Origin: Kalaharituber pfeilii
Lineage: Eukaryota; Ascomycota; Pezizomycetes; Pezizales; Pezizaceae
DNA length: 64,000 nt
Direction: 5' to 3'
NCBI GenBank assembly: GCA_015179045.1
Contig: WHUZ01000009.1
Location: 1,116,001 to 1,180,000 of the forward strand
Below are positions 1 to 64,000 of this stretch, in pieces (position 1 is the first letter of the stretch; each line of letters starts with the position of its first letter). The position numbers were made by a program, and so were the translations under genes. The notes below the pieces were generated by a model. It was not told the DNA's origin, ran no database searches, and saw only the letters and a list, made by a program, of their open reading frames with translations.

Positions 1-376
1 GCATCACTCCTTACCTCTGGAGCGTGCGGAACCCCGGCCAATGGATCAAGCTGCCGGCAGTCAATACCCGGTATGTACCTCTGCCACAGAAACTGTCACT
101 TGTCCTAATAGCAAAACTAACCGCGCTCGTGTGTGTAGAAACATCATGAAGGAATTCCAACGTGCCGGTCTCGACAAGAAAGTCTACAATTACCGTGGCT
201 CTATGACAGCCCCACCATGCAGTGAAAACGTGATCTGGGACGTCTTAAGCGAGCCACAGTATGTGTCGGTCGAGACGTATAATCTGCTAAAGAAGATTAT
301 AAAGTTCAATTCGCGGTATACGCAGAATAAGCTTGGTGAAGGAAATTTGTTGGCTGAGGTATGCTCGAAGAAGTGA
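1..376 (+). CDS. alpha-carbonic anhydrase, 3' part (5' end outside window)
   Basis: C-terminal part of a eukaryotic-type alpha-carbonic anhydrase (reversible CO2 hydration, usually secreted in fungi). Two exons: up to 70, and 139-376. The 68-nt intron at 71-138 starts GTATGT, has CTAAC near its end and stops at TAG. Read in frame from base 3, the joined protein contains YNYRGSMTAPPCSENV and then KFNSRYTQN, the family's C-terminal signatures. The Thr before the PPC motif is kept; the next residue is Ala instead of the usual Thr. The zinc-binding histidines lie upstream of the window. It ends at TGA 374-376 right after the catalytic fold and lacks the Thr-rich tail of the paralogue at 20414-21674. 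Identity is confident; full-length integrity cannot be judged. Confidence 0.85.
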   Translation, partial: HHSLPLERAEPRPMDQAAGSQYPVCTSATETVTCPNSKTNRARVCRNIMKEFQRAGLDKKVYNYRGSMTAPPCSENVIWDVLSEPQYVSVETYNLLKKIIKFNSRYTQNKLGEGNLLAEVCSKK

Positions 377-1037
377 AGGAAGGTGAATTGGTGTACTGGG
401 TGTTAGAGCGTGGGCGGCGGAGTTATACAGTTTAGCATGTTAATTAACCATGTCGTGCGAATCTGGGATGTTGAGGGTAAGGCTTGGGATTAGAACTATG
501 GATGGTTTACTACTCCGCATCGAGGTAATGGTGGGAAATTGTATTCTACGATTTTACGAATTTTGAAAGAAGCAAATCTGCGCTTACATTTATGAAATGG
601 TTGATTGGTAGATCATGCTGTCGGACTATGTGCCAACCATGCTTAGCAGCCACAAGCCCAGATTGAACTTGTTTAATTCCGGCGCCTGTTTTTGCTCTTG
701 AGTCTAGTACGTTGTAAACCAGGAACAAAGCTGCCAGACTCTGTGCAAAGCTGCATCATATCTCCCGAAGCGCCAGTGTTGACGCCGCCGACGCAACTGG
801 TTTGCGCCAAGACGATGACATCAATCCTTCTATATCCCACTTCCAATCTTGACCATCTGCTCCCATTCGCAAACCACTACCTGTAGCCGCCAGCAAATGC
901 AAACCATCAACAAACAAATCACTAATAGTGACCTCATCATGTTCACCAAGCCATTTGCGGCAGATCACATCACATATATTTCAATTGGCATCACACAGTT
1001 CTGAAGATGGTGGGGTGAAGGCTATATTGTTCCAACG
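377..1037. other. intergenic, no convincing gene
   Basis: Between the carbonic anhydrase stop and the oxidoreductase start. Short open frames exist on both strands. A minus-strand stretch at 546-968 reads open apart from one stop but matches no family I recognise. It probably holds the 3' UTR of the upstream gene and the promoter and 5' UTR of the oxidoreductase. Confidence 0.5.
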
Positions 1038-3125
1038 ATGTTGCTTGCTCGTCCCGTATCTTCTTCAAACTTGCTCACTCGTACAAGGGCAGCAACTTGG
1101 AGCTCTAAATTGTCCACCTTAGTGAGAGCGAGGGCACACTATCGGCTCCCCCCAGTCGTGCAACAACAAAATAAATCCGTCCTAACAGCATCACCGACGA
1201 CAACTGCAATTCGCCCCTTCTCTTGTTCATCCCGCTTCACAATGCAACCTTCCTCCACCCTCCGCTCATCCGCCTCTGCCGGCTCAAACTACGGCGCCGT
1301 AAACACCTCCGGCCACCAGCAACCTGTGTGGATTGCGACGGAGCCATGGTCCAACCGCCCCACATTCCCAAAACTGCAATCCAACCTGTCTACAGACGTG
1401 TTAATTGTCGGCGCCGGTATCACAGGCATCAGTACTGCATACGAGTGCATAAAGCAAGGATTGCGGACGACGATTATTGAGGCGCGAGAGGTGTTGAGTG
1501 GAGAATCGGGAAGGACAAGTGCGCATCTGAGTGGAGTGAACGGGGATCCGAGGTTCTATGAGTTGATTAGTCGTATGTGTTATTCTTCCACTTCACCATT
1601 CCACATTTTCATAATCATGAGTCGAAATCTAATTCGGAAAAGTCTTCGGGGAAAATGGTGCCCGACACTGGTTTGATTCCCAACAATACGCTCTCGAGCG
1701 GGTCGGCGCCATCGCCAAAGCCGAAGGCATCGACTGCGAATATCGCCAACTCCCTGGGAAAATCATCGTTTCGGTCCCAAAGACCGATCCGGGGTACGAC
1801 AAAGCGAACGATCTTAAGAAAGAATTTGACGCATTGCAACAAATCGGTGTCCGTGTGCAATATACTGAGGAGGGGAAAGTTGGGGATGCGTATGTGGGTG
1901 CGGTCATTGAAGCGCCGAAACAAGCAACGTTTCATCCTACAAAGTTAGTGTCCTTGTTGGATGGGAGATGAGTGCGAGCAGTGCTGACGGGTCATGTGTA
2001 GGTATTTGAATGGTGTTCTCAAGGCTTTGAAGAATAATCAGTTTTTCGACTGTTACACACATACTAGATTGGAGTCATACAAAGACCTTGGGGATGGTGT
2101 GCTGGTAACGACTGAGGGAGGACATGAGATTCATGCTAATTCGTTGGTCTTGAGCACGAATGTTCCTTTGCGTATGTGACTTTGTTACCTTTTTCAACGT
2201 CCGCAGTTCTCATCTTACTAAATTTTGACATACTCCAGAGGAAATACAAATTATCGGCAAGGAATCCTATTACCGCACCTATTGCGTCGCGCTCCGTATC
2301 CCCAAAGGGAGATATCCTGACGTCCTCATCTACGACAACGCCGATCCGTACGTCTATGTGCGCAAAACAGCACACCCAAATCCCGCTTATGAATTTCTCA
2401 TTGTCGGTGGTGAGGACCACAAAGTCGGCATGGAGACTACCGAGGGGTATCTTCAAACCCACTACGGTAACCTCGTAAAATGGGCCCAGCACCATTTCCC
2501 GTACGTTGATCCGGAGCCTGAGTACAAGTGGTCTGGACAAGTCGTTGAGCCGAACGACCAGATCGCCTATATTGGCAGAAACACGGGAAACTTAAAGAAC
2601 GTGTTCATTGCAACCGGTGACTCCGGGAACGGTTTGACGCATGGCGTTGCGGCTGCAAGACTCCTCACGGATCTAATCGTTGCGGGACAGGATGTGAAGC
2701 ACCTCAATGCCTGGGAGGATCTCTTCGCCCCTTCGCGGAAGCCGCAATTAGGAACAATCCCAGACGTCATTAAGGAAAATATTCCGCAGCAAGCAGCTTA
2801 CTCACGCTACATCAATGTTGATGTCTCAGACATGGAGGAAATTCCAGTATGTTCTGGTGCGGTAATGCATGCCGGCATCAGTAAATTGAAGAAACCGCTT
2901 GCGGTGTATAAGGATGGAGAAGGTGGGGTGCGAGTATTCAGTGCTATTTGCCCGCATATGAAGGGTGTTGTGACGTGGAATGCTACGGAGATGAGCTGGG
3001 ATTGTCCGGTGCATGGATCTAGGTTTGACGGCAAGACGGGGAGGTGTATTATGGGACCCGCAATCCATGGGTTGACACCTGAGGATGAGAATGCGAAGAT
3101 GGTGGCCGCTGGAGAGAGTGGTTGA
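1038..3125 (+). CDS. FAD-dependent oxidoreductase with C-terminal Rieske [2Fe-2S] domain
   Basis: Four exons: 1038-1572, 1643-1943, 2002-2171, 2239-3125. Introns are 70, 58 and 67 nt, all GT-AG, and the frame is kept throughout (630 aa). Domains: a basic, Ser-rich N-terminus (about residues 1-70, possibly a mitochondrial targeting sequence); a DAO-type FAD domain with the GAGITG dinucleotide-binding loop at 125-130 and the second FAD motif GDSGNGLTHG near 462-471; and a Rieske domain with ligands Cys573, His575, Cys591 and His594 (CPH and CPVH). The fusion of a glycine-oxidase-like FAD module to a Rieske module is a known fungal and bacterial architecture, and the substrate is unknown. Met at 1241 (MQPSS) is an alternative start giving a shorter form without the leader. 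No neighbouring gene suggests a pathway. All key residues are present and there is no sign of decay. Confidence 0.93.
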
Positions 3126-6100
3126 TTGGTAATGGCGCACGATTTTTTATAGTACAAATTCTAAAAGTTTCTGGCCAACTGGAGAAAAGTTGAAGGCGTT
3201 GCGTTGGTGTATCGAAGTACAAACTCTCTCAATGCATTGGCAGTTGCAGCTTGATCCAGCATGCAAAGTCGGTAACCAATCAACTGTCTTGGTCGGTTGT
3301 CGGGACGTTTGAGAGTGAAACTGTCTTTTACCACTACAATTAAATAATTAACGACTGGATTTTTCTTTTCTATGGTAGACAGTATCTAATTTCATACTTC
3401 CAATAGTTAGGAATTTACTGAACTGTGAAAAAAGAGCTCACAAAACAATGCCAAGACGCGCCTTTTCGTTTGTAAATTGGTGTTTTTGAAGCTCAAAAAT
3501 CGGCATAGGGAGGGAAACAACCTCCCACATCACAGAAGAGACATTTAAAATATAACAGTATAAGAATGAACTTTGATATAAAAAAGCCCTAGTAGGAGAT
3601 AAATTTAGGATGAACTAAGTTGGGCATATTTAGAAAAATCCAACCTTCTCTTAAAACTTCAACCTGCATAAATATTGGACTACTTGTCATGAAGGTATGT
3701 CAAGTTTCATATTCATAGCCTTCGGAACCAGCCAAAATCTTGGTTTTAACCAAGATTCTTAATCGGGGACTGTATGTTTTCTAAAATTGGCGGATTTAGA
3801 TATATATGAGCTGTAGCATGCATGGTTATCGATAACTCTGTTACGATAGTATCACACTAGCCAGTATAAGTCGCGGAACAACCTTTTCATTATGTAAGCT
3901 GTCGGTGATTAGAATCTGACTAGCCTGGTATATATCCACTAATGGAAGTAAGAGTTATATGCAGAATTACAACGGAAACCTCCGCAAGCTGAGTGGCAAT
4001 GAAGCATGGGGAAAGTTTACAGCTATGGTAAATCCCAACCTAGATTAGGCGATGCAATGTGATAATGAATCATTAGGAAATCTAGTGAATATTTACAGGC
4101 ATGCATCCATCATTGAATATCTAACATGTGAGACAGAAAAGAGTTGAGGTTTGAGCTTAGAGATTCCTGAGAAACCCGGCATACTAATGTTTGGACATCT
4201 ATTCTTCACTGCTTTCCTGATATTAGAAGGGCCTTGGCTGCGAAGAGCATTCAAAGCCTTGAGTCGCCCCTCTGTTATCGATTTATCATGGGAGAAGCTG
4301 GATTTTATTCTTGATTGCATTAAGTTTTACTGTGACTCAAGCAGAAAAATATCTGTAGGTAGGCAAAATCTCAGTTGTGGTTGCGTGAGTAAGCTCATTG
4401 GTGGAGTCTTGCATGCATTGGCTTGGCAAGCAACAAAAGGTCTGCGAAGCGAGAGGGTAGTTATGATCAACTTAGGAATAATACAGTATGTCCGTTTAGA
4501 TCTAGATGTTAGCCCGCATCATGCGTGACAGGAAAAAACTAACGGTTATGATGAAATCGCACAGTCTCATATCCTTTGATTACTCGACAAAGCAACGCCC
4601 GGCTACTTTTGTCATGATCGCCTTGCATTCAGCGGTTGAAGCCAAAAAAGGGAGTTCAGCCGAGAAAGTCAAGTGAAAGCCACCTGAAAGGCATGTTGGA
4701 GCTTCATGTACAATATAGGAGGAAGTGTCAGAGAGTGTCGAAGGCGTAAAGATCCTAAGATATTTCTTATGTTCTTTCCGTGTTCTATTTCAGTACGAAT
4801 TACGAAATTTCCTTTTTAGGAATTTTAACGCGTCGACCATACACAAAGCTCATTCACAGCCAGGATGTCACTTAATGTAGATATGCCGTCAGTCGTATGG
4901 GTCAAGGTGTCTGGAAACTTCGGCCACGCCGCAGACCATATATTTGGAGGAATGCGGCACTGGGTATTCAATTACATGGCACCGCACTAGTGCATCATGT
5001 AATTTGATGGAGGTTCAATAGCACCGTCGATGGTGCTCTGAAGGATGGGTACTGGGACTCTACAGGAACTGCCGACCGCTGTCTTCGGCATTTTGTATTT
5101 CAAATCATGCTCGTGATGGTAAACTCAGCTGACAGTTACGATCTGCAACCTGCATAAAGATGGTATGCGTCAGTTGAAGATCCTGTAGGCTAGACTTGGG
5201 CTTAAAATGGAATAAGATTATGTTTTGTGTCGAAGAGGCCAGGAAAAGTGTACATACAACTAGCTATGTCGCAGCAAAGGCAAAGAGAACTGTTCGACAG
5301 TGGTATGTCGATATCAATACCTAGAGAAAAGTCTGGATGGCAACACTTGGTTCTCCTTAGCTAAGGATTGATGATTCTCGTGCATGTGAATCTCGCATGC
5401 TCAGTACCAAAGCAACTACAGTTTGGTCGGATGCAAAGGCGGGCCGGGAAACGTAGCCCTTGGGCCATCGTCAAGAGCTGCATTCTTGTGGCCAACCTTG
5501 TCCCACGTAGATACAAACCACACACATGCATATGCCCCCTTCTAAATCGCATCCGGTAAGTTAGTTAATTTGGGACACTTGATAGGCTGGAGTAGGCTGC
5601 GAAGCTTTCAAGATCTTCCTGAATGCAGAAGAGCTTCTCCGCTAGCTATTGGTTACCGGGTTGTGTAAATAAGCGCTTGTCTCTCAACACTATTTTTATA
5701 TTAGCGAAGTGTGTTGATGACTAACCTGGATATGTAGAGACATGTTTAGTACTAATATGCAGATCCCTGCATCATATTTTCTGTCTATAGGAGACATCCA
5801 AGGAATGGATTGGAGATTATCAGCCTCGGTCTAGAGATATCATGTATCATCGTCATTGCGTTGTCAATGTTTCAAATACTGTGCCTACATAACTCTGAAC
5901 TAAAATTTTCCCCTTAAGCTTCCCACATGTACGTACAATGTGGGGGGCCAGTCGCTTTGTGAAACCTGGATCCGACAGGGCATTGGCTGTTAATGATGAG
6001 TGGGTGAGATTATTACAGTCCTCACTCGACACTATTGATGGTGCAGTGATGAGAGCACTCCATAAATTTGTATCTGTTTTCAAGAGCACATGCCCCTCCA

Positions 6101-7517
6101 GTTTCTACGTGAATAGACATAATATATACCAAACCTAAAAGAGCAGTCTCTGAATCTTATTTACCATTGGCTGTAAGGTAGCTAACCCGTTTCTTTATAT
6201 AAGATCTATATTCACGACTCCCATTATTATGCGTATTTAGTATAGAGTGCATAGATGCTCTATGTACAAGTACATTTATGCTGCGCGTGCGTGGTGCATA
6301 CATAGTCTCGTTTGTAAGCACAGCCCTTCAAGTGAAGATATGACCGAGGCTTTCCGTGAGGCACATTGAGGGCTATTGGCGTATATGCATGCAGTGATTA
6401 ACCCCGAGTTGTTAAGCATTTTTTCCGTTGTGATCTACATTACCAAGATTAATTTTAGTCGGAGCTCCTAGTTCGAAGTTAACATCCTCCAGGAACTACA
6501 TCAAAGCGTCAGCGCCCACTATAGAGTCTGCATATATTACCGAATACTCCATGATTTTGAATTCGGAACAGGAAATTATAGTCATAATAACGCGAATGGG
6601 ATCTTATTTAAGCCCAATTTGGCTTTCCTCTCTCTGCTGAGTTTTGGCGTGGATACTGCAAATCATATCCCAATTGTAAAGTCGCCATCTGACACATATT
6701 GCCCAGAGATATGGCCACCAGGTGTCAAAATGACAGCCCATTGCATCTGTATTGGTTTGGCCCGAGTACCTCCTCAATCTTCGTCCAATAACCTCACACA
6801 CAGCTACTTTGTGTTTTGAGGCGTCAAAGGTGTGCCATGTAGGAAAGCCTCACTTATTACAGTTCCACATTCTCTCAATCAACCCAATAGCCAACAAGCA
6901 GAGATTTCAAGCTAATATGTGAATCCGAGGGTCCATGATTGGCAGAGTTCGGCTGGGCAGCGGGCCACTTTATAACCCTGAATGCACATAAATTGGTTCC
7001 TAGCCCCGTCAGGCCACAGCTGAGCTCTTTCATCCACGAAACAGACAGTATCGAAACAGACAGTATTGATATCTCTTAACAAGCCTTTGTGTAGGAATAT
7101 CACTTCACGAACTTCATTCGTACCCTCCTATATATAGACCATCGTGGGACAGACAGGAAAGACTGGACGTGAGATACAGTTGTAACTTCAACTCGAGCTC
7201 GAACTGACCTTGCATCAACCGGCATCACGTTTAGAGTTCGGAACGCCATACTACACGCCTCTGGGTTGATATCGAACAGTACCTTCTCCTCCTATACCAC
7301 GCATAAAACTATATTTGCCAGAATAAAGCGGTACGTATGAATCCTTTTTCTAACCACTATCGATACATACTTGTAGATGCAATTATTCTAACAGGATTTA
7401 TTTTTATGCATTTGCACTTGATAGTTCACTCAGTTCCGGATACATTATCACGGCCTGTATCCAAATCCAACTGACACATCTGCTTCTCTCATTGTATGCG
7501 CTCTTCAATCATCTCGG
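3126..7517. other. long non-coding stretch
   Basis: AT-rich, with only short, unsupported open frames on both strands (the longest, 4151-4528, has no recognisable motif). No poly-A retroposon core or long inverted repeat was found. A TATA-like CTATATATAG lies near 7128-7137, upstream of the doubtful small gene at 7518. Confidence 0.5.
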
Positions 7518-8083
7518 ATGAAAATGGCAGAACCACAGCAGGTACAATCCCAACTAAGCATTACTTTTATCTTCCCCTTTTTTGAATGACGTATACCCTA
7601 CGACCATTCGAGTGCACTTATCCTCACATTATTCCTTCAATATCCATGTTTCAAGTGGCAAAGTCCTCATCCTATCAACGACTTCTTCAATCTAATTTTC
7701 TTCCGTTTCAGAAGACAAGCCACTGCAAGTAAGCTATTGGCTAACTAACCTGCCCTTTCAACATCTCTTACTCTTGAGTTAATATGGCATTGATGTTCCT
7801 ATCACTGATCAAACTGTATCAAACTATTCAACATTAGAATAACTTCGACCAGCTAACGGCACAACAGGATACAGATAGCTCACCGGTTCCCACATCCTTT
7901 CGCCCGCCGTCATATACACTCCAGCAGTACCTCATTGCGCCAGCTTGGGCCGAGAACTTCCATGGATGCAGACCGCACCTTGGCCAGGGCAGCTGGGCAG
8001 AATTTTTAAGGGAATTCGAAGCTTTGGAAACCCAGTTGGATGATTGTTTTCCTAGTGTAGCTAGTGCAAAATGTACCACTTGA
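7518..8083 (+). CDS. possible small protein gene (two exons, doubtful)
   Basis: I do not recognise this product. An ATG at 7518 (second in-frame ATG at 7524 in good context) opens a short exon to 7541. A GT-AG intron 7542-7852 (CTAAC at its 3' end region) could join it in frame to 7853-8083, giving 84 aa. The second exon encodes a Trp- and Glu-rich stretch (AWAENFHGC, then WAEFLREFEALETQLDD) that looks more like protein than its shadows. A mini-exon 7712-7728 inside the intron also has good splice sites but breaks the frame, so splicing is uncertain. A TATA-like box lies about 390 bp upstream. This may be a real small gene or chance. Confidence 0.25.
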
Positions 8084-8950
8084 ACATTAAAAGGGCATAG
8101 TGTACGTAGTACAGCTTCTGGAGGTATTAGTTACACTAAAGCTTGAAGTAGGCTGCATCAAGTTCGATTCAAGCCTACATCTTTGCTTTTTCTTTTTGTT
8201 TTACCACGTACACACTTTTGGATATGATAACAAAATCCTCTTTACCAACACCGTATCAGGAGCTGGTGCAACATTGAATATGGATTTGGTTGTTATTCTA
8301 AGACTCTTAGGGAGCTATATATCACTATTTATGTATTAGTTTGGAATTGGTTTTTCCTTCCTCTTTTACGTCGTGTGTGCAGGCGCTGCGAATCTACGTA
8401 ACGACACAAGCTAAAAATCATGCTTATTCATGATACTTAATTAAATTATATCATATCTATATCATATTAACTTTCAAAATGTGCAACAAAGTTTTTCCGT
8501 ACATCATTTCCCCACAATTGGCAATACATTGATCCGCGCACTATGCTGGTCCAAGCTCGCCGGCCTATTCCGATCCATCAGCGAATCACGTCATCAATGA
8601 ATCCTGGCCTAAGTAGAGAGGCTCTTGGCTTTAGGGTAAGCACGGCAAGGTCAACGTCAAGCGACAAGTTTGGTTCAAAGACGAAGTTAGGGGCTTGGCA
8701 TAAGACTACCGTGCTAATTACTGCTGTCATACTGGTATGATACTTCTCTCTCGGGCGAGCGGCTCCGACTTTGAAACTGGAAAGTGAGCTTCTCGTGTCA
8801 ATCCTCTATGGGATCGTGGAAATACAAGTGACGTTTCGGAGAATTGCATTGAGGTCCGAGCCACCGGGCACAAATTTTTTAGCTTGAGCATCTGCAATCG
8901 AATTCCTCCAATCGGGCATGCCGGCATCGTGGCTATGTTCGCACGGTATA

Positions 8951-9030
8951 CTAGCCAGTAAAATATGTATTCGGACAGGGGTACTAACGCACATTATGCG
9001 CTATGTCCAAATACATATTTTACTAGCTAG
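8951..9030. repeat. 80-bp palindromic MITE, family M1 (copy 1)
   Basis: Starts CTAGCCAGTAAAATATG and ends with its near-perfect inverse, CATATTTTACTAGCTAG. It is flanked on both sides by TA, the Tc1/mariner target duplication. The centre carries TCGGACAGGGGTACTAACG. Two more copies lie at 35816-35894 and 50559-50638. It is far too short to encode anything, so it must be moved by a transposase supplied elsewhere. Confidence 0.85.
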
Positions 9031-10803
9031 TATCATAGGTAGCCTTGTTTCCAGTCCGATGTTGAGTTGCATCTGAAACCTCGCCAAGGCAGTACTTTGG
9101 CTGGTAGGTTCACGGACGGTTCTCCAATGTTTCTGATCTCATGGACTAATTACTGTGCATCTAGATATCTTTGCATGTCAAATTGCGCGCCTCGGGAATG
9201 TGGGGGTCCTATGACCATAACTAAACGTCCCAGTACTCGAGTGGCGACTCGCAACAACCTAAGGTAAAGCTATCACTATCAATATCAAAAACACATGAAA
9301 TTAAAGATTACGGGCCCCGGCGTGCTCGGTAGACACTCTCCATAAAGCTGGGTGGAGCGTGTTTGTGGTGTACTGTGGAGTACCCTAATGGGAGGGAGGC
9401 ACATGGGTTCGTTGCCGGAGTGCGAAGGGCAGAAGCCGCCACGGCCGAAGCTAAAGCAGTGCAGTCTATGCTGTGGTGGCAGGGGGAGGGCGACAAGGGG
9501 GGAGGGGGGTCAGGCCAGGTTGCGAACTTGAACCCTGGGAAGGGCAGGCCGAATTGGGGGGGGTTCGAAGGGTTGAAGGGTCCAATAGCACTAGCTGAAG
9601 CTGTACTGGGCGCAGGGGTGCGGGCACAGGTCTCTCACGGAAGATGCGAGGGCACGCCCCGACAATGTGGGTTGCGCTCTGGGTAGAAAGCGGAACATAG
9701 AATTTTCTGTACAAATGTGCATCAACTACTCTGCAAATGAATAGGGAATACTTACGACACGTCATATGGAAATTGAGACAAATGTCAAATACCATTGAAT
9801 GCCACAGATATATTCGGGCTGAACTCTATTCCGGCAAGGTTTCACAAAATTGATAAAATTAATCATATTCATATTCACATTCATATTCTGTCATGTAAAT
9901 TATTTTCGTCCCTTATGGTCGCGCTTTATCGTGTTTCTACTTTTGCGCGTAGATCAAAGTTGCTCTCAAAGCAAGGCCTTGTCAGGGCATTGCCTTGGAA
10001 TCATCGACTAATTGCAAGACCGCATCTGTCCTCGAACTCCCCCAATAGGAGCTACATATGGATACTGACGAAAGCCAAGCAAATTAACACTTGCCTCAGT
10101 TAACATAATCTTGCGAGCAAGACCCCCAGTCGGATATTCCCGGGTTAAGCCGAATTCTGATCTCTTCTATCCCCCTATTTCACCTCAGGAAGTGTCTCTC
10201 TTGCCTCCATCTACATAGAATTAGCAGCCTTACGCAAAGCTTCCCCTTTACTGACGGGGGGTCTTGCTCGCCAGGATTATGCGGTACTCGAATACTCGGA
10301 ATGAACGGTGATATATGCTAGTCCTGGTTTAAAATGTAACTGTCATAACGCCTGGGCCATGGCGCTGACAAAATACCGTTTTAACTCAGTAAGTGTCACA
10401 ATGAATCAGGTGACCCATCATGCATAGGCAAGCTACATTAGCTCCATATCTATTCTGGTAGCCATCCTTGCCGAATGGCAGTTGCAATTGGATATAAAAG
10501 AAATAATGGATAAAGGGGGGAAGTATCAGCTAGCTGGGTTTCCAACGCAGGAAGAGGGGAGGAAGGGATATTTTTTTCCCTTCTCTGAGATAGCTATAGT
10601 TCGTTTTTCTATGAGTTACATGCAAGGCAGCCATTAATTTTGTGAAAGTTTTATTTTCTTTTATTTTTTCCTTCCTTTTTTCCCATACGGCATCACTGTA
10701 AGTGTGTATGACGCTAGAACTCTACCCGCTCTGAAGGGTAGAATTACGGAAGAAAGTTGTATTTTGCCGACATAAGTAGTGCCATTCAAGTAAATGTGAT
10801 CAT

Positions 10804-10852
10804 TTTTTTTTTTTTTTTATATCATTAATCGCGTGCCGCCCTAAGGGCTATG
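10804..10852 (-). repeat. hairpin mini-retroposon, family B
   Basis: Poly-T on the plus strand, so the sense is minus. The sense core reads CATAGCCCTTAGGGC, GGCACGCGATTAATGATAT, then poly-A. The target duplication AAATGTGATCAT is perfect over 12 bp (10792-10803 and 10853-10864). The 5' strand of the outer stem is truncated in this copy. Confidence 0.85.
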
Positions 10853-10975
10853 AAATGTGATCATGGGGCTTAATATTTGCTCTCGGCCAACAGTATGGTT
10901 CTGAGCAGAGTTCTCACGGCAACGTACCTAGAAACTGACAGGGCAAATCCCAATTGACCTGTAAAGCTGCTAGTA

Positions 10976-11041
10976 ATTCTTTTTTTTTTTTTTTATTATC
11001 ATCACTCACGTGCCGCCTTACAGGCTATGACGAGAGGGACC
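10976..11041 (-). repeat. hairpin mini-retroposon, family B
   Basis: The sense (minus) core contains CTCGTCATAGCC, a short loop, GGCGGCACGTGAG, then an AT tail and poly-A. A perfect 13-bp duplication AAAGCTGCTAGTA flanks it (10963-10975 and 11042-11054). It inserted beside the half copy of the M3-type repeat. Confidence 0.85.
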
Positions 11042-12959
11042 AAAGCTGCTAGTAGGGCAATTCGGTCTGATCAATGTAGCAACAATACGCAATAAGTCAT
11101 TGGGTCGGGCACGGATCCGCATTACAAGGAGCGCCGCTATGGTCAGAGCTGGAGCGGTAATACAACGGGCCTTGAGGACGGGCCGGAGATACGGAGAAAC
11201 AGCCACAGCTTGGAGAGAGCGTCATGACCGGAGATATGTGAACCGCCGGAGCTGCTGGGGATAGCTGTTAGCATAGATACTTGATAGCAATTTCGATATG
11301 CAGTACGCAAGCTGAACTGAATTTAAGGAGGGCCAACAGGAGGGCTCTTCAGAAGGTCAAGCACCAATCATCGCCCTAAATTACACCCTCATATTTACAT
11401 ATCAGAAACCATAACAAAAACAGGTCGAAGGCCTGGTTTACTATGTCTTGTCCGTGGTAGATGTTTTCTAGTACTATAGGATATAAAGATGCAGGGCAAT
11501 TTGTAGCTCATTCATAAGCTTAAGGCATCGTAAGGCCTTCTGTTCTATTGCTATAGTTTGGACCATTTGTTTCCCCTTGGCTTCAATGCACTTAGCTTCC
11601 GCTGGCCCATCATACGCTCGGCGTATGCCGCATATCTTTAACATGAGATTTCCTGAAATTGGGCAGGCCTCTTGCCAGCGTAGACAAACCACTCATAGCC
11701 GAAGTTCATATTGGACGGTCCCATCTTCAGAAGTCATATGGCCTAGTGGAGATACAGTACATTTGCCTATGTGAACGGCGGTGACTAAATACTGACCATC
11801 TCGGACTCGTGGGTGCAATCGAGAGACTGCACAGCATCGCGGATGGAAAGCAGACCCCGGATAGAGCTAGCAGAATGTGCAGGAGGGACTAGAAGGGGAG
11901 GATAATGTGACGAGGGTTAGATGTGGTGGTGATGTGGGTCAAAGGACACAGGGGCTGAGAGGCAACGAAGAGGTGGACAAGGTAGCAAGGCTAGAGACCT
12001 CTAGGACAAGACGATAACGGAGGCGGGAATGTGCATGGCGGCTAAAGCGCAACAAGCTCAGGAAAGGAACAGACTGGGCCTGAACTACAGACCGTTACAG
12101 GTACTGGGTGGTTTGGTATGCACCATGACAGGCCTGTTGGGAGGAAAGGCCTGAGGGCATAAGGACACGAAGTTTGTGAGGCAGGCAGCCCAGAATGCAG
12201 GTGGTGCGGAATAGATGAGGAGCTGTGGCACACATTTGGAACAACTGCGAGGTATGGAGGAAAAGGTGGCCAGGAGGGTTGGAAGCGACATATAGGCCCC
12301 CGGCGGAAAGAGAGGGTGAAGGGGACGCCGTAGTGGAGCTGCTGAGGTGGATAGAGAGATAATCAGTGCCTTTAGTTATCAATACCTTCGTTTACGGATT
12401 GAGTTCGTGTTTGATATTGTCTTTATTTCCTTGTATTTAATCTCGTCATAGGCACATAGGAAAAGATGACTTCGGGTTAGCTGTGGACGTGCAGGTCGCA
12501 GATGGTTAGGACAAGTATAAGACTAAACATTGAAATTTGTTACCTTGACGGGTCTTCTAACTAGCTGGGGCATTGAGCAACGAGGAAGGAAGTGGCAACA
12601 ATTACGTGTGCACGTGACTAGTATGAAGTCAGTAAAGCTGCGATAATTTAATTGACTTGAACTGGTTATACCTGGGACAAGATTAACTTCTACATGCCAA
12701 ACATACGATCCTTCGGACTATTTCTCTTTTGACATTGATGGATTAGTTGCGCTTCTCTTCGTATTCCTTTACACTGGAACCTACAAAGTGTCCAAACCGG
12801 CTAGGAGAAGGCGGTTTTGCCCTCGAGGGGAGGTAGAAGTGGCGAATCCAAGACTCGAATCAATAAGACAGGGATTGGTGAGGAGCCGGGGGAAATACTA
12901 CATAGTAGGCAAGAGGAGGAGGCTGTCAACTATCTTGAATTATCTTCTTTGCATCTAAT

Positions 12960-13008
12960 CTCATCATAGTGGTATATGAGTAATGGTTACAAAAAAAAAA
13001 AAAAAAAA
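12960..13008 (+). repeat. hairpin retroposon-like tail, family C
   Basis: CTCATCATAG and TATATGAGTAATGGTTAC are followed by 18 A. CTCAT/ATGAG can form the outer stem seen in family B, with a weaker inner hairpin. I see no clear target duplication, and the upstream sequence resembles 12415-12445, so the 5' end may extend further. Confidence 0.5.
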
Positions 13009-13196
13009 TAAAAATAAGAAAGGTAAATTAAAAAACTTGCTCTGACTTGATCAGTGAATTGAAAAGGGAGGTTCTCGAGGAGCGGGATCGGGTCTTAAAG
13101 CACTAGCGTGGAATGACGATTTTGCAGGGTCACAGGTTTTATGGCATCTCCGAGCAACCCTGTCACGTGTCTGATCTGCTTCGCTCAGCATCATAA

Positions 13197-13246
13197 TTTT
13201 TTTTTTTATTTTTTGTAATTTTTACCTCGTAGGTGCTATGACGAGG
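13197..13246 (-). repeat. hairpin retroposon-like tail, family C
   Basis: Sense (minus): CCTCGTCATAGCACCTACG, AGGTAAAAATTAC, then an A-rich tail. CCTCGT pairs perfectly with ACGAGG. No convincing target duplication was found. Confidence 0.5.
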
Positions 13247-13785
13247 CTAATTACATATGCAGCGTCACTCTAGCTCGCCCGCTTCGCAGACCATGATGCT
13301 TTGTGCTACGGGATGAGTTCCCGCATAGCTGGATTGAAGAGGCAAAAGTTGACGATGAGGAGATCGAGAGGTTACGTATTGGCAAACAGTGGCTTACAAC
13401 ATACCAGTCCCATAAAGGGTATTAACATGATAGAAAGCCAAGAAAAAGTTTTCTTGGAGTCGGAAATCTATACTTTCTTAGTTTCTATGGTCCCAAAAAA
13501 TCTCGGAAAGGGGAGGGGAACTAGTCTGCATAGATGTGCCTACCCGCTGAATAAGCGTGCATGTGGTACATGCTCCCTCGTCTGCGTGTTCCCGGGGTAG
13601 TAAACCACAGAAATTACTCACGCTTCGCTTCCGCCCCGCTGCGTGGTTAAGCTTAATGAGTTTATGCTTATTCTATCGTGTCTTTCGCCCTTGGCGCTAA
13701 ACCATTCATGATCTAAGTCCATAGCAGTCACTAACGGCACATCCTATTCAATCTCGAAACCACTTTCCACCTGCAGATTGGAGAG

Positions 13786-14379
13786 ATGTCAACAGACAAC
13801 ATCACTACTTCCAGAGGAAGTTCCATTACATCGGGAAGACGCCCCGCTTTTGGAAACCCAAAACCAGTAATTACCGTTGGCCTCACGACTTTTCCGCTCT
13901 CTGTGATGGAAGTTATGTATGAAGGCAAAGACCCCCATGCTAGTGCCATAGTCTTCTTTGCTGGTATATATCTCACAGACAAAATATACTTTATTAGTGC
14001 TTCCCAGTGTCCTGTTGATTGACTGGCTGGATCATCCAAGAACGACGCGGAATAACTTCAATAACCGTCCAGTGTCGCATCTGACATATTCTGTATAACC
14101 CCCATTACACTCCGCATCATGTCAACTGTTGCATCCACCATACTTGAGAAACATGGCCTCATCTCCATATATATCATCCACCGTCAAGGTGAAGTACCGA
14201 TTGGTGAAGAAAGCATTTTAGTAGCTGCAGCAGCACCTGATAGAAAGGCTGCCTGGAAAGCTGGTGAGGAATGCTTAGAAATTGTCAAGGAAGAGGTGGA
14301 AATCTGGAAAAAAGAAGAGTTCGTCGATGGAGATGAAGTATGGAGAGAGAACATGGAAGGGAAAGGAATGGAATGGTGA
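13786..14379 (+). pseudogene. molybdopterin synthase catalytic (large) subunit, broken
   Basis: MoaE/MOCS2B/CnxH family, which transfers sulfur to precursor Z in molybdenum-cofactor synthesis. The N-terminal part 13786-13963 reads MSTDN... and contains VGLTTFPLS and ASAIVFFAG, the start of the fold. The middle 14042-14101 gives TTRNNFNNRPVSHLTYS in another frame. The C-terminal part 14104-14379 reads ILEKHGL, then IIHRQGEVPIGEES, then AAPDRKAAWKAGEE and VEIWKKEEF, including the catalytic Lys region. A likely intron sits at 13964-14040, but joining it leaves the wrong frame. In addition TAA at 14096-14098 interrupts the middle block, and a further one-base shift is needed to reach the last block. 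No splice option removes these faults. It is a recent pseudogene, or the assembly has several errors here. The family call is confident; loss of function is likely. Confidence 0.75.
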
Positions 14380-14535
14380 AAGTCAAGGTGAACGAAAAAA
14401 AGATTATCGGAGGAGATTTTCCGAACAGCTGAAACACCAATTTTGGCAGTTGACATTGAAGCCATCGTCATGTAACCCTGCGAATGAAAATTCCGGATCG
14501 TAACACCGGGTAAGTTTGTAGCAAGTGATTGGTTT

Positions 14536-16592
14536 TTACTGGAAGATACCATGCATATAATATGGACCGTTTATTTGGTTATGTGAGACCGGCTGTTCAG
14601 TCTCGCATTGAGTCCAGGTACAAGATATTGAGTATACATCTCTGACATTTTCTACATATCTATGTCCTTTTTCATAATTAATGTCATTTCCCATCGCCTT
14701 GCACCCTAACCCGGATAACCAAGGCGGCAATACTGAAAAAAAGTGATGCGGAAACATTGCTACCAAACTCCACAAACCAGAAATACCCAACATCAAAGCA
14801 ATAAATGCATAATACAAACAATGGCAGGCGCCGTCCAAACTGAGGCATGGGAATGCATAATCACCATCGCTCACGCCTATTAAACTCACCGTGCAATTTC
14901 TACAACCAATCCTGCACCACCGTCCCCTCCCTCTCTCCTTTCCTAGGACCTGCTTGGATATTGTGCTCTGCTGCTGCCCCACGGAACTGTCAAGCTATTT
15001 CCCCCACTTAATTCAGTCCGATCCCACTGATCATCGCTGAAAATGTCCGCCTTCACCCACTAGATAAGCGTTATGCCCAATTGCTTCATATTCAACTCTC
15101 CAAGGGCAAAGATGCACACCGCCTTCCTCAGTTCCTAAATTGAGACCATATGTGCTAAGGTACCTCACAACCTCCTCCGCAAGATGCCAGCCTCTCCGAA
15201 GGTATGCCTTTGGAATAAAATTGATTACCCAGTGCTGATGTAGATAGATTTTGAAAATGTCTATTCCAGTCCTCCATAGATTGCACAAGAGCTTTTGAGT
15301 GAACAAATAGCTCAGATTTAAGGTATGCTAATGAAAGAGGAGTTTCTATACCCTCTTGGAGATTGTTGGGATTCAAGGGTCTACCGTTTGTTACTCGAAG
15401 GACCTTCGCAACAAATTTTTTCCACAAGGGTGGTCATAGACCTTGAAGACACAAGGGCCATTTCCATTGTTTTTCATCCGTAATGTTCTCTCTCCATCAT
15501 CCTCCCAAGACTCCTCCATCCTTAGTTTATCGGTCTGTCTTGTTTTGCTTTTTCCCCTTTGCATTTTCTCGATATCGCTTCTGGATTGCTGTCCCCTTCA
15601 GGTTTTTACCCTGAAGCAGATAGTCAGAGGATAACAGCTAACCTTTTTTCCCATCAATTTTCAGGGCTTCTTCACAATATTTTCCAGCACCTTAACGCCC
15701 TCCCAAATTCTGATTTGGAATCCATCCTTTTCCACTGTTCGGAGGGGGCATGGTGATAGCCGTGATCTCAATACCAGCACTGGCACACGGATCATCAGGT
15801 TCTCCGGTGTTTGATCTGCCTTAAGAAGTTCCCCAGCAGAGGGTGTCGTTGCATATTGAAACCTACCAGGCTTCGTTGCTTGAGACTCCAATTCCTGTGA
15901 GGCATTCAGGTCTTCGATATCATTTATACCTCCAATGCTTCATTTCCTTGTACCCCGCTTGAAAAATTGGATACGTTTGGCAGCCCGAGACCCACGCCCA
16001 GCGCTACTAGCAAAGCTCCCTCCCCCTCGCCAGTGGTAAGCATATGCAAAAGGACGAGTCGGGATTGCTTGCACTGTGCTCTGTGTTCGCTGTGAATATT
16101 GTGATATGAATGAGGAGGTGCTAAAATGACGACTATGATAATGGCTGGGAGTAGAATCATTAGGATGAAATTTGCTTTGTGAATGTGGGGTAGGGATGAC
16201 GATCACAGATGGAATATCCATCTGTATTGCAGGAATAGTTAGTTTTCCAGCGAAGCTTTCCCTCGAGTGAGTTGTTCGGGGTGTACGACCGCCCCATCAT
16301 TTTGTAAATGTCGCACTCTCCCGTCTGGAGGTGAAGCGCAGCATAACACCTTCACAAATCGACGACGTTGATTAAGGGCTAATTGTTTAACCGGCATTAA
16401 TGCTGCCGTTGCCCCATCGTCTGGCGTGTATATGGGGTCCGTGACGCCACCGGCCAACAGAAGCCGGTCAAAAATTGATATATTCCTGCTCGGGGGCTCT
16501 GACCGCCCTGCAGACCTGGTGAGCGCGCTTAGGCCTCTCAAGTTCATAGAACCTGCTGCGTATTCTACTCTACTACTAGTCTTATTAGACAA
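14536..16592 (-). pseudogene. decayed minus-strand ORFs of unknown family
   Basis: A chain of open segments in changing frames on the minus strand: 16592-16239, 16221-15940, 15891-15661, 15427-15031 and 14982-14536. Several look protein-like, for example DRLLLAGGVTDPIYTPDDG in the first, WHLAEEVVRYLSTYGLNLG in 15306-15031, and a hydrophobic, possibly membrane-spanning piece in 14982-14536. I do not recognise a family. They may be remains of one or two genes lost together with the neighbouring molybdopterin synthase gene, or they may be chance. Confidence 0.25.
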
Positions 16593-18006
16593 ATATAGCC
16601 ATTATGTAATTGATGTAGTCAGCAGTAGTCATGCGTTGAGCTAGTGCATAATAGCCAGTTTCCTAGGTTTCATTACTAGACACCATGATCCAACAAAACA
16701 AAGTAGTAAAGATTAAAAAAAAAATTTTACAACTGTTACAAATCCATATCCTCAATTGCTAAAGCTTCACTATGTTATTGGATACACAGTGTCCTAAAAC
16801 ACCTTAACCACCCCCTCAAACACTTGCTCGGCTAACGCTCACCTTTAATTCCAGGTGCGCAATTCTTGCTAGAGTTCCCAGACAATGCCCTAAGTATGCT
16901 CGGGCATTGTCTGTACTGAGTACATAGTTGAGTCTCTACTGGGCTGGAAATCGGAAAAGAAGTCATTCTGTCCCACTGGCCCCCACCCACCCCAGCACAC
17001 GGACCGCTACCACCCCATATACCTTACCAACTCCAATACCCCACTCTTGCAATATCGAAGTACCTAGAACAAGTGGAGAAAGTAGCAATATGAAAGCATT
17101 AAGATCATAGGGGAAATGAATTTAGTTTTTATTTTGCAAAATTTGATGATCCGCTTCAGCGTCGTATACAGTATCACGGTGTTGGATCTGACTATGCCAG
17201 TGGCTCCGAATCACAAAGGTGAGGGTATACCTAACCGAAGGCTCCAGTTAGTAATATTCGCTGCATTACGCCTCCTGAAAATGTTCTCGTAATTAATTTG
17301 CAAGAACCACATCTCATTCAGTTGAGGTTGATACCGCAACTGCTTTATGGCAGCTGCTGTTCTTTCAGTGTTGGAAATGGTGCTCTGAGCTTAGTAATTC
17401 TAGAGAATCTGGGTCAAGCCTTAACTAATTTTGCTCTCTCTTCAAGCACGAGGCAGAGCGATTGTGATAACTCAAGCAGCTTGACGCCACATTACTTAGT
17501 GTAGCAAACTGTCTTAACTCCTCGGGAAGCAGGTGGTGGTGGTATGCAGCTTTTAGTCAGTAACAAGCCTCGGCAAGTGATCAGTAATATGAAGGCCATA
17601 AAGGCTATAATATTCAGATTATGCCCATCTATGCATGCACGTGTAAACGATATTAATGCTTGCCCAATCAGATTACCCAATTAGGCTGGCAGGTTAAATT
17701 GACCTCAGACTCAGCAATCACAAATTCTGCTTTGGAGACTGTTTAACATAATCATTGTTTGAAAAGATATCGATACACTATAAGTTCAGAGTAGTCACCA
17801 TGTTCTTTATGGAAGGCTCAGGGTGGTATAGCGTTACGGGATCTGCTGGGAGGTGCGTTATATGAAGATCCTGTCCTGAATCCTCCTGTGGCAGTACATG
17901 AGGTACCCTACTCCATTGGAGATGTCGCCACATACGCATGTACACTCTTTAAACGCGGATTTTCAAGAAGCTCCATTGGTGACCGTGCCTTCATGGTTTA
18001 CATGTG

Positions 18007-18056
18007 CCCTGCCATGGCGCACAGCTGCAAGCGGGGTGACGTGAAATAAAAAAAAA
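18007..18056 (+). repeat. hairpin mini-retroposon, family A
   Basis: The core runs CCCTGCCATGGCGCACAGCT, GCAAGCGGGGTGACGTGA, then an A tail. It is flanked by the 10-bp duplication GTTTACATGT (17996-18005 and 18057-18066). CCCTGC pairs with GCGGGG. Confidence 0.88.
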
Positions 18057-18307
18057 GTTTACATGTCTAGACATATATGTCCCAATGCCATATCTTCATC
18101 GAATATCCTGAGCCCTCGTGTGGATTCTCAGGCCATGAACATAGCCGTCGCAGCGTCGCCTAAGACGCACAGGTTGGTTTGAGGGGGACCTTCGAATAAT
18201 GATTTTAAAAAAAAAAGAAAAAAAAAAAGAGGGGGACCTTAAAGAGGCAGGTAAGACACCGTTGGGCAAATCTGAAAAAGTTAGTGCACCACCAGGCCCT
18301 GAAGCAG

Positions 18308-18366
18308 GCCCTGCCATGGCGAAAAGCTGCATGCGGGGTCGCGTGACAAAAAAAAAAAATAAAAAA
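18308..18366 (+). repeat. hairpin mini-retroposon, family A
   Basis: Core CCCTGCCATGGCGAAAAGCT, GCATGCGGGGTCGCGTGA, then an A tail. A perfect 13-bp duplication GGCCCTGAAGCAG lies at 18295-18307 and 18367-18379. The loop differs from the other copies but the outer stem is intact. Confidence 0.9.
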
Positions 18367-19053
18367 GGCCCTGAAGCAGAACTGTGAGGCCTATAGTACT
18401 GCCTCGTGGAAGTTGTGAGCGCTCGGAAAGACGGTTAGACGGGATTGATCCTATACAGGATTTAATGCGTCCCTTACAAACTGAACCATGAGCTATATAT
18501 ACAGCAGGGCTAAATACGAGTAGTGAACACACACACAAGCACACACAAAAAGAGAAAAAAAAAAAAAAAAAAATTGAAACGCTGATGAAAGTAACTTCCA
18601 GCGATTGAAACCACCATTTTACGGAAATTAGGACATCGTTGTAAAGAGTCAAGGGTCACTGAGATACAGGACAGCGTCCGCTACCGTTGTAAATGAGCCC
18701 GAAAGATGGGAACCAATGGAACGGACGTGCGACTGATGTAAAGAGACAAAGATATGCCCAATTCACCAGATCGACTGGACCTTACGCACGAACTGATGCA
18801 GGGCGGATGCGAGTGCGGGTTCGAACAAGAAGAGAAAATGTTCTTGAATTGTTAGAGTTATCGTACAGAGAGTCTATGTATCCCATCCTCGTGTCCACAT
18901 CCCATGTGCCGACATACTTTTTCCACATTTCAGGCTTATACGTATGCGCTGAACATTTGGCCCACAGTGTCTGAGGACAATATGCGTACCGACGCAATTC
19001 TAAGCCCTTGGTAGATGTAAACTTTTTCGTATGCCTTCATGTATCAGTACTTG

Positions 19054-19119
19054 CCCTGCCATGGCGAACAGCTGCAAGCGGGGTAACGTGACGAAAAAAA
19101 AAAAAAAAAAAAAAAAAAA
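19054..19119 (+). repeat. hairpin mini-retroposon, family A
   Basis: Core CCCTGCCATGGCGAACAGCT, GCAAGCGGGGTAACGTGA, then about 27 A. It is flanked by the 7-bp duplication AGTACTT (19046-19052 and 19122-19128). Confidence 0.83.
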
Positions 19120-19752
19120 TTAGTACTTAGTTAATATAGTCTTATCCGACAGCTTAAATGTATAAGATCAACATCCCCCACCGTTTTGTCTATAGAGCAG
19201 AGTGATCTTGATTGTGAGGATCTTGAGCATAAGTAAAACAATCATTGAAAGAAGAGCTGGCGCATTCGGTACGGGCCTCGGCCAAAAGATCCAAGGGGCT
19301 TAATTCGTAACACCTCTTTTGGCATAGGAATGAGGGAAATCTCCTATCGGCGTATGCGGCCGAGCGCTCTGGAGCATTAACGACGTTAAAATCGAAGGGT
19401 TTACCGATGTTAGTGGCTACGCCCTTGCTTGGTGCAGTGGCCCCTGCTCTGTGAGTGAGATAATTCAGGAAAGCAGAACGTACTTACTTAAGTACCTGCC
19501 CAAAGAGGAAACTAGGCATGTACTCACCTACGCGTATCTATAAGTATTATAGAAGCGTTCCAGGTACTTCACTTGGCATAGAAGTGTGCTACCTCAAACT
19601 CCTCCTACTCCAATGGCCAGGGCCCTGGGCATGTCAGTGAATGTATCTATTACGTTTTTCAGGCTGCTACTAGTGGCCATTACATTATCCCACAACTGCT
19701 CGGACTATATTCGGACCTTCGTCTGGAGTAATGCCAACCACCAGAACGTGTT

Positions 19753-19795
19753 CCTGGCCATAGGCTGGTAGCCTGTATCCCAGGTTACGTGACCA

Positions 19796-19826
<31 letters not shown>
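19753..19826 (+). repeat. hairpin retroposon tail, divergent family D
   Basis: CCTGGCCATA, inner hairpin GGCTGGTAGCC, spacer TGTATC, then CCAGGTTACGTGACCAC and about 28 A. The primary sequence differs from families A and B, but outer stem (CCTGG/CCAGG), CATA, inner hairpin and the TTACGTGA tail are in the same order. No target duplication was found, so the insertion may extend upstream of 19753. Confidence 0.6.
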
Positions 19827-19831
<5 letters not shown>

Positions 19832-19888
19832 CGATAGAGACCTTTTACTTCATTTCACAGGCGGTAATATACTTTCGCGTATTTTTGC

Positions 19889-19890
<2 letters not shown>

Positions 19891-19934
<44 letters not shown>

Positions 19935-19972
19935 ATCATTACTCGTATGTTGCCCTATGGGCTTTGACGAGA
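19891..19972 (-). repeat. hairpin mini-retroposon, family B
   Basis: About 40 T on the plus strand, then the reverse of CTCGTCAAAGCCCATAGGGC and AACATACGAGTAATGATC. The duplication ATTTTTGCTC lies at 19881-19890 and 19973-19982. The outer stem here is CTCGT/ACGAG, a compensatory variant of the CTCGC/GCGAG seen in other copies. Confidence 0.87.
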
Positions 19973-20413
19973 ATTTTTGCTCGATTGAACGTGGCAGTAA
20001 AAATGACACATATGGCCTCTCATACACAGCAAAATTGTTATGTTCACGACACCCTTGTCATAGTATTTCCCTTCTCTATTCAGCCTCCATACTAGCATTA
20101 TTACTGTCATAAAAGTAGAAGACATGTACATAGAGTTCGCGTTGCCATCAATTCACAAAAGTGGCACGTTGATAGGATACATTATATTGAAAAGAAAATG
20201 TAAGACAAAGAAGAAGAAGCAAAACCGTACAACTTCCGAGCTTCAAGCACCATTTACCACTACAATCCATATACCACTGAACAAAGAATCAGGTCATGTA
20301 TATGAATACAGCAATGAGACAATTAGATATCAAAGCAGGAACCGAGGACACAAACTCCTGAACGAGGTAGATATGTCAGCTTCATGAATAGATTCAATTA
20401 GGCAACAATGGGA

Positions 20414-21674
20414 TTACTCACTCCTTGTCCTCCCTTCAGTGTTGGCACCGTTTCCTGGGTGTCTCATTGGGGCTTCAGTCATGACATGCTTGACAACGGT
20501 GCTCGTTGTTGCTTCTGCTACAGGTGCAGTGGTGCAAGGAGAAGTGGCCTCAGCAACAGGGGTAGTCTCTGTGGGGGCAGTTTCGTGTGCAGCAGCAGAC
20601 GTGGTTTGAACAGCAGGAGCAGTCTCGTGCATAGCTACGCTAGTGGTATTGTTGGCCTCAGCAACAGTTGTGGTTACAACGTGCTCAGCTGCTGTGCTTG
20701 TGGCTTCCTCAACAACGCTTGTAGTGACAGCCGCCTCTTCCTCTTCACCGTTGCCACCTTCAACAGTACCATTAGAGGCACAACCCAATCTTCCAACACC
20801 AACCTCAAGCAGGTTGCTCTCACCAAGAGTGTTCTGGGTGTAGCGAGAGTTGAACTTGACGACCCTCTTCATAGCATTATAAGTAGCAACGTTGAGGGCA
20901 AGTGATTGCTGCGTAACAAGGAAGGTAATGCCCTCGGCACAGGGTGGTGTAGTTAAAGAGCCAGTATACTGGAAGAGTGGGGTTGTCTGAATATGGTTGG
21001 TGAGTTCAGTGAAGTCAAGCGCACCAGTCTCGGTGACCGTGCCGGGAGTCTCAATCTGAGCAAGGTTCTCAGTTACTGCAGTGAGAAGCTCAGTAGTGCT
21101 GCCATCCTCGCTAAGCTGGAATGTCACAGCAATGACCGCAATAGCGCCAGATCCATCTGCAGGTGTTACAATTAGTGAGGACTCTTGGACTTCCAGTCAC
21201 AATCAAGGTGAGGGACGAACCAGCTGCCTCGTGGACCATGTGCATCTCCAAGGGAAAATACTCCTCGGCTACCCTATGCTCGGAGGGAGTATGGAAGTGG
21301 AACTGCTTGAGGGAGAATTGTGTCCCCGCGAAAGTTGTCGTGCCATTGACAATAACCTCCACCGCGGTTCCCAAATTTTCGAACTCAGCATTCTGTACGT
21401 TTGGGATCTCGACCACTGGGGCCTCTGCTGCTAGACCAATGCTGGCATCGATATTTATCGGTGATTGTGCCTTTCCAGAAGCGCATGCACTGTTCTCTGC
21501 TGCAAGGCCGACCCAGTTGAGGGGTCCTTGCAGACCTGTGTACCCAAAGTTGCTTACCTCAACCCTCCCCCCTGGTAGCTCCCGACGCTTTAACATTGAG
21601 GTCCCGTGCAAACAGCTTGCTGACACACGGGCGGCTAAAACCGAAGCGACGAGTATGATTTGCTTAGCGAACAT
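20414..21674 (-). CDS. secreted alpha-carbonic anhydrase with Thr-rich C-terminal tail
   Basis: Two exons on the minus strand: 21674-21221 and 21156-20414. The 64-nt intron (GTTCGT...CTGCAG, branch ACTAAT) interrupts a Gly/Asp codon, giving 398 aa. Residues 1-20 form a signal peptide. The alpha-CA fold spans about 40-270, with GKAQSPINI, zinc ligands His126 and His128 (QFHFHTPSEH) and His145 (LEMHMVH), and GSLTTPPC near the second half. KFNSRYTQN closes the fold. The last 120 or so residues are Thr/Ala/Glu-rich with repeats of HETAP and PVAEAT, probably an O-glycosylated linker; no GPI-type hydrophobic end is visible. It catalyses CO2 hydration outside the cell, commonly for pH and CO2 sensing. 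The protein is intact. It is paralogous to the partial gene at 1-376 but in the opposite orientation. Confidence 0.95.
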
Positions 21675-22022
21675 TTCTCTTGACTTCTTTTTGTCTTGAT
21701 CGATATACGTGATTCGTAGCAGATTCCTTTCTGCTTAACTTCTGTACTGGCTGAACGGGGATCTCAATTGAAGTCGTCGATGCAAGTTAGGAAAAATTGA
21801 AGCAGTCCCGACTGCAAACAGGAGAAAGAAGATAATGAATAAATGACTCAAGATTAAAAGACCAAAAGAGATAGACAGTTCCAAGCTGTCCGTAAGAAAC
21901 GAAAGCACACTCAATATGCTAGGCGGAAAAAGTTGCAAAGAAACCCAACGAGAGGCCTGAAAACAAAAAGAAATTTGAGGACTGCGATGATGAGGAGTCA
22001 AGATAGAGAATTAGGGTGGCTC

Positions 22023-22030
22023 TTATATAT
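22023..22030 (-). promoter_or_regulatory. TATA-like box upstream of the carbonic anhydrase
   Basis: The minus strand reads ATATATAAGAG about 350 bp upstream of the carbonic anhydrase ATG at 21674. The distance implies a 5' UTR near 300 nt, possibly with a leader intron. The assignment is by sequence only. Confidence 0.35.
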
Positions 22031-24296
22031 GTATGCGTGCATACCTATTTTGTAGTGAATATAGCAAGCCACCCAGGATTTGCGCCGCACCTAGTCAAGT
22101 CTCCTGCAGATAGCTGCCGGCGCGCGCCGGAGTACCCTGTCGCACAATTCTAGTAGCAGACGAGCCAAACTTCACCTAACCTGACGCTGCCATGGATCTA
22201 TCACATCTTAAAACATTACCTATGTTCCAAATTGGAGACCAGCTAGCTATCGGCCTCAATTGCGGAGTGCTCCCAAGATAAATTTAGACCAGCTACTTGA
22301 AAGTTAACAACACTGGAAAGTACTTCGAAGGCTACCGCAATGCCTCGGAAGCTGAATACGAGATACCAGCTGCCCCGATGCAGCGCATACGATGGGTAGA
22401 GATAGCAGTTGACTCTAGATGCAGTAAGTTACATCGAAAGCAGATTCGGAGAAGAGACGGGGAAAGATCGGGAGAAGCATTTCAGTCGTCAGTTGAACTG
22501 GGCATATTCAATTCATTTGAAGGCAGTACTATCTGAAGTTCCGGAAGGCTCATTTCGCCATGCATCATATCCCAAGATATTCCGAGATTAGTCCCAATAG
22601 TGAAATTACATTTTAGTAACACTGTATCGCAATGAGCGAACACAAACCAGCTGCAAACGCTCTCACGTTCTTATGCTGATCTTACTGTGGTACACTATAC
22701 ATAGAGATTTCCACCGCACAGGATTCAAAATAATAAGCCTTGACACTTTCGCTAGACCGGTTATAGATCTTGCCAACTTGCAAAATTCCGCAACTACTTC
22801 AACCCAGTCCACAGAGATGATCCTACAACATATGCTTCACAATGTGTTTGAGGACTATACTTTGCAGTCCCAATACCACGAGCTCAATGAGGCTCGTGGC
22901 GACCAACCAGCTGCAGCGTTCCTCCCCGGTGTATGAGTGGGGTACAACATGCGGAATCAGAGATTGCCCCTTTTGTCCTTGGCTATTCAGGGAAAAGTGG
23001 GATATGGCGTTGCCAATTGCACAGAATCCCAGAAATTGCCAGAAAACCGTGTCAAGAGGGTCTTGGACAAGAAGAGCTTGTAATTGAGAGATGTTATGGT
23101 TCTGGGACAATCATGTTGACAGGGATCCCGCGGGCCAGGGGCCGATACCCTAACTCAATGTCTGCGGTTACGCAAGCTCTCTCCCGACAATGGTGCGACA
23201 CACTCTGCAGTCCAAGGAAAATTCATTAAAAAAATAGAGCCTGACTTGGTCGCCTCACAAATCAATGTAACAACATACCTTGCGTATCTCAGGATTATGG
23301 AAGGATATTTGTGTCAATGTGTCGATGAGAAAAGCTGAGTAATTTTGTGGGGCCGTGAGGACTTGCCAGTATTTGGCCCCTTGAAACCAGGGGATGCGAT
23401 AGGACGTCTAGTTTACGAGACTAGGAATGCGAAAGTCGTGTGCTCAAAGATCTAGCAGATTAGTGCTTATATGTTTAGTGAAGCTCACGGGTCTTAGCGA
23501 AGGCCGACTCATCCGAAGTACTCTTCGCCACGAGCTCTTGCATGCATCGTTTCATCTGGTTACATGTACGCACATTGCTAAACACCTACCCAACAACTGG
23601 AACGAAATAGGCATGGAGCGAGGTATGATGCAACCGAGATCCTATCATATCTCGCTGGCCAGACCCTATCCTCTCTCACGCGTGTGTGCGAACTTGGGAT
23701 GCAATTTAGTTGTTCAAATTGCAGTTGCAACATTGCCTATACGAACGGTTGGTCACGAGACTAAGTGGCAACCGGACCCAAAACACCAATGCACTAAATC
23801 ACGATTGTTCCTTAGGATGTACTAATCAAGTCAATATCACTGTAATCAGGATGTGTTGATCTTTAAATTGGTAATTCCAATTCTACATGTACTTCACCTA
23901 CCGACCTGATAGAGACCGAAATAGAGTACGTAGGATTCAGTTTCTTGTCGCCATATGATAGCCCTTAGGGCGGCACGCATTACTGATATAAAAAAAAGAA
24001 AAAATTTTCAATTTCTTCACAGCGAGTGTCCCCTAGCCTGGGTGGCAAGGACGTTAACTCAATTTCGATCCCGTATTGAGTGAGTCTGGGGCGAAAATTT
24101 CCATGATGCTGGCGCCAGCTTACATATTGGAATAGCATATTACCTAAATTCAGCACTATCAAGAATGAAAATATGTGCGTTTATGGCGTCTGGGTAGTCC
24201 GTATTAGTAAGTTTCCAAGTATGGCAAGAGCTTCCCAACTGCCGAGAAACTAGGGTGTCGACCCCTGTATGATAAGCTCTATGTAGAGTGCCAAAA
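22031..24296. other. non-coding stretch
   Basis: Several short frames overlap at 22670-23230 and 23430-23825 without any motif or splice model I can support. A family B copy lies at 23948-24004. The rest holds nothing recognisable. Confidence 0.45.
23948..24004 (+). repeat. hairpin mini-retroposon, family B (weak duplication)
   Basis: TCGCCATATGATAGCCC, loop TTA, GGGCGGCACGC, ATTACTGATAT, then an A-rich tail. TTTCTTG before it and TTTCTTC at 24012-24018 may be a diverged duplication. Confidence 0.65.
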
Positions 24297-24706
24297 GACC
24301 TTTCGCATGAGCTCTAGAGCTTCCGCACAAACTGCACAGCAACGCCAAAAAAGGAGGTACCGGTCATTATGAGCTTTACTTTACACCTGCTGATTGAGCG
24401 CCAGCAACAGCGCTGAGATTACCCCCCTTATACTTGAGTATTTGCTTCGTTTTCCTACTCCAAAGCCTATTAGTTAATTATTTAGGCTTTTACGATTCTC
24501 AGGATACCTTCAGCCTTACCATAGCTATTGTAGTTGTTGAGATATTTGCAGCGAAAGTTGTAGAGCTTTAATCAGGGCGTGAAGCTTTTTGCTGGAGCTT
24601 CATGGAGCTTCATGAAGCTCCAGAGCTTTAGTTGCGCCACACCTCGTTGACTAGCAGGGGGTGCAGCAGGGGTCGGGAAGCTCTAGAGCTTGTTGCGAAA
24701 GGTGTC
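24297..24706. repeat. 410-bp inverted-repeat element (MITE-like)
   Basis: The left end GACCTTTCGCATGAGCTC, TAGAGCTTCC is matched by the inverse at 24678-24706 with small differences. Inside, TGGAGCTTCATG (24593-24604) and CATGAAGCTCCA (24611-24622) form a tight hairpin, and several AGCTCTAGAGCTT motifs recur. There is no coding potential. The element ends four bases before the next one. Confidence 0.6.
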
Positions 24707-24710
24707 TAAT

Positions 24711-25340
24711 GGGTGCCTTCCGCTAAGGATTTATGTGAAATTCTAACCAAATTTTACCAGGGTACATTTCCACCGCAAGCAGGGGGTAGTTTCTCTAAGC
24801 ACTTGGACGTGAGTAAAATAATAAATCTAGAAAACTTTTTGTTATGCAGATATTTACACCTTAAAGAAGCCAGTGAACAAGCTGTCAATCCACTACAAAA
24901 GACAGCATGAGCTCTCAAGCTCCAAGAGAGAGGACTACGTCTTAAGAAACAGCAGTCAAGTACCAATGTATCTAAAAAGAGAAAGAGTAGGAGACTGAAC
25001 TCTCAGTAAAAATTTTCCGCTGGAGGATAAGAATGCATTACTGGATATTACATATGCAAGCAAGACTAGGTGCAAATGATGCAAATGTGAATTTAAATAT
25101 CCTCTATATGGTATAGTTATTATAAACTATGCTACTTCAGCAGTAGTGTACTCTAACTAACTGCTTTTGAAATTTATTGTTTATTGTTTATTCAAGTGAG
25201 TATTTTGAAAGGGGGGGGGTACCCCTCTTTCAAAAAATTGTTTCGAACGCTCTACCAAACAATAAAACAGGGATACGGACCCCGGTTTTATTTCAAAGCA
25301 GGGGTTTGAATTTCACATAAATCCTTAGCGGAAGGCACCC
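24711..25340. repeat. 630-bp element with 33-bp perfect terminal inverted repeats
   Basis: The left TIR (24711-24743) begins GGGTGCCTTCCGCTAAGG, and the right TIR (25308-25340) is its exact inverse over 33 bases. AAT lies immediately outside both ends and may be a 3-bp target duplication. The interior is AT-rich, with a 9-G run near 25210 and no transposase, so it is non-autonomous. Superfamily is undetermined. Confidence 0.8.
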
Positions 25341-26024
25341 AATGAATACATAAAATATGACCCTTTGTTCTCACTATAGCAAGGTTTTCAGTATAGAAAA
25401 TTGTGGCAAATTAGTCATATAGTTCTTTGCGACTAATTCAGACTTACTAGGTGAGGCCGTCAGTTGCCGTCCTGATTAGGCAACGTTCCCTAGGAATGGG
25501 GGCCCTATGCGAAGTCAAATAAATGTTCCGGAGGCGTGACTGGCAGAGTGATGGTAATACTATATGTGCTGGTGGAGGGGGGGTGCGGTAGAGAGGAGGG
25601 TGTGGTAGAGAGCGGTGCGCGGTAAAGGAGCGGGGTTTAAGCTTTTTTTTCTTTTTTAACTTCTTCGAACTGACCTGCGCCTTGGTCGAAGTGGAAAGCT
25701 GTGGTCTCCAGTGATGGAGGTAACCAAAAGCGCCATGGAGAGGTGTAGAATTGAGGGCCCCGGTTCAATTCTGAGCTGGGGAAGAGGGTTGTCCAGCATC
25801 TCTCCGAGATGGACTGTAATGCTCCGGTTCCAGCAATGATCTCTTGGGAGTTAGAATTTACCGTAAAATCTCTTAGCAAGTCAGAAATTCTAATGATGAA
25901 CAATTGGGAGCTGGAACCGGGGTAACTTGTTTTTATTTTTCACATATTTGTTTTTTTTCCTAGCATTTTGACATTGCTTCTTCAAGTTGCTCTCAAAGTC
26001 TCAACTAATACATAATATATCTAT
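25341..26024. other. flank of the Helitron gene
   Basis: No gene. At 25825-25920 there is an imperfect hairpin (CCGGTTCCAGC against GCTGGAACCGG, with an inner TTAGAATTT/AAATTCTAA pairing). The 3' end of the Helitron (expected CTRR after a hairpin on the minus strand) should lie in or near this stretch, but I could not fix it. Confidence 0.4.
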
Positions 26025-29000
26025 CTATACATGAACTGCTATATCTATTGAATCTAACCTCCTCTCCTCCGCTATTCTTGCTGTGGTATTTTTTAGTATA
26101 GCAATACTTGAAAGACGATTAAATGGAACAGAACTTAAAAAGGCCAAATCCTGCAAACATTTGACTCGAGATAGTGCAACAAATGTTAAGCCCGACTGAT
26201 TTTCTTTTAAACCTAACTCTACTACCACTTTTGGCAATGTGAGTCCCTGAGACTTGTGAATAGTTAGGGCCCATGCCAAAACCAATGGAAATTGTTTTCT
26301 AGAACACGGATGTCCATTGTATTCAAAGCGGCTAGTGAAAGGAGCTATTGGTATTACTCGTGGATATGACTCCATAAATGGTGGACCTGAATAGTGATCT
26401 AATTCTACCAATAAGCAGATAGGAAGTGCTTGACGAGATTCATCAACACTATTTAAGACCAAACCACGAATAGTTCCCATAGCTCCATTCACAATACCAG
26501 CTTGTACCCAGAGGTTTTTTGTTACCATAACTCTAGCTCCAATAGCTAATAGTAACACAGGTGGTAAATCTCCAGCTGCTTCCGAGTTCAGTTTCTTTAT
26601 TGTCGATATAATAGCTCGTGGTGCTGAATGTATGGCTAGTGCACGGTATACTGGACAGTGCATAGAAAGTAAGTATTTGGCATTCTATGCCTTTACCTCC
26701 TTTCTCGTACACATAAGAGCTACAGCTCTATTAAATGTATGCCTGTCCGCTTCACTCATAATATCTAAAACACGAGCCTGAACAAATTGTTGCCAGTCAT
26801 GATGAGTCCATGCTCCATCTCTGGCTCGTAGAAGCATAGATCGAAAATGAATCTGATCCTTTCCTCTTTGACGCATACTGGTTTGAAGACGAATAAAGGT
26901 CGTAAATTGACGATATAGAAAGTAACCTCTATCTTGTAATAACAAGCTAGTAGGATTTCCCTTTCGTCTGGAATCTGGTTTAACGTACATCGGAAGATCT
27001 CCTACTGGAGGCAGCTGGGCAAAGTCTCCCATCAATATGATATGAACACCACCAAATATCACACCTTGACGGTCTGGGAATGCTATTCCAAGTCTTCGAT
27101 CAATCCGAGCTAGAAAAGCCTGTCCAATCATTGACATTTCATCAATAATGATAATTTTCGTATGTTGACATTTATTTTGAAGAGTAGTTGCAGCAGCTGG
27201 TGTAATATTATCATCGTTACCTGTTAGACTCATTTGTAAGGTCCCATGGATAGTAGATCCATTAACATTATGAGCTGCACATCCAGTATATGCTAGAACA
27301 GGTACTACCTCTTCGATTAGCCTTTCAGGTGGAAGAGTAAGTGAGATTGCATATCTTAAAGCATTAATAAGATAAGACTTTCCAGCTCCTGCTGTTCCAG
27401 CTACAATCATCAAAAGTTGAGAAGTAGTAGCATCATCCCGGTGGTTCCAATGGTTCATAATTTTGTCGAAGGCAATTCGCTGTTCTGTGTTGAGTGTTTG
27501 AGGTAATACCTCAGGAAGATTTATTGTAACTGGAGTAACTTGTTTTGTCTCCTGTATCCAGCTAGCACCATGTACCACATTTGTATATCCACCAAAGATA
27601 TTGAGATCACAATTTCAATCATAGTTGATATCTTCAGCTCGGTGACCCAGATAACTGATAGCAATATCCAGTTGATCTTGTTGATCATTAGTGAGTATAT
27701 TTTGACCGTGGGGACGTATGCCAGCTATATCCATCCAATCTTCTGTTTCTAATTCTTCCTCCTGTAGTTGATTGCCTTCCAGATCTGAGTCATGTCCATG
27801 ATCCAAATTGGCAACACCATGATAGCCACTTATTAGAGTACGGACTGTAGCTGGTAGCAAAGGAAGGAAAAATTGTAATCGTACACACCAGTCTATAGTA
27901 TCAAGATTATCACTGGCTAAATCTTCCTCAATACCCGTTATATATGCTAGAGTCCTAAAAGGAATATATTTGAGTAATGTTACATGACAAAATAGAATAT
28001 TTGTTGCATCCACTGGAGGGTCAGGAATTGTTCGAATAACTCGACTTTTTCGATTTCGATTTGATGTTGCTATCCATCTCTCATTACGATAAGTATATGA
28101 TTGAAGCAAATCATGAAGGCAGATATCTTCTAGCTCTGGGTCACGACCAATATATCTTTCTTAAATACCTTTTTTTATATCAGTACTTATATATCATTTT
28201 CAGGGTAAGAACTATTGAAAAATACTTTGTCCTGATATTACCTCTGCCCCATCTTCTAAATTTTGTAAAGCTTCAGGCTCTATTCTTAGAGGAACCAGTG
28301 TTGTATTTGTAAGATTAAGAGTAATCACTTTCCATGATGACTCTACTAAGCTTAACCCTTGCAGAAGATGGCAAGCTTCTTGAGCAGAAAAGTCTCGTTC
28401 AATAACAAAAGAGTAAAGCATCTTCTTAAACAGAAGTTGAGCAGGAGACTCATCTGTACATTTCGTAGCTGCTGTTCTCATAATAGACTGAAGATTTGTA
28501 GAAGCTGTTTCTGCTTTAGTTGCATACTTTGCAATGTAGTTCAAGACCGCCTCAATACTGAGAATAGGCTGGAAGTCTGTATTCGCTCTCCAGGCTTGTA
28601 AGTATAATGGATTATACTTATTTGTATCTATATCCTCCTCTGTTCTTTCTAAGTTCAAATACCACTTTCCATCTGCATTTTTACAGACTTCAGTTTTTGG
28701 ATGTGGTGTAGCAGGAAAATGAAAACGGCAGTGTAGTGTTGAGTTCTCTGCAGCCTGCCCTCTTTTTTTTCGCAAGCAATATGAACTACATATATGCTTT
28801 TGAACACGGTTTGATAAATAAGAAAGATCTAAAGCTAGGTCATTGGCTAAAGGAAGGTTGTGGCGGCACGGGTGTAGTGGTGCAGGATGTAAACCTTTAA
28901 CAGGAGTATCTGCGCGAACTCGACTCTGATCCCAATAGGTCTCTAGTGTTAGACGATCATCTAAATCATTCAGAGAGATAGATGTGAGTGTTGGTGCTCC

Positions 29001-31307
29001 TTCAATCCATAGAAACCCATGTAAATGTCCTGAACCTCTAAACTGCCACTCATATCGAAACCAGTAGTCATGAACTCGCATATTTGGGTAATGAAGAACT
29101 ATTTTTTTGAGAAATAGCTTAAATCTATAGACGAGAAATTCGCTAGCCAGCTGGGGATGAGTCTGTAAATTCTGGTTTCGACGGAGTACTGCTTCACGCT
29201 CCAGTAGAGTTAGCAGATCTAAAACTGGGCCTCCTCCAAGTCGTGCTCTCTTCTCCTCAATTAATCGATGTAAGTCCACCTAATGTATATCAGCAGCACT
29301 AAATGTGGCAAATGCATGTGGACATGCTGTACGGACTATTGAGGATAATTCTGATCGTTTATAGTTCCAGAATGGTGCCAGTCCTGGAATTGAGGAGGAA
29401 AAGCGGCAGATTCTTTGGCCTAATAGATGTAATGGGTTTTCAATCTCTTCTCGTAGTTGACCAACTGTAACATTTTCAAATTGACCTTTTCTCACAAAGA
29501 ATGTAGCTGTTGCTCCTAGTTGCCAGCGATATTTTGAATTTAGTTCAAAGAATATGAATCGCGGGTCTTCTGCAAATCTGCCATCTCGATATCGAATTAA
29601 GTGACAAAAGTAATCAGCTGGTGTTACTTTCTTCAAACGCTGGCCATTGTATATCAAATCCGCAGCTCCAGAAGGAAATAAGCATGGAAATGCTTTAGCA
29701 ATATAACCTTTTTCCCTAAACTCATTTATAGGATTCTGTTGTACTTGAGGGTAAATCACTGGAGGTACTAGTTGAGAAACAGGTCTTTGATTAAGAAATC
29801 GCTGTAAGGCTGAACGCTCATTAATAGTGATTTGACCTCTATGTACACCAGTCTCAACTTGGTCATTATCCTCATTATCCACAGGTCCAGTTTCTGTAGT
29901 AGTATCCCAGTCCTCATCTAAGATTAGCTCAAAGCGTTGCTGTGTTGACATATTTTCTAGATTGTTGACATAGGCATCCAAGCGAGAAACATCTTGCTGT
30001 ACATTTCGATACTATCGATTATGTTGACAAAGATATTGCATCCAAGCTCGAACACGGTGTACATTAATTTCAAAGTCTTTTAATGACTCAGCTTGTGGAG
30101 TACGGCCTCCCTCTCGTACTCGTAATATGACCATTGGAATCTCATGAGGTAGCCGTGGAATGATATGGAAATTCTCAGTTGGGTCTTGTGGAAAGTTAAT
30201 AACATGTACCTTTTAGATGTTAGTCTTTTCTTATAGTCAAGTAGATTAAATAAAATTGAAACAATACCTTTCCTCCCTTATATTGCCCATATCCACGGAC
30301 TTTATAGACACGAATAACTGGATGTACTAAAGCTAACATCATAGCCTCTATAGGTGAGGGTTTACCTACTGCAGATAGCTCTTGAGGTATCTCACCTGGA
30401 GACATGTCGTTTTGAGTACTGAACATATGGATTCCAGTCCATGTAGGAGATGATCTTTCATTATGACAACGCTCACAAATTGAAATACCATCTCTTACTC
30501 GTACTTTCAGAGCAATCCCTATTTCCTCACATATTGAGCATTCATTTAACTGAATATTTGATAAGCTGTTGGCAAAATTTTGTAGTGATCTATGTACTAC
30601 CTCAGACTGTATTTGTTGTAGCTGTTGATGTCTGAGAGATGGAGTTTGATTTTGTCCGGTAGGAGATAGAGATTGCTCTTGATGTCTAATAGAGTTAGAC
30701 TGTTCATCACTAGTGATAGACTGCTCATGATATCTGCCACGTCTGCCAGTAGCAGACCGCTCACGATATCTAATAGCAGTAGACTGCTTATAGGAGTTGA
30801 TAGAGATGGTCTGAGACTGCTCATAAGAGCTAGTAGAGGTGGTCTGATATTGCTCACAGAAGCTGATAGGAGCAGACTGATTCTGATCTCTAGTAGAGCT
30901 AAATTCCTTATGCTCTTTGAGTTGTCTAGAAGATGGTGTTGTAGATATTGACCGTCTTGGAGGTGATCGTACTGGAGACTGACTACGACAGCGAGTAGGT
31001 GATAAAGAAGCAGATCTTGGATAGGTAGCATAGTCCATATTCTGAAGTTCTGGAATAGTCCTAGCTACCTGCAACTGAGGAGTCTTATTACGTCTGCTTT
31101 CTAATTCTTGCTCTCGCTTTGCCTATGATAATACAAACTCTTTAGCTTCAGTTTCATAGAAATTTCATGATTCAAACTTACTGTTAAGGTTACAATACGT
31201 TTATTTCGGCAGGTATTGCAAGTCTTCATTCGACGGCCATCCTGGGTATAAGTCCAATATGCAGGATCATACTTTCGTAGGCAGCGGGAACAGGCAATAG
31301 GATCCAT
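26025..31307 (-). pseudogene. Helitron RepHel transposase, interrupted by four stops
   Basis: Rolling-circle Rep plus PIF1-like helicase of a Helitron. Start MDPIACSRCLRK at 31307. Introns are 31123-31181, 30210-30267 and 28160-28225 (59, 58, 66 nt). Order: a Cys-rich zinc finger and Ser/Gln-rich segment; a zinc finger CSICEE/CERC and the conserved block ending YGQYKGGK-VHVINFPQDP; the Helitron N domain; the HUH Rep motif GSGHLHGFLW and the Tyr motif NYIAKYATK; then a helicase with Walker A AGTAGAGKS, Walker B IIIDEMSM, GDFAQLPPVGD, and the C-terminal LTIHKSQG and FVALSRV. All segments lie in one frame, broken only by TAG 30012-30014, TAG 29280-29282 (where the family usually has Trp, before the DLHRL motif), TGA 27615-27617 and TAG 26685-26687. 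Element termini were not resolved. Family is certain; it is inactive. Confidence 0.93.
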
Positions 31308-32385
31308 TAGTCTAGGTATAGTTGTGAGGTTAAAAGTATGTTGACTAAGGGTAGAGAGTCGAGTCTGTATACGGGTTGGTTATGAGACTATGGGAGTTAT
31401 TGGCAATGTAGGATATTGAGCGGTATTGAGCTAGACTGCTGTTACAGGATGCCAAGAGCTAATCACGGGACTGCCATCACGGGACTGCATGCCAAGAAAC
31501 AGATGAGTCTCCCATGATGAATTAATGTACACTTCGTTCCCAATTTAAAGAATTGGCAACTACGTTGCCAACTAGTAATGGAAATAGCCACATTAAGAAA
31601 TCAATTCAAATGGGACGATGGTGGTAGTGATGATTAGGAATGGAAATAGAAATGTAAGGAGCAGTGATAGTGGGAGAAAAATATAATCAAAAGTAGATCA
31701 ATAGTATAGTGACTCGTAAAAGTCTTGAGGATTAGGCTTGCATGATACACTTGCCCCAATATTGCCCGATCCCCAAGACTTTTCACGGGTCACTGAAGAT
31801 TGACATCCGTGATCAGAGCTCTAACAGTCGAGATATCTACTAGCCAGCGGCGGCAATTGTTCCAGTAATATACCCGGAAGCAACAGACATTCACAACTTG
31901 GTTTAAACCAACCTCTAGTGCTTATGATAGAGACATAGTTGCTGTTTTCTGGGCTGCTCAAGAATCACTGGGCAGGAGGCAAGGCAGTAGCAGGGGGGTT
32001 TCTATGGATTTCATGAGCATCTTTTTATTATAGCAAGAACAATTTGTATATACATAAAAATAACTTCCTCTAGATATTTTTTTCATTACACTATTTGGTA
32101 TGATTTCATTATAGCAAGGTTTTCACTATAGCGAGGTTCAATATAGCAAGGTCTGACTGTATTGGGATAAGTGTGTCCTGCAATATGCAGATCGAGTCTG
32201 CATTTATCATCGGCTACATTTGGCAGAGATCTCTTTTGCCCCATACAGATTCAATCTGCTATATTGCATGATACACTTACCCCAATATTGCCCAATCCCC
32301 AAGAGTTTTTACGGGTCACTGTATTACTGTAGCCTATCGCCGCCCTTCTAGAACATATAATCAGGCTGCAGACTGAGATAAAATA
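31308..32385. other. non-coding, palindromic repeat fragments
   Basis: Upstream of the Helitron gene. It holds the small palindrome at 31708-31795 and a second half copy of it at 32260-32325. CTATAGCAAGG/CTATAGCGAGG motifs at 32100-32155 resemble the subterminal motifs of the Tc1/mariner element that follows. Nothing coding. Confidence 0.5.
31708..31795. repeat. 88-bp palindromic MITE (family M4)
   Basis: The left arm AGTGACTCGTAAAAGTCTTG is mirrored by the right arm CAAGACTTTTCACGGGTCACT. The centre TGATACACTTGCCCCAATAT recurs at about 32269-32296 followed by the same right arm (to 32325), so a second, partial copy lies 500 bp away. Confidence 0.6.
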
Positions 32386-32614
32386 CAGTTTTCCCTTGCT
32401 ATACCAGACCTCGCTGTACCAGAAACCTTGCTGTACCGGATGCTCTCAGGCTGCTACATCCCGTTCCCATACGGAGGTGTGGCAGAAAAGTAATTTCCAC
32501 CTTCCCTTTTTGGAATAGCGTAGCTTGGCGCATATGCACACGAAATATGCATTACTATGCATAACAAGCTGGTCAACCCCGCATTCAACCCCACATTATA
32601 GCTTAAGCACTCTT

Positions 32615-32785
32615 GTTCTCCAGCTCTCCTTCGCCAGCTCTCCTTCGCTGGCTCTCCTTCACCAGCTCTCCTTCGCTGGCTCTCCTTCACCAGCTCTCCT
32701 TTGCCAGCTCTCCTTCGCCGGCTCTCCTTCGCCGGCTCTCCTTCGCTGGCTCTCCGCCAGCTCTCCTTCGCCAGCTCTCGTTTTC
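32615..32785 (+). repeat. minisatellite upstream of the transposase
   Basis: About eleven units of 14-15 bp of the type CAGCTCTCCTTCGC, alternating between CCAGCTCTCC and CTGGCTCTCC versions. It is open in the transposase frame but is probably 5' UTR or promoter, because the conserved protein starts at 32880. Confidence 0.8.
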
Positions 32786-32879
32786 TAGCTGCATTCTCCT
32801 ACTGTGTTCTCCAACTCTTGTTCTCTATCTCTCATTCTTAAGCTCCTGTTTTTCAGTTTTCATTATTCAGCTTATTAAG

Positions 32880-35057
32880 ATGTTTGATATTGTAACTAGA
32901 GCTCAAGCAGTGATTTTGAAGGCAGTAGGAGAGTGTCTTGTTGAGATTCAGCGGCAAACTGGAATTACCTCTCGACAGGTTACCAATCTTTATAATAAAG
33001 CACTTGAACGAGGCTGGTATCCTGGAACCCCTCTCTCTTCATTTCATGTTATTGATACCCCACGCTCTGGAAGGCGTAAAAAAATTACACCTGAGGTGGA
33101 ACAAAAATTGATTGAGGCTATCAAGTATGATCGTTATGGTCGGGAAAAGTCAGTTCGTTCACTAGCTGTTCAATTTAATATATCTCGCTATAGCGCATGG
33201 AAGGTACTACGAAAACATGGATTCAGAAAAACCAAACCTACACGAAAGCCTGGCTTGACAAAAGAAATGAGAGAAGCACGTTATCAGTTTGCTTTACGAT
33301 ATCAGCATTGGACTCTTGAGGATTGGAAACGAGTGGTTTGGACAGATGAAACTTCAGTGGTATTAGGGCATAGAAGAGGAAGTTATAGGGTAAGTTGCTA
33401 CTATATTTATATCTAAGCAAAATAACTAACAAAATTCTTAAAGGTATGGAGACAGCCACATGAAGTCTGCATTAAATCCTGTGTTCGAGAGCGGTGGAAA
33501 GGATACTCTGAGTTCATGTTCTGGGGATGCTTCACATGTGACTTTAAAGGACCTTGTCATATCTGGAAACCAGAAACCAAAAAGGAAAAGCAACGGGCAG
33601 AAAAAGAAGTGAATCTGATTAATACTGCTATTGAGGAAGAGTGCAAGACACAGTGGGAACTCAATACTATGATGAGAAGAATGGGACTTCGGAATACAGG
33701 TAAGTGTGTGGAGATTTCTTCTACTCTTACAGCAGCCGTTTTGGCAGGCATTTTGCAGTCGATTTTTGCACCCGAGTTGGCAGCTGTTTTTTCACTCGAA
33801 TTTTGCACCCGAGTTGGCAGCTTTTTTTTTTGCACACGGGTTGGCAGCTGTTTGTGCACCCGGGTTGGCAGCTGTTTTTTCATTGGATTTTGCAGCTGTT
33901 TTGCACCCGGGCTTGCACCCGGGTTGGCAGCTTTTTTTTGCACGCGGGTTGGCAGCTGTTTTTTTCATTCGATTTTTGCAGCTGTTTTGCACCCGGGCTT
34001 GCACCCGGGTAGGCAGCTTTTTTGCACGCGGGTTGGCAGCTGTTTTTTCAGTCGAATTTTGCACCCGGTAATAGCTTCTACTAACTCTGCAGCTGCTTCT
34101 AGGTGGGAGAAAGCCAACCTGGAAATTTAATGTGAAGAACGGAGCTTTTTCTAGAGAGGAAAGCAAAGGTGGAGTTGATTGGTATAGATACTTAAACGAA
34201 ATTCTTCTTACCAAACTTCTTCCATTTGCTGAAGCTGCCAAATGCTTTATTCCAAATATTACTGTCATGGAAGATAAGGCTCCTTCTCATGCTTCCAAAC
34301 GTCAACGAGTTTACTTCGATGTCTCAGAAATTGAACGTTTCATTTGGCCTGGCAACTCTCCAGACTTGAATATGATTGAACCATGTTGGGCTTATATGAA
34401 TCAAGCAACAACTAAGAAGGGTCCTTTAACTTGCCGTCTTACTGCTGAAAAAGTGTGGCTTAAGGTATATTAGATACAATATAATGTTCAATACTATTAG
34501 TAGCTAATTTTGATATCTATACTAGGCTTGGAAGGATCTTGAACAATGGAGAATTCAATCATGGATTGAGCGAATTCCTCGTCATATTCAAGAAGTGATT
34601 AAACTTGAAGTAGGTAATGAATATAAGGAAGGGAGGACAGGAAAACGTCAATCTGATAAATTACGGAAGTCAGATATCAGAAAAAAAATCAAAAAAATTC
34701 GTCAAGTTTGCCAGCAAGCATATACTACCTTTAAGCAAATGACGAAAGATCTTCCAGAATCCTATATAGATTATTTTACTTCTCTTTTTACTGGTTCTCT
34801 CTGGGTAGATGTTGAAGAAGTTGAAGAAGTTGATGCTGATCAATGGAATGAAGATGAGTTAGAGCAGGAGCAGGAACAAGAGTCTGGTGAAGAGCAAAGG
34901 GAAGGACGGAAAGGAAAACGCAGATCCAGAAAAGGGAAAAAAAAAAAAAGGTACTAAAGAGGGAAGAGTAACTAAACGTGGAAGACCTCCAGGACCACCT
35001 AAATTCAATGTTCGTTTTCTTCCTATTAATGAGATTGTATATAAACACTCAAAATAA
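32880..35057 (+). pseudogene. Tc1/mariner DD34E transposase, frameshifted near the C-terminus
   Basis: Exons 32880-33389, 33444-33699, 34103-34464 and 34526 onward, all GT-AG. An N-terminal helix-turn-helix (TGITSRQVTNLYNKALERG, then SVRSLAVQFNISRYSAWKVL) is followed by the DDE domain: VWTDETS (first Asp), MEDKAPSHAS (second Asp) and SPDLNMIEPCW (Glu), with 34 residues between the last two. I chose Met 32880 (MFDIVTRAQ) over the upstream frame at 32613 because that part is translated minisatellite. The second intron (33700-34102, 403 nt) is unusually long because of tandem repeats. A run of 13 A at 34937-34949 shifts the frame and stops translation at 34957; one base fewer would continue to TAA 35055-35057 through a basic GRPPGPPK, AT-hook-like tail. 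It may still be partly functional, since the break lies after the catalytic domain. Confidence 0.88.
33760..34072 (+). repeat. tandem repeats inside the transposase intron
   Basis: Roughly ten degenerate units built from GTTGGCAGCTGTTTTT and TTTTGCACCCGGG, with some longer double units, all within intron 33700-34102. The splice sites at both ends are preserved, so the expansion does not touch the reading frame. Confidence 0.85.
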
Positions 35058-35815
35058 ATCTACTATATTTCACTGAATTCAAATCCTTCAATACAACTTA
35101 TAGTCAGCAGGTCAAACTCAAACTCATTGCGTCTGTCAATAAATATACTAACTGTATATAATATGCGTGCGCATGCGTCATATGCATCATATACCGCATA
35201 TGCACATATGCATTGTATTTTATGCATAATATGTGGCATATGCGCCAAGTTACGCTTTTCCGAAAACGGAAGGTGGAAATTACTTTTCTGCCACACCTCC
35301 GTACAACACCCTCTTGCTCACTTACTCCCCTATATCTCCATAGATATTCGCTATACCGGGTACGTTAATACTGATACGTCCAATCTTGGCTTTACATTCG
35401 CTTTGGACATGCTTACTAAACTTTACATTACATAATCAAGTTAGGTCGATCTACTTTCCAATTACAGTAAGTTATTTCAACTATGATAGCCATCCCTATT
35501 CTATTTCTGCCAAGCATTTCATTTTCTAACCGGGACCTGCTATACCGGACTAAATTTTACAGATCTAGTATAGCAATGGAAAACTGTAGTTATCTCCTCT
35601 GTGGGATCGCATATCGAACTGTTTCTAGTATTCAAAATAATTCTCTACCTTAAAGTTCATTATCGCTCAAATGGAGGTTAAATAAGGTAAACATGTTTGA
35701 ACTCTGAAAATTCTGTGTGGAGGCTGGGCCAGTTTGTGGTAAAGATGATTGAACTGAACAGGTAAATTCTAGAGTTCGACCTATCTTTAGCAGTTGAACA
35801 TGATATTATCATGTA

Positions 35816-35894
35816 CTAGCCAGTATATACGTATTCGGACAGGGGTACTAATGCACATTATACACTATGTCCGAATACATATCTTACTAGCTAG
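35816..35894. repeat. 79-bp palindromic MITE, family M1 (copy 2)
   Basis: CTAGCCAGTATATACGTATT at the left and the inverse of CTAGCTAGTAAGATATG at the right, flanked by TA (35814-35815, 35895-35896). It shares the TCGGACAGGGGTACTAA centre with copy 1. Confidence 0.83.
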
Positions 35895-36240
35895 TAATGA
35901 ATGTACTTGAAGTTGGGTTTTCTATATTAATGTATTTCTATGGAGGACAATCCCTGATTTTTTTTTATCTGGGCATCTATATCAAGATAAACTAGTGACT
36001 TCTACTATAATACTCTATATATAGCGATTCTGCTAATTCGCTACTTGGAGCACTTAGGTATGAGCAAATATCAGCCAGTGTTCGGGGTAATATCCGGTAC
36101 ATAAGAATGCAAGTGCACCGTAGTGCTTAGTGCAACCAGACTACGTAGTGCTTGCATTTAACAAAGTTAGATTCAAGTTAGTGTAGTCTGGTTTAGGGTA
36201 CTCGTGTTAACCAGACTAAAGTTAGTGTAGGTACATGAGT

Positions 36241-37220
36241 ACAGTCAGACCTTGCTATAACGAACCCCCACTGCTCTCGGCGATTTCCTTCTCCACCTAT
36301 TCTGCCCTTGCTATAACGAAATCCCACCAAATAAAGAAACGGAAAAAAATTTAGGGGAAGTTATTTCTGTCCAAATACAAATTGTTCTTGCTATAACGAA
36401 AATTGGCAAATGAAATCTATAGAAACCCCCAAGAAAAGCGGCATCGACACAGCCGTACGCCTTGAAGAAGAGACTTGACGATACGGAGGCCAGGAAGATC
36501 GCTTTAAGTGGCGCCCCGTCATCGTACACACCAACAGCATCGGCATCAGCCTCCACGCCCACTCCCCATCCCAGACCCACCCCGGAAACCAAGACCGCCC
36601 CCCCTCGACCCCAAAAAGCCAAATCCCCGGCCTGACCATCCATCCGCGATGCCGCCACCCCCAGACAGGGCATCGTAATACACGGAATAGCCCTGAGAAA
36701 GGATCTTGGGAAGGTTCGGAGATGGTTGGAAGAAGACAACAAAGACATGGGAAAGACAGCAGGGATAAGATGGCTAAGGAATAAGGAGACTTTGCAAGAG
36801 GAGGGCAAAAGACAAGCTCGGTGGTGGTCTACCTGGAGGAAGACAAGGAAATGGACAGGGTGAGACTCGGAGGAAGATGGCTAAGGGCTTGCCGATACGA
36901 GTGGGGCAGGTGAAGGAAAGACGTCCCCCGCATCGACCCACCCACAACACCAGAGAAGTCCGTGGGACCCACATGTACCTAGACGAGTAGAACCTTGCTA
37001 TACCGGACCTCGCTATACCGGAAACCTTGCTATACCGGATGGCCTCTAATAATTTGGAGAATCGTTTCCCATACAAATCACCCTTGCTATACCGGACGCG
37101 CTAACATCACCGGACCGGACAGAAATCCCTAGACAAGTACCCCCCTGTCTCCATACAAATAATATTTGCTATACCGGACGCGCTAATACTAATACATCTT
37201 AGACTACCCCACTTTACCAC
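36241..37220 (+). repeat. array of CTTGCTATAACG / CTTGCTATACCGG motifs around a LINE relic
   Basis: Three CTTGCTATAACGAA motifs at 36252, 36308 and 36389 stand before the LINE ORF1 relic. At least four TGCTATACCGGA motifs stand after it (36990-37180). Similar motifs occur inside the Tc1/mariner ends at 32396-32440 and 35530. The stretch 37065-37345 recurs inverted at about 61480-62060. Confidence 0.55.
36420..36913 (+). pseudogene. Tad-like LINE ORF1 (gag-like) relic
   Basis: Reads KPPRKAASTQPYALKKRL..., then a Pro/Thr-rich stretch, then GKTAGIRWLRNKETLQEEGK. After a frameshift within GGCAAAAG near 36810 it continues TSSVVVYLEEDKEMDRVRLG and GRWLRACRYEWGR, ending at TGA 36911-36913. The pattern of a short Trp-Leu motif, SSVVVYL and RVRLGGRWL is characteristic of ORF1 of fungal Tad-type LINEs, as I recall them. 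One further stop lies near 36631. It is a fragment with no reverse transcriptase. A matching SVVVYL...RWLKSVRYEPERGRE end occurs inside the retroposon at 44818-45323. Confidence 0.65.
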
Positions 37221-37229
37221 TTAGACTGG

Positions 37230-37345
37230 TTGTTTACCACTCTGCTGCCGTCAATGCTAACTACCACTACTGCTGCTGCCATCACTGCTGTCACCGCTGT
37301 TGCTATCACTTGCTACCGATGCTGCCACTGCTGTCACCATTGCTG
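37230..37345 (+). repeat. degenerate GCT/CAC trinucleotide tract
   Basis: CTGCTGCC, ACTGCTGTCACCGCTG and similar units repeat. An inverted related tract lies at about 61484-61560, within a longer shared repeat. Confidence 0.6.
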
Positions 37346-37414
37346 CTACCACTGCTCGACCCATGTTTCATCGCCAGACTGTAGCTATCGGTTGATCAGG
37401 CCGAATTGTCACTA

Positions 37415-37588
37415 GCAGCTTTACAGGTCAATGGGGATATCCCCTTCCCGGGTAGGCCCTGACAGCCTGGACGGCCTGGGCTGGCCTGAAACAATTAGGC
37501 CGCCTGGACCGGCGCGGGCGGATCTCACGGCCTAGATGTCAGGGTCTACCCGTGAAGGGATATCCACCCAATTGACCTGTAAAGCTGC
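37415..37588. repeat. 174-bp MITE with ~50-bp inverted repeats (family M3)
   Basis: GCAGCTTTACAGGTCAATGG at the left, inverse of GCAGCTTTACAGGTCAATTG at the right, flanked by TA. The arms continue through GGATATCCC and GGGTAG.CCCTGACA. One arm plus its flank is also seen near 10940-11080. Confidence 0.75.
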
Positions 37589-37720
37589 TATAGTGATGTG
37601 CATCAATAAAAATAAAAATAAGGGATCCCTGTCAGCAGAAATCATGGGCTTGAAGTTGAGATTCTACCTTGTCACCCAACCAGATCTGATTGAAGTGTAA
37701 CATAGATATGTACTACCCTA

Positions 37721-38158
37721 TTAACTCACATAAGAGCAAGAAAACAAACGCGCGCTAGTTCGGTCTTGGCAGGACTCAGACGCCATTAATCACGCTAGCG
37801 CGCTGTTCGTGCAATCTTGGCATTACTAAGCACGGCTAATCTCCAGCTTCTCTACTCTGTAACGGAGGTAGTAAATGCAGAGATTACCACCCGCCAGGCC
37901 AAAAAGACACTTGGCTAGTGATGCTCGCCAATTCTCTATGTAGCTCATATAGCCATTGTGCGACTGCGACGGATTTGCGCATTTGCGCATTGCATTTTTG
38001 GCATTTCCTTCAGAATATCAATCTCCGTGGTGTTGAGGTTAGCATCGCGGTAATTCGGGGATCATTACGTGCCCGGCGTGATACACGCGCACTGGCGCTG
38101 AGAATTTTGCCAAGACCGAACTAGCGCGCGTTTGTTTTCTTGCTCTTATGTGAGTTAA
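37721..38158. repeat. 438-bp MITE with ~50-bp terminal inverted repeats (family M5)
   Basis: Left TTAACTCACATAAGAGCAAG, continuing through AAACAAACGCGCGCTAGTTC; the inverse closes the element at 38158. TA duplicates flank it. It inserted into or at the edge of the Gypsy 5' LTR. No coding capacity. Confidence 0.85.
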
Positions 38159-38309
38159 TACGGTAGCTTCACGCTAAAAGGTGACCTCTGACAAGCATAT
38201 ATACGGGTAAAAAGGATGCGACCTGAGTGCGTATTGCAGTCTCAAAAGTGTATATAAGTGGTGTTCATGGCTGTGTGTTCTCCTTTCCTTTTTCTCTTTA
38301 TGCAACCTC

Positions 38310-38316
<7 letters not shown>

Positions 38317-38350
<34 letters not shown>

Positions 38351-38385
38351 ATAACCCCGCTTGTAGCACGTGGCCATGGCAGGGT
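38317..38385 (-). repeat. hairpin mini-retroposon, family A, in the 5' LTR
   Basis: Poly-T, then the reverse of CCCTGCCATGGCCACGTGCT and ACAAGCGGGGTTATGTGAT. The duplication AACCTCTTGTATT lies at 38304-38316 and 38386-38398. The uninterrupted target can be read in the 3' LTR near 46540-46556, which proves the insertion. Confidence 0.93.
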
Positions 38386-38677
38386 AACCTCTTGTATTTA
38401 GTTTCTACTAAGTAGAGTGGTTACCTGCTGTGCCGATCCGCTGAACTGCCGTACCGTTGTGAACCGTTGAACCGCCTTACCGCTGAACCGTCGCCTGCCG
38501 CCTCCTGCCTGCCTGCGCTTCGTAGATCGCCGTCATCCACGGGCACTAGACCACGACTGCCGTTACACTAGGTTGCGTCACAACCCTCTACCGAGCGCAC
38601 CTATCGCCATGTCACGCCTCATTACACCAGACCTGTGGGCACTGGCAAGTGCAGCCTTCCTTACAACACCAAAACCA

Positions 38678-38750
38678 CTATAAATCCATAGCACATCGCC
38701 ATAGCCCATAGGGCGGCAAGCGATTAATGATATTAAAAAAAACAAAAAAA
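38678..38750 (+). repeat. hairpin retroposon, family B, slightly longer 5' end
   Basis: CTATAAATCCATAGCACATC, GCCATAGCCCATAGGGCGGC, AAGCGATTAATGATATT, then an A-rich tail. A perfect 13-bp duplication AACACCAAAACCA lies at 38665-38677 and 38751-38763. It retains about 20 bp upstream of the hairpin that other short copies lack. Confidence 0.9.
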
Positions 38751-39576
38751 AACACCAAAACCAGAAGGAACCGCAGACCGCATGGTCGCTGCTTTGGAAG
38801 GAATCAGAAACCTCCCTGTCTATACCCCACCACAAGATAATGCGGAAATTGCACGCCTTAATGCCCGAATTGCAGAATTGCAAGCAGCAATACAGACCTC
38901 CAAGCTACAGCCAATGCCGCCATACAGACCACTGACCTCCTCCGTACCCAGCTCGAAGAATCTCGTACAATACAATCTGCCCTGGCTCGGAATACTGCCC
39001 CTGCTACTCCTACCACCCAGAAGACCCCTGACCCTGACAAGTTTGATGGATCTCGAGAGCAATCAAGACTATTCCTCCTTCAACTGCGTCTAAAAGCCAG
39101 CACCTATACTGATGAACAAGCCCGTCTACGATATGCTGTCTCATTATTGAAGGGAATGGCATTGGAACAAGTGGCCCCCTTTGTCCTAGATGACCGTGTT
39201 AATCTCGCTGACCTTGCCGCTCTAATTACCATCCTTGAGACCGCCTTTGGAGACCCTGATCGCTGCAGGACTGCAGAACGAAAGATTCTTAATCTCCGAC
39301 AAGCAAATAAAGAATTCTCCTCCTACTTTGCAGGATTCCAACGGTATGCTGCTGACCTGGACTGGAATGAGGCAGCAAAGCTATCACAACTCCGTCAAGG
39401 CCTCTCACAAGAAATGCTTAATGACCTCATTACTGTTGAAGAACCTGAGGAGTTTACTGCCTTCGTTGCTCTCCTTCAGCGCCTAGATAGTAAGCGACGA
39501 GCTACTCAACTCACCCGTCGACCCCAAATCAGCACTTCTCGTCCTACCTCTATAGTTCAAGCCAAAGCCCCCCAGG

Positions 39577-40405
39577 TGTAACAATCCAACCCGGACCCCT
39601 CGCCCAAGACCCTCCAGCTCCGGTCCTATACTGGCAACCAACATACTACTCGCCAGTACTCGTACACGTGCAGCTGACCCTGACACCCTTGCAATTCGCC
39701 GCACTCCTTCTAGCACTCCGATATATATCCCTGCACCTGTAAGCTCGCTTGAGCAACGTGGCCGCCAGCATCCCGGTCACCGCTTAACAGCCCGAACCCG
39801 AAGAACCTGCCAGAATCTGCTAGAAGAACCCGGATCCCCAGAACCTGCCGGAAAGCCGCAGAACCTGCCGGAAAGCCGTAGAACCTGCCGGAAAGCCGCA
39901 GAATCCGCCGGAAAGCCGTAGAACCTGCCGGAAGCCGTACAACCTGTCGGAAAGTCGTAGAACCTGCTGGAAGACCCCGGAATCCACCAGCGACAGGTAT
40001 CGCCGAGCTTATTCCCGGATATTCTTGACGCTTCTACCTGCTTCCAGTCATTCCTTGGCCATCCATGTACTTCCTGTCGTTTCCTTTGTTTTCCATGTAC
40101 TTCCAGTCGCTTCTCGGTTTTCCATGTACTTCGTTTGTTTGCTTGTTTGCTTGTTTGCCTGGATTTGCCACCGAGGGTTTTCTATAAAGAGGCCCTCCTC
40201 CCTCCTCCCTCTTGCTTCTCCACGCAACAACTTGGATCCTACCCAAGTTGTGTATTTAGCTTTTAATACATCTACCTCTCGATATCATATAGCCCCGACC
40301 GCCTCTGCCTCTGCCTCTGCCTCCACTGTGAAATCGCCTCGGCGCCCGCCGCCCACCCCGTACCCAGATCTTGTACCTTGACCTGACCCGGACCGATTCA
40401 TCACA
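39577..40405 (+). repeat. 829-bp solo LTR in gag
   Basis: Starts TGTAACAATCC, ends CGATTCATCACA, flanked by the 5-bp duplication CCAGG (39572-39576 and 40406-40410). It contains a ~21-bp tandem repeat (AGAACCTGCCGGAAAGCCG, about eight units, 39800-39975), TCCATGTACTTCC repeats (40062-40132) and a TATA-like CTATAAAGAGG at 40181. It belongs to a different LTR family from the host element. Confidence 0.88.
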
Positions 40406-40541
40406 CCAGGCTGCTACCAATGCTTCTCCCAACAACACTGCTCCTCCCACTGGCGTCACTACAGCTACTGGAACCCACGCTGGGCCAATGGACCTCTCTG
40501 CAGGTCGTCGAAGGTTAACTGTGGAAGAAAGAGCCCGACGG

Positions 40542-40932
40542 TGTGGTGGTAACCACGGTACCGATGGAAAGAATAAGGCCATACGCGGGCCGGAGCGGTA
40601 CTCAGCGGTAGGGACACATGATGACACATGTATGGGATGAGAAAGAAAATTATGATTAAGAAGCGAGATATGTATAGGCTTAGTTGGAAGGCGAAGGCGG
40701 TCTATAAATTGTATGTAGATAGGACTGTGGAAGCAGGCAAGCAAGCAGCAACATACAGACAGACATACACGGAGATATACAGACATGGACAGATATGGAC
40801 ACGTACAGACAAGACAATTGAAGACTCTTTTCTTGACATTTGATTATTGAGGCCGCCCTTGAGGCTTCGTTCCGCCAGCTCTAGACACCGGTACCCGTGC
40901 GAAACAGTGGATGCTGTTGAGCCGTCATCACA
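40542..40932 (+). repeat. 391-bp solo LTR in gag
   Basis: Starts TGTGGTGGTAACC, ends GCCGTCATCACA. ACGG precedes it and follows it (4-5 bp duplication). Removing it restores the gag frame through ERARR-MAEGRCLYC. Contains a ACATACAGACAG-rich stretch near 40750-40800. Confidence 0.82.
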
Positions 40933-42113
40933 ACGGATGGCTGAGGGTCGGTGTCTATACTGTGGAGGTGTAGGCCATATGGCTAATGCTTGCCCTGTCG
41001 CCCGCCGCCCTCTTCGGACAGCTGAGGCCGTTATTTCCTCCACCGATGAGGTACCTGAGTCACTGCCAGCTTCTACTACCAAACCGTCTTTAACTAGATG
41101 TCCCTTTTCAGCTCGATAGCTCTGTCAAGGGACGTTCTATTTCTCCTATGTCTTGTTTCCGGTTGTCTACTTTTTCTGTTGATAAATCACCTGTTGTGGA
41201 CGAAGAATTGATGGATGGGAATCATTTGATAGTTACATGCTCATTAATTGACTCTTATTACCCAATCTTCCAAACCCACGCACTGATTGACTGCGGAGCA
41301 ACTGGATATGCATTCATTGATGAGGAATTTGCACACTATCACAACTTACCACTATACCCTCTGAAGACCCCCCGCACAATTGAAGTTATCGACCTATACA
41401 ATCTGGTGATGTCAAGTACTTGACCAAGGTAAAGATGACCATTGATAAGTACTCTGAGGAAATTCCTATGTTTGTCACTCATCTTGGACACTACCCTGTT
41501 GTGCTTGAAATACCTTGGCTTAGAAGACATGATGTTACAATCCGCTTTGCTACAAGTACTGTTATCTTTGACTCTGATTTTTGTTTATACCATTGCACTC
41601 ACATGGCTGCTACCACAAAAGGCATTACTATCGACCCACCAGAGCGTCCTTCCGATATCGTCAGTACTCTAGAGGATGCCACTAGTCCTCCGAATGTCAC
41701 TAGTACTCCAGAAACTACTAGTAGGAGTTCTCTGAACTCTGAACCTGTGATGATTTCTGCTATCTCCTTCCGCCGGCTAACTCAGAAGCGTACCAACTTT
41801 GACTAATGCTTTAAGTTGTCCCTCTATGAGATCAACCAAGCATTAGCACTACCAACGGAGGAAAAAGATGAACTAACCAAGATTAAGGAGCTAGTTCCTG
41901 AGAAGTATCACGAGTTCCTACTACTAATCACTGAAGCTATTGCTAAGGTCCTACCTCCACATCGCCCTTATGATCATAAGATCCCATTAAAGGATAGGTT
42001 TCAACCTCCTTTTGGACCTTTCTACTCTCTCTCTAAGTCCGAACTGGAAGAACTCCGCCGTTGGCTAGAAGACAATCTCTCAAAAGGCTTTATCCATGCA
42101 TCGTCTTCTCCTG

Positions 42114-42425
42114 TAGTGAGCGACACGAGCCGAGCCAGCTCGAGCTCAAACGAGCCAAGATCATGCTAGTGTTTTTCTTGCCAGCTCGCTAAAATGCTTA
42201 GCCAGTGCAAGGTTTCATAAACTGTAAATACCTAATATAGTAATAATTAGAGACTTGGAGCTCATTCTGACCTACCAACAACTTCGAAATGCTCAATTTA
42301 GCTGATAGTAGTGAGAAAGATGAAAATTTAGCTTAGTTTAGTTTAGTTTGTCAATATTATATATATAATCAATCTAGGCTCGAGCTCATGCCAGGCCAGC
42401 TCGAGCTAGCTCGTGCCGCTCACTA
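42114..42425. repeat. 312-bp inverted-repeat element in pol (hAT-like MITE)
   Basis: TAGTGAGCGACACGAGCC at the left, inverse of TAGTGAGCGGCACGAGC at the right, with repeated CAGCTCGAGCT motifs next to both ends. TCTCCTG occurs before it and again at 42433-42439, so the target duplication appears imprecise. The interior is AT-rich. hAT membership is inferred from the end sequence only. Confidence 0.7.
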
Positions 42426-42894
42426 TTCAGAATCTCCTGCTGGTGCCCCTATCCTGTTTGTCAAAAAGAAAGATAGTACACTTCGCCTCTGTGTTGATTA
42501 TCGTGGACTCAATGAAGGAACAATTAAGAATAGATATCTTCTTCCTCTCATCCGTGAGATACTAATGCAGCTATCAAGGGCCAGATACTATACTATATTA
42601 GATATTCGTGGGGCATATAATCTGATTCAGATGGCTGGGGGTGAGGAGTGGAAAACAGCCTTCCGGACAAGATATGGCCTATATGAATCTCTAGTCATGC
42701 TCTTTGGTCTTACAAATGCCCCTGCCGACTTTCAAAAGTTCATTAATGAGGTTTTACACCTATTTCTTGATACATTCTGCACCACCTACCTTGATGATAT
42801 TTTAATTTACAGTGATACTTTTAGGGAGTATAAGATTCATGTTCGACGTGTTCTTGAAGCTCTCAAAGAAGCTGGTCTTCATCTGAAACCTGAG

Positions 42895-42957
42895 CCCTGC
42901 CATGGCGAACAGCTACAAGCGGGGTCACGTGAAATAAAAAAAAAAAAAAAAAAAAAA
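42895..42957 (+). repeat. hairpin mini-retroposon, family A, in reverse transcriptase
   Basis: CCCTGCCATGGCGAACAGCT, ACAAGCGGGGTCACGTGA, then an A tail. The 13-bp duplication TCTGAAACCTGAG lies at 42882-42894 and 42958-42970. Excising it joins HLKPE to KCEFHKTSVKYLG, the expected RT sequence. Confidence 0.95.
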
Positions 42958-43405
42958 TCTGAAACCTGAGAAATGCGAGTTTCATAAAACCTCTGTTAAG
43001 TATCTGGGTATGGTCATTTCTCATGAAGGAATTCGAATGGATCCAGCTAAGGTCAATTGTATTCTAGAATGGGAAGCTCCAAGGAATCTTCATGATGTTC
43101 GCGCCTTTCTAGGATTTGCCAATTTCTACCGCCGTTTTATCAAAGACTACCCTCGCATTGTATCTCCTATGGTCAAACTCACGCAGAAGGATACTCCTTT
43201 TATATGGGATACTATATGCAATGATGCATTCGAATACCTAAAAAAGGCCTTTACCTCAGCACCAATACTTAGCCACTTTGACTCTGAGAGACTAATAATC
43301 ATTGAAACAGATGCTTTTGATTATGTTTCTGCTGGTGTCATGAGCCAACGTGATGATGAAGGAATCTTACATCCTATAGCATTCTTTTCTACGAAGCACA
43401 CCCCG

Positions 43406-43923
43406 TGTCACAGCCACCTACGCACGCGTCAGTATCGTCCTTTTCCGCAGCCGACAAGTCAAACCGAGCCGACGTGCCAAGCCGGAAGTGAGACCTTACT
43501 AATAGCCGACTCGGAAAGGCCTGACAAGCCGTCCCGGTCCGGTTGATTAGCCCTCTGACAGCTCATTGATATGCCTTCCAATATTAGTACTACTATTGCC
43601 GCTCTTGCATTTCGGATTCTCTTTCTCATATTGTTATAGTCCTGTATTCCTTTTCTATGTCAATTCCCAAGCATATAAGGGCCCCAGGTCCGCCTCTGTA
43701 GATAGCTCTTCTTCTTCTCCTTGTCCGTTGTCTTGTTGATCAATAGACCCGTCTGGTTTCTCGTACTCCTCCGCCGCTGCCATTGCTATAGTCTGTTACC
43801 TCTAGCCGCTGAGCCGCCGCCGCCGCCGTAGTCCTCGACCCATAGCCGCCGAACCGCCGCCGATACCCAAGCTGACCGTACCCCTTGGCAAGACCTCCGC
43901 CCAGGCCCCCCACCGACGTTACA
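43406..43923 (+). repeat. 518-bp solo LTR in RNase H
   Basis: Starts TGTCACAGCC, ends GACGTTACA, with CCCCG before and CACCG after (5-bp duplication with one mismatch). TATA-like CATATAAGG near 43673. Excision joins FFSTKHTP to [12 protein letters not shown], as expected for Gypsy RNase H. Confidence 0.88.
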
Positions 43924-44817
43924 CACCGGCAGAATGCAACTATGAGATATATGATAAGGAATTAATGGCAATTGTTTACTGCTTTGAGGAATGGTGTCCT
44001 GAACTAGAGTCCTCGCTACATCCTATTCAAGTTCTATCTGACCATCACAACCTTGAGTACTTTATGTCAACTAAGCTACTCAACTGCCGACAAGCTCGCT
44101 GGAGCGAATTTCTCTCTCGATTCAACTTCAAAATTACATACCGACCTGGCAAACTTGGAGGGAAACCGGATGCATTAATAAGGAGGTCAGGAGATCTCCC
44201 TCAGAAGGGGGATGAAAGATGAGCTCACCAGAATTAAATTGTCCTAAAACCTCACAATATTGCATCAAGTGTACAGGTTACCCTCAATGCATTAAAGATT
44301 ACGGAAGATACAATACTTGAAGAACTTATGAAGGAAGCCTATATACAAGACAAGATTCCCAATCAAGTTTTAGATGCACTACGTAAGGGTAAAAAGCAAT
44401 CTAAATTACTAACACTTACAGAATACAAAGATAAGAATAGCCAACTTTGATATCGTGGGCGAATTTACATACCAAATTACAACCCATTAAAGCTTCGACT
44501 TATGCAGAATCACTATGAGACTCCAGCTGCAGGCCACCTAGAACGGTCGAAGACACTTGAACTCTTATCAAGAACATACTACTGGCCCAGAATGTATCGA
44601 GATGTTGACTGCTTTGTCAGAAACTGCCATATCTGCCAAAGATCTCGTACTAGTAGGCATGCTCCATTCGGAATACTGAAGCCTCTTCCAGTCCCTGAGA
44701 AGCCCTGGCAAGATATATCTCTTGATTGTGTTGTGGGTCTACCCTGGTCTGAGGAGAGTAATGCAATACTTGTTGTGGTGGACCGATTAACGAAAATGCG
44801 GCACTTGATACCCTGTC

Positions 44818-45323
44818 TTTTTTTTTTTTTTTTTTTATATCAATACTCGCAGGCCGCCCGACGGGCTATGGCGAGGTTTTTATTTAAATAAAAACGAACG
44901 GAAGAAGAAGTCAAAACCCCCACGCTATCTACTCCTAACTACATGTGGTACCCGCGGACTCTTCACTAATGCGGGTGGCGCCCGGTACAATCCCCTACTC
45001 CCGTCCCCTCTCCGGCTCATACCGGACCGACTTCAGCCATCGCCCACTCAGTCTCACCTTGTCAACCTCCACGTCCTTGCCCAAATAGACCACCACTGAA
45101 CTCGTCGTCTTTGTTAGAGATCTACAGTAATGTCGGAGTGTCGGAGGTGTCGGATATCAGAGAGGTCCGTGATAAAGGGTGGTAAGGGCCCGAGAGCAAC
45201 CTCATGCTCTATGTATATAGGTGTATTACTTTGGCTACTCTCTCTACGAAGGAATAACAATCATCTCTTTCTACCCAAAAGCTCAACAGTCTTGCCCTCC
45301 CCCTCAAGTATCGTCTTCCTCCT
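44818..45323 (-). mobile_element. 506-bp LINE-derived retroposon ending in the family B hairpin
   Basis: Flanked by a perfect 14-bp duplication CTTGATACCCTGTC (44804-44817 and 45324-45337). On the minus strand: about 220 bp of unknown sequence, then an open piece SVVVYLGKDVEVDKVRLSGR, WLKSVRYEPERGRE ending at a stop (44995-44997), then about 100 bp of 3' sequence, the hairpin CTCGCCATAGCCCGTCGGGC, GGCCTGCGAGTATTGATAT, then poly-A. The coding piece is the end of a Tad-like LINE ORF1. The copy shows which kind of element the family B tail belongs to. Confidence 0.88.
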
Positions 45324-46348
45324 CTTGATACCCTGTCGAGATACTGTTACTACACAAGAACTTGCTAGACTATACGTGACGCATGTAGCAAAAAACCATG
45401 GTTTACCCAAGACAATCATCAGCGACTGTGGTACACAATTCACCTCACTCTTTTGGAATGCACTGACATATCGATGGGGAGTCAAACTTAAGCTTTCTAC
45501 TGCATACCACCCTGAAACTGATGGCCAAACAGAACGAGTCAATGCAGTTATGGAACAGTACCTTCGAGCCTTTGTGAACTACCTTCAGGATGATTGGGCA
45601 GAGTGGCTACCTCTCGCTGAGTTTGCAGCCAATAATAATGCATCGGAAACTATAGGCATCTCTCCATTCTTTGCCAATTATGCATTTGATCCATATTGGA
45701 CTAAAGAACTTCAACCAGTCAAAGGACCACATCGAGATAAGGATGTACAAACTGCGTCTAGTCATGCCGAAGCTCTTAAAGCAACTATTGACCACTTACG
45801 AGTTGAAATGCGTAGGGCCCAACACAGATACTAGGAAAATGCAGATGCACACCGCCTTCCTGCTTCAGACTTCTAGTCAGGGAACATAGTGTGGCTAAAT
45901 ACGAAGAATATTACTACTCGACGTCCCTCTCGAAAATTAGACCACCGCCGCCTTGGATCCTTCAAAATTCTGCAGAAAATCTCTCCATATGCCTACCGAA
46001 TCGAGCTTCCTACTACTATGCAAGTCCACAATGTCTTTCATGTTTCCTTACTAGATCTTGCAGCTAGTGATCCATACTCTGGGCAACACATTCCTGCATA
46101 TCCACCAATTATTGTTGATGAAGAGGAATATTACCATATTGAAGAGATTCTGAACTCAAGGATATATTGCAGACAACTCCAGTATCTTGTTAAGTGGCTA
46201 GGTTACGAGCAGCCTGACTGGCAACATGCAAAGGGAATGAGCCATCTCGATGCTGTTCACAAGTTCCATCAGCAATACCCAGACAAACCTGGACCATAGC
46301 AGCAGTAACAACTGAGCCTCGCAGGAGCTCGGCCTAGGAGGGGAATAG

Positions 46349-46732
46349 TGTAACGGGATATTGTATAGCGAGCCGGATAAATAGCTTCACGCTAAAAGGT
46401 GACCTCTGACAAACATTTCGGGATGTTGGTACAATATATACGGGTAAAAAGGATGCGACCTGAGTGCGTATTGCAGTCTCAAAAGTGTATATAAGTGGTG
46501 TTCATGGCTGTGTGTTCTCCTTTCCTTTTTCTCTTTACGCAACCTCTTGTATTTAGTTTCTACTAAGTAGAGTGGTTACCTGCTGTGCCGATACGCTGAA
46601 CTGCCGTACCGTTGTGAACCGTTGAACCGCCTTACCGCCGTAAACTGCTGAACCGTCACCTGCCGCCTCCTGCCTGCCTGCGCTCCGTAGATCGCCGTCA
46701 TCCACGGGCACTAGACCACGACTGCCGTTACA
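46349..46732 (+). repeat. 3' LTR of the Gypsy element
   Basis: 384 bp, TGTAACGGGATATTG... to ...GACTGCCGTTACA. The terminal TGTAAC/GTTACA inversion is intact, and it is preceded by the polypurine tract. No insertion is present, so it is the reference for the interrupted 5' LTR. GTATATAAGTGG at 46485 is a TATA-like box. Confidence 0.92.
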
Positions 46733-46826
46733 CGTCCTCAGGCTTCGAGAAGTGAATTCTTGCGTAATTTGTTTCTCATGCTGTTTACAATTGCACACTG
46801 TGATTTTGGCTGTTCACGGGGCTCGG

Positions 46827-46830
<4 letters not shown>

Positions 46831-46863
<33 letters not shown>

Positions 46864-46897
46864 ACTCGCATGCCGCCTAATAGGCTATGGCGAGGGA
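46831..46897 (-). repeat. hairpin mini-retroposon, family B
   Basis: Poly-T, then the reverse of CCTCGCCATAGCCTATTAGG and CGGCATGCGAGTAATG. The duplication CTCGGAACT lies at 46822-46830 and 46898-46906. Both stems are perfect (CTCGC/GCGAG, GCCTA/TAGGC). Confidence 0.85.
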
Positions 46898-47092
46898 CTC
46901 GGAACTGCAAAATACAGTAACCCTTGTAGTAGGCTTGTCTTTGCTGGTTAAGATCCGACCTCAGGGGGTTGCCCAATAAGTTTAAGTACTCACATCTGTC
47001 TACCTCGTTACCGACCCTGATGGGGGCCTGCGGTAACTTGCATGAGTACCTGTTAGTAAGGGAGTGTAATAAGGAGTGATAAAGAGTCACTT

Positions 47093-47157
47093 TTCTCGCC
47101 ACAGCCTATAGGGCGGCATGCGACTAATGACATTTTTTTTTTAAAAAAAAAAAAAAG
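47093..47157 (+). repeat. hairpin mini-retroposon, family B
   Basis: TTCTCGCCACAGCCTATAGG, GCGGCATGCGACTAATGACA, then T and A runs. The 9-bp duplication GAGTCACTT lies at 47084-47092 and 47158-47166. Confidence 0.85.
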
Positions 47158-47851
47158 GAGTCACTTGCAATTGCTCCCGGAACCTCTCCGGACAGGCAGA
47201 TTCTGCCTGCCGCTCCCGGACCGCATCAGACGATACACTTTTATGCCATGACACTGCCACACAGGTGGGGCAAGGAGTCTGTGCGTTTATGCTGGCATTG
47301 AAAAGGTTTTCTCCCGGACGGACCTCTAGGAGCAAAGCCACCGAATGGACCTCTAAATGAGGCGAGGCAGTGGCTGAGAGATATCTATAGATAGAACATC
47401 ATGATATCATAGCAAGTTAGACAATAGATGGAAGGCACGCAGGATTCACTATAGGAAGGGTCAGCAAGAGCTGTCCTCGCAATGGTCAAGCATCAAGCGT
47501 TGTCCTAAGTTACACCCTCATATTTACTACATCATCGTAGAAACCGTAACGCTACGGTACTACTGTGCCCAGGCTAGCTATTCCTACTGCCTGTGTAACT
47601 AAATTCTTAGATGGCATACGTGCATTCATGCCCAGTTGGTAAAATTCACTGTTAACCATGTTCTCGCTGGAAACAATAGTGCCGGAAGGATGAAAAGCGC
47701 AACCTTTAGGAGGGTCTCATCACGAAGCGTGAATTTAAAGAGATTGAGCTAGGAAATAAGCAATTGGATCCTGAGCTCCACGTGGCCAACAAGATGAGGT
47801 TAAAGAGATCCACCGGCCGCAACATGCCGTCATGGAGTAACTGCATGTATT

Positions 47852-47918
47852 TTTTATTTTTTATTTTTTTTTTTTTTTTTAATATCATTACTCGCGTGCC
47901 ACCCTATGGGCTATGGCA
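47852..47918 (-). repeat. hairpin mini-retroposon, family B
   Basis: T-rich tract, then the reverse of TGCCATAGCCCATAGGGTGG and CACGCGAGTAATGATATT. The perfect 13-bp duplication AACTGCATGTATT lies at 47839-47851 and 47919-47931. Confidence 0.9.
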
Positions 47919-48432
47919 AACTGCATGTATTCGAGTACTGTACATACTAGACGCCACACATCACAAAGCCTTATTAAATGTATAGGGGGAATAACCTCAT
48001 TCGATTGAAAAAAAAAAAAAAAAAAAAAAAAAAAAGATGTGGCCCGTGAATGTGAAACGAAACATGCATGTACACATGCATGTACTTTGCGTTTCATGGA
48101 TCTGACGTTTAAAGAGATAATAGCGTTCGACTGCGTACATCAGTATTGTTTTCCTCAGAATAACTTTCGTAATATGTGTAGATTGGAGCTTTAAGCATGA
48201 TACTTATGCACTTAAAACTAGTACTGTGAACGAAAGATGCTTGTTTGCATTGTTCAGGATACAGAGGTCAATCAAAACTCGGTTTTTTTGCGCTTTGCCT
48301 GCACTATCATCAGTTGCGCGCGCACTTCCCGGACAGAGTCAGTAGGCCAATAAAATGCCAAAATACCTAATACATGCGTAAATGTCCCTTCCTTGTATGC
48401 ATCCCTGGACCCTGCGGCTAGCTGCCTACATG

Positions 48433-48485
48433 TTTTTTTTGTTTTTTTTTTTATTTCACGTAACCCCGCTTGCAGCTGTTAGGGC
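48433..48485 (-). repeat. hairpin mini-retroposon, family A, internal deletion
   Basis: Poly-T, then the reverse of GCCCTAACAGCTGCAAGCGG, GGTTACGTGAAAT. The CATGGCG block is missing. The perfect 13-bp duplication AGCTGCCTACATG lies at 48420-48432 and 48486-48498. Confidence 0.9.
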
Positions 48486-48638
48486 AGCTGCCTACATGTA
48501 AGCCACTACATCAAGTAGCCATTGACCCCTACTACAAACCACCCCCACTCGGCTCCTTGCACTCCAAGATACGAATGGTACTACAGCTTTTCACATCAAA
48601 CCAGTATCGTTCAAACAAGTTGCCTTTGGGTAGCTTGT

Positions 48639-49455
48639 TTACCCTAAACATCTACACTTCTTCTTGATCTTCAAATCATCCATCGCGAAGAACTGGCCCC
48701 AACTGTCGGTTCCGTTTGCATGCTGCTTCGACCTAATAATCAGGTACATTAAGTCCGTCCACTCCTTTCCTATCAATGGCACATCCACGCCCGGTCCCCC
48801 ACCCCTTCCCACCCGTGATGGTCCCCACCACTTCCATGTAAAAAATTCTTTATATACCCCATCACTCCCAGTCATGCGGAAGATAGCTCCCGAGTCGGGT
48901 TTCTCTTCGGGAGGTATTTGTGGAAGTAGCGGGGTGACAGCAAAGGAGGTGATGTCAAAAGTGCAGACAAGGTCTGGGTGGGCATCTGGATCCGGGTAGG
49001 GTTCAATGATCAAGTCTCCGACGGCTGCAGCAAGGGCGTTTGGTAGGGAGACGACAGTACTGTAGCCCGAGCACATTTCACAGGGGGCGATGAGTTCGTT
49101 AAAAGAGCCGGGGGTTTGGTTATGGTAACCGAATGGAGTGAAGGAGAAGCCGTTGAAGGGAATCGGAACGGGGGTGCTTAGAGAGGTTACAACAAAGTCG
49201 TCGAACTAGAAACTCTCATTTTTATGTTAGATTCATATTAGCGAACTACGGAGAAATCCATAAACTCCTCGATAACATTTCATCCAACGAGGAAGCTTTC
49301 AGCTGAGAACACGGGGGATTCTGACGCACATTCAGTAACTGCATTGTAGTCTTCGGGACACACTTGGATGGAACCGGATCATGCGGTCTTGCCTGGGTAA
49401 CCACCCCTCCAATGCCAACTAAGGCGATGGCAACACTGACATGAGATAGGCGCAT
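48639..49455 (-). CDS. small secreted protein, unknown function
   Basis: Two exons on the minus strand: 49455-49330 and 49205-48639, joined in phase 0 across a 124-nt intron (GTGCGT...TTCTAG), giving 230 aa. Residues 1-22 (MRLSHVSVAIALVGIGGVV...) are a signal peptide. After the junction the protein reads LLNFDDFVVT, then PIPFNGFSFTPFGYHN, and near the C-terminus SWGQFFAMDDLKI. The NFDDF opening and FAMDDL closing motifs are typical of fungal secreted beta-sandwich proteins of unknown role, as far as I recall. It has several Cys residues (CEMC, CTF, a final KKKCRC). The intron model is my choice; other donors give wrong frames. It may be a wall-associated or effector-like protein, but nothing in the sequence proves that. 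Confidence 0.7.
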
Positions 49456-50350
49456 CTTCTTAGCCTCGCTTTATCCTGGGTTTGCGACTCTTGATATGTT
49501 TCTCCTAGTTACTAGGTGTGTGAAAGCTAAAGGCAAATTGATAACTGAAAGATGGTTAAACCCAAGAAGCGAATACTCTCTCGTGTGCAAACGAATATAA
49601 AGTGGAAAGAGAAGAGCGAAAATAACCCAACTCTATTTGAGGCGACTCCAAAATGCGGGGGGGAGTCTGAATTTATAAATGAAAGAAGACTCCTACAACT
49701 TACAAGTGATCTTATGAATATGGCTGGAAGGCTGAGACATTGGCAACCACTAGTCCTGCTGCCGAGTGTCCTCGGATTCAGATATGATGCTCGTTGATTG
49801 GATTGGATTTGAGGCGGTCCGAAGAAACAAGCATATCTCGTGTATAAAACAGAGAGTCATTGGCTGTGGAAGCTTAGAAAGAGGCCCGCGAATAAGTAAA
49901 ATGCATTGAATTCTTTCAAGGAAAGAACAAAGAAACCTCTTCTGCTAACGTGACTGGGTAAAAAAAGTAAAAAGATGTTGCTTCTTAATCGTAGGGGTTG
50001 TTGTTGAGAATGGTTACCATTACTTACTGTGGCGTTTTTAGTGCCTTGGCCCCTTCGTTCATTGGCCTATTTGCTGGTGGCGTCCATTACCAACGTAACG
50101 CCTGTTAAGTGAAATTTGACCAGTAATGCCACGGAGCAACTATCAGAAGAGGTTTAAGGTTATCGAAATGGCAGAAGGTAGTGATTCGCTGTGTTTGATG
50201 AGCAAAAACTTTTTCTCTTGAGGCTGCGTGTAACGTTGCACTGACTCAGATCGAGTTTTCAAGGGAGAGTTGACAACGCCAATTTTAAAATTAAAATAAT
50301 GGGGGGGATGTTGCTGGGAGTTCAGGTTCTCAAATAGAGGTCCTGCAATA
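49456..50350. other. upstream region of the secreted-protein gene, no gene
   Basis: Includes the presumed promoter and 5' UTR of the minus-strand gene. A short plus-strand frame at 49552-49797 has no support. Nothing else was seen. Confidence 0.45.
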
Positions 50351-50516
50351 CTCGCGGTTCGGAAAGTACTCGTTACCAGCATTTAGTGATGCAGGTGGGG
50401 GCGGTGTTGGCAGACCGTGCGACAGGTCTGTGTTCAGGTGTGGTGAGATGCAATATCGAGTCGTAGAACTGTAGAGTACAATTCCAATTAAATCCTTTCT
50501 ACCAAGTAGAAAGTGC

Positions 50517-50918
50517 AATGCTGGCTGTATGTCATGGAGGATGGTGCTTTTGCTCATACTAGCTAGTAAAATATGTATTCGGACATAGCGCATAATGTAT
50601 ATTAGTACCCCTGTCCGAATACATATTTTACTGGCTAGTACAGCGAAGCAAGCACAATGGTTTCGGAATTGGTACAATATGCAGTCTTTGACATGGGCAC
50701 CTTCATCTCCAGATCTCAATCCTATTGAGGCTATCTGAGGAATAATGAAGAAGAGACTGAACAAGCGATCTCCTAGACCTCGTGGAGAACAACTTGTTGC
50801 TAGAATACTGGAAGAGTGGGATAATATCATTGGTGAAGAGATATTAGAGTTGATAGATTCTATGCCTCAACGAGTGCAAGCTGTAATCATAGCAAATGGT
50901 GAACATACACAATACTAA
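50517..50918 (+). pseudogene. Tc1 transposase C-terminal fragment
   Basis: Reads YVMEDGAFAHT, then (after the M1 insertion) AKQAQWFRNWYNMQSLTW, APSSPDLNPIEAI, a TGA where Trp is expected, GIMKKRLNKRSPRPRGEQ and on to TAA 50916-50918. The second Asp and the Glu of DDE are recognisable. The N-terminal half is deleted. Excision of the MITE with one TA restores CAT-ACA (His-Thr). Confidence 0.85.
50559..50638. repeat. 80-bp palindromic MITE, family M1 (copy 3)
   Basis: CTAGCTAGTAAAATATG ... CATATTTTACTGGCTAG, flanked by TA. It is inserted in the Tc1 transposase fragment. The central part is in the opposite orientation to copies 1 and 2. Confidence 0.88.
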
Positions 50919-51923
50919 TGCAATGTTGATAATTCTCATGTTCAGTGAGTCAAATGCATTCAAGTTGTTCAATATTGCATCTAACACACCTGAATACAGA
51001 CCTCTCGCACGGTCTGCCAACACCGCATCACTAAATGCTGGTAACGAGTATTGGAACGCTGCATAAATCTTGTGCGCTATTCGCCTTTTGGAATAAGTGC
51101 AAATTTGTTTGGCAGCGTTCCAATACTTTCCGAATCAGCGAGTACTGTACTAGTACCTATTTTAGACAGGTTTTGTGCGAACCCTGAAATTTGCGGGTAA
51201 CGTAACCAGTAATCATGCCAAAACCCTGAAAGTGCGGGAGGTTTGCAAGTTAGCCTGAAAACTCAAGAATTATCTACCGGTATGCTACAAAACGTTGTGA
51301 TGTACAGTATGTTGTGGTGTACTAGTTGCAGAATTGAATACTGGAGGTTGGGAGGCCTGTGGAGTGCGCCACGACATCGTACTGGGATAAAATTTTCTTG
51401 AGTAGGTAGAGGAGCGCTTTGGCTCATTTATCGCATTTATTGGATGTAAATATCTTGAGAATTGAGTGTTGTGGGAATTTTATAGTCTTAAGGGTCACTT
51501 TTCCGGATTTGGGAAGGGAAATTTTCAGGACTTGGCAATAATAAACACATTGTTGCTAAGGCAAAGTATTTTATTTCCAAATCCTGAGAACCTGGGCAAA
51601 TATGACATTGATTGTCGACAAGACACCATGCGGAAACCTGTACAATTTCCTTATATTCGCTTTCTAAACTGGACTTCTTCTCAGGGTTATGTGCTGATTA
51701 GAAATTATTAAAACGATTAAGTGAATTGAAGGAAAAAAAAAAAAGGCGGTGGTATCAACTACTCGGCCGCATACCTCTGCACGCTCTGAGAATACTATCC
51801 AATAATGCCAGCAAATCGCATGGTTTGATTATCTAGCTTTTAAGGAGTGCGTACATATATAACAAGATCTTTCTAAATGACTCGGCGATAACTCTACAAT
51901 CCATTACACAAGTTTTTTCCGAG

Positions 51924-52474
51924 GAGAAAACCTTTAATATACCCTGCAGCAAAAGCAACAACCTTTGAAATACCCATCATAACATTAAGATAGTAACACC
52001 ACCATCTTGGCATGGTTTTCTAAGAGCAGCGATATATGCGTGTTCAGCAAGCACGTCAAGTTCTAAAATACTGATACCTCTTGTTTTAATCTGTTCGACA
52101 TACTGCCACTCGGTTCGTAGTGAGCAGTTGAGCAGAACCCTGAGAGAGAGTAGTGAGCACGAGTAGGAGTGGTAACAGCTGGAGTAGTTAGTAGTACCTG
52201 CAGCAGTGAACCCTGGAGTTGAACAGCAATAAGCTGAATAGCAGGAATGAGCCAAATAGCTAGGGACATATGCCGACCAAGTGGCAGTATTGCATATATG
52301 TCGAACGCGTTAAAACAAATAGGCATATTACCCGTATCTCAGCACCAGACGCGCTTGCTGATATATCGCTGCTTTAAAAATACCATGCCAAGGTGGTATT
52401 GTTACTACTTTAATGACAGGATGGGTATTTCAAAGGTTGTTGCTTCTGCTGCAGGGTATATTAAAGGTTTTCTC
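51924..52474. repeat. 551-bp foldback with ~190-bp arms
   Basis: The left arm begins GAGAAAACCTTTAATATACC, continuing CTGCAGCAAAAGCAACAACC. The right arm (about 52270-52474) is its inverse at roughly 80% identity with several indels. A spacer of about 150 bp separates the arms. The right arm translates on the plus strand as DRMGISKVVASAAGYIKGFL, so the arms may once have been coding. No terminal duplication was found. Confidence 0.78.
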
Positions 52475-53093
52475 AAACAGCTTGCTGCTGACCAATCGAC
52501 CGTAAGTACACTAACGTATCCTGCTTATAACCCCACTATTGACTAGGATATAATTTAGAGTATATCGGTGTATGACTGTGGGATGCAGATAATCAAGAAC
52601 TGCCGAAAGTCGGGCTTGGAGAATTAGAATACTTCATTCTTTGCTGCACGCCGAGATACAGCAAGCGCGCGCAAAGTTTTGGTGGAGTTATATTATCATG
52701 ACAATTGCAAAAGATGGTCAATAAAAAAAATACGAAATTCCTCCAGAGTTGACACTTACCCTCAGAATCAATGATTGTGGGTGGTAAACACGTGAGTTTC
52801 AGGGGTTGCAATGGTTGAAATAGTACGAGCAATACATGTAGTTCCGTATTTGTAGTTTGCATGTCAGGTGCATGGCATGTGCAATGACGAGATATTAGGA
52901 AATGTATAGCGTAAGGGCGTGGATTTGTAATTGTCCATACTCCGCTTTCCCTGCAAGACTTTGTAATTGAGATTTTGCCAATGCGATCAAGTGAAAATCC
53001 ATACTGGAATAATAAGTAGCTTTATGCTCATATAGGTAGGAGAACGTGTAACTGAAGTGCGGATTTGGCAGAAGCACAATTCCAGGTGTGGGA
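52475..53093. other. intergenic, upstream of the oxygenase gene
   Basis: No gene or repeat recognised. It ends at the TATA box of the next gene. Confidence 0.45.
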
Positions 53094-53100
53094 TATATAA
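53094..53100 (+). promoter_or_regulatory. TATA box of the CmcJ/NvfI-family gene
   Basis: TATATAA about 212 bp upstream of the ATG at 53312, followed by a pyrimidine-rich leader, as in many highly expressed fungal promoters. Start context CAACAATGGC is good. Confidence 0.55.
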
Positions 53101-53311
53101 GGAGAACAGAAATTCCTCTTTTCTACATCAACAGCAACAAAGCAAATCAGCATACGAAGAAAGAACGTAAAGAGTTCTAGAACATAATTTCCTTTTCTTT
53201 ACGCTTTACTTCAGTCTACTAATTCGTTTTGCTTGACCTAAAACTTAATCTCTCTCAATTCAACTGTTTCAACCTGACCACATCTACGTTTAACTACCCA
53301 AAGTAGCAACA

Positions 53312-54435
53312 ATGGCTATCACCACCTCCGCCGAAACCGTGAAGCCCATTCCCCCCACCATTCCCATCGACCTTCATCACTCTATCCTTCCCGCCGACGA
53401 CTCAAAACCATATATCCGGCTCTCACAGGGATCTGAATACGAACACAACTTCGCGGAAGAGGCCCACCCTGTGTCAGTAAATATCAATGACGCCCGCAAT
53501 GTTCTCAACTGGGTGAATGAATTCCACATGGATAAGACGGGGTTCCAATTTGTGCTGGATGATAAACCATCCAGGGACTTGTTGAACGCAATTTCGCATA
53601 GGGATGATGAGAGAATCCAAAAGGAGTATTATCCGATGGTGGAGGAGCTGTTGTTGAGAGAAGTTGAGGGAGCGAAGAAGGTGGTGATTTTTGACCATAC
53701 GGTAAGGACTACACTCGGAGGGCCCCAGGAGGATAAGGAAGCGCCACAGGGGCCACAGAATAGGAAGCCAGTTAGAAAGGCACATGTGGACCAGTAAGTA
53801 CTGTTGCTCTCTCCAGAAAATTTACATGTGCTAATGACAGCGTGTGTATACAGGACTACACCTGCAGCGATTCAACGTGTCCACAAACACTGCCCTGAGC
53901 AGGCCGAAAAGCTCAAGAAAGGCCGCTTTCGGATCGTCAAGTATGCCCTCTCCAAATAGTTCTTTCTGTATACCTCAGCTAATACTCATCAAATAGTGTC
54001 TGGCGCCCCCTCCGTGGCCCCGTCCGTGACGTCCCACTTGCCTTCTGCGATTACCGCACTGTGAACCACGCATCCGACTTGCATGCCACCGACCTTATTT
54101 ACCCGGGCCACACAGGCGAGATTTTCACCGTCACGCATAATCCGGAGCATCAGTGGTACTTTTTGAGAGACCAGATGCCGAATGAGGTGGCATTGATCAA
54201 GTGCTTTGATAATAAGGAGGGGGTGGCAAAGTGTGAGTTCTCCTATAGCTGGCCTTTTTGTCTTGTGAGGGGCGCAAATGGATTAATGAAATGGCTGATG
54301 ATGGCAATGGATGGTATTATCACAGTAACACCACACTCAGCGTTTGATCTCCCGAATCCACCGGAGGGGACCCTGCCGAGACATAGTATCGAGGTCAGGA
54401 CCTTGGTGTTCGATATTAATCCGGACCAGGAGTAA
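53312..54435 (+). CDS. CmcJ/NvfI/AsaB-family hydroxylase (2OG-Fe oxygenase-like)
   Basis: Four exons: 53312-53793, 53854-53940, 53997-54232, 54326-54435, giving 304 aa. Introns are 60, 56 and 93 nt. The family (bacterial cephamycin CmcJ, fungal NvfI and AsaB) is found in secondary metabolism and acts as hydroxylase or desaturase. Recognisable blocks: an N-terminal region with SVNINDARN; VVIFDHTVRTTLGG; RVHKHCPEQAEKL...RFRIVNVWRPLRGPVRDVPL with AFCDYRTV; GEIFTVTHNPEHQWYFLRDQ; ALIKCFDNKEGVAK; and TPHSAFDLP...RHSIEVRTLVF at the end. Candidate metal ligands are His in FDHT, His in PEHQW and His in TPHSAF, all present. No cluster partners lie in the window. The third intron is a multiple of three with no stop, so retained transcripts would add 31 residues. 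Substrate unknown. The gene is intact. Confidence 0.9.
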
Positions 54436-55605
54436 GCATTTGGTTCCTCAAACAGCAGGCTAGGGCTAGGGCGGTATTTGGGTTCGATGGAAAGTGTGGC
54501 GTTCGGCAATTGTTTGAGTATGTAGTATGGACCAAGTTTATGAGACTTTTACTTGAGATGAGATGGAAGTATGGCATGGGCAGTACTATCGTTCAGATGA
54601 GAGTTGGTGGGTGGTGGATTCATGCATGTGCTTGGAATACTATGTCTCATACGCTATTTTACTACGTGAGTAGTATGAATGTTTTTGTTATATCTTTAGT
54701 TGCTCAGATAATCAAAATTCACCTCCCATTTATATTTCAAGCTTTCATATTTCAAAGTCTCACTATCATAGTTGCTTAGCGATCAGCTAGCTACATGTAG
54801 GTATGAGTGGTAAACTGTCATTGCTTCCATTGCCCTGCCTAAGCAGCCCGTTCATCAATGCGTGAGGGAGGGTTAAGCGGATGTTAGCGTTACTAACACA
54901 CGTTTGTCATAAAATACATCCAGTTAGTATATCCAATACAACTTTTACACAAATAAATAGGAATATGCATGCCAGTGAGCTCGAGAGGGAATTGGATATT
55001 TCAAGGATGTAAGTCCTTGCTTTTCAAGTGTGCTGGATCTGCACCATTACCATTACTGTTTGAAATGACTACAAGATGTTTACGATGGTTCAAAGATTCC
55101 CTGCCATAGACTGGAGCCGGTATGTAGGGTTGTGAACCCCCCCCCCCCCCCCCGCTCCCAAAACAAAACTAAAAAAAGAACTTCTAAAGAAAAGGTTCAA
55201 AGAAGATAAGAAATTGAGTAGCTACTTGTAGGCAGCTGTACAGCACGGTACAGTTCGGCCACGCGGGGTACATACATCTCAACATACGTAAGTAAGTACG
55301 TCTTACTTGCAGGTAGGTATCGAGATTAGTTACATAGAAAAGTATAAAAGCGCAGTTGAGAAGGCTTGTATAGACTTACTGGAGCTGGAGCTAACTCCTC
55401 TTCTCAACCTACCTCTTGATTACTCTGAATCATAATATTCTTTGAGTCCACTAGGAGAACTTTCACAGTACTGACCTACTATGTATATATATGTATGTGT
55501 AGTAGCGACTGGGGCACGAGACTAATGTATGTAAGATAAATACAAAGCCGATAGTTAATCATCGTTTGAGGCATTTGAGATGCCGTAGACGCCCAAGCAG
55601 GTGGG

Positions 55606-55649
<44 letters not shown>

Positions 55650-56161
55650 AAAAAAAGAAAAAAAAAGGAAAAAAAAGGGAAAAGAGAACCATTTCGCCGC
55701 GGAAATCAGCGCATACAATGATCAGTCCTTGTATTGTGAATCTTCTTCCATGGAATTACTCAAATGAGGCTAACTGTGTACTGCATTGAAACGGAATTTG
55801 GGTAGCAAAACAAAACCTCACTCACACATCACCTTTATTATAGCCACCTCCCTCCAGTACACAGAGCGTCTTGTTGTTCATAGCTTCAATAGGATGGAGC
55901 AACTAGGATATATCTATCTCACAATGTTATCTAGCATGTTTATTGGTGTTCAAATAGAGATGGCATCCTCATCGGCTTAGAATACAAACTTGCAACAATT
56001 GGGGTATGTATGCAGTAAGATTTTTCATCCACCACAAACCTCACATAAATGCATCTAAATGCTGTGAATGCAATGAACAGGTATACACCCCACCAACATC
56101 ACCTTTACCCTCACACCATTAAGCAATAGGTATTTATCAAACCCAACCTCATTAACGGTCT
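54436..56161. other. intergenic with homopolymer tracts
   Basis: No gene supported. A C-run at about 55137-55153 and an A-run of about 40 bases at 55606-55647 (followed by interrupted A runs) have no retroposon core next to them. It probably contains the 3' regions of the convergent flanking genes. Confidence 0.5.
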
Positions 56162-59100
56162 TTATCCTCCCCTTCTATAAAACTCTACTCTCCTCAGCTC
56201 CATTGTCTTCGAAATAAACCACGACCCTGCAAAAATTGCAATCAAGATCCCCAGCAACGCGAGCAACGACCATACCAAAATATGCTCCCATACGCTCCAT
56301 TCCTTTTGTGGCGGCAATCCCACCTGCGCAGTCACCTCTATCGTGTATCCCGCCAACCTTGGAGAATGCACCACTTCCAAAGTCTGCTTTTCCTCAGAGT
56401 ACGTCCAGGTGACTTTTGAGTCCGGACAAATCCTATCGAGTGAAGCTGTCCCGGAGGTCTCGCTGGTGGAAATAACGGATGTCAAGATCATAGCCCCATC
56501 ATACGCTCCTCCTCTTCCAGGCTTTGATATAGATAACTTCAGCGTCCAGGATTCCCCACCATAGTGATATGCTGGAATATATATTTCGGTTGTCCTCGCA
56601 ATTTCCGGCTGTTTGTCCGATGCGACTGAGGCAGAGTACTTCATCTCAAATGTTCCTCCCCAGCACATTTTTGTCCCGTTGTCGACATTTGCGAGCGTGA
56701 ACTGACTTTTTAATAGCATACCGGCAATCTTAGCAGGGTAAGGGCGTATCCAAGCACCGATACACCTGGCTCCGGAATAGAAATCCCCAAAAAGCTGCGC
56801 ACGGGTGAGAGGAACTCCAGAGTTATTCGGAGTTAAGGAAGCCGTTCTACATCCCTCCGGCGCGGAAGACTTCGAAGTGTATGGAACTTCTGCCATAGCA
56901 TTATCTCGCGTGACGAGGGAGAAATCTTCGCTATTCCATCCGTCACCAGCCTCGATTGTTCCAGAAGCATCGACAGCTACATAGTTTTCCGAAGTGAAGT
57001 TCCACAATGTCCAGTTAAGATTGCCCTTCCCTACTCGCTCCATCCCGCCAACAATTGAATCTAGCATAACTAGCTGCCAATGTACATCACCGGTCTTGTA
57101 CGCTTCGAATCCGTTGATGTCGAAAGGAACCCCAGTTTCCCCGACCAATACAGGTGTCGGCTTCCCGCTCTTCCTCAGTGTTTTCACATGCGACACTAAC
57201 CTCGTGAACTGAGATCTATAATTTCCGAGTAGCCCCAATCTGCCAAAATAGGAGTGCTCAAAGAAGTTCCGCGAGCCCAATGCAAGTGCTCCAACGTCAA
57301 AAGAAATGGAATATGACAGGCGCTTCTCAAAACAAGCTCGGAGATCATACCAATGCGGGCATAACATACATTGGCTCTTGAATTGGTATCTGATTCCTCC
57401 TCTGCATCCTCAAGCAAAGTTGGCGGGCCAATATTCGGAACAGGCTCTATGAAAGACCACTGGCCCATGCCTGCTGATTCCAGGAGATTGAGGTCCTTCA
57501 CACCCTCTGCTCGACCCTCTCTCACTCCAGCCAGACACCGCCGAAGAAATGGTTCGTAAAAATCTTTCTCGAAATCAATCGGTGCACCTGTCTCTGGGTG
57601 CTTAGTGAAGTAATCCTCCTTACAGGAATACCCTACTTTCGACTTCTCATCCCACCACCATACTCCCGCTTCTTTCCAGATATCCGGTTTTCCATCTTGC
57701 CACACTCTCGGAGCATTACGCAGCTCATACTCCACATACTCCGAGATGGCAGACGGCCATGGCCACGAGCGATGATAAACAGGCAGCTTGATTTTCAGGT
57801 CGGGATCAGGCGCCCCCTCCCCACCTGATGCCAGTATCATCCCTTGCACACCATTCGTCATCACTCCCAGGTGTAGTTCTGTATTTTGATTCCATCTCTT
57901 CAAGCTCGGCAATCCGATATATCCAGGATGTGGCTCGTTCATGGCGTCCCAGCCAACAATACATTCCAACCCTGCCAGTCTTCTTGCAACGTAGCGAAAG
58001 GCATTAATGTAAGCATCCTGCATCAGTTCTCCTATGTTTTTCCATCCTATACCGGGTACAGCAACAACATGAACTGGCGCAAAGGTCGCTCCAGCAAAGA
58101 ACATCGTAAACATCGTCGCGGCTGCAAACTTGCTGTAATTTGTTGGCCAGAGATGGCTGCTTGGCTTTGACAACGCTGTTTGGTGTGGTGGAAGGTGCGG
58201 TTCAGAAAAAATATACGGTGCAACCGGTGGTAATCCGGGCTCGTCTGGATGGGGCGGGAGCATTGCAGCAGTAAAAGTCGAATGAAATTTACGGTAATCT
58301 AGCCCAACGAGTGAGAATGTCCATGCAGGGGCACCGGAGCCACCAGATAAACGAGACCACTGTGAGGATTGAGGAGCCATATTAGCAATTGGTATCGTGG
58401 ACATAGAGAGAGGATATTGATGTTGAAGCATAAAGTGGGCATGCCATTGTAGCAAAGGAAAAAAAATGATACACGACACGCCACATAGAGAACAATTTTA
58501 AAAATTATCCCTATAAATTCATTTCGTACGAATGTGTACATGTAGAGCTGTCCTTTTGTTCATAGAATCCATGTCATACGGCATCCCCAATCTGCAAAAG
58601 AAACCTCACTAGCAAAGTGGCGGAACTTCTCATCTCACCATCTCAATGCGAAATAGTGTAGAGTATCAAAGAACAGAAACGCCATAATAAACATAACCGT
58701 CCAAGAGTCAAATGGATAGACCATGTAGACATGGGAGTCATTGCAACGCACCGGTGGCCAAATGGCCAAGGTCGAGTGTCCAATAAGGTCAGTCAAGCTT
58801 ATAGAGGGAAAACTTACACAATCCTGGTGAATATCAATGAATACCCTCAATCCATACTCCCCCGCCTTCTCCAAAACCCTATACAAGTAGTCGATGTACT
58901 CGTCGTCGTATTGCCCGCTAATGCGAATGAGCCCTTCAATTCACCACGACCACAGCCGAGCAAAGAGCACTTACATCGCCTTAGGTTCAATGGCTTCCCA
59001 AGTCACAACCCATCTCACAATCCCAACGCCCCATTGCCGTAATTTCTTCCACCACTCTGCAGCTTCTTCCACAGACTTGAACGGCCTTCCGCTGTAGCTG

Positions 59101-59348
59101 ACCGTTTCTTCCACTTCCACCTTTTCCGTCAAGTCATTCAGCACTTTTATCTTTGTTTTAATGGTTGGAACCTTTGAGCATCCTCCCACATTTAGCCCAC
59201 GCAACAGCAATGTTCGTCCATAATTGTCGGAAAAGCAATTCTCTGTCGGGTGTGGTAAAAGGGGCAAGCTGTGAAAAGAGGTTGCAGTTGGAATGGTGGT
59301 AGGTATCAGTGGCTCCCTATTGCTGGGACGAGATACAGAGCCTGGCAT
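56162..59348 (-). pseudogene. GH5 steryl-beta-glucosidase / endoglycoceramidase-like, one-base frameshift
   Basis: Minus-strand exons 59348-58975, 58917-58818 and 58359-56162; introns 57 and 458 nt. Family GH5_12 (fungal EGCrP2, yeast Egh1) hydrolyses ergosteryl glucoside. Seen: FSDNYGRTLLLRGLNVGGCSKVP; YGLRVFIDIHQDCWSRLSGG; the acid/base Glu in WDAMNEPHPG near residue 300; NVCYA-PHWYDLRACFEKR; the nucleophile Glu in VLVGETGVPFD near 565; NWTLWNFTSEN; and a C-terminal membrane helix (VWSLLALLGILIAIFAG). Between NVCYA and PHWYDL the run GGG at 57358-57360 (CCC in sense) is one base short. With one more base the three exons total exactly 891 codons (890 aa). As written the protein stops soon after the break, losing the nucleophile. 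A sequencing error is as likely as true loss. I chose Met 59348; Met 59489 would add 47 residues that look non-coding. Confidence 0.87.
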
Positions 59349-60301
59349 TGACAATGAAGAAATAAGATAAATTTTGTAATAGGTGTTATTATAGAATGGA
59401 TCACGAGATGGTGTTCGGAAAGATGCAAATTGATTGGAGCTCCACCGTGTAACCCACGAAGCTGCGACATCAGCTTTAGTGGGTGCCAAGACATCACCTG
59501 CGTAGGATTAAGTTCTGAGCCAAAGCCTTGGCGTCGAATTGCTCTGGTGATGGCAGCAACATACTGTGTATACCAGTATCTTACCCAAATATTGCGGGAT
59601 GACCCTACAGTAGTCTCGTAAACACTGAAAAGCATTTCCCTGCGCCTTGCGCGTTACCGCTTTTACGCTAAGCCGAGTGTCATCGGCATCTGAGATACTA
59701 TGGTTGGGGACATAGACATTTGATTCGATGACTAAGCACTAGTTATGTAGTAGTTACATACACTGTTCTGCCCCCTTTCAAACTGTTCCCGCGTCGAACC
59801 TCCACTGCATACTGCTCCTCATATATGTACCTGTTGCACTGGTCGCTCAAATCAGTCACTCAAGATACTCTTCCTTTATTACATTCTGTTTCTTCCGCAT
59901 CTATTAATCATTTTTATTATCATTGTTTGCATCCCATGGATGCATATAGTGAATGGTTAACTTATGGTACCAAGAACATGTCTACCCTTCCTATACCGGA
60001 TCGCTAAAATATGGTCCGGTATAGGAAGGTTCCGGTATAGAATAAAATGTTGGCAGATAGGGGGATGATAAAATTTTGTAATTCAAATGACTGAAATAGG
60101 AAATGAACGAAGTAAACATCAACTTGTTCACACCAAGCCGAAGACATCAATATGCATCGCTCACAAAATCTAGAAAAACGTCGGGCCTTGAGTGTGCTTG
60201 AGAAGCATCAAATATGTAAATGTTGACTAGAACCAAAATATGATAAAGAAAAGTTAAGTGAATTTGATACACATTTTTGAGATGAATTGGTAAGAATAGT
60301 A
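59349..60301. other. upstream of the GH5 gene; no gene
   Basis: Includes the presumed promoter of the minus-strand GH5 gene. A short palindrome at about 59986-60032 (CCTTCCTATACCGGATC against GGTCCGGTATAGGAAGG) is a fragment of the CTATACCGG repeat family. Confidence 0.5.
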
Positions 60302-60964
60302 CTCGGGTGCCGGAAAGTCTGGCGAATTATACAGCGCCAAGGTACTCACGTGCAGTTCCCAATTACGTACCCAGCTTTCGAAAACATGACATGGTTTAGT
60401 GGCCAAAAGTCTGGCGAACTTTTTGTATAAGAAACCATACAATTTTTTCGACACATACAAACATACAATCACAGCCTTCACACAACCATCAAAAAACTCT
60501 CATACTGTAGAATTATATACCTGGAAAGAAAATAAAACTGACTAGCAGAATCTACTCAAAAGACTCTTGCAATTGTAAGATGTAAATATACACTGTATAA
60601 TAAATATAATACCAGACATAGGAAACTTATAAGGCGTTGCCTCAAGCTGGGACAGTGGACCCAGTGGCAAGGTATCAAGCTTGTGGATGTACTATCAATT
60701 ATAAAATAGTAGGAAGCTATAGCTGTCAAGCTGGAAATATAATTGAAGGGCTATTGAGTTGATGAAGAGCGGTTATCTCATTGTATGGGCCATTGTTTAT
60801 TTATTTATTTATTGTAGCACCCCTGCTTAACTGGCAACTACTCGACGTGTACTAATTTTGAGCCTACCACAAGTGCAGTTTTCTGTACGAATCGAGGTAC
60901 CTTGGCAGCTGCACGTGCGTACTTTGGCGCTGCATAATTCGTCAGACTTTCTGGCACCCCCGAG
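60302..60964. repeat. 663-bp TA-flanked inverted-repeat element
   Basis: Left CTCGGGTGCCGGAAAGTCTG, continuing GCGAATTATACAGCGCC; the right end is the inverse with a few changes. TA flanks both ends (60300-60301, 60965-60966). The arms extend about 60 bp. There is no transposase inside, so it is a non-autonomous Tc1/mariner-type element. A second AAAGTCTGGCGAA motif occurs internally near 60408. Confidence 0.78.
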
Positions 60965-61168
60965 TACTTTACCTTAACTTTAATATCCTAGGTATTGTGG
61001 GAGGGATCAACGTGGAAAGTTCAACGAAGGGGAACAAGAACAACGAAAAGGTAAAAGGACTAAAGATCGGGACACAAGATGAAGACCGGTTTACTATATC
61101 CTAAGAACACGACGAAACAACTGTAAGACTGAACAGAGTAACGACCCAGTTATACTGTGACCATCCCC

Positions 61169-61198
61169 GATGATGATGATGATGATGATGATGATGAT
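61169..61198 (+). repeat. (GAT)10 microsatellite
   Basis: Ten perfect GAT units. Confidence 0.95.
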
Positions 61199-61479
61199 CA
61201 GAGGAGGCCCCCTCCTCTCCCTCAAGAAATATCCGTAACCTTCTGGTACCCCCTTCCTTCTTTGGTAGTCTCCTCCCCCCAGGCCGTCACCCACCGTTGC
61301 ATCTCAAGTGCCAAGATTCCCACAGTATCTAGTCTATTATTTTAAGCCGACCAGTAGCTGTATCTACTTAGTCAGATATTTGAAACAAAGTGGTAAGTGG
61401 TTAGCAATTAATCTCGGAAATGATTGTGCATGGAAAAGAAGCAACGAAGTGCCCAGTTTCACATTACTTAAACAACATT

Positions 61480-62060
61480 GTAGCAAGTGATGGTAGCAGC
61501 GGTAAACAGTAGCATTAGCAGAAGCAATCACAGCAGTGGTGGCAGCAGTGATGGCAGCCAAGATGAAATGGGGTAATCTAAGATGTATTAGTATTAGTGT
61601 GTCTGGTATAGCAAATATCATTTGTACTTGTATACCAGCATAAATACCGGAACACCAGGGGTTGTCGGCAGGGGTGGAGAAGTGGTCTGTGTGTTGTAGG
61701 AAGCTGTGGGACTCGCTGAGTGCAGATAGTTTTCTTTATCTTCTAGAAAGCATGCCTAGACGTATGGCTGCCGAAATTGTTGCTAATGGAGGACATACAA
61801 ATGGAGTCACAGTAATTCATATATTTACCTCCTGAACATTCAATTCAAAAACTGGCGTTGTTCCCTAGCCCATACCCCTGTCGGCACCCCCCTGGTGTTC
61901 CGGTATTTATGCTGGTATACAAGTATGGAGACAGGGGGTACTTGTCTGGAGGTTTCTATCCGGCCCGGAACCGTTAGGGCGTCCGGTTATGCAAGGGCGA
62001 TTTGTATGGAAACGGATGTCGCAGACATTGGCTATCCGGTAGAAAGGTCATAGACCAGTA
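61480..62060 (-). repeat. inverted copy of the 37.07-37.35 kb repeat, split by a Tc1 remnant
   Basis: The trinucleotide tract and TAATCTAAGATGTATTAGTA, ATAGCAAATATCATTTG and TATGGAGACAGGGGGTACTT match 37065-37345 on the other strand. The insertion at 61627-61923 interrupts it exactly at a TA that is single in the 37-kb copy, confirming the target. Confidence 0.7.
61627..61923 (+). mobile_element. 297-bp deleted Tc1 element with transposase remnant
   Basis: TIRs CTTGTATACCAGCATAAATA, CCGGAACACCAGGGG at the left and the inverse at the right, flanked by TA. The interior encodes WDSLSADSFLYLLESMPRRM, AAEIVANGGHTNGVT, the C-terminal end of a Tc1 transposase. Confidence 0.83.
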
Positions 62061-62947
62061 CCGGATAAAACGAAGTGGGGTACGCATAGGGGACTACGAG
62101 TGGTAGTGCAACTAGACTACATATACAAATTCTACTCTACTTTGGGCTAGTTATCTCTCTTTTTGGTTAGATTAGCATGTACTATACCATACTCAATACT
62201 TACTAAAGGTGGACATTTAAACCCATTCTCATATAAAACTTCTTATCTTTGATTTCAAATCACTGTTACAAAAAATTAAAAAAAAAAATAGTTATCACCT
62301 CAAAATATTATTTTTCATTCACTAATCTATCATTATTTGATACAAACTAATTTTATCTATTTATCTTGGTTGTCATTTGAGTGTTGGAGTTGGGTGCGAT
62401 ACTCACTCCGCGTACAGATCATAGGTGTCATGGTTGCCCGCAAGCGCAGAGCCTCAGATTGTTGTCAGTCCAGCTTCTATTTTTGCACTTCGGTTAGTTA
62501 AGGCTCACTCTAAAGTATGATATCCGTGGCGCTTAGCGTCTATGGCTTGCCATTCTCACCGCCTTCCTCTTCGCTTCTGCTAGCGTGAGGGGCTAAGACA
62601 TTCTGGCACCAGGGATGGTCCCTCAGGGATAGGTGCGCCACGCGCTTGGAAATCCTATGATACCGAGGGAATTTCACCCTGAGCCTGGAAACAACCTCCC
62701 ATCTATCTTCATCAATTTTTATCCAATTTTCAATCTGAAAGCAGGAATCAATCCTACAAGTCGAATCACATGGGAAAACACATTCAGGGAATATCTGAAC
62801 CCATTGAGTCGCGATCTATGCAGTTGGAAGTGACCAAATATTTTTGTGGGATTCAAGCGAACATGGAAGCCTGCATAACATGCATCTACACCAGTAGTCT
62901 CATGCAATGCCCAATACTTACACCTATCATTAAATACAGTACTAGTA
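62061..62947. other. non-coding
   Basis: AT-rich up to about 62350, then mixed sequence. No gene or repeat structure recognised. Confidence 0.45.
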
Positions 62948-63055
62948 CTCGCTGGTTCGGAAAGTATTGGAACGCTGCATAATAATATGCATTATTTCAA
63001 AGGCGAATAGCGCATATGCTTTATGCAGCGTTCCAATACTTTCCGAACCAGCGAG
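62948..63055. repeat. 108-bp palindromic MITE, family M2
   Basis: CTCGCTGGTTCGGAAAGTAT, TGGAACGCTGCATAA and the inverse, flanked by TA. Uninterrupted relative of the copy at 50351-51142. Confidence 0.87.
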
Positions 63056-63061
63056 TACGTA

Positions 63062-63379
63062 GGCAAAAGTCTTCGAAACTATGCAGTATAAGGAAAAGCA
63101 AGACGTCCATCCGAGTGTACCCTCTTTGCACCTCTTTTTTCAGTACTGTTAGAAAAATCACTAAAGAATCAATAAAGTGGCTAAAAATTGCAAAAAAAAG
63201 AATAGACCACATGAATGGGCATCACAGAATCTAAATCCTTTCTCAGGATTCAAAAAGAGGAGTACTTTTGGTTAATTTGTTGTGTTTTCCCACAGGGGGT
63301 CCTCCTGCATACATGCTCGTGACTCCAAGGCTTGGAAAAGCGCTTTTCCTTATACTGCATAGTCCTGAAGACTTTTGCC
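63062..63379. mobile_element. 318-bp TA-flanked Tc1-like deletion element
   Basis: GGCAAAAGTCTTCGAAACTA, TGCAGTATAAGGAAAAGC at the left, inverse at 63339-63379, TA on both sides. A plus-strand piece near 63210-63240 (EWASQNLNPF) vaguely recalls the SPDLNPIE block of Tc1 transposases. Only four bases (TACG then TA) separate it from the M2 copy. Confidence 0.7.
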
Positions 63380-63639
63380 TACGCACTGTAATAAACAACG
63401 GAAAATCTACTAGCCGAAAAAATAAGTATTCGCAGGGAATCAATGCATATTATGCGCTATGCAGTATTTGGTATGAACTAGTATATTTCCGTATGGTTGG
63501 CTGTGGATTGTCCTATGAGACCAGTCCAAATTTCGTGATAGCGTCCATTTTATGTCAGAAGGACTTTACATCAACATGATAGTCTTGAGATTCCGAAACT
63601 ACTCAGTGGCGGCAGGTCTGGGACCTTTTCCAAGGCTAT

Positions 63640-63790
63640 CCCAAGGGCTCTTCAATAGGCTGTTCCGGAGGATATTCCAGAGGCTGTTCGCCGTGTGAGG
63701 CTGTTCGAGAGGCTGTTCTGGAGGCTGCTCCGGATGCCGTTCCGGATGCCGTTTCGGAGGCTATCCCGGAGGCTGCAGAGGCTGTTTTGA
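63640..63790 (+). repeat. minisatellite based on GAGGCTGTTCCG
   Basis: About ten degenerate 12-bp units (GAGGCTGTTC, CGGATGCCGTTC and variants). It is open on both strands: minus gives Ala/Ser/Thr repeats (ETASGTASGAASRTAS), plus gives Glu/Ala/Val/Pro repeats. A minus-strand piece at 64000-63934 (MRAKLATNLEAMRGANKS) ends before a GTAGGG donor and could be an exon of a gene reaching past the window. Coding status is undecided. Confidence 0.5.
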
Positions 63791-64000
63791 GAGCTATTCT
63801 CACTCCTATTATACTCCAGGTATTAATCAATATTAATTTATATACATATGGGTATCATACTACATAATTATTCCAATCACCAGCATTAGAACAGCACTAC
63901 AATAGTAGTGAAATAAAATAGCAGTACCCTACCTCTGGTGGTGATACTTTTATTTGCACCTCTCATAGCTTCAAGATTTGTAGCTAACTTAGCACGCATG

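Follow-up and report, generated by a model that had tools for sequence, protein, structure and literature searches.

The ultra-short elements scattered through the genome of Kalaharituber pfeilii (genome paper, PMC7550596) are very probably A-tailed insertions with target-site duplications (TSDs) that come from the 3'-terminal hairpin of LINEs resident in the same genome. They form a hairpin-limited class rather than one SINE, and several LINE lineages give rise to them: A1, A2, A4 and B, all of which also have long copies of their own.

In the window, i.e. the whole analysed stretch of 64,000 nucleotides, 15 of the 38 A-tracts (at least 8 A, both strands) exhibited a duplication score of at least 9 around an insert of at most 90 nt. 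When the 3' flanks were swapped among the tracts the mean was 0.15 and the maximum 1, by which a chance origin was rejected. Two pairs (33830-33921 and 33940-33946) were discarded as insertions since both lie inside a tandem satellite, leaving 13 of the 38 tracts as 3' ends of real inserts. Two weaker units, at 19053 (7-bp duplication) and 23947 (11 bp, one mismatch), were added by reading, and the resulting 15 units have inserts of 36-78 nt and duplications of 7-14 bp:

10804..10852, minus strand: B-type hairpin unit starting 5 nt inside the hairpin; 12-bp perfect TSD
10977..11041, minus strand: B-type unit starting about 7 nt before the stem; 14-bp TSD, 1 mismatch
18006..18056, plus strand: A-type unit starting at the terminal base pair (G); 10-bp perfect TSD
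18193..18228, plus strand: B-type tail only (14 nt and A tract), starting in the last bases of the 3' strand of the stem; 12-bp perfect TSD
18308..18365, plus strand: A-type unit starting at the terminal base pair (G); 14-bp perfect TSD (13 if the first A is assigned to the tail)
19053..19121, plus strand: A-type unit starting at the terminal base pair (G); 7-bp TSD, under the counting score
19895..19972, minus strand: B-type unit starting at most 1 nt from the hairpin base; 14-bp TSD, 1 mismatch
23947..24006, plus strand: B-type unit starting at the hairpin base; 11-bp TSD, 1 mismatch, under the counting score
38318..38385, minus strand: A4-type unit in an LTR, starting at the terminal base pair (A); 14-bp perfect TSD; empty site in the sister LTR at 46533-46565
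38679..38750, plus strand: B-type unit that includes about 16 nt upstream of the hairpin; 14-bp TSD, 1 mismatch
42895..42956, plus strand: A1-type unit within a Ty3-type pol frame, starting at the terminal base pair; 14-bp perfect TSD; LKPE on both sides
46831..46893, minus strand: B-type unit at most 3 nt from the hairpin base; 9-bp perfect TSD, or 13 bp with 1 mismatch
47093..47154, plus strand: B-type unit at most 2 nt from the hairpin base; 12-bp TSD, 1 mismatch
47852..47918, minus strand: B-type unit lacking the first 3 nt of the hairpin; 13-bp perfect TSD
48434..48485, minus strand: A-type unit starting at the terminal base pair, with 9-10 nt deleted within the hairpin; 14-bp perfect TSD

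The range 18006-48485 holds 13 of the 15 units, 11 of them with a score of at least 9, in agreement with the sequence-only reading, which had claimed at least 13 ultra-short insertions there. The duplication range that it gave, 7-14 bp, also stands, and many duplications are perfect, but several carry one mismatch. Its two best-documented insertions are confirmed: the one given as 38317-38385 by the empty site at 46533-46565, and the one given as 42895-42957 by its flanks, both of which, read separately, yield LKPE of the Ty3-type polymerase frame. Judged by eye, all six A-type units in the window start at the stem base (48434 with its internal deletion), as do five of the nine B-type units to within 3 nt; the other four B-type starts lie 5 nt (10804) and about 26 nt (18193) inside the hairpin, and about 7 nt (10977) and about 16 nt (38679) before the stem.

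Parents of the units were found among the LINEs of the same genome. The element L130, whose 3' end is of type B, encodes endonuclease, reverse transcriptase and RNase H (domains Exo_endo_phos_2, RVT_1 and RNase_H; zf-RVT under its cut-off), and three LINE copies (L133, L135 and L136) end in A1. In 19 hairpins, hand-picked, all present in the examined sequence and with structures taken from folds, 91% of cells were paired compared to 81% after shuffling (0/500), and two-sided cells numbered 20 compared to 6.9 (0/500), sliding giving no more than 10. In the same set, neither the pairs with two-sided change (5 versus 3.3; 53/500) nor the pair types (145/500) were outstanding. A conserved 3'-end stem-loop with compensatory changes, as in the 3' hairpin of stringent-type LINEs, is thus supported. 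A pseudoknot between the invariant CAT of the internal loop and a downstream RTG was also considered, a question on which covariation is uninformative because those bases hardly vary.

The start positions were mapped in 107 hairpins of family A, a TSD being found within 120 nt for 63. Fifty-one of these copies start between positions -1 and +5 of the stem, 49 of them between -1 and +2, and the remaining 12 at or within the next upstream hairpin, hairpin 2, with none elsewhere within 120 nt; since 17 loci had been picked because they were extended, the sample is enriched for extended copies and 51:12 is not the genomic ratio. In a wider search, to 400 nt and with a swapped-flank rate of 1.1%, 46 of 73 A copies had a TSD and 39 started 23-29 nt before GCGGGGT, i.e. 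at the hairpin base, and some long copies had scattered ends at 178, 218, 354 and 355 nt. Plotting of the 5' ends, as had been proposed, gives a sharp peak at the hairpin base in family A: the starts coincide with the stem's terminal base pair or lie a few bases from it. This position is common to 16 different A hairpins. The first base is G in 22/22 A1 shorts and A in 6/6 A4 shorts, as in the long copies of the same lineages, and of two A2 shorts one begins with A and one with G. Because the locus patterns need an intact 3' stem strand, shorter copies are under-counted.

Genome-wide, 375 exact A1 hairpins were counted, 41 of them extended into LINE sequence and 334 not, along with 246 of A2 (116 extended) and 206 of A4 (124 extended), in exact-pattern counts that class any copy with a mutated upstream as unextended. 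Long copies thus make up at least 47% of A2 and at least 60% of A4, and with so many of them the hairpin-limited effect is not uniform. In the unextended A1 hairpins the next base of the LINE, G at -2, is present in only 43/334 (13%), below 25%, and LINE homology therefore ends after the first base. Of 24 unextended exact A1 loci that were read, 22 have a TSD at the base (L026 at +5), the script found none in L053 and L077, and no LINE sequence was seen upstream by eye in any of the 24. Reading of 21 of the 41 extended A1 loci gave 12 beginning at the hairpin-2 base (hairpin 2 is AAGCCUG-CCUC-CGGGCUU in the fold), seven longer LINE copies, one start inside hairpin 2 and one chimera at its base. 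In A1, hence, the base of the next upstream hairpin is also a fixed start.

Family B starts are much less sharp than those of A, and form a loose cluster with scattered longer copies. Within 120 nt a TSD was found for 12 of 38 B hairpins, and ten start at -1 to +5, spread across that range; in the 400-nt search, 20 of 52 had a TSD, 12 starting at 18-25 nt and the rest at 5 to 329 nt, several long copies having scattered ends (70-329 nt). The proposal that the copies start near the 5' hairpin base is consequently correct for family A, but overstates the precision of family B and of some copies in the window.

No excess of microhomology was observed at the 5' junctions, as the TSD overlaps the element in 11/51 A shorts with 25% expected (P 0.63). 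Single extra junction bases were pyrimidines in 12/13 cases (P 0.003), in a test of only 13 bases whose pattern had been noticed beforehand. Counted by hand among the first 100 A1 copies listed, AAAT tails occur in 34/88 short and 4/12 extended copies (Fisher P 1.0), and tails are mixed alike in both. A short lineage marked by its own AAAT tail was rejected because extended copies share it; the view from four loci that long A1 copies lack AAAT was wrong.

That these are ordinary 5'-truncated LINE copies, short by accident, is very improbable indeed. Their 3' ends, A tails and TSDs are the same as in LINE copies, and long A copies and several B copies have scattered ends, but family A shows a peak one to a few nucleotides wide, and a second one, rather than a spread: starts in A1 are fixed at two hairpin bases, with B intermediate, and junction microhomology does not exceed chance. 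For A1, smooth truncation fails on the sharp 5'-end peak and on the 334/375 unextended hairpins, in support of the view that truncation is not random, a view that the many long copies of A2 and A4 restrict. It is also quite improbable that the short units are true SINE lineages with their own transcription, unrelated to LINE RNA processing. A1 is indeed overwhelmingly short and nearly uniform, and in one copy, L141, the TSD is separated from the hairpin-2 base by a head of 80 nt that contains GAGTTCGAACC, which by eye resembles a B box. That head was, however, absent as an exact pattern from the other 159 loci examined; 16 different A hairpins have the same start, and first base and tails follow the LINE lineages. 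No Rfam family reached its gathering score in the window, L141 had no match up to E 5 and four other loci had none either, by which a known structured RNA or ribozyme was rejected; for L141, which holds a full A1 unit, this covers HDV-like and other known self-cleaving ribozymes. ARAGORN predicted no tRNA in L141 and a single possible one in the window, located away from the units. No tRNA, 5S or 7SL head with a Pol III promoter was thus found in the units, as had been noted for tRNA and 5S, and they share a 3' end with LINEs of the same genome, an A tail and TSDs. The sequence-only reading had left the choice between a new minimal SINE and a stop of the reverse transcriptase; since the units match the 3' ends found in several of this genome's LINE lineages, they are not a free-standing new SINE type.

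The explanation that we favour, with modest confidence, is that the LINE machinery inserts hairpin stubs from a short template RNA. Insertion would be target-primed, and the LINE-encoded protein would need only the hairpin and the A tail, in a recognition of the stringent type. Rather than full-length LINE RNA, the usual template would be a short one with its 5' end preset at the hairpin base. That end would be made by cleavage at this point, or by degradation from the 5' side, a 5'-to-3' nuclease being stopped when it meets the folded hairpin with its bound protein. The reverse transcriptase would copy the stub to its end, sometimes adding one untemplated base, and integration would then close with a normal target duplication. 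The chance that the template RNA truly ends at the hairpin base we put only slightly above even. What counts against the explanation is that the A starts are flush with the stem, although a 5'-to-3' nuclease tends to stop a few unpaired bases short of one, and that six A hairpins lack both a detected TSD and LINE-like upstream sequence.

A stop of the reverse transcriptase itself, once it has copied the hairpin from a long LINE RNA, is possible but rather unlikely; the freed cDNA may snap into its own hairpin, or the enzyme may hold on to the bound RNA hairpin. The ends do coincide with a structure, and the RNase H encoded by L130 is relevant to freed cDNA. On the other hand, a polymerase halted by structure would be expected to pause on reaching the next structure, at its 3' base, and the starts lie at the 5' base, by which point the hairpin is already copied. 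The upstream structure in the local fold of the A1 parent ends at least 9 nt before the start of the short copies; of the two B parents folded, L065 is mostly unpaired in the 45 nt upstream of the hairpin, but L052 has a weak stem there, and folds of 212 nt gave long-range pairing in most parents. Run-off at a template end also fits the absence of excess microhomology and the pyrimidine additions better, so that with geometry and precision a template ending at the base is the better fit. An unlikely variant is a promoterless minimal retroposon, in which the hairpin of about 42 nt would set its own RNA 5' end in any host transcript. Whether that transcript is of a LINE, a gene or an intron, a nuclease, an RNase P-like activity or the hairpin itself would cut the RNA at the terminal base pair, and the LINE enzyme would then reinsert the resulting stub together with its encoded A tail. 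Spread of this kind, from host transcripts and without any promoter, would account for the 89% share of short copies among exact A1 hairpins.

The short SINE partners of stringent-type LINEs have their own head, whereas the short units of K. pfeilii are the hairpin alone, start at its base, and would presumably be recognised by the enzyme. What they have in common with UnaL2, ZfL2 and SART1 is a 3' stem-loop present in long and short elements, which in those LINEs and their SINE partners is conserved in the 3'-UTR before the tail, as PMC5135761 and PMC3747384 describe. Ascomycete SINEs are likewise short elements with TSDs, one with a LINE-like 3' end: according to PMC5063351, AfuSINE2 of Aspergillus fumigatus has tRNA-related heads with Pol III boxes, in contrast to the short units, where none were found, and one has a Tad1-like 3' end; Mg-SINE of Magnaporthe is mentioned there as another. 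Truncated R1 and R2 copies are, as proposed for the present units, target-primed insertions of a 3' part. PMC2718515 attributes 5' truncation of R1, R2 and other LINEs to failure of the reverse transcriptase, RNA degradation or early second-strand synthesis, and reports 1-5 nt of microhomology at most R2 truncations; the A units show no such excess and end at fixed structural points. For SVA, truncation hotspots in the SINE-R region and cryptic polyadenylation are described (PMC12593883). Among the matches listed from the open-licence literature, titles and abstract beginnings named no hairpin-limited LINE class.

The hundreds of natural copies in this one genome suggest that a hairpin of about 40 bases and an A tail can suffice for LINE-driven insertion, and that the copies of the best-studied family come from a defined tiny RNA and not from random truncation. 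The position and chemistry of 5' junctions can be used to distinguish a stop of the enzyme from a shortened template, two long-standing explanations for truncated LINEs. L141, which joins a tail starting at the hairpin-2 base to a foreign head, is as expected if the enzyme jumps from a stub to another RNA, and such units may be a stepping stone to SINEs.

Of the 38 A-tracts in the window, 15 terminate a short insert with target duplications at a score of at least 9; exchanging the flanks as a control yields 0.15 (maximum 1). Satellite accounts for two of these, which are not insertions, leaving 13, and the addition of two weaker-scoring units gives the 15 units listed for the window. The sequence-only reading had described at least 13 ultra-short, A-tailed retroposons with target site duplications (TSDs), one of them proven by an empty site; the number was upheld, and the sister LTR of the LTR-borne unit does carry the empty site. 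Other features observed in the window were:

33732-34063, a satellite of tandem TTGCACCCGGGTTGGCAGCTGTTTT-like units, each about 24 bp long, with a period of 84 bp
42114-42425, a MITE-like element of about 310 bp with 17-bp terminal inverted repeats (94%), within a Ty3-type pol region
19797, a third hairpin type, CCTGG...CCCAGG, followed by an A tract; a TSD was looked for and none was found
25705-25783, a tRNA-Ser called by ARAGORN, doubtful since an Rfam scan of the window at gathering score gave no tRNA hit

The hairpins fall into two families. In family A the sequence is (G or A)CCCTGC-CAT-GGC...GCT-RCAA-GCGGGG-T, with some ten further bases before the A tail; in family B it is CTCGC-CATA-GCCC...GGGC-GGCAN-GCGAG-TAATGATATT, followed by the A tail. 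The predicted fold of most copies comprises an outer stem, a CAT-containing internal loop and an inner stem. Covariation was assessed on 19 hand-picked hairpins from both families, with the structure taken from folds. The proposed structure pairs 91% of the cells, and two-sided changes number 20, compared with 6.9 after shuffling and no more than 10 when the structure is slid. Of five measures, two (pairs with a two-sided change, and pair types) were not above shuffles. The covariation supports the predicted structure and is not proof of it. In two family B units (L043 and L063) part of the hairpin seems to be duplicated or replaced, with an extra TAGTCTCATACCA-type insert.

In the genome (78 Mb, 360 contigs), strict patterns retrieved 641 A and 404 B tails, and reversed control patterns matched none. 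Longer copies at loci of both hairpin types reach into LINE 3' regions. One locus (L130) encodes endonuclease, RT and RNase H domains and has a B hairpin at its end; another (L129), with an A-like hairpin at its end, encodes RNase H, and RT-like frames were recognised by eye upstream. Five further LINE-tailed loci (L021, L033, L052, L054, L058) have a last long frame resembling, by eye, the end of an ORF1-like protein; no RT was seen by eye within the fetched 1.5 kb, and they are possibly non-autonomous partners.

The 5' ends of family A were read in 107 hairpins from loci picked by 3' patterns, a non-random sample in which 17 loci were fetched because they were extended into LINE sequence. 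A TSD was found within 120 nt for 63. The proposed peak at the hairpin base was borne out in this family: 51 of the 63 start at the stem base or at most 5 nt from it, the other 12 at or within the next hairpin upstream (hairpin 2), and none elsewhere within the 120 nt. LINE-like sequence lies upstream of 38 of the 44 hairpins lacking a TSD, and is absent from six. The sample searched to 400 nt (swapped-flank control, 1.1%) gave TSDs for 46 of 73 copies. Of these, 39 start at the base, one starts at 61 nt and four have scattered starts between 178 and 355 nt; the other two are special cases, namely a probably spurious match (L030) and an internally deleted window copy. Genome-wide, exact A hairpins number 375 for lineage A1 (41 extended), 246 for A2 (116) and 206 for A4 (124). 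The neighbouring base of the LINE (-2) is found in 84 of the 375 A1 copies, and since these include all 41 extended ones, it is present in 43 of 334 short copies, below 25%.

Of 41 extended A1 copies 21 were read, and 12 of these begin at the hairpin-2 base (nine by script; L142, L149 and L151 by eye, L151 also by script). One starts inside hairpin 2, seven are longer LINE copies, and one (L141) is chimera-like. In the latter the A1 tail begins at the hairpin-2 base, and 80 nt of foreign sequence (593-672) separate it from a 13-bp TSD. This head carries a B-box-like GAGTTCGAACC and gave no tRNA and no Rfam match; L141 would be a conventional SINE or else a chimera that arose once, by a template jump.

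The 5' ends of family B are clearly placed with less precision than those of family A. A 400-nt search found TSDs in 20 of 52 copies, with starts at 18-25 nt (near the base) in 12, at 5 and 31 nt in one each, and at 70-329 nt in six; a 120-nt search found them in 12 of 38 (ten between -1 and +5, and one each at 11 and 50).

The short inserts do not represent one SINE, and the new minimal SINE type that had been suggested as one option is not supported: 16 different A hairpins have a common start, and their first bases and tails are those of LINE copies. Each of the A1, A2 and A4 hairpins has long copies of its own. All 22 exact A1 shorts begin with G and all six exact A4 shorts with A, which agrees with the respective long copies; two A2 shorts have one G and one A. 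AAAT tails are equally common in short (34/88) and extended (4/12) A1 copies (hand count, first 100 listed). Among 71 copies of both families with scores of at least 10, the upstream TSD copy is preceded mostly by two T or C bases and begins mostly with A, and TSD length is mostly 10-14 bp, the exact value depending on how the A's at the tail are counted. Such a pattern would be expected from insertion by a LINE-type endonuclease.

If RT were blocked by the structure, it should stop at the 3' side of the hairpin; the starts sit on the 5' side, past the point where RT would have opened the hairpin. Among 51 A-short junctions, TSD and element overlap in 11 (25% expected by chance), 25 are clean joins, 13 have one extra base and two have more; 12 of the 13 single bases are T or C (A or G on the cDNA). 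A study of R2 (PMC2718515) associates microhomology with truncation, whereas it associates untemplated bases with events that lack annealing, run-off at the template end among them. Taken together with the R2 study, the starts and the junction pattern suggest, on balance, that the template RNA usually would already end at the hairpin base before reverse transcription. A 5'-to-3' nuclease halted at the stem is expected to leave a short overhang. An RNA end made by a cut at the base would fit the flush end and the purine first base better than such a halted nuclease.
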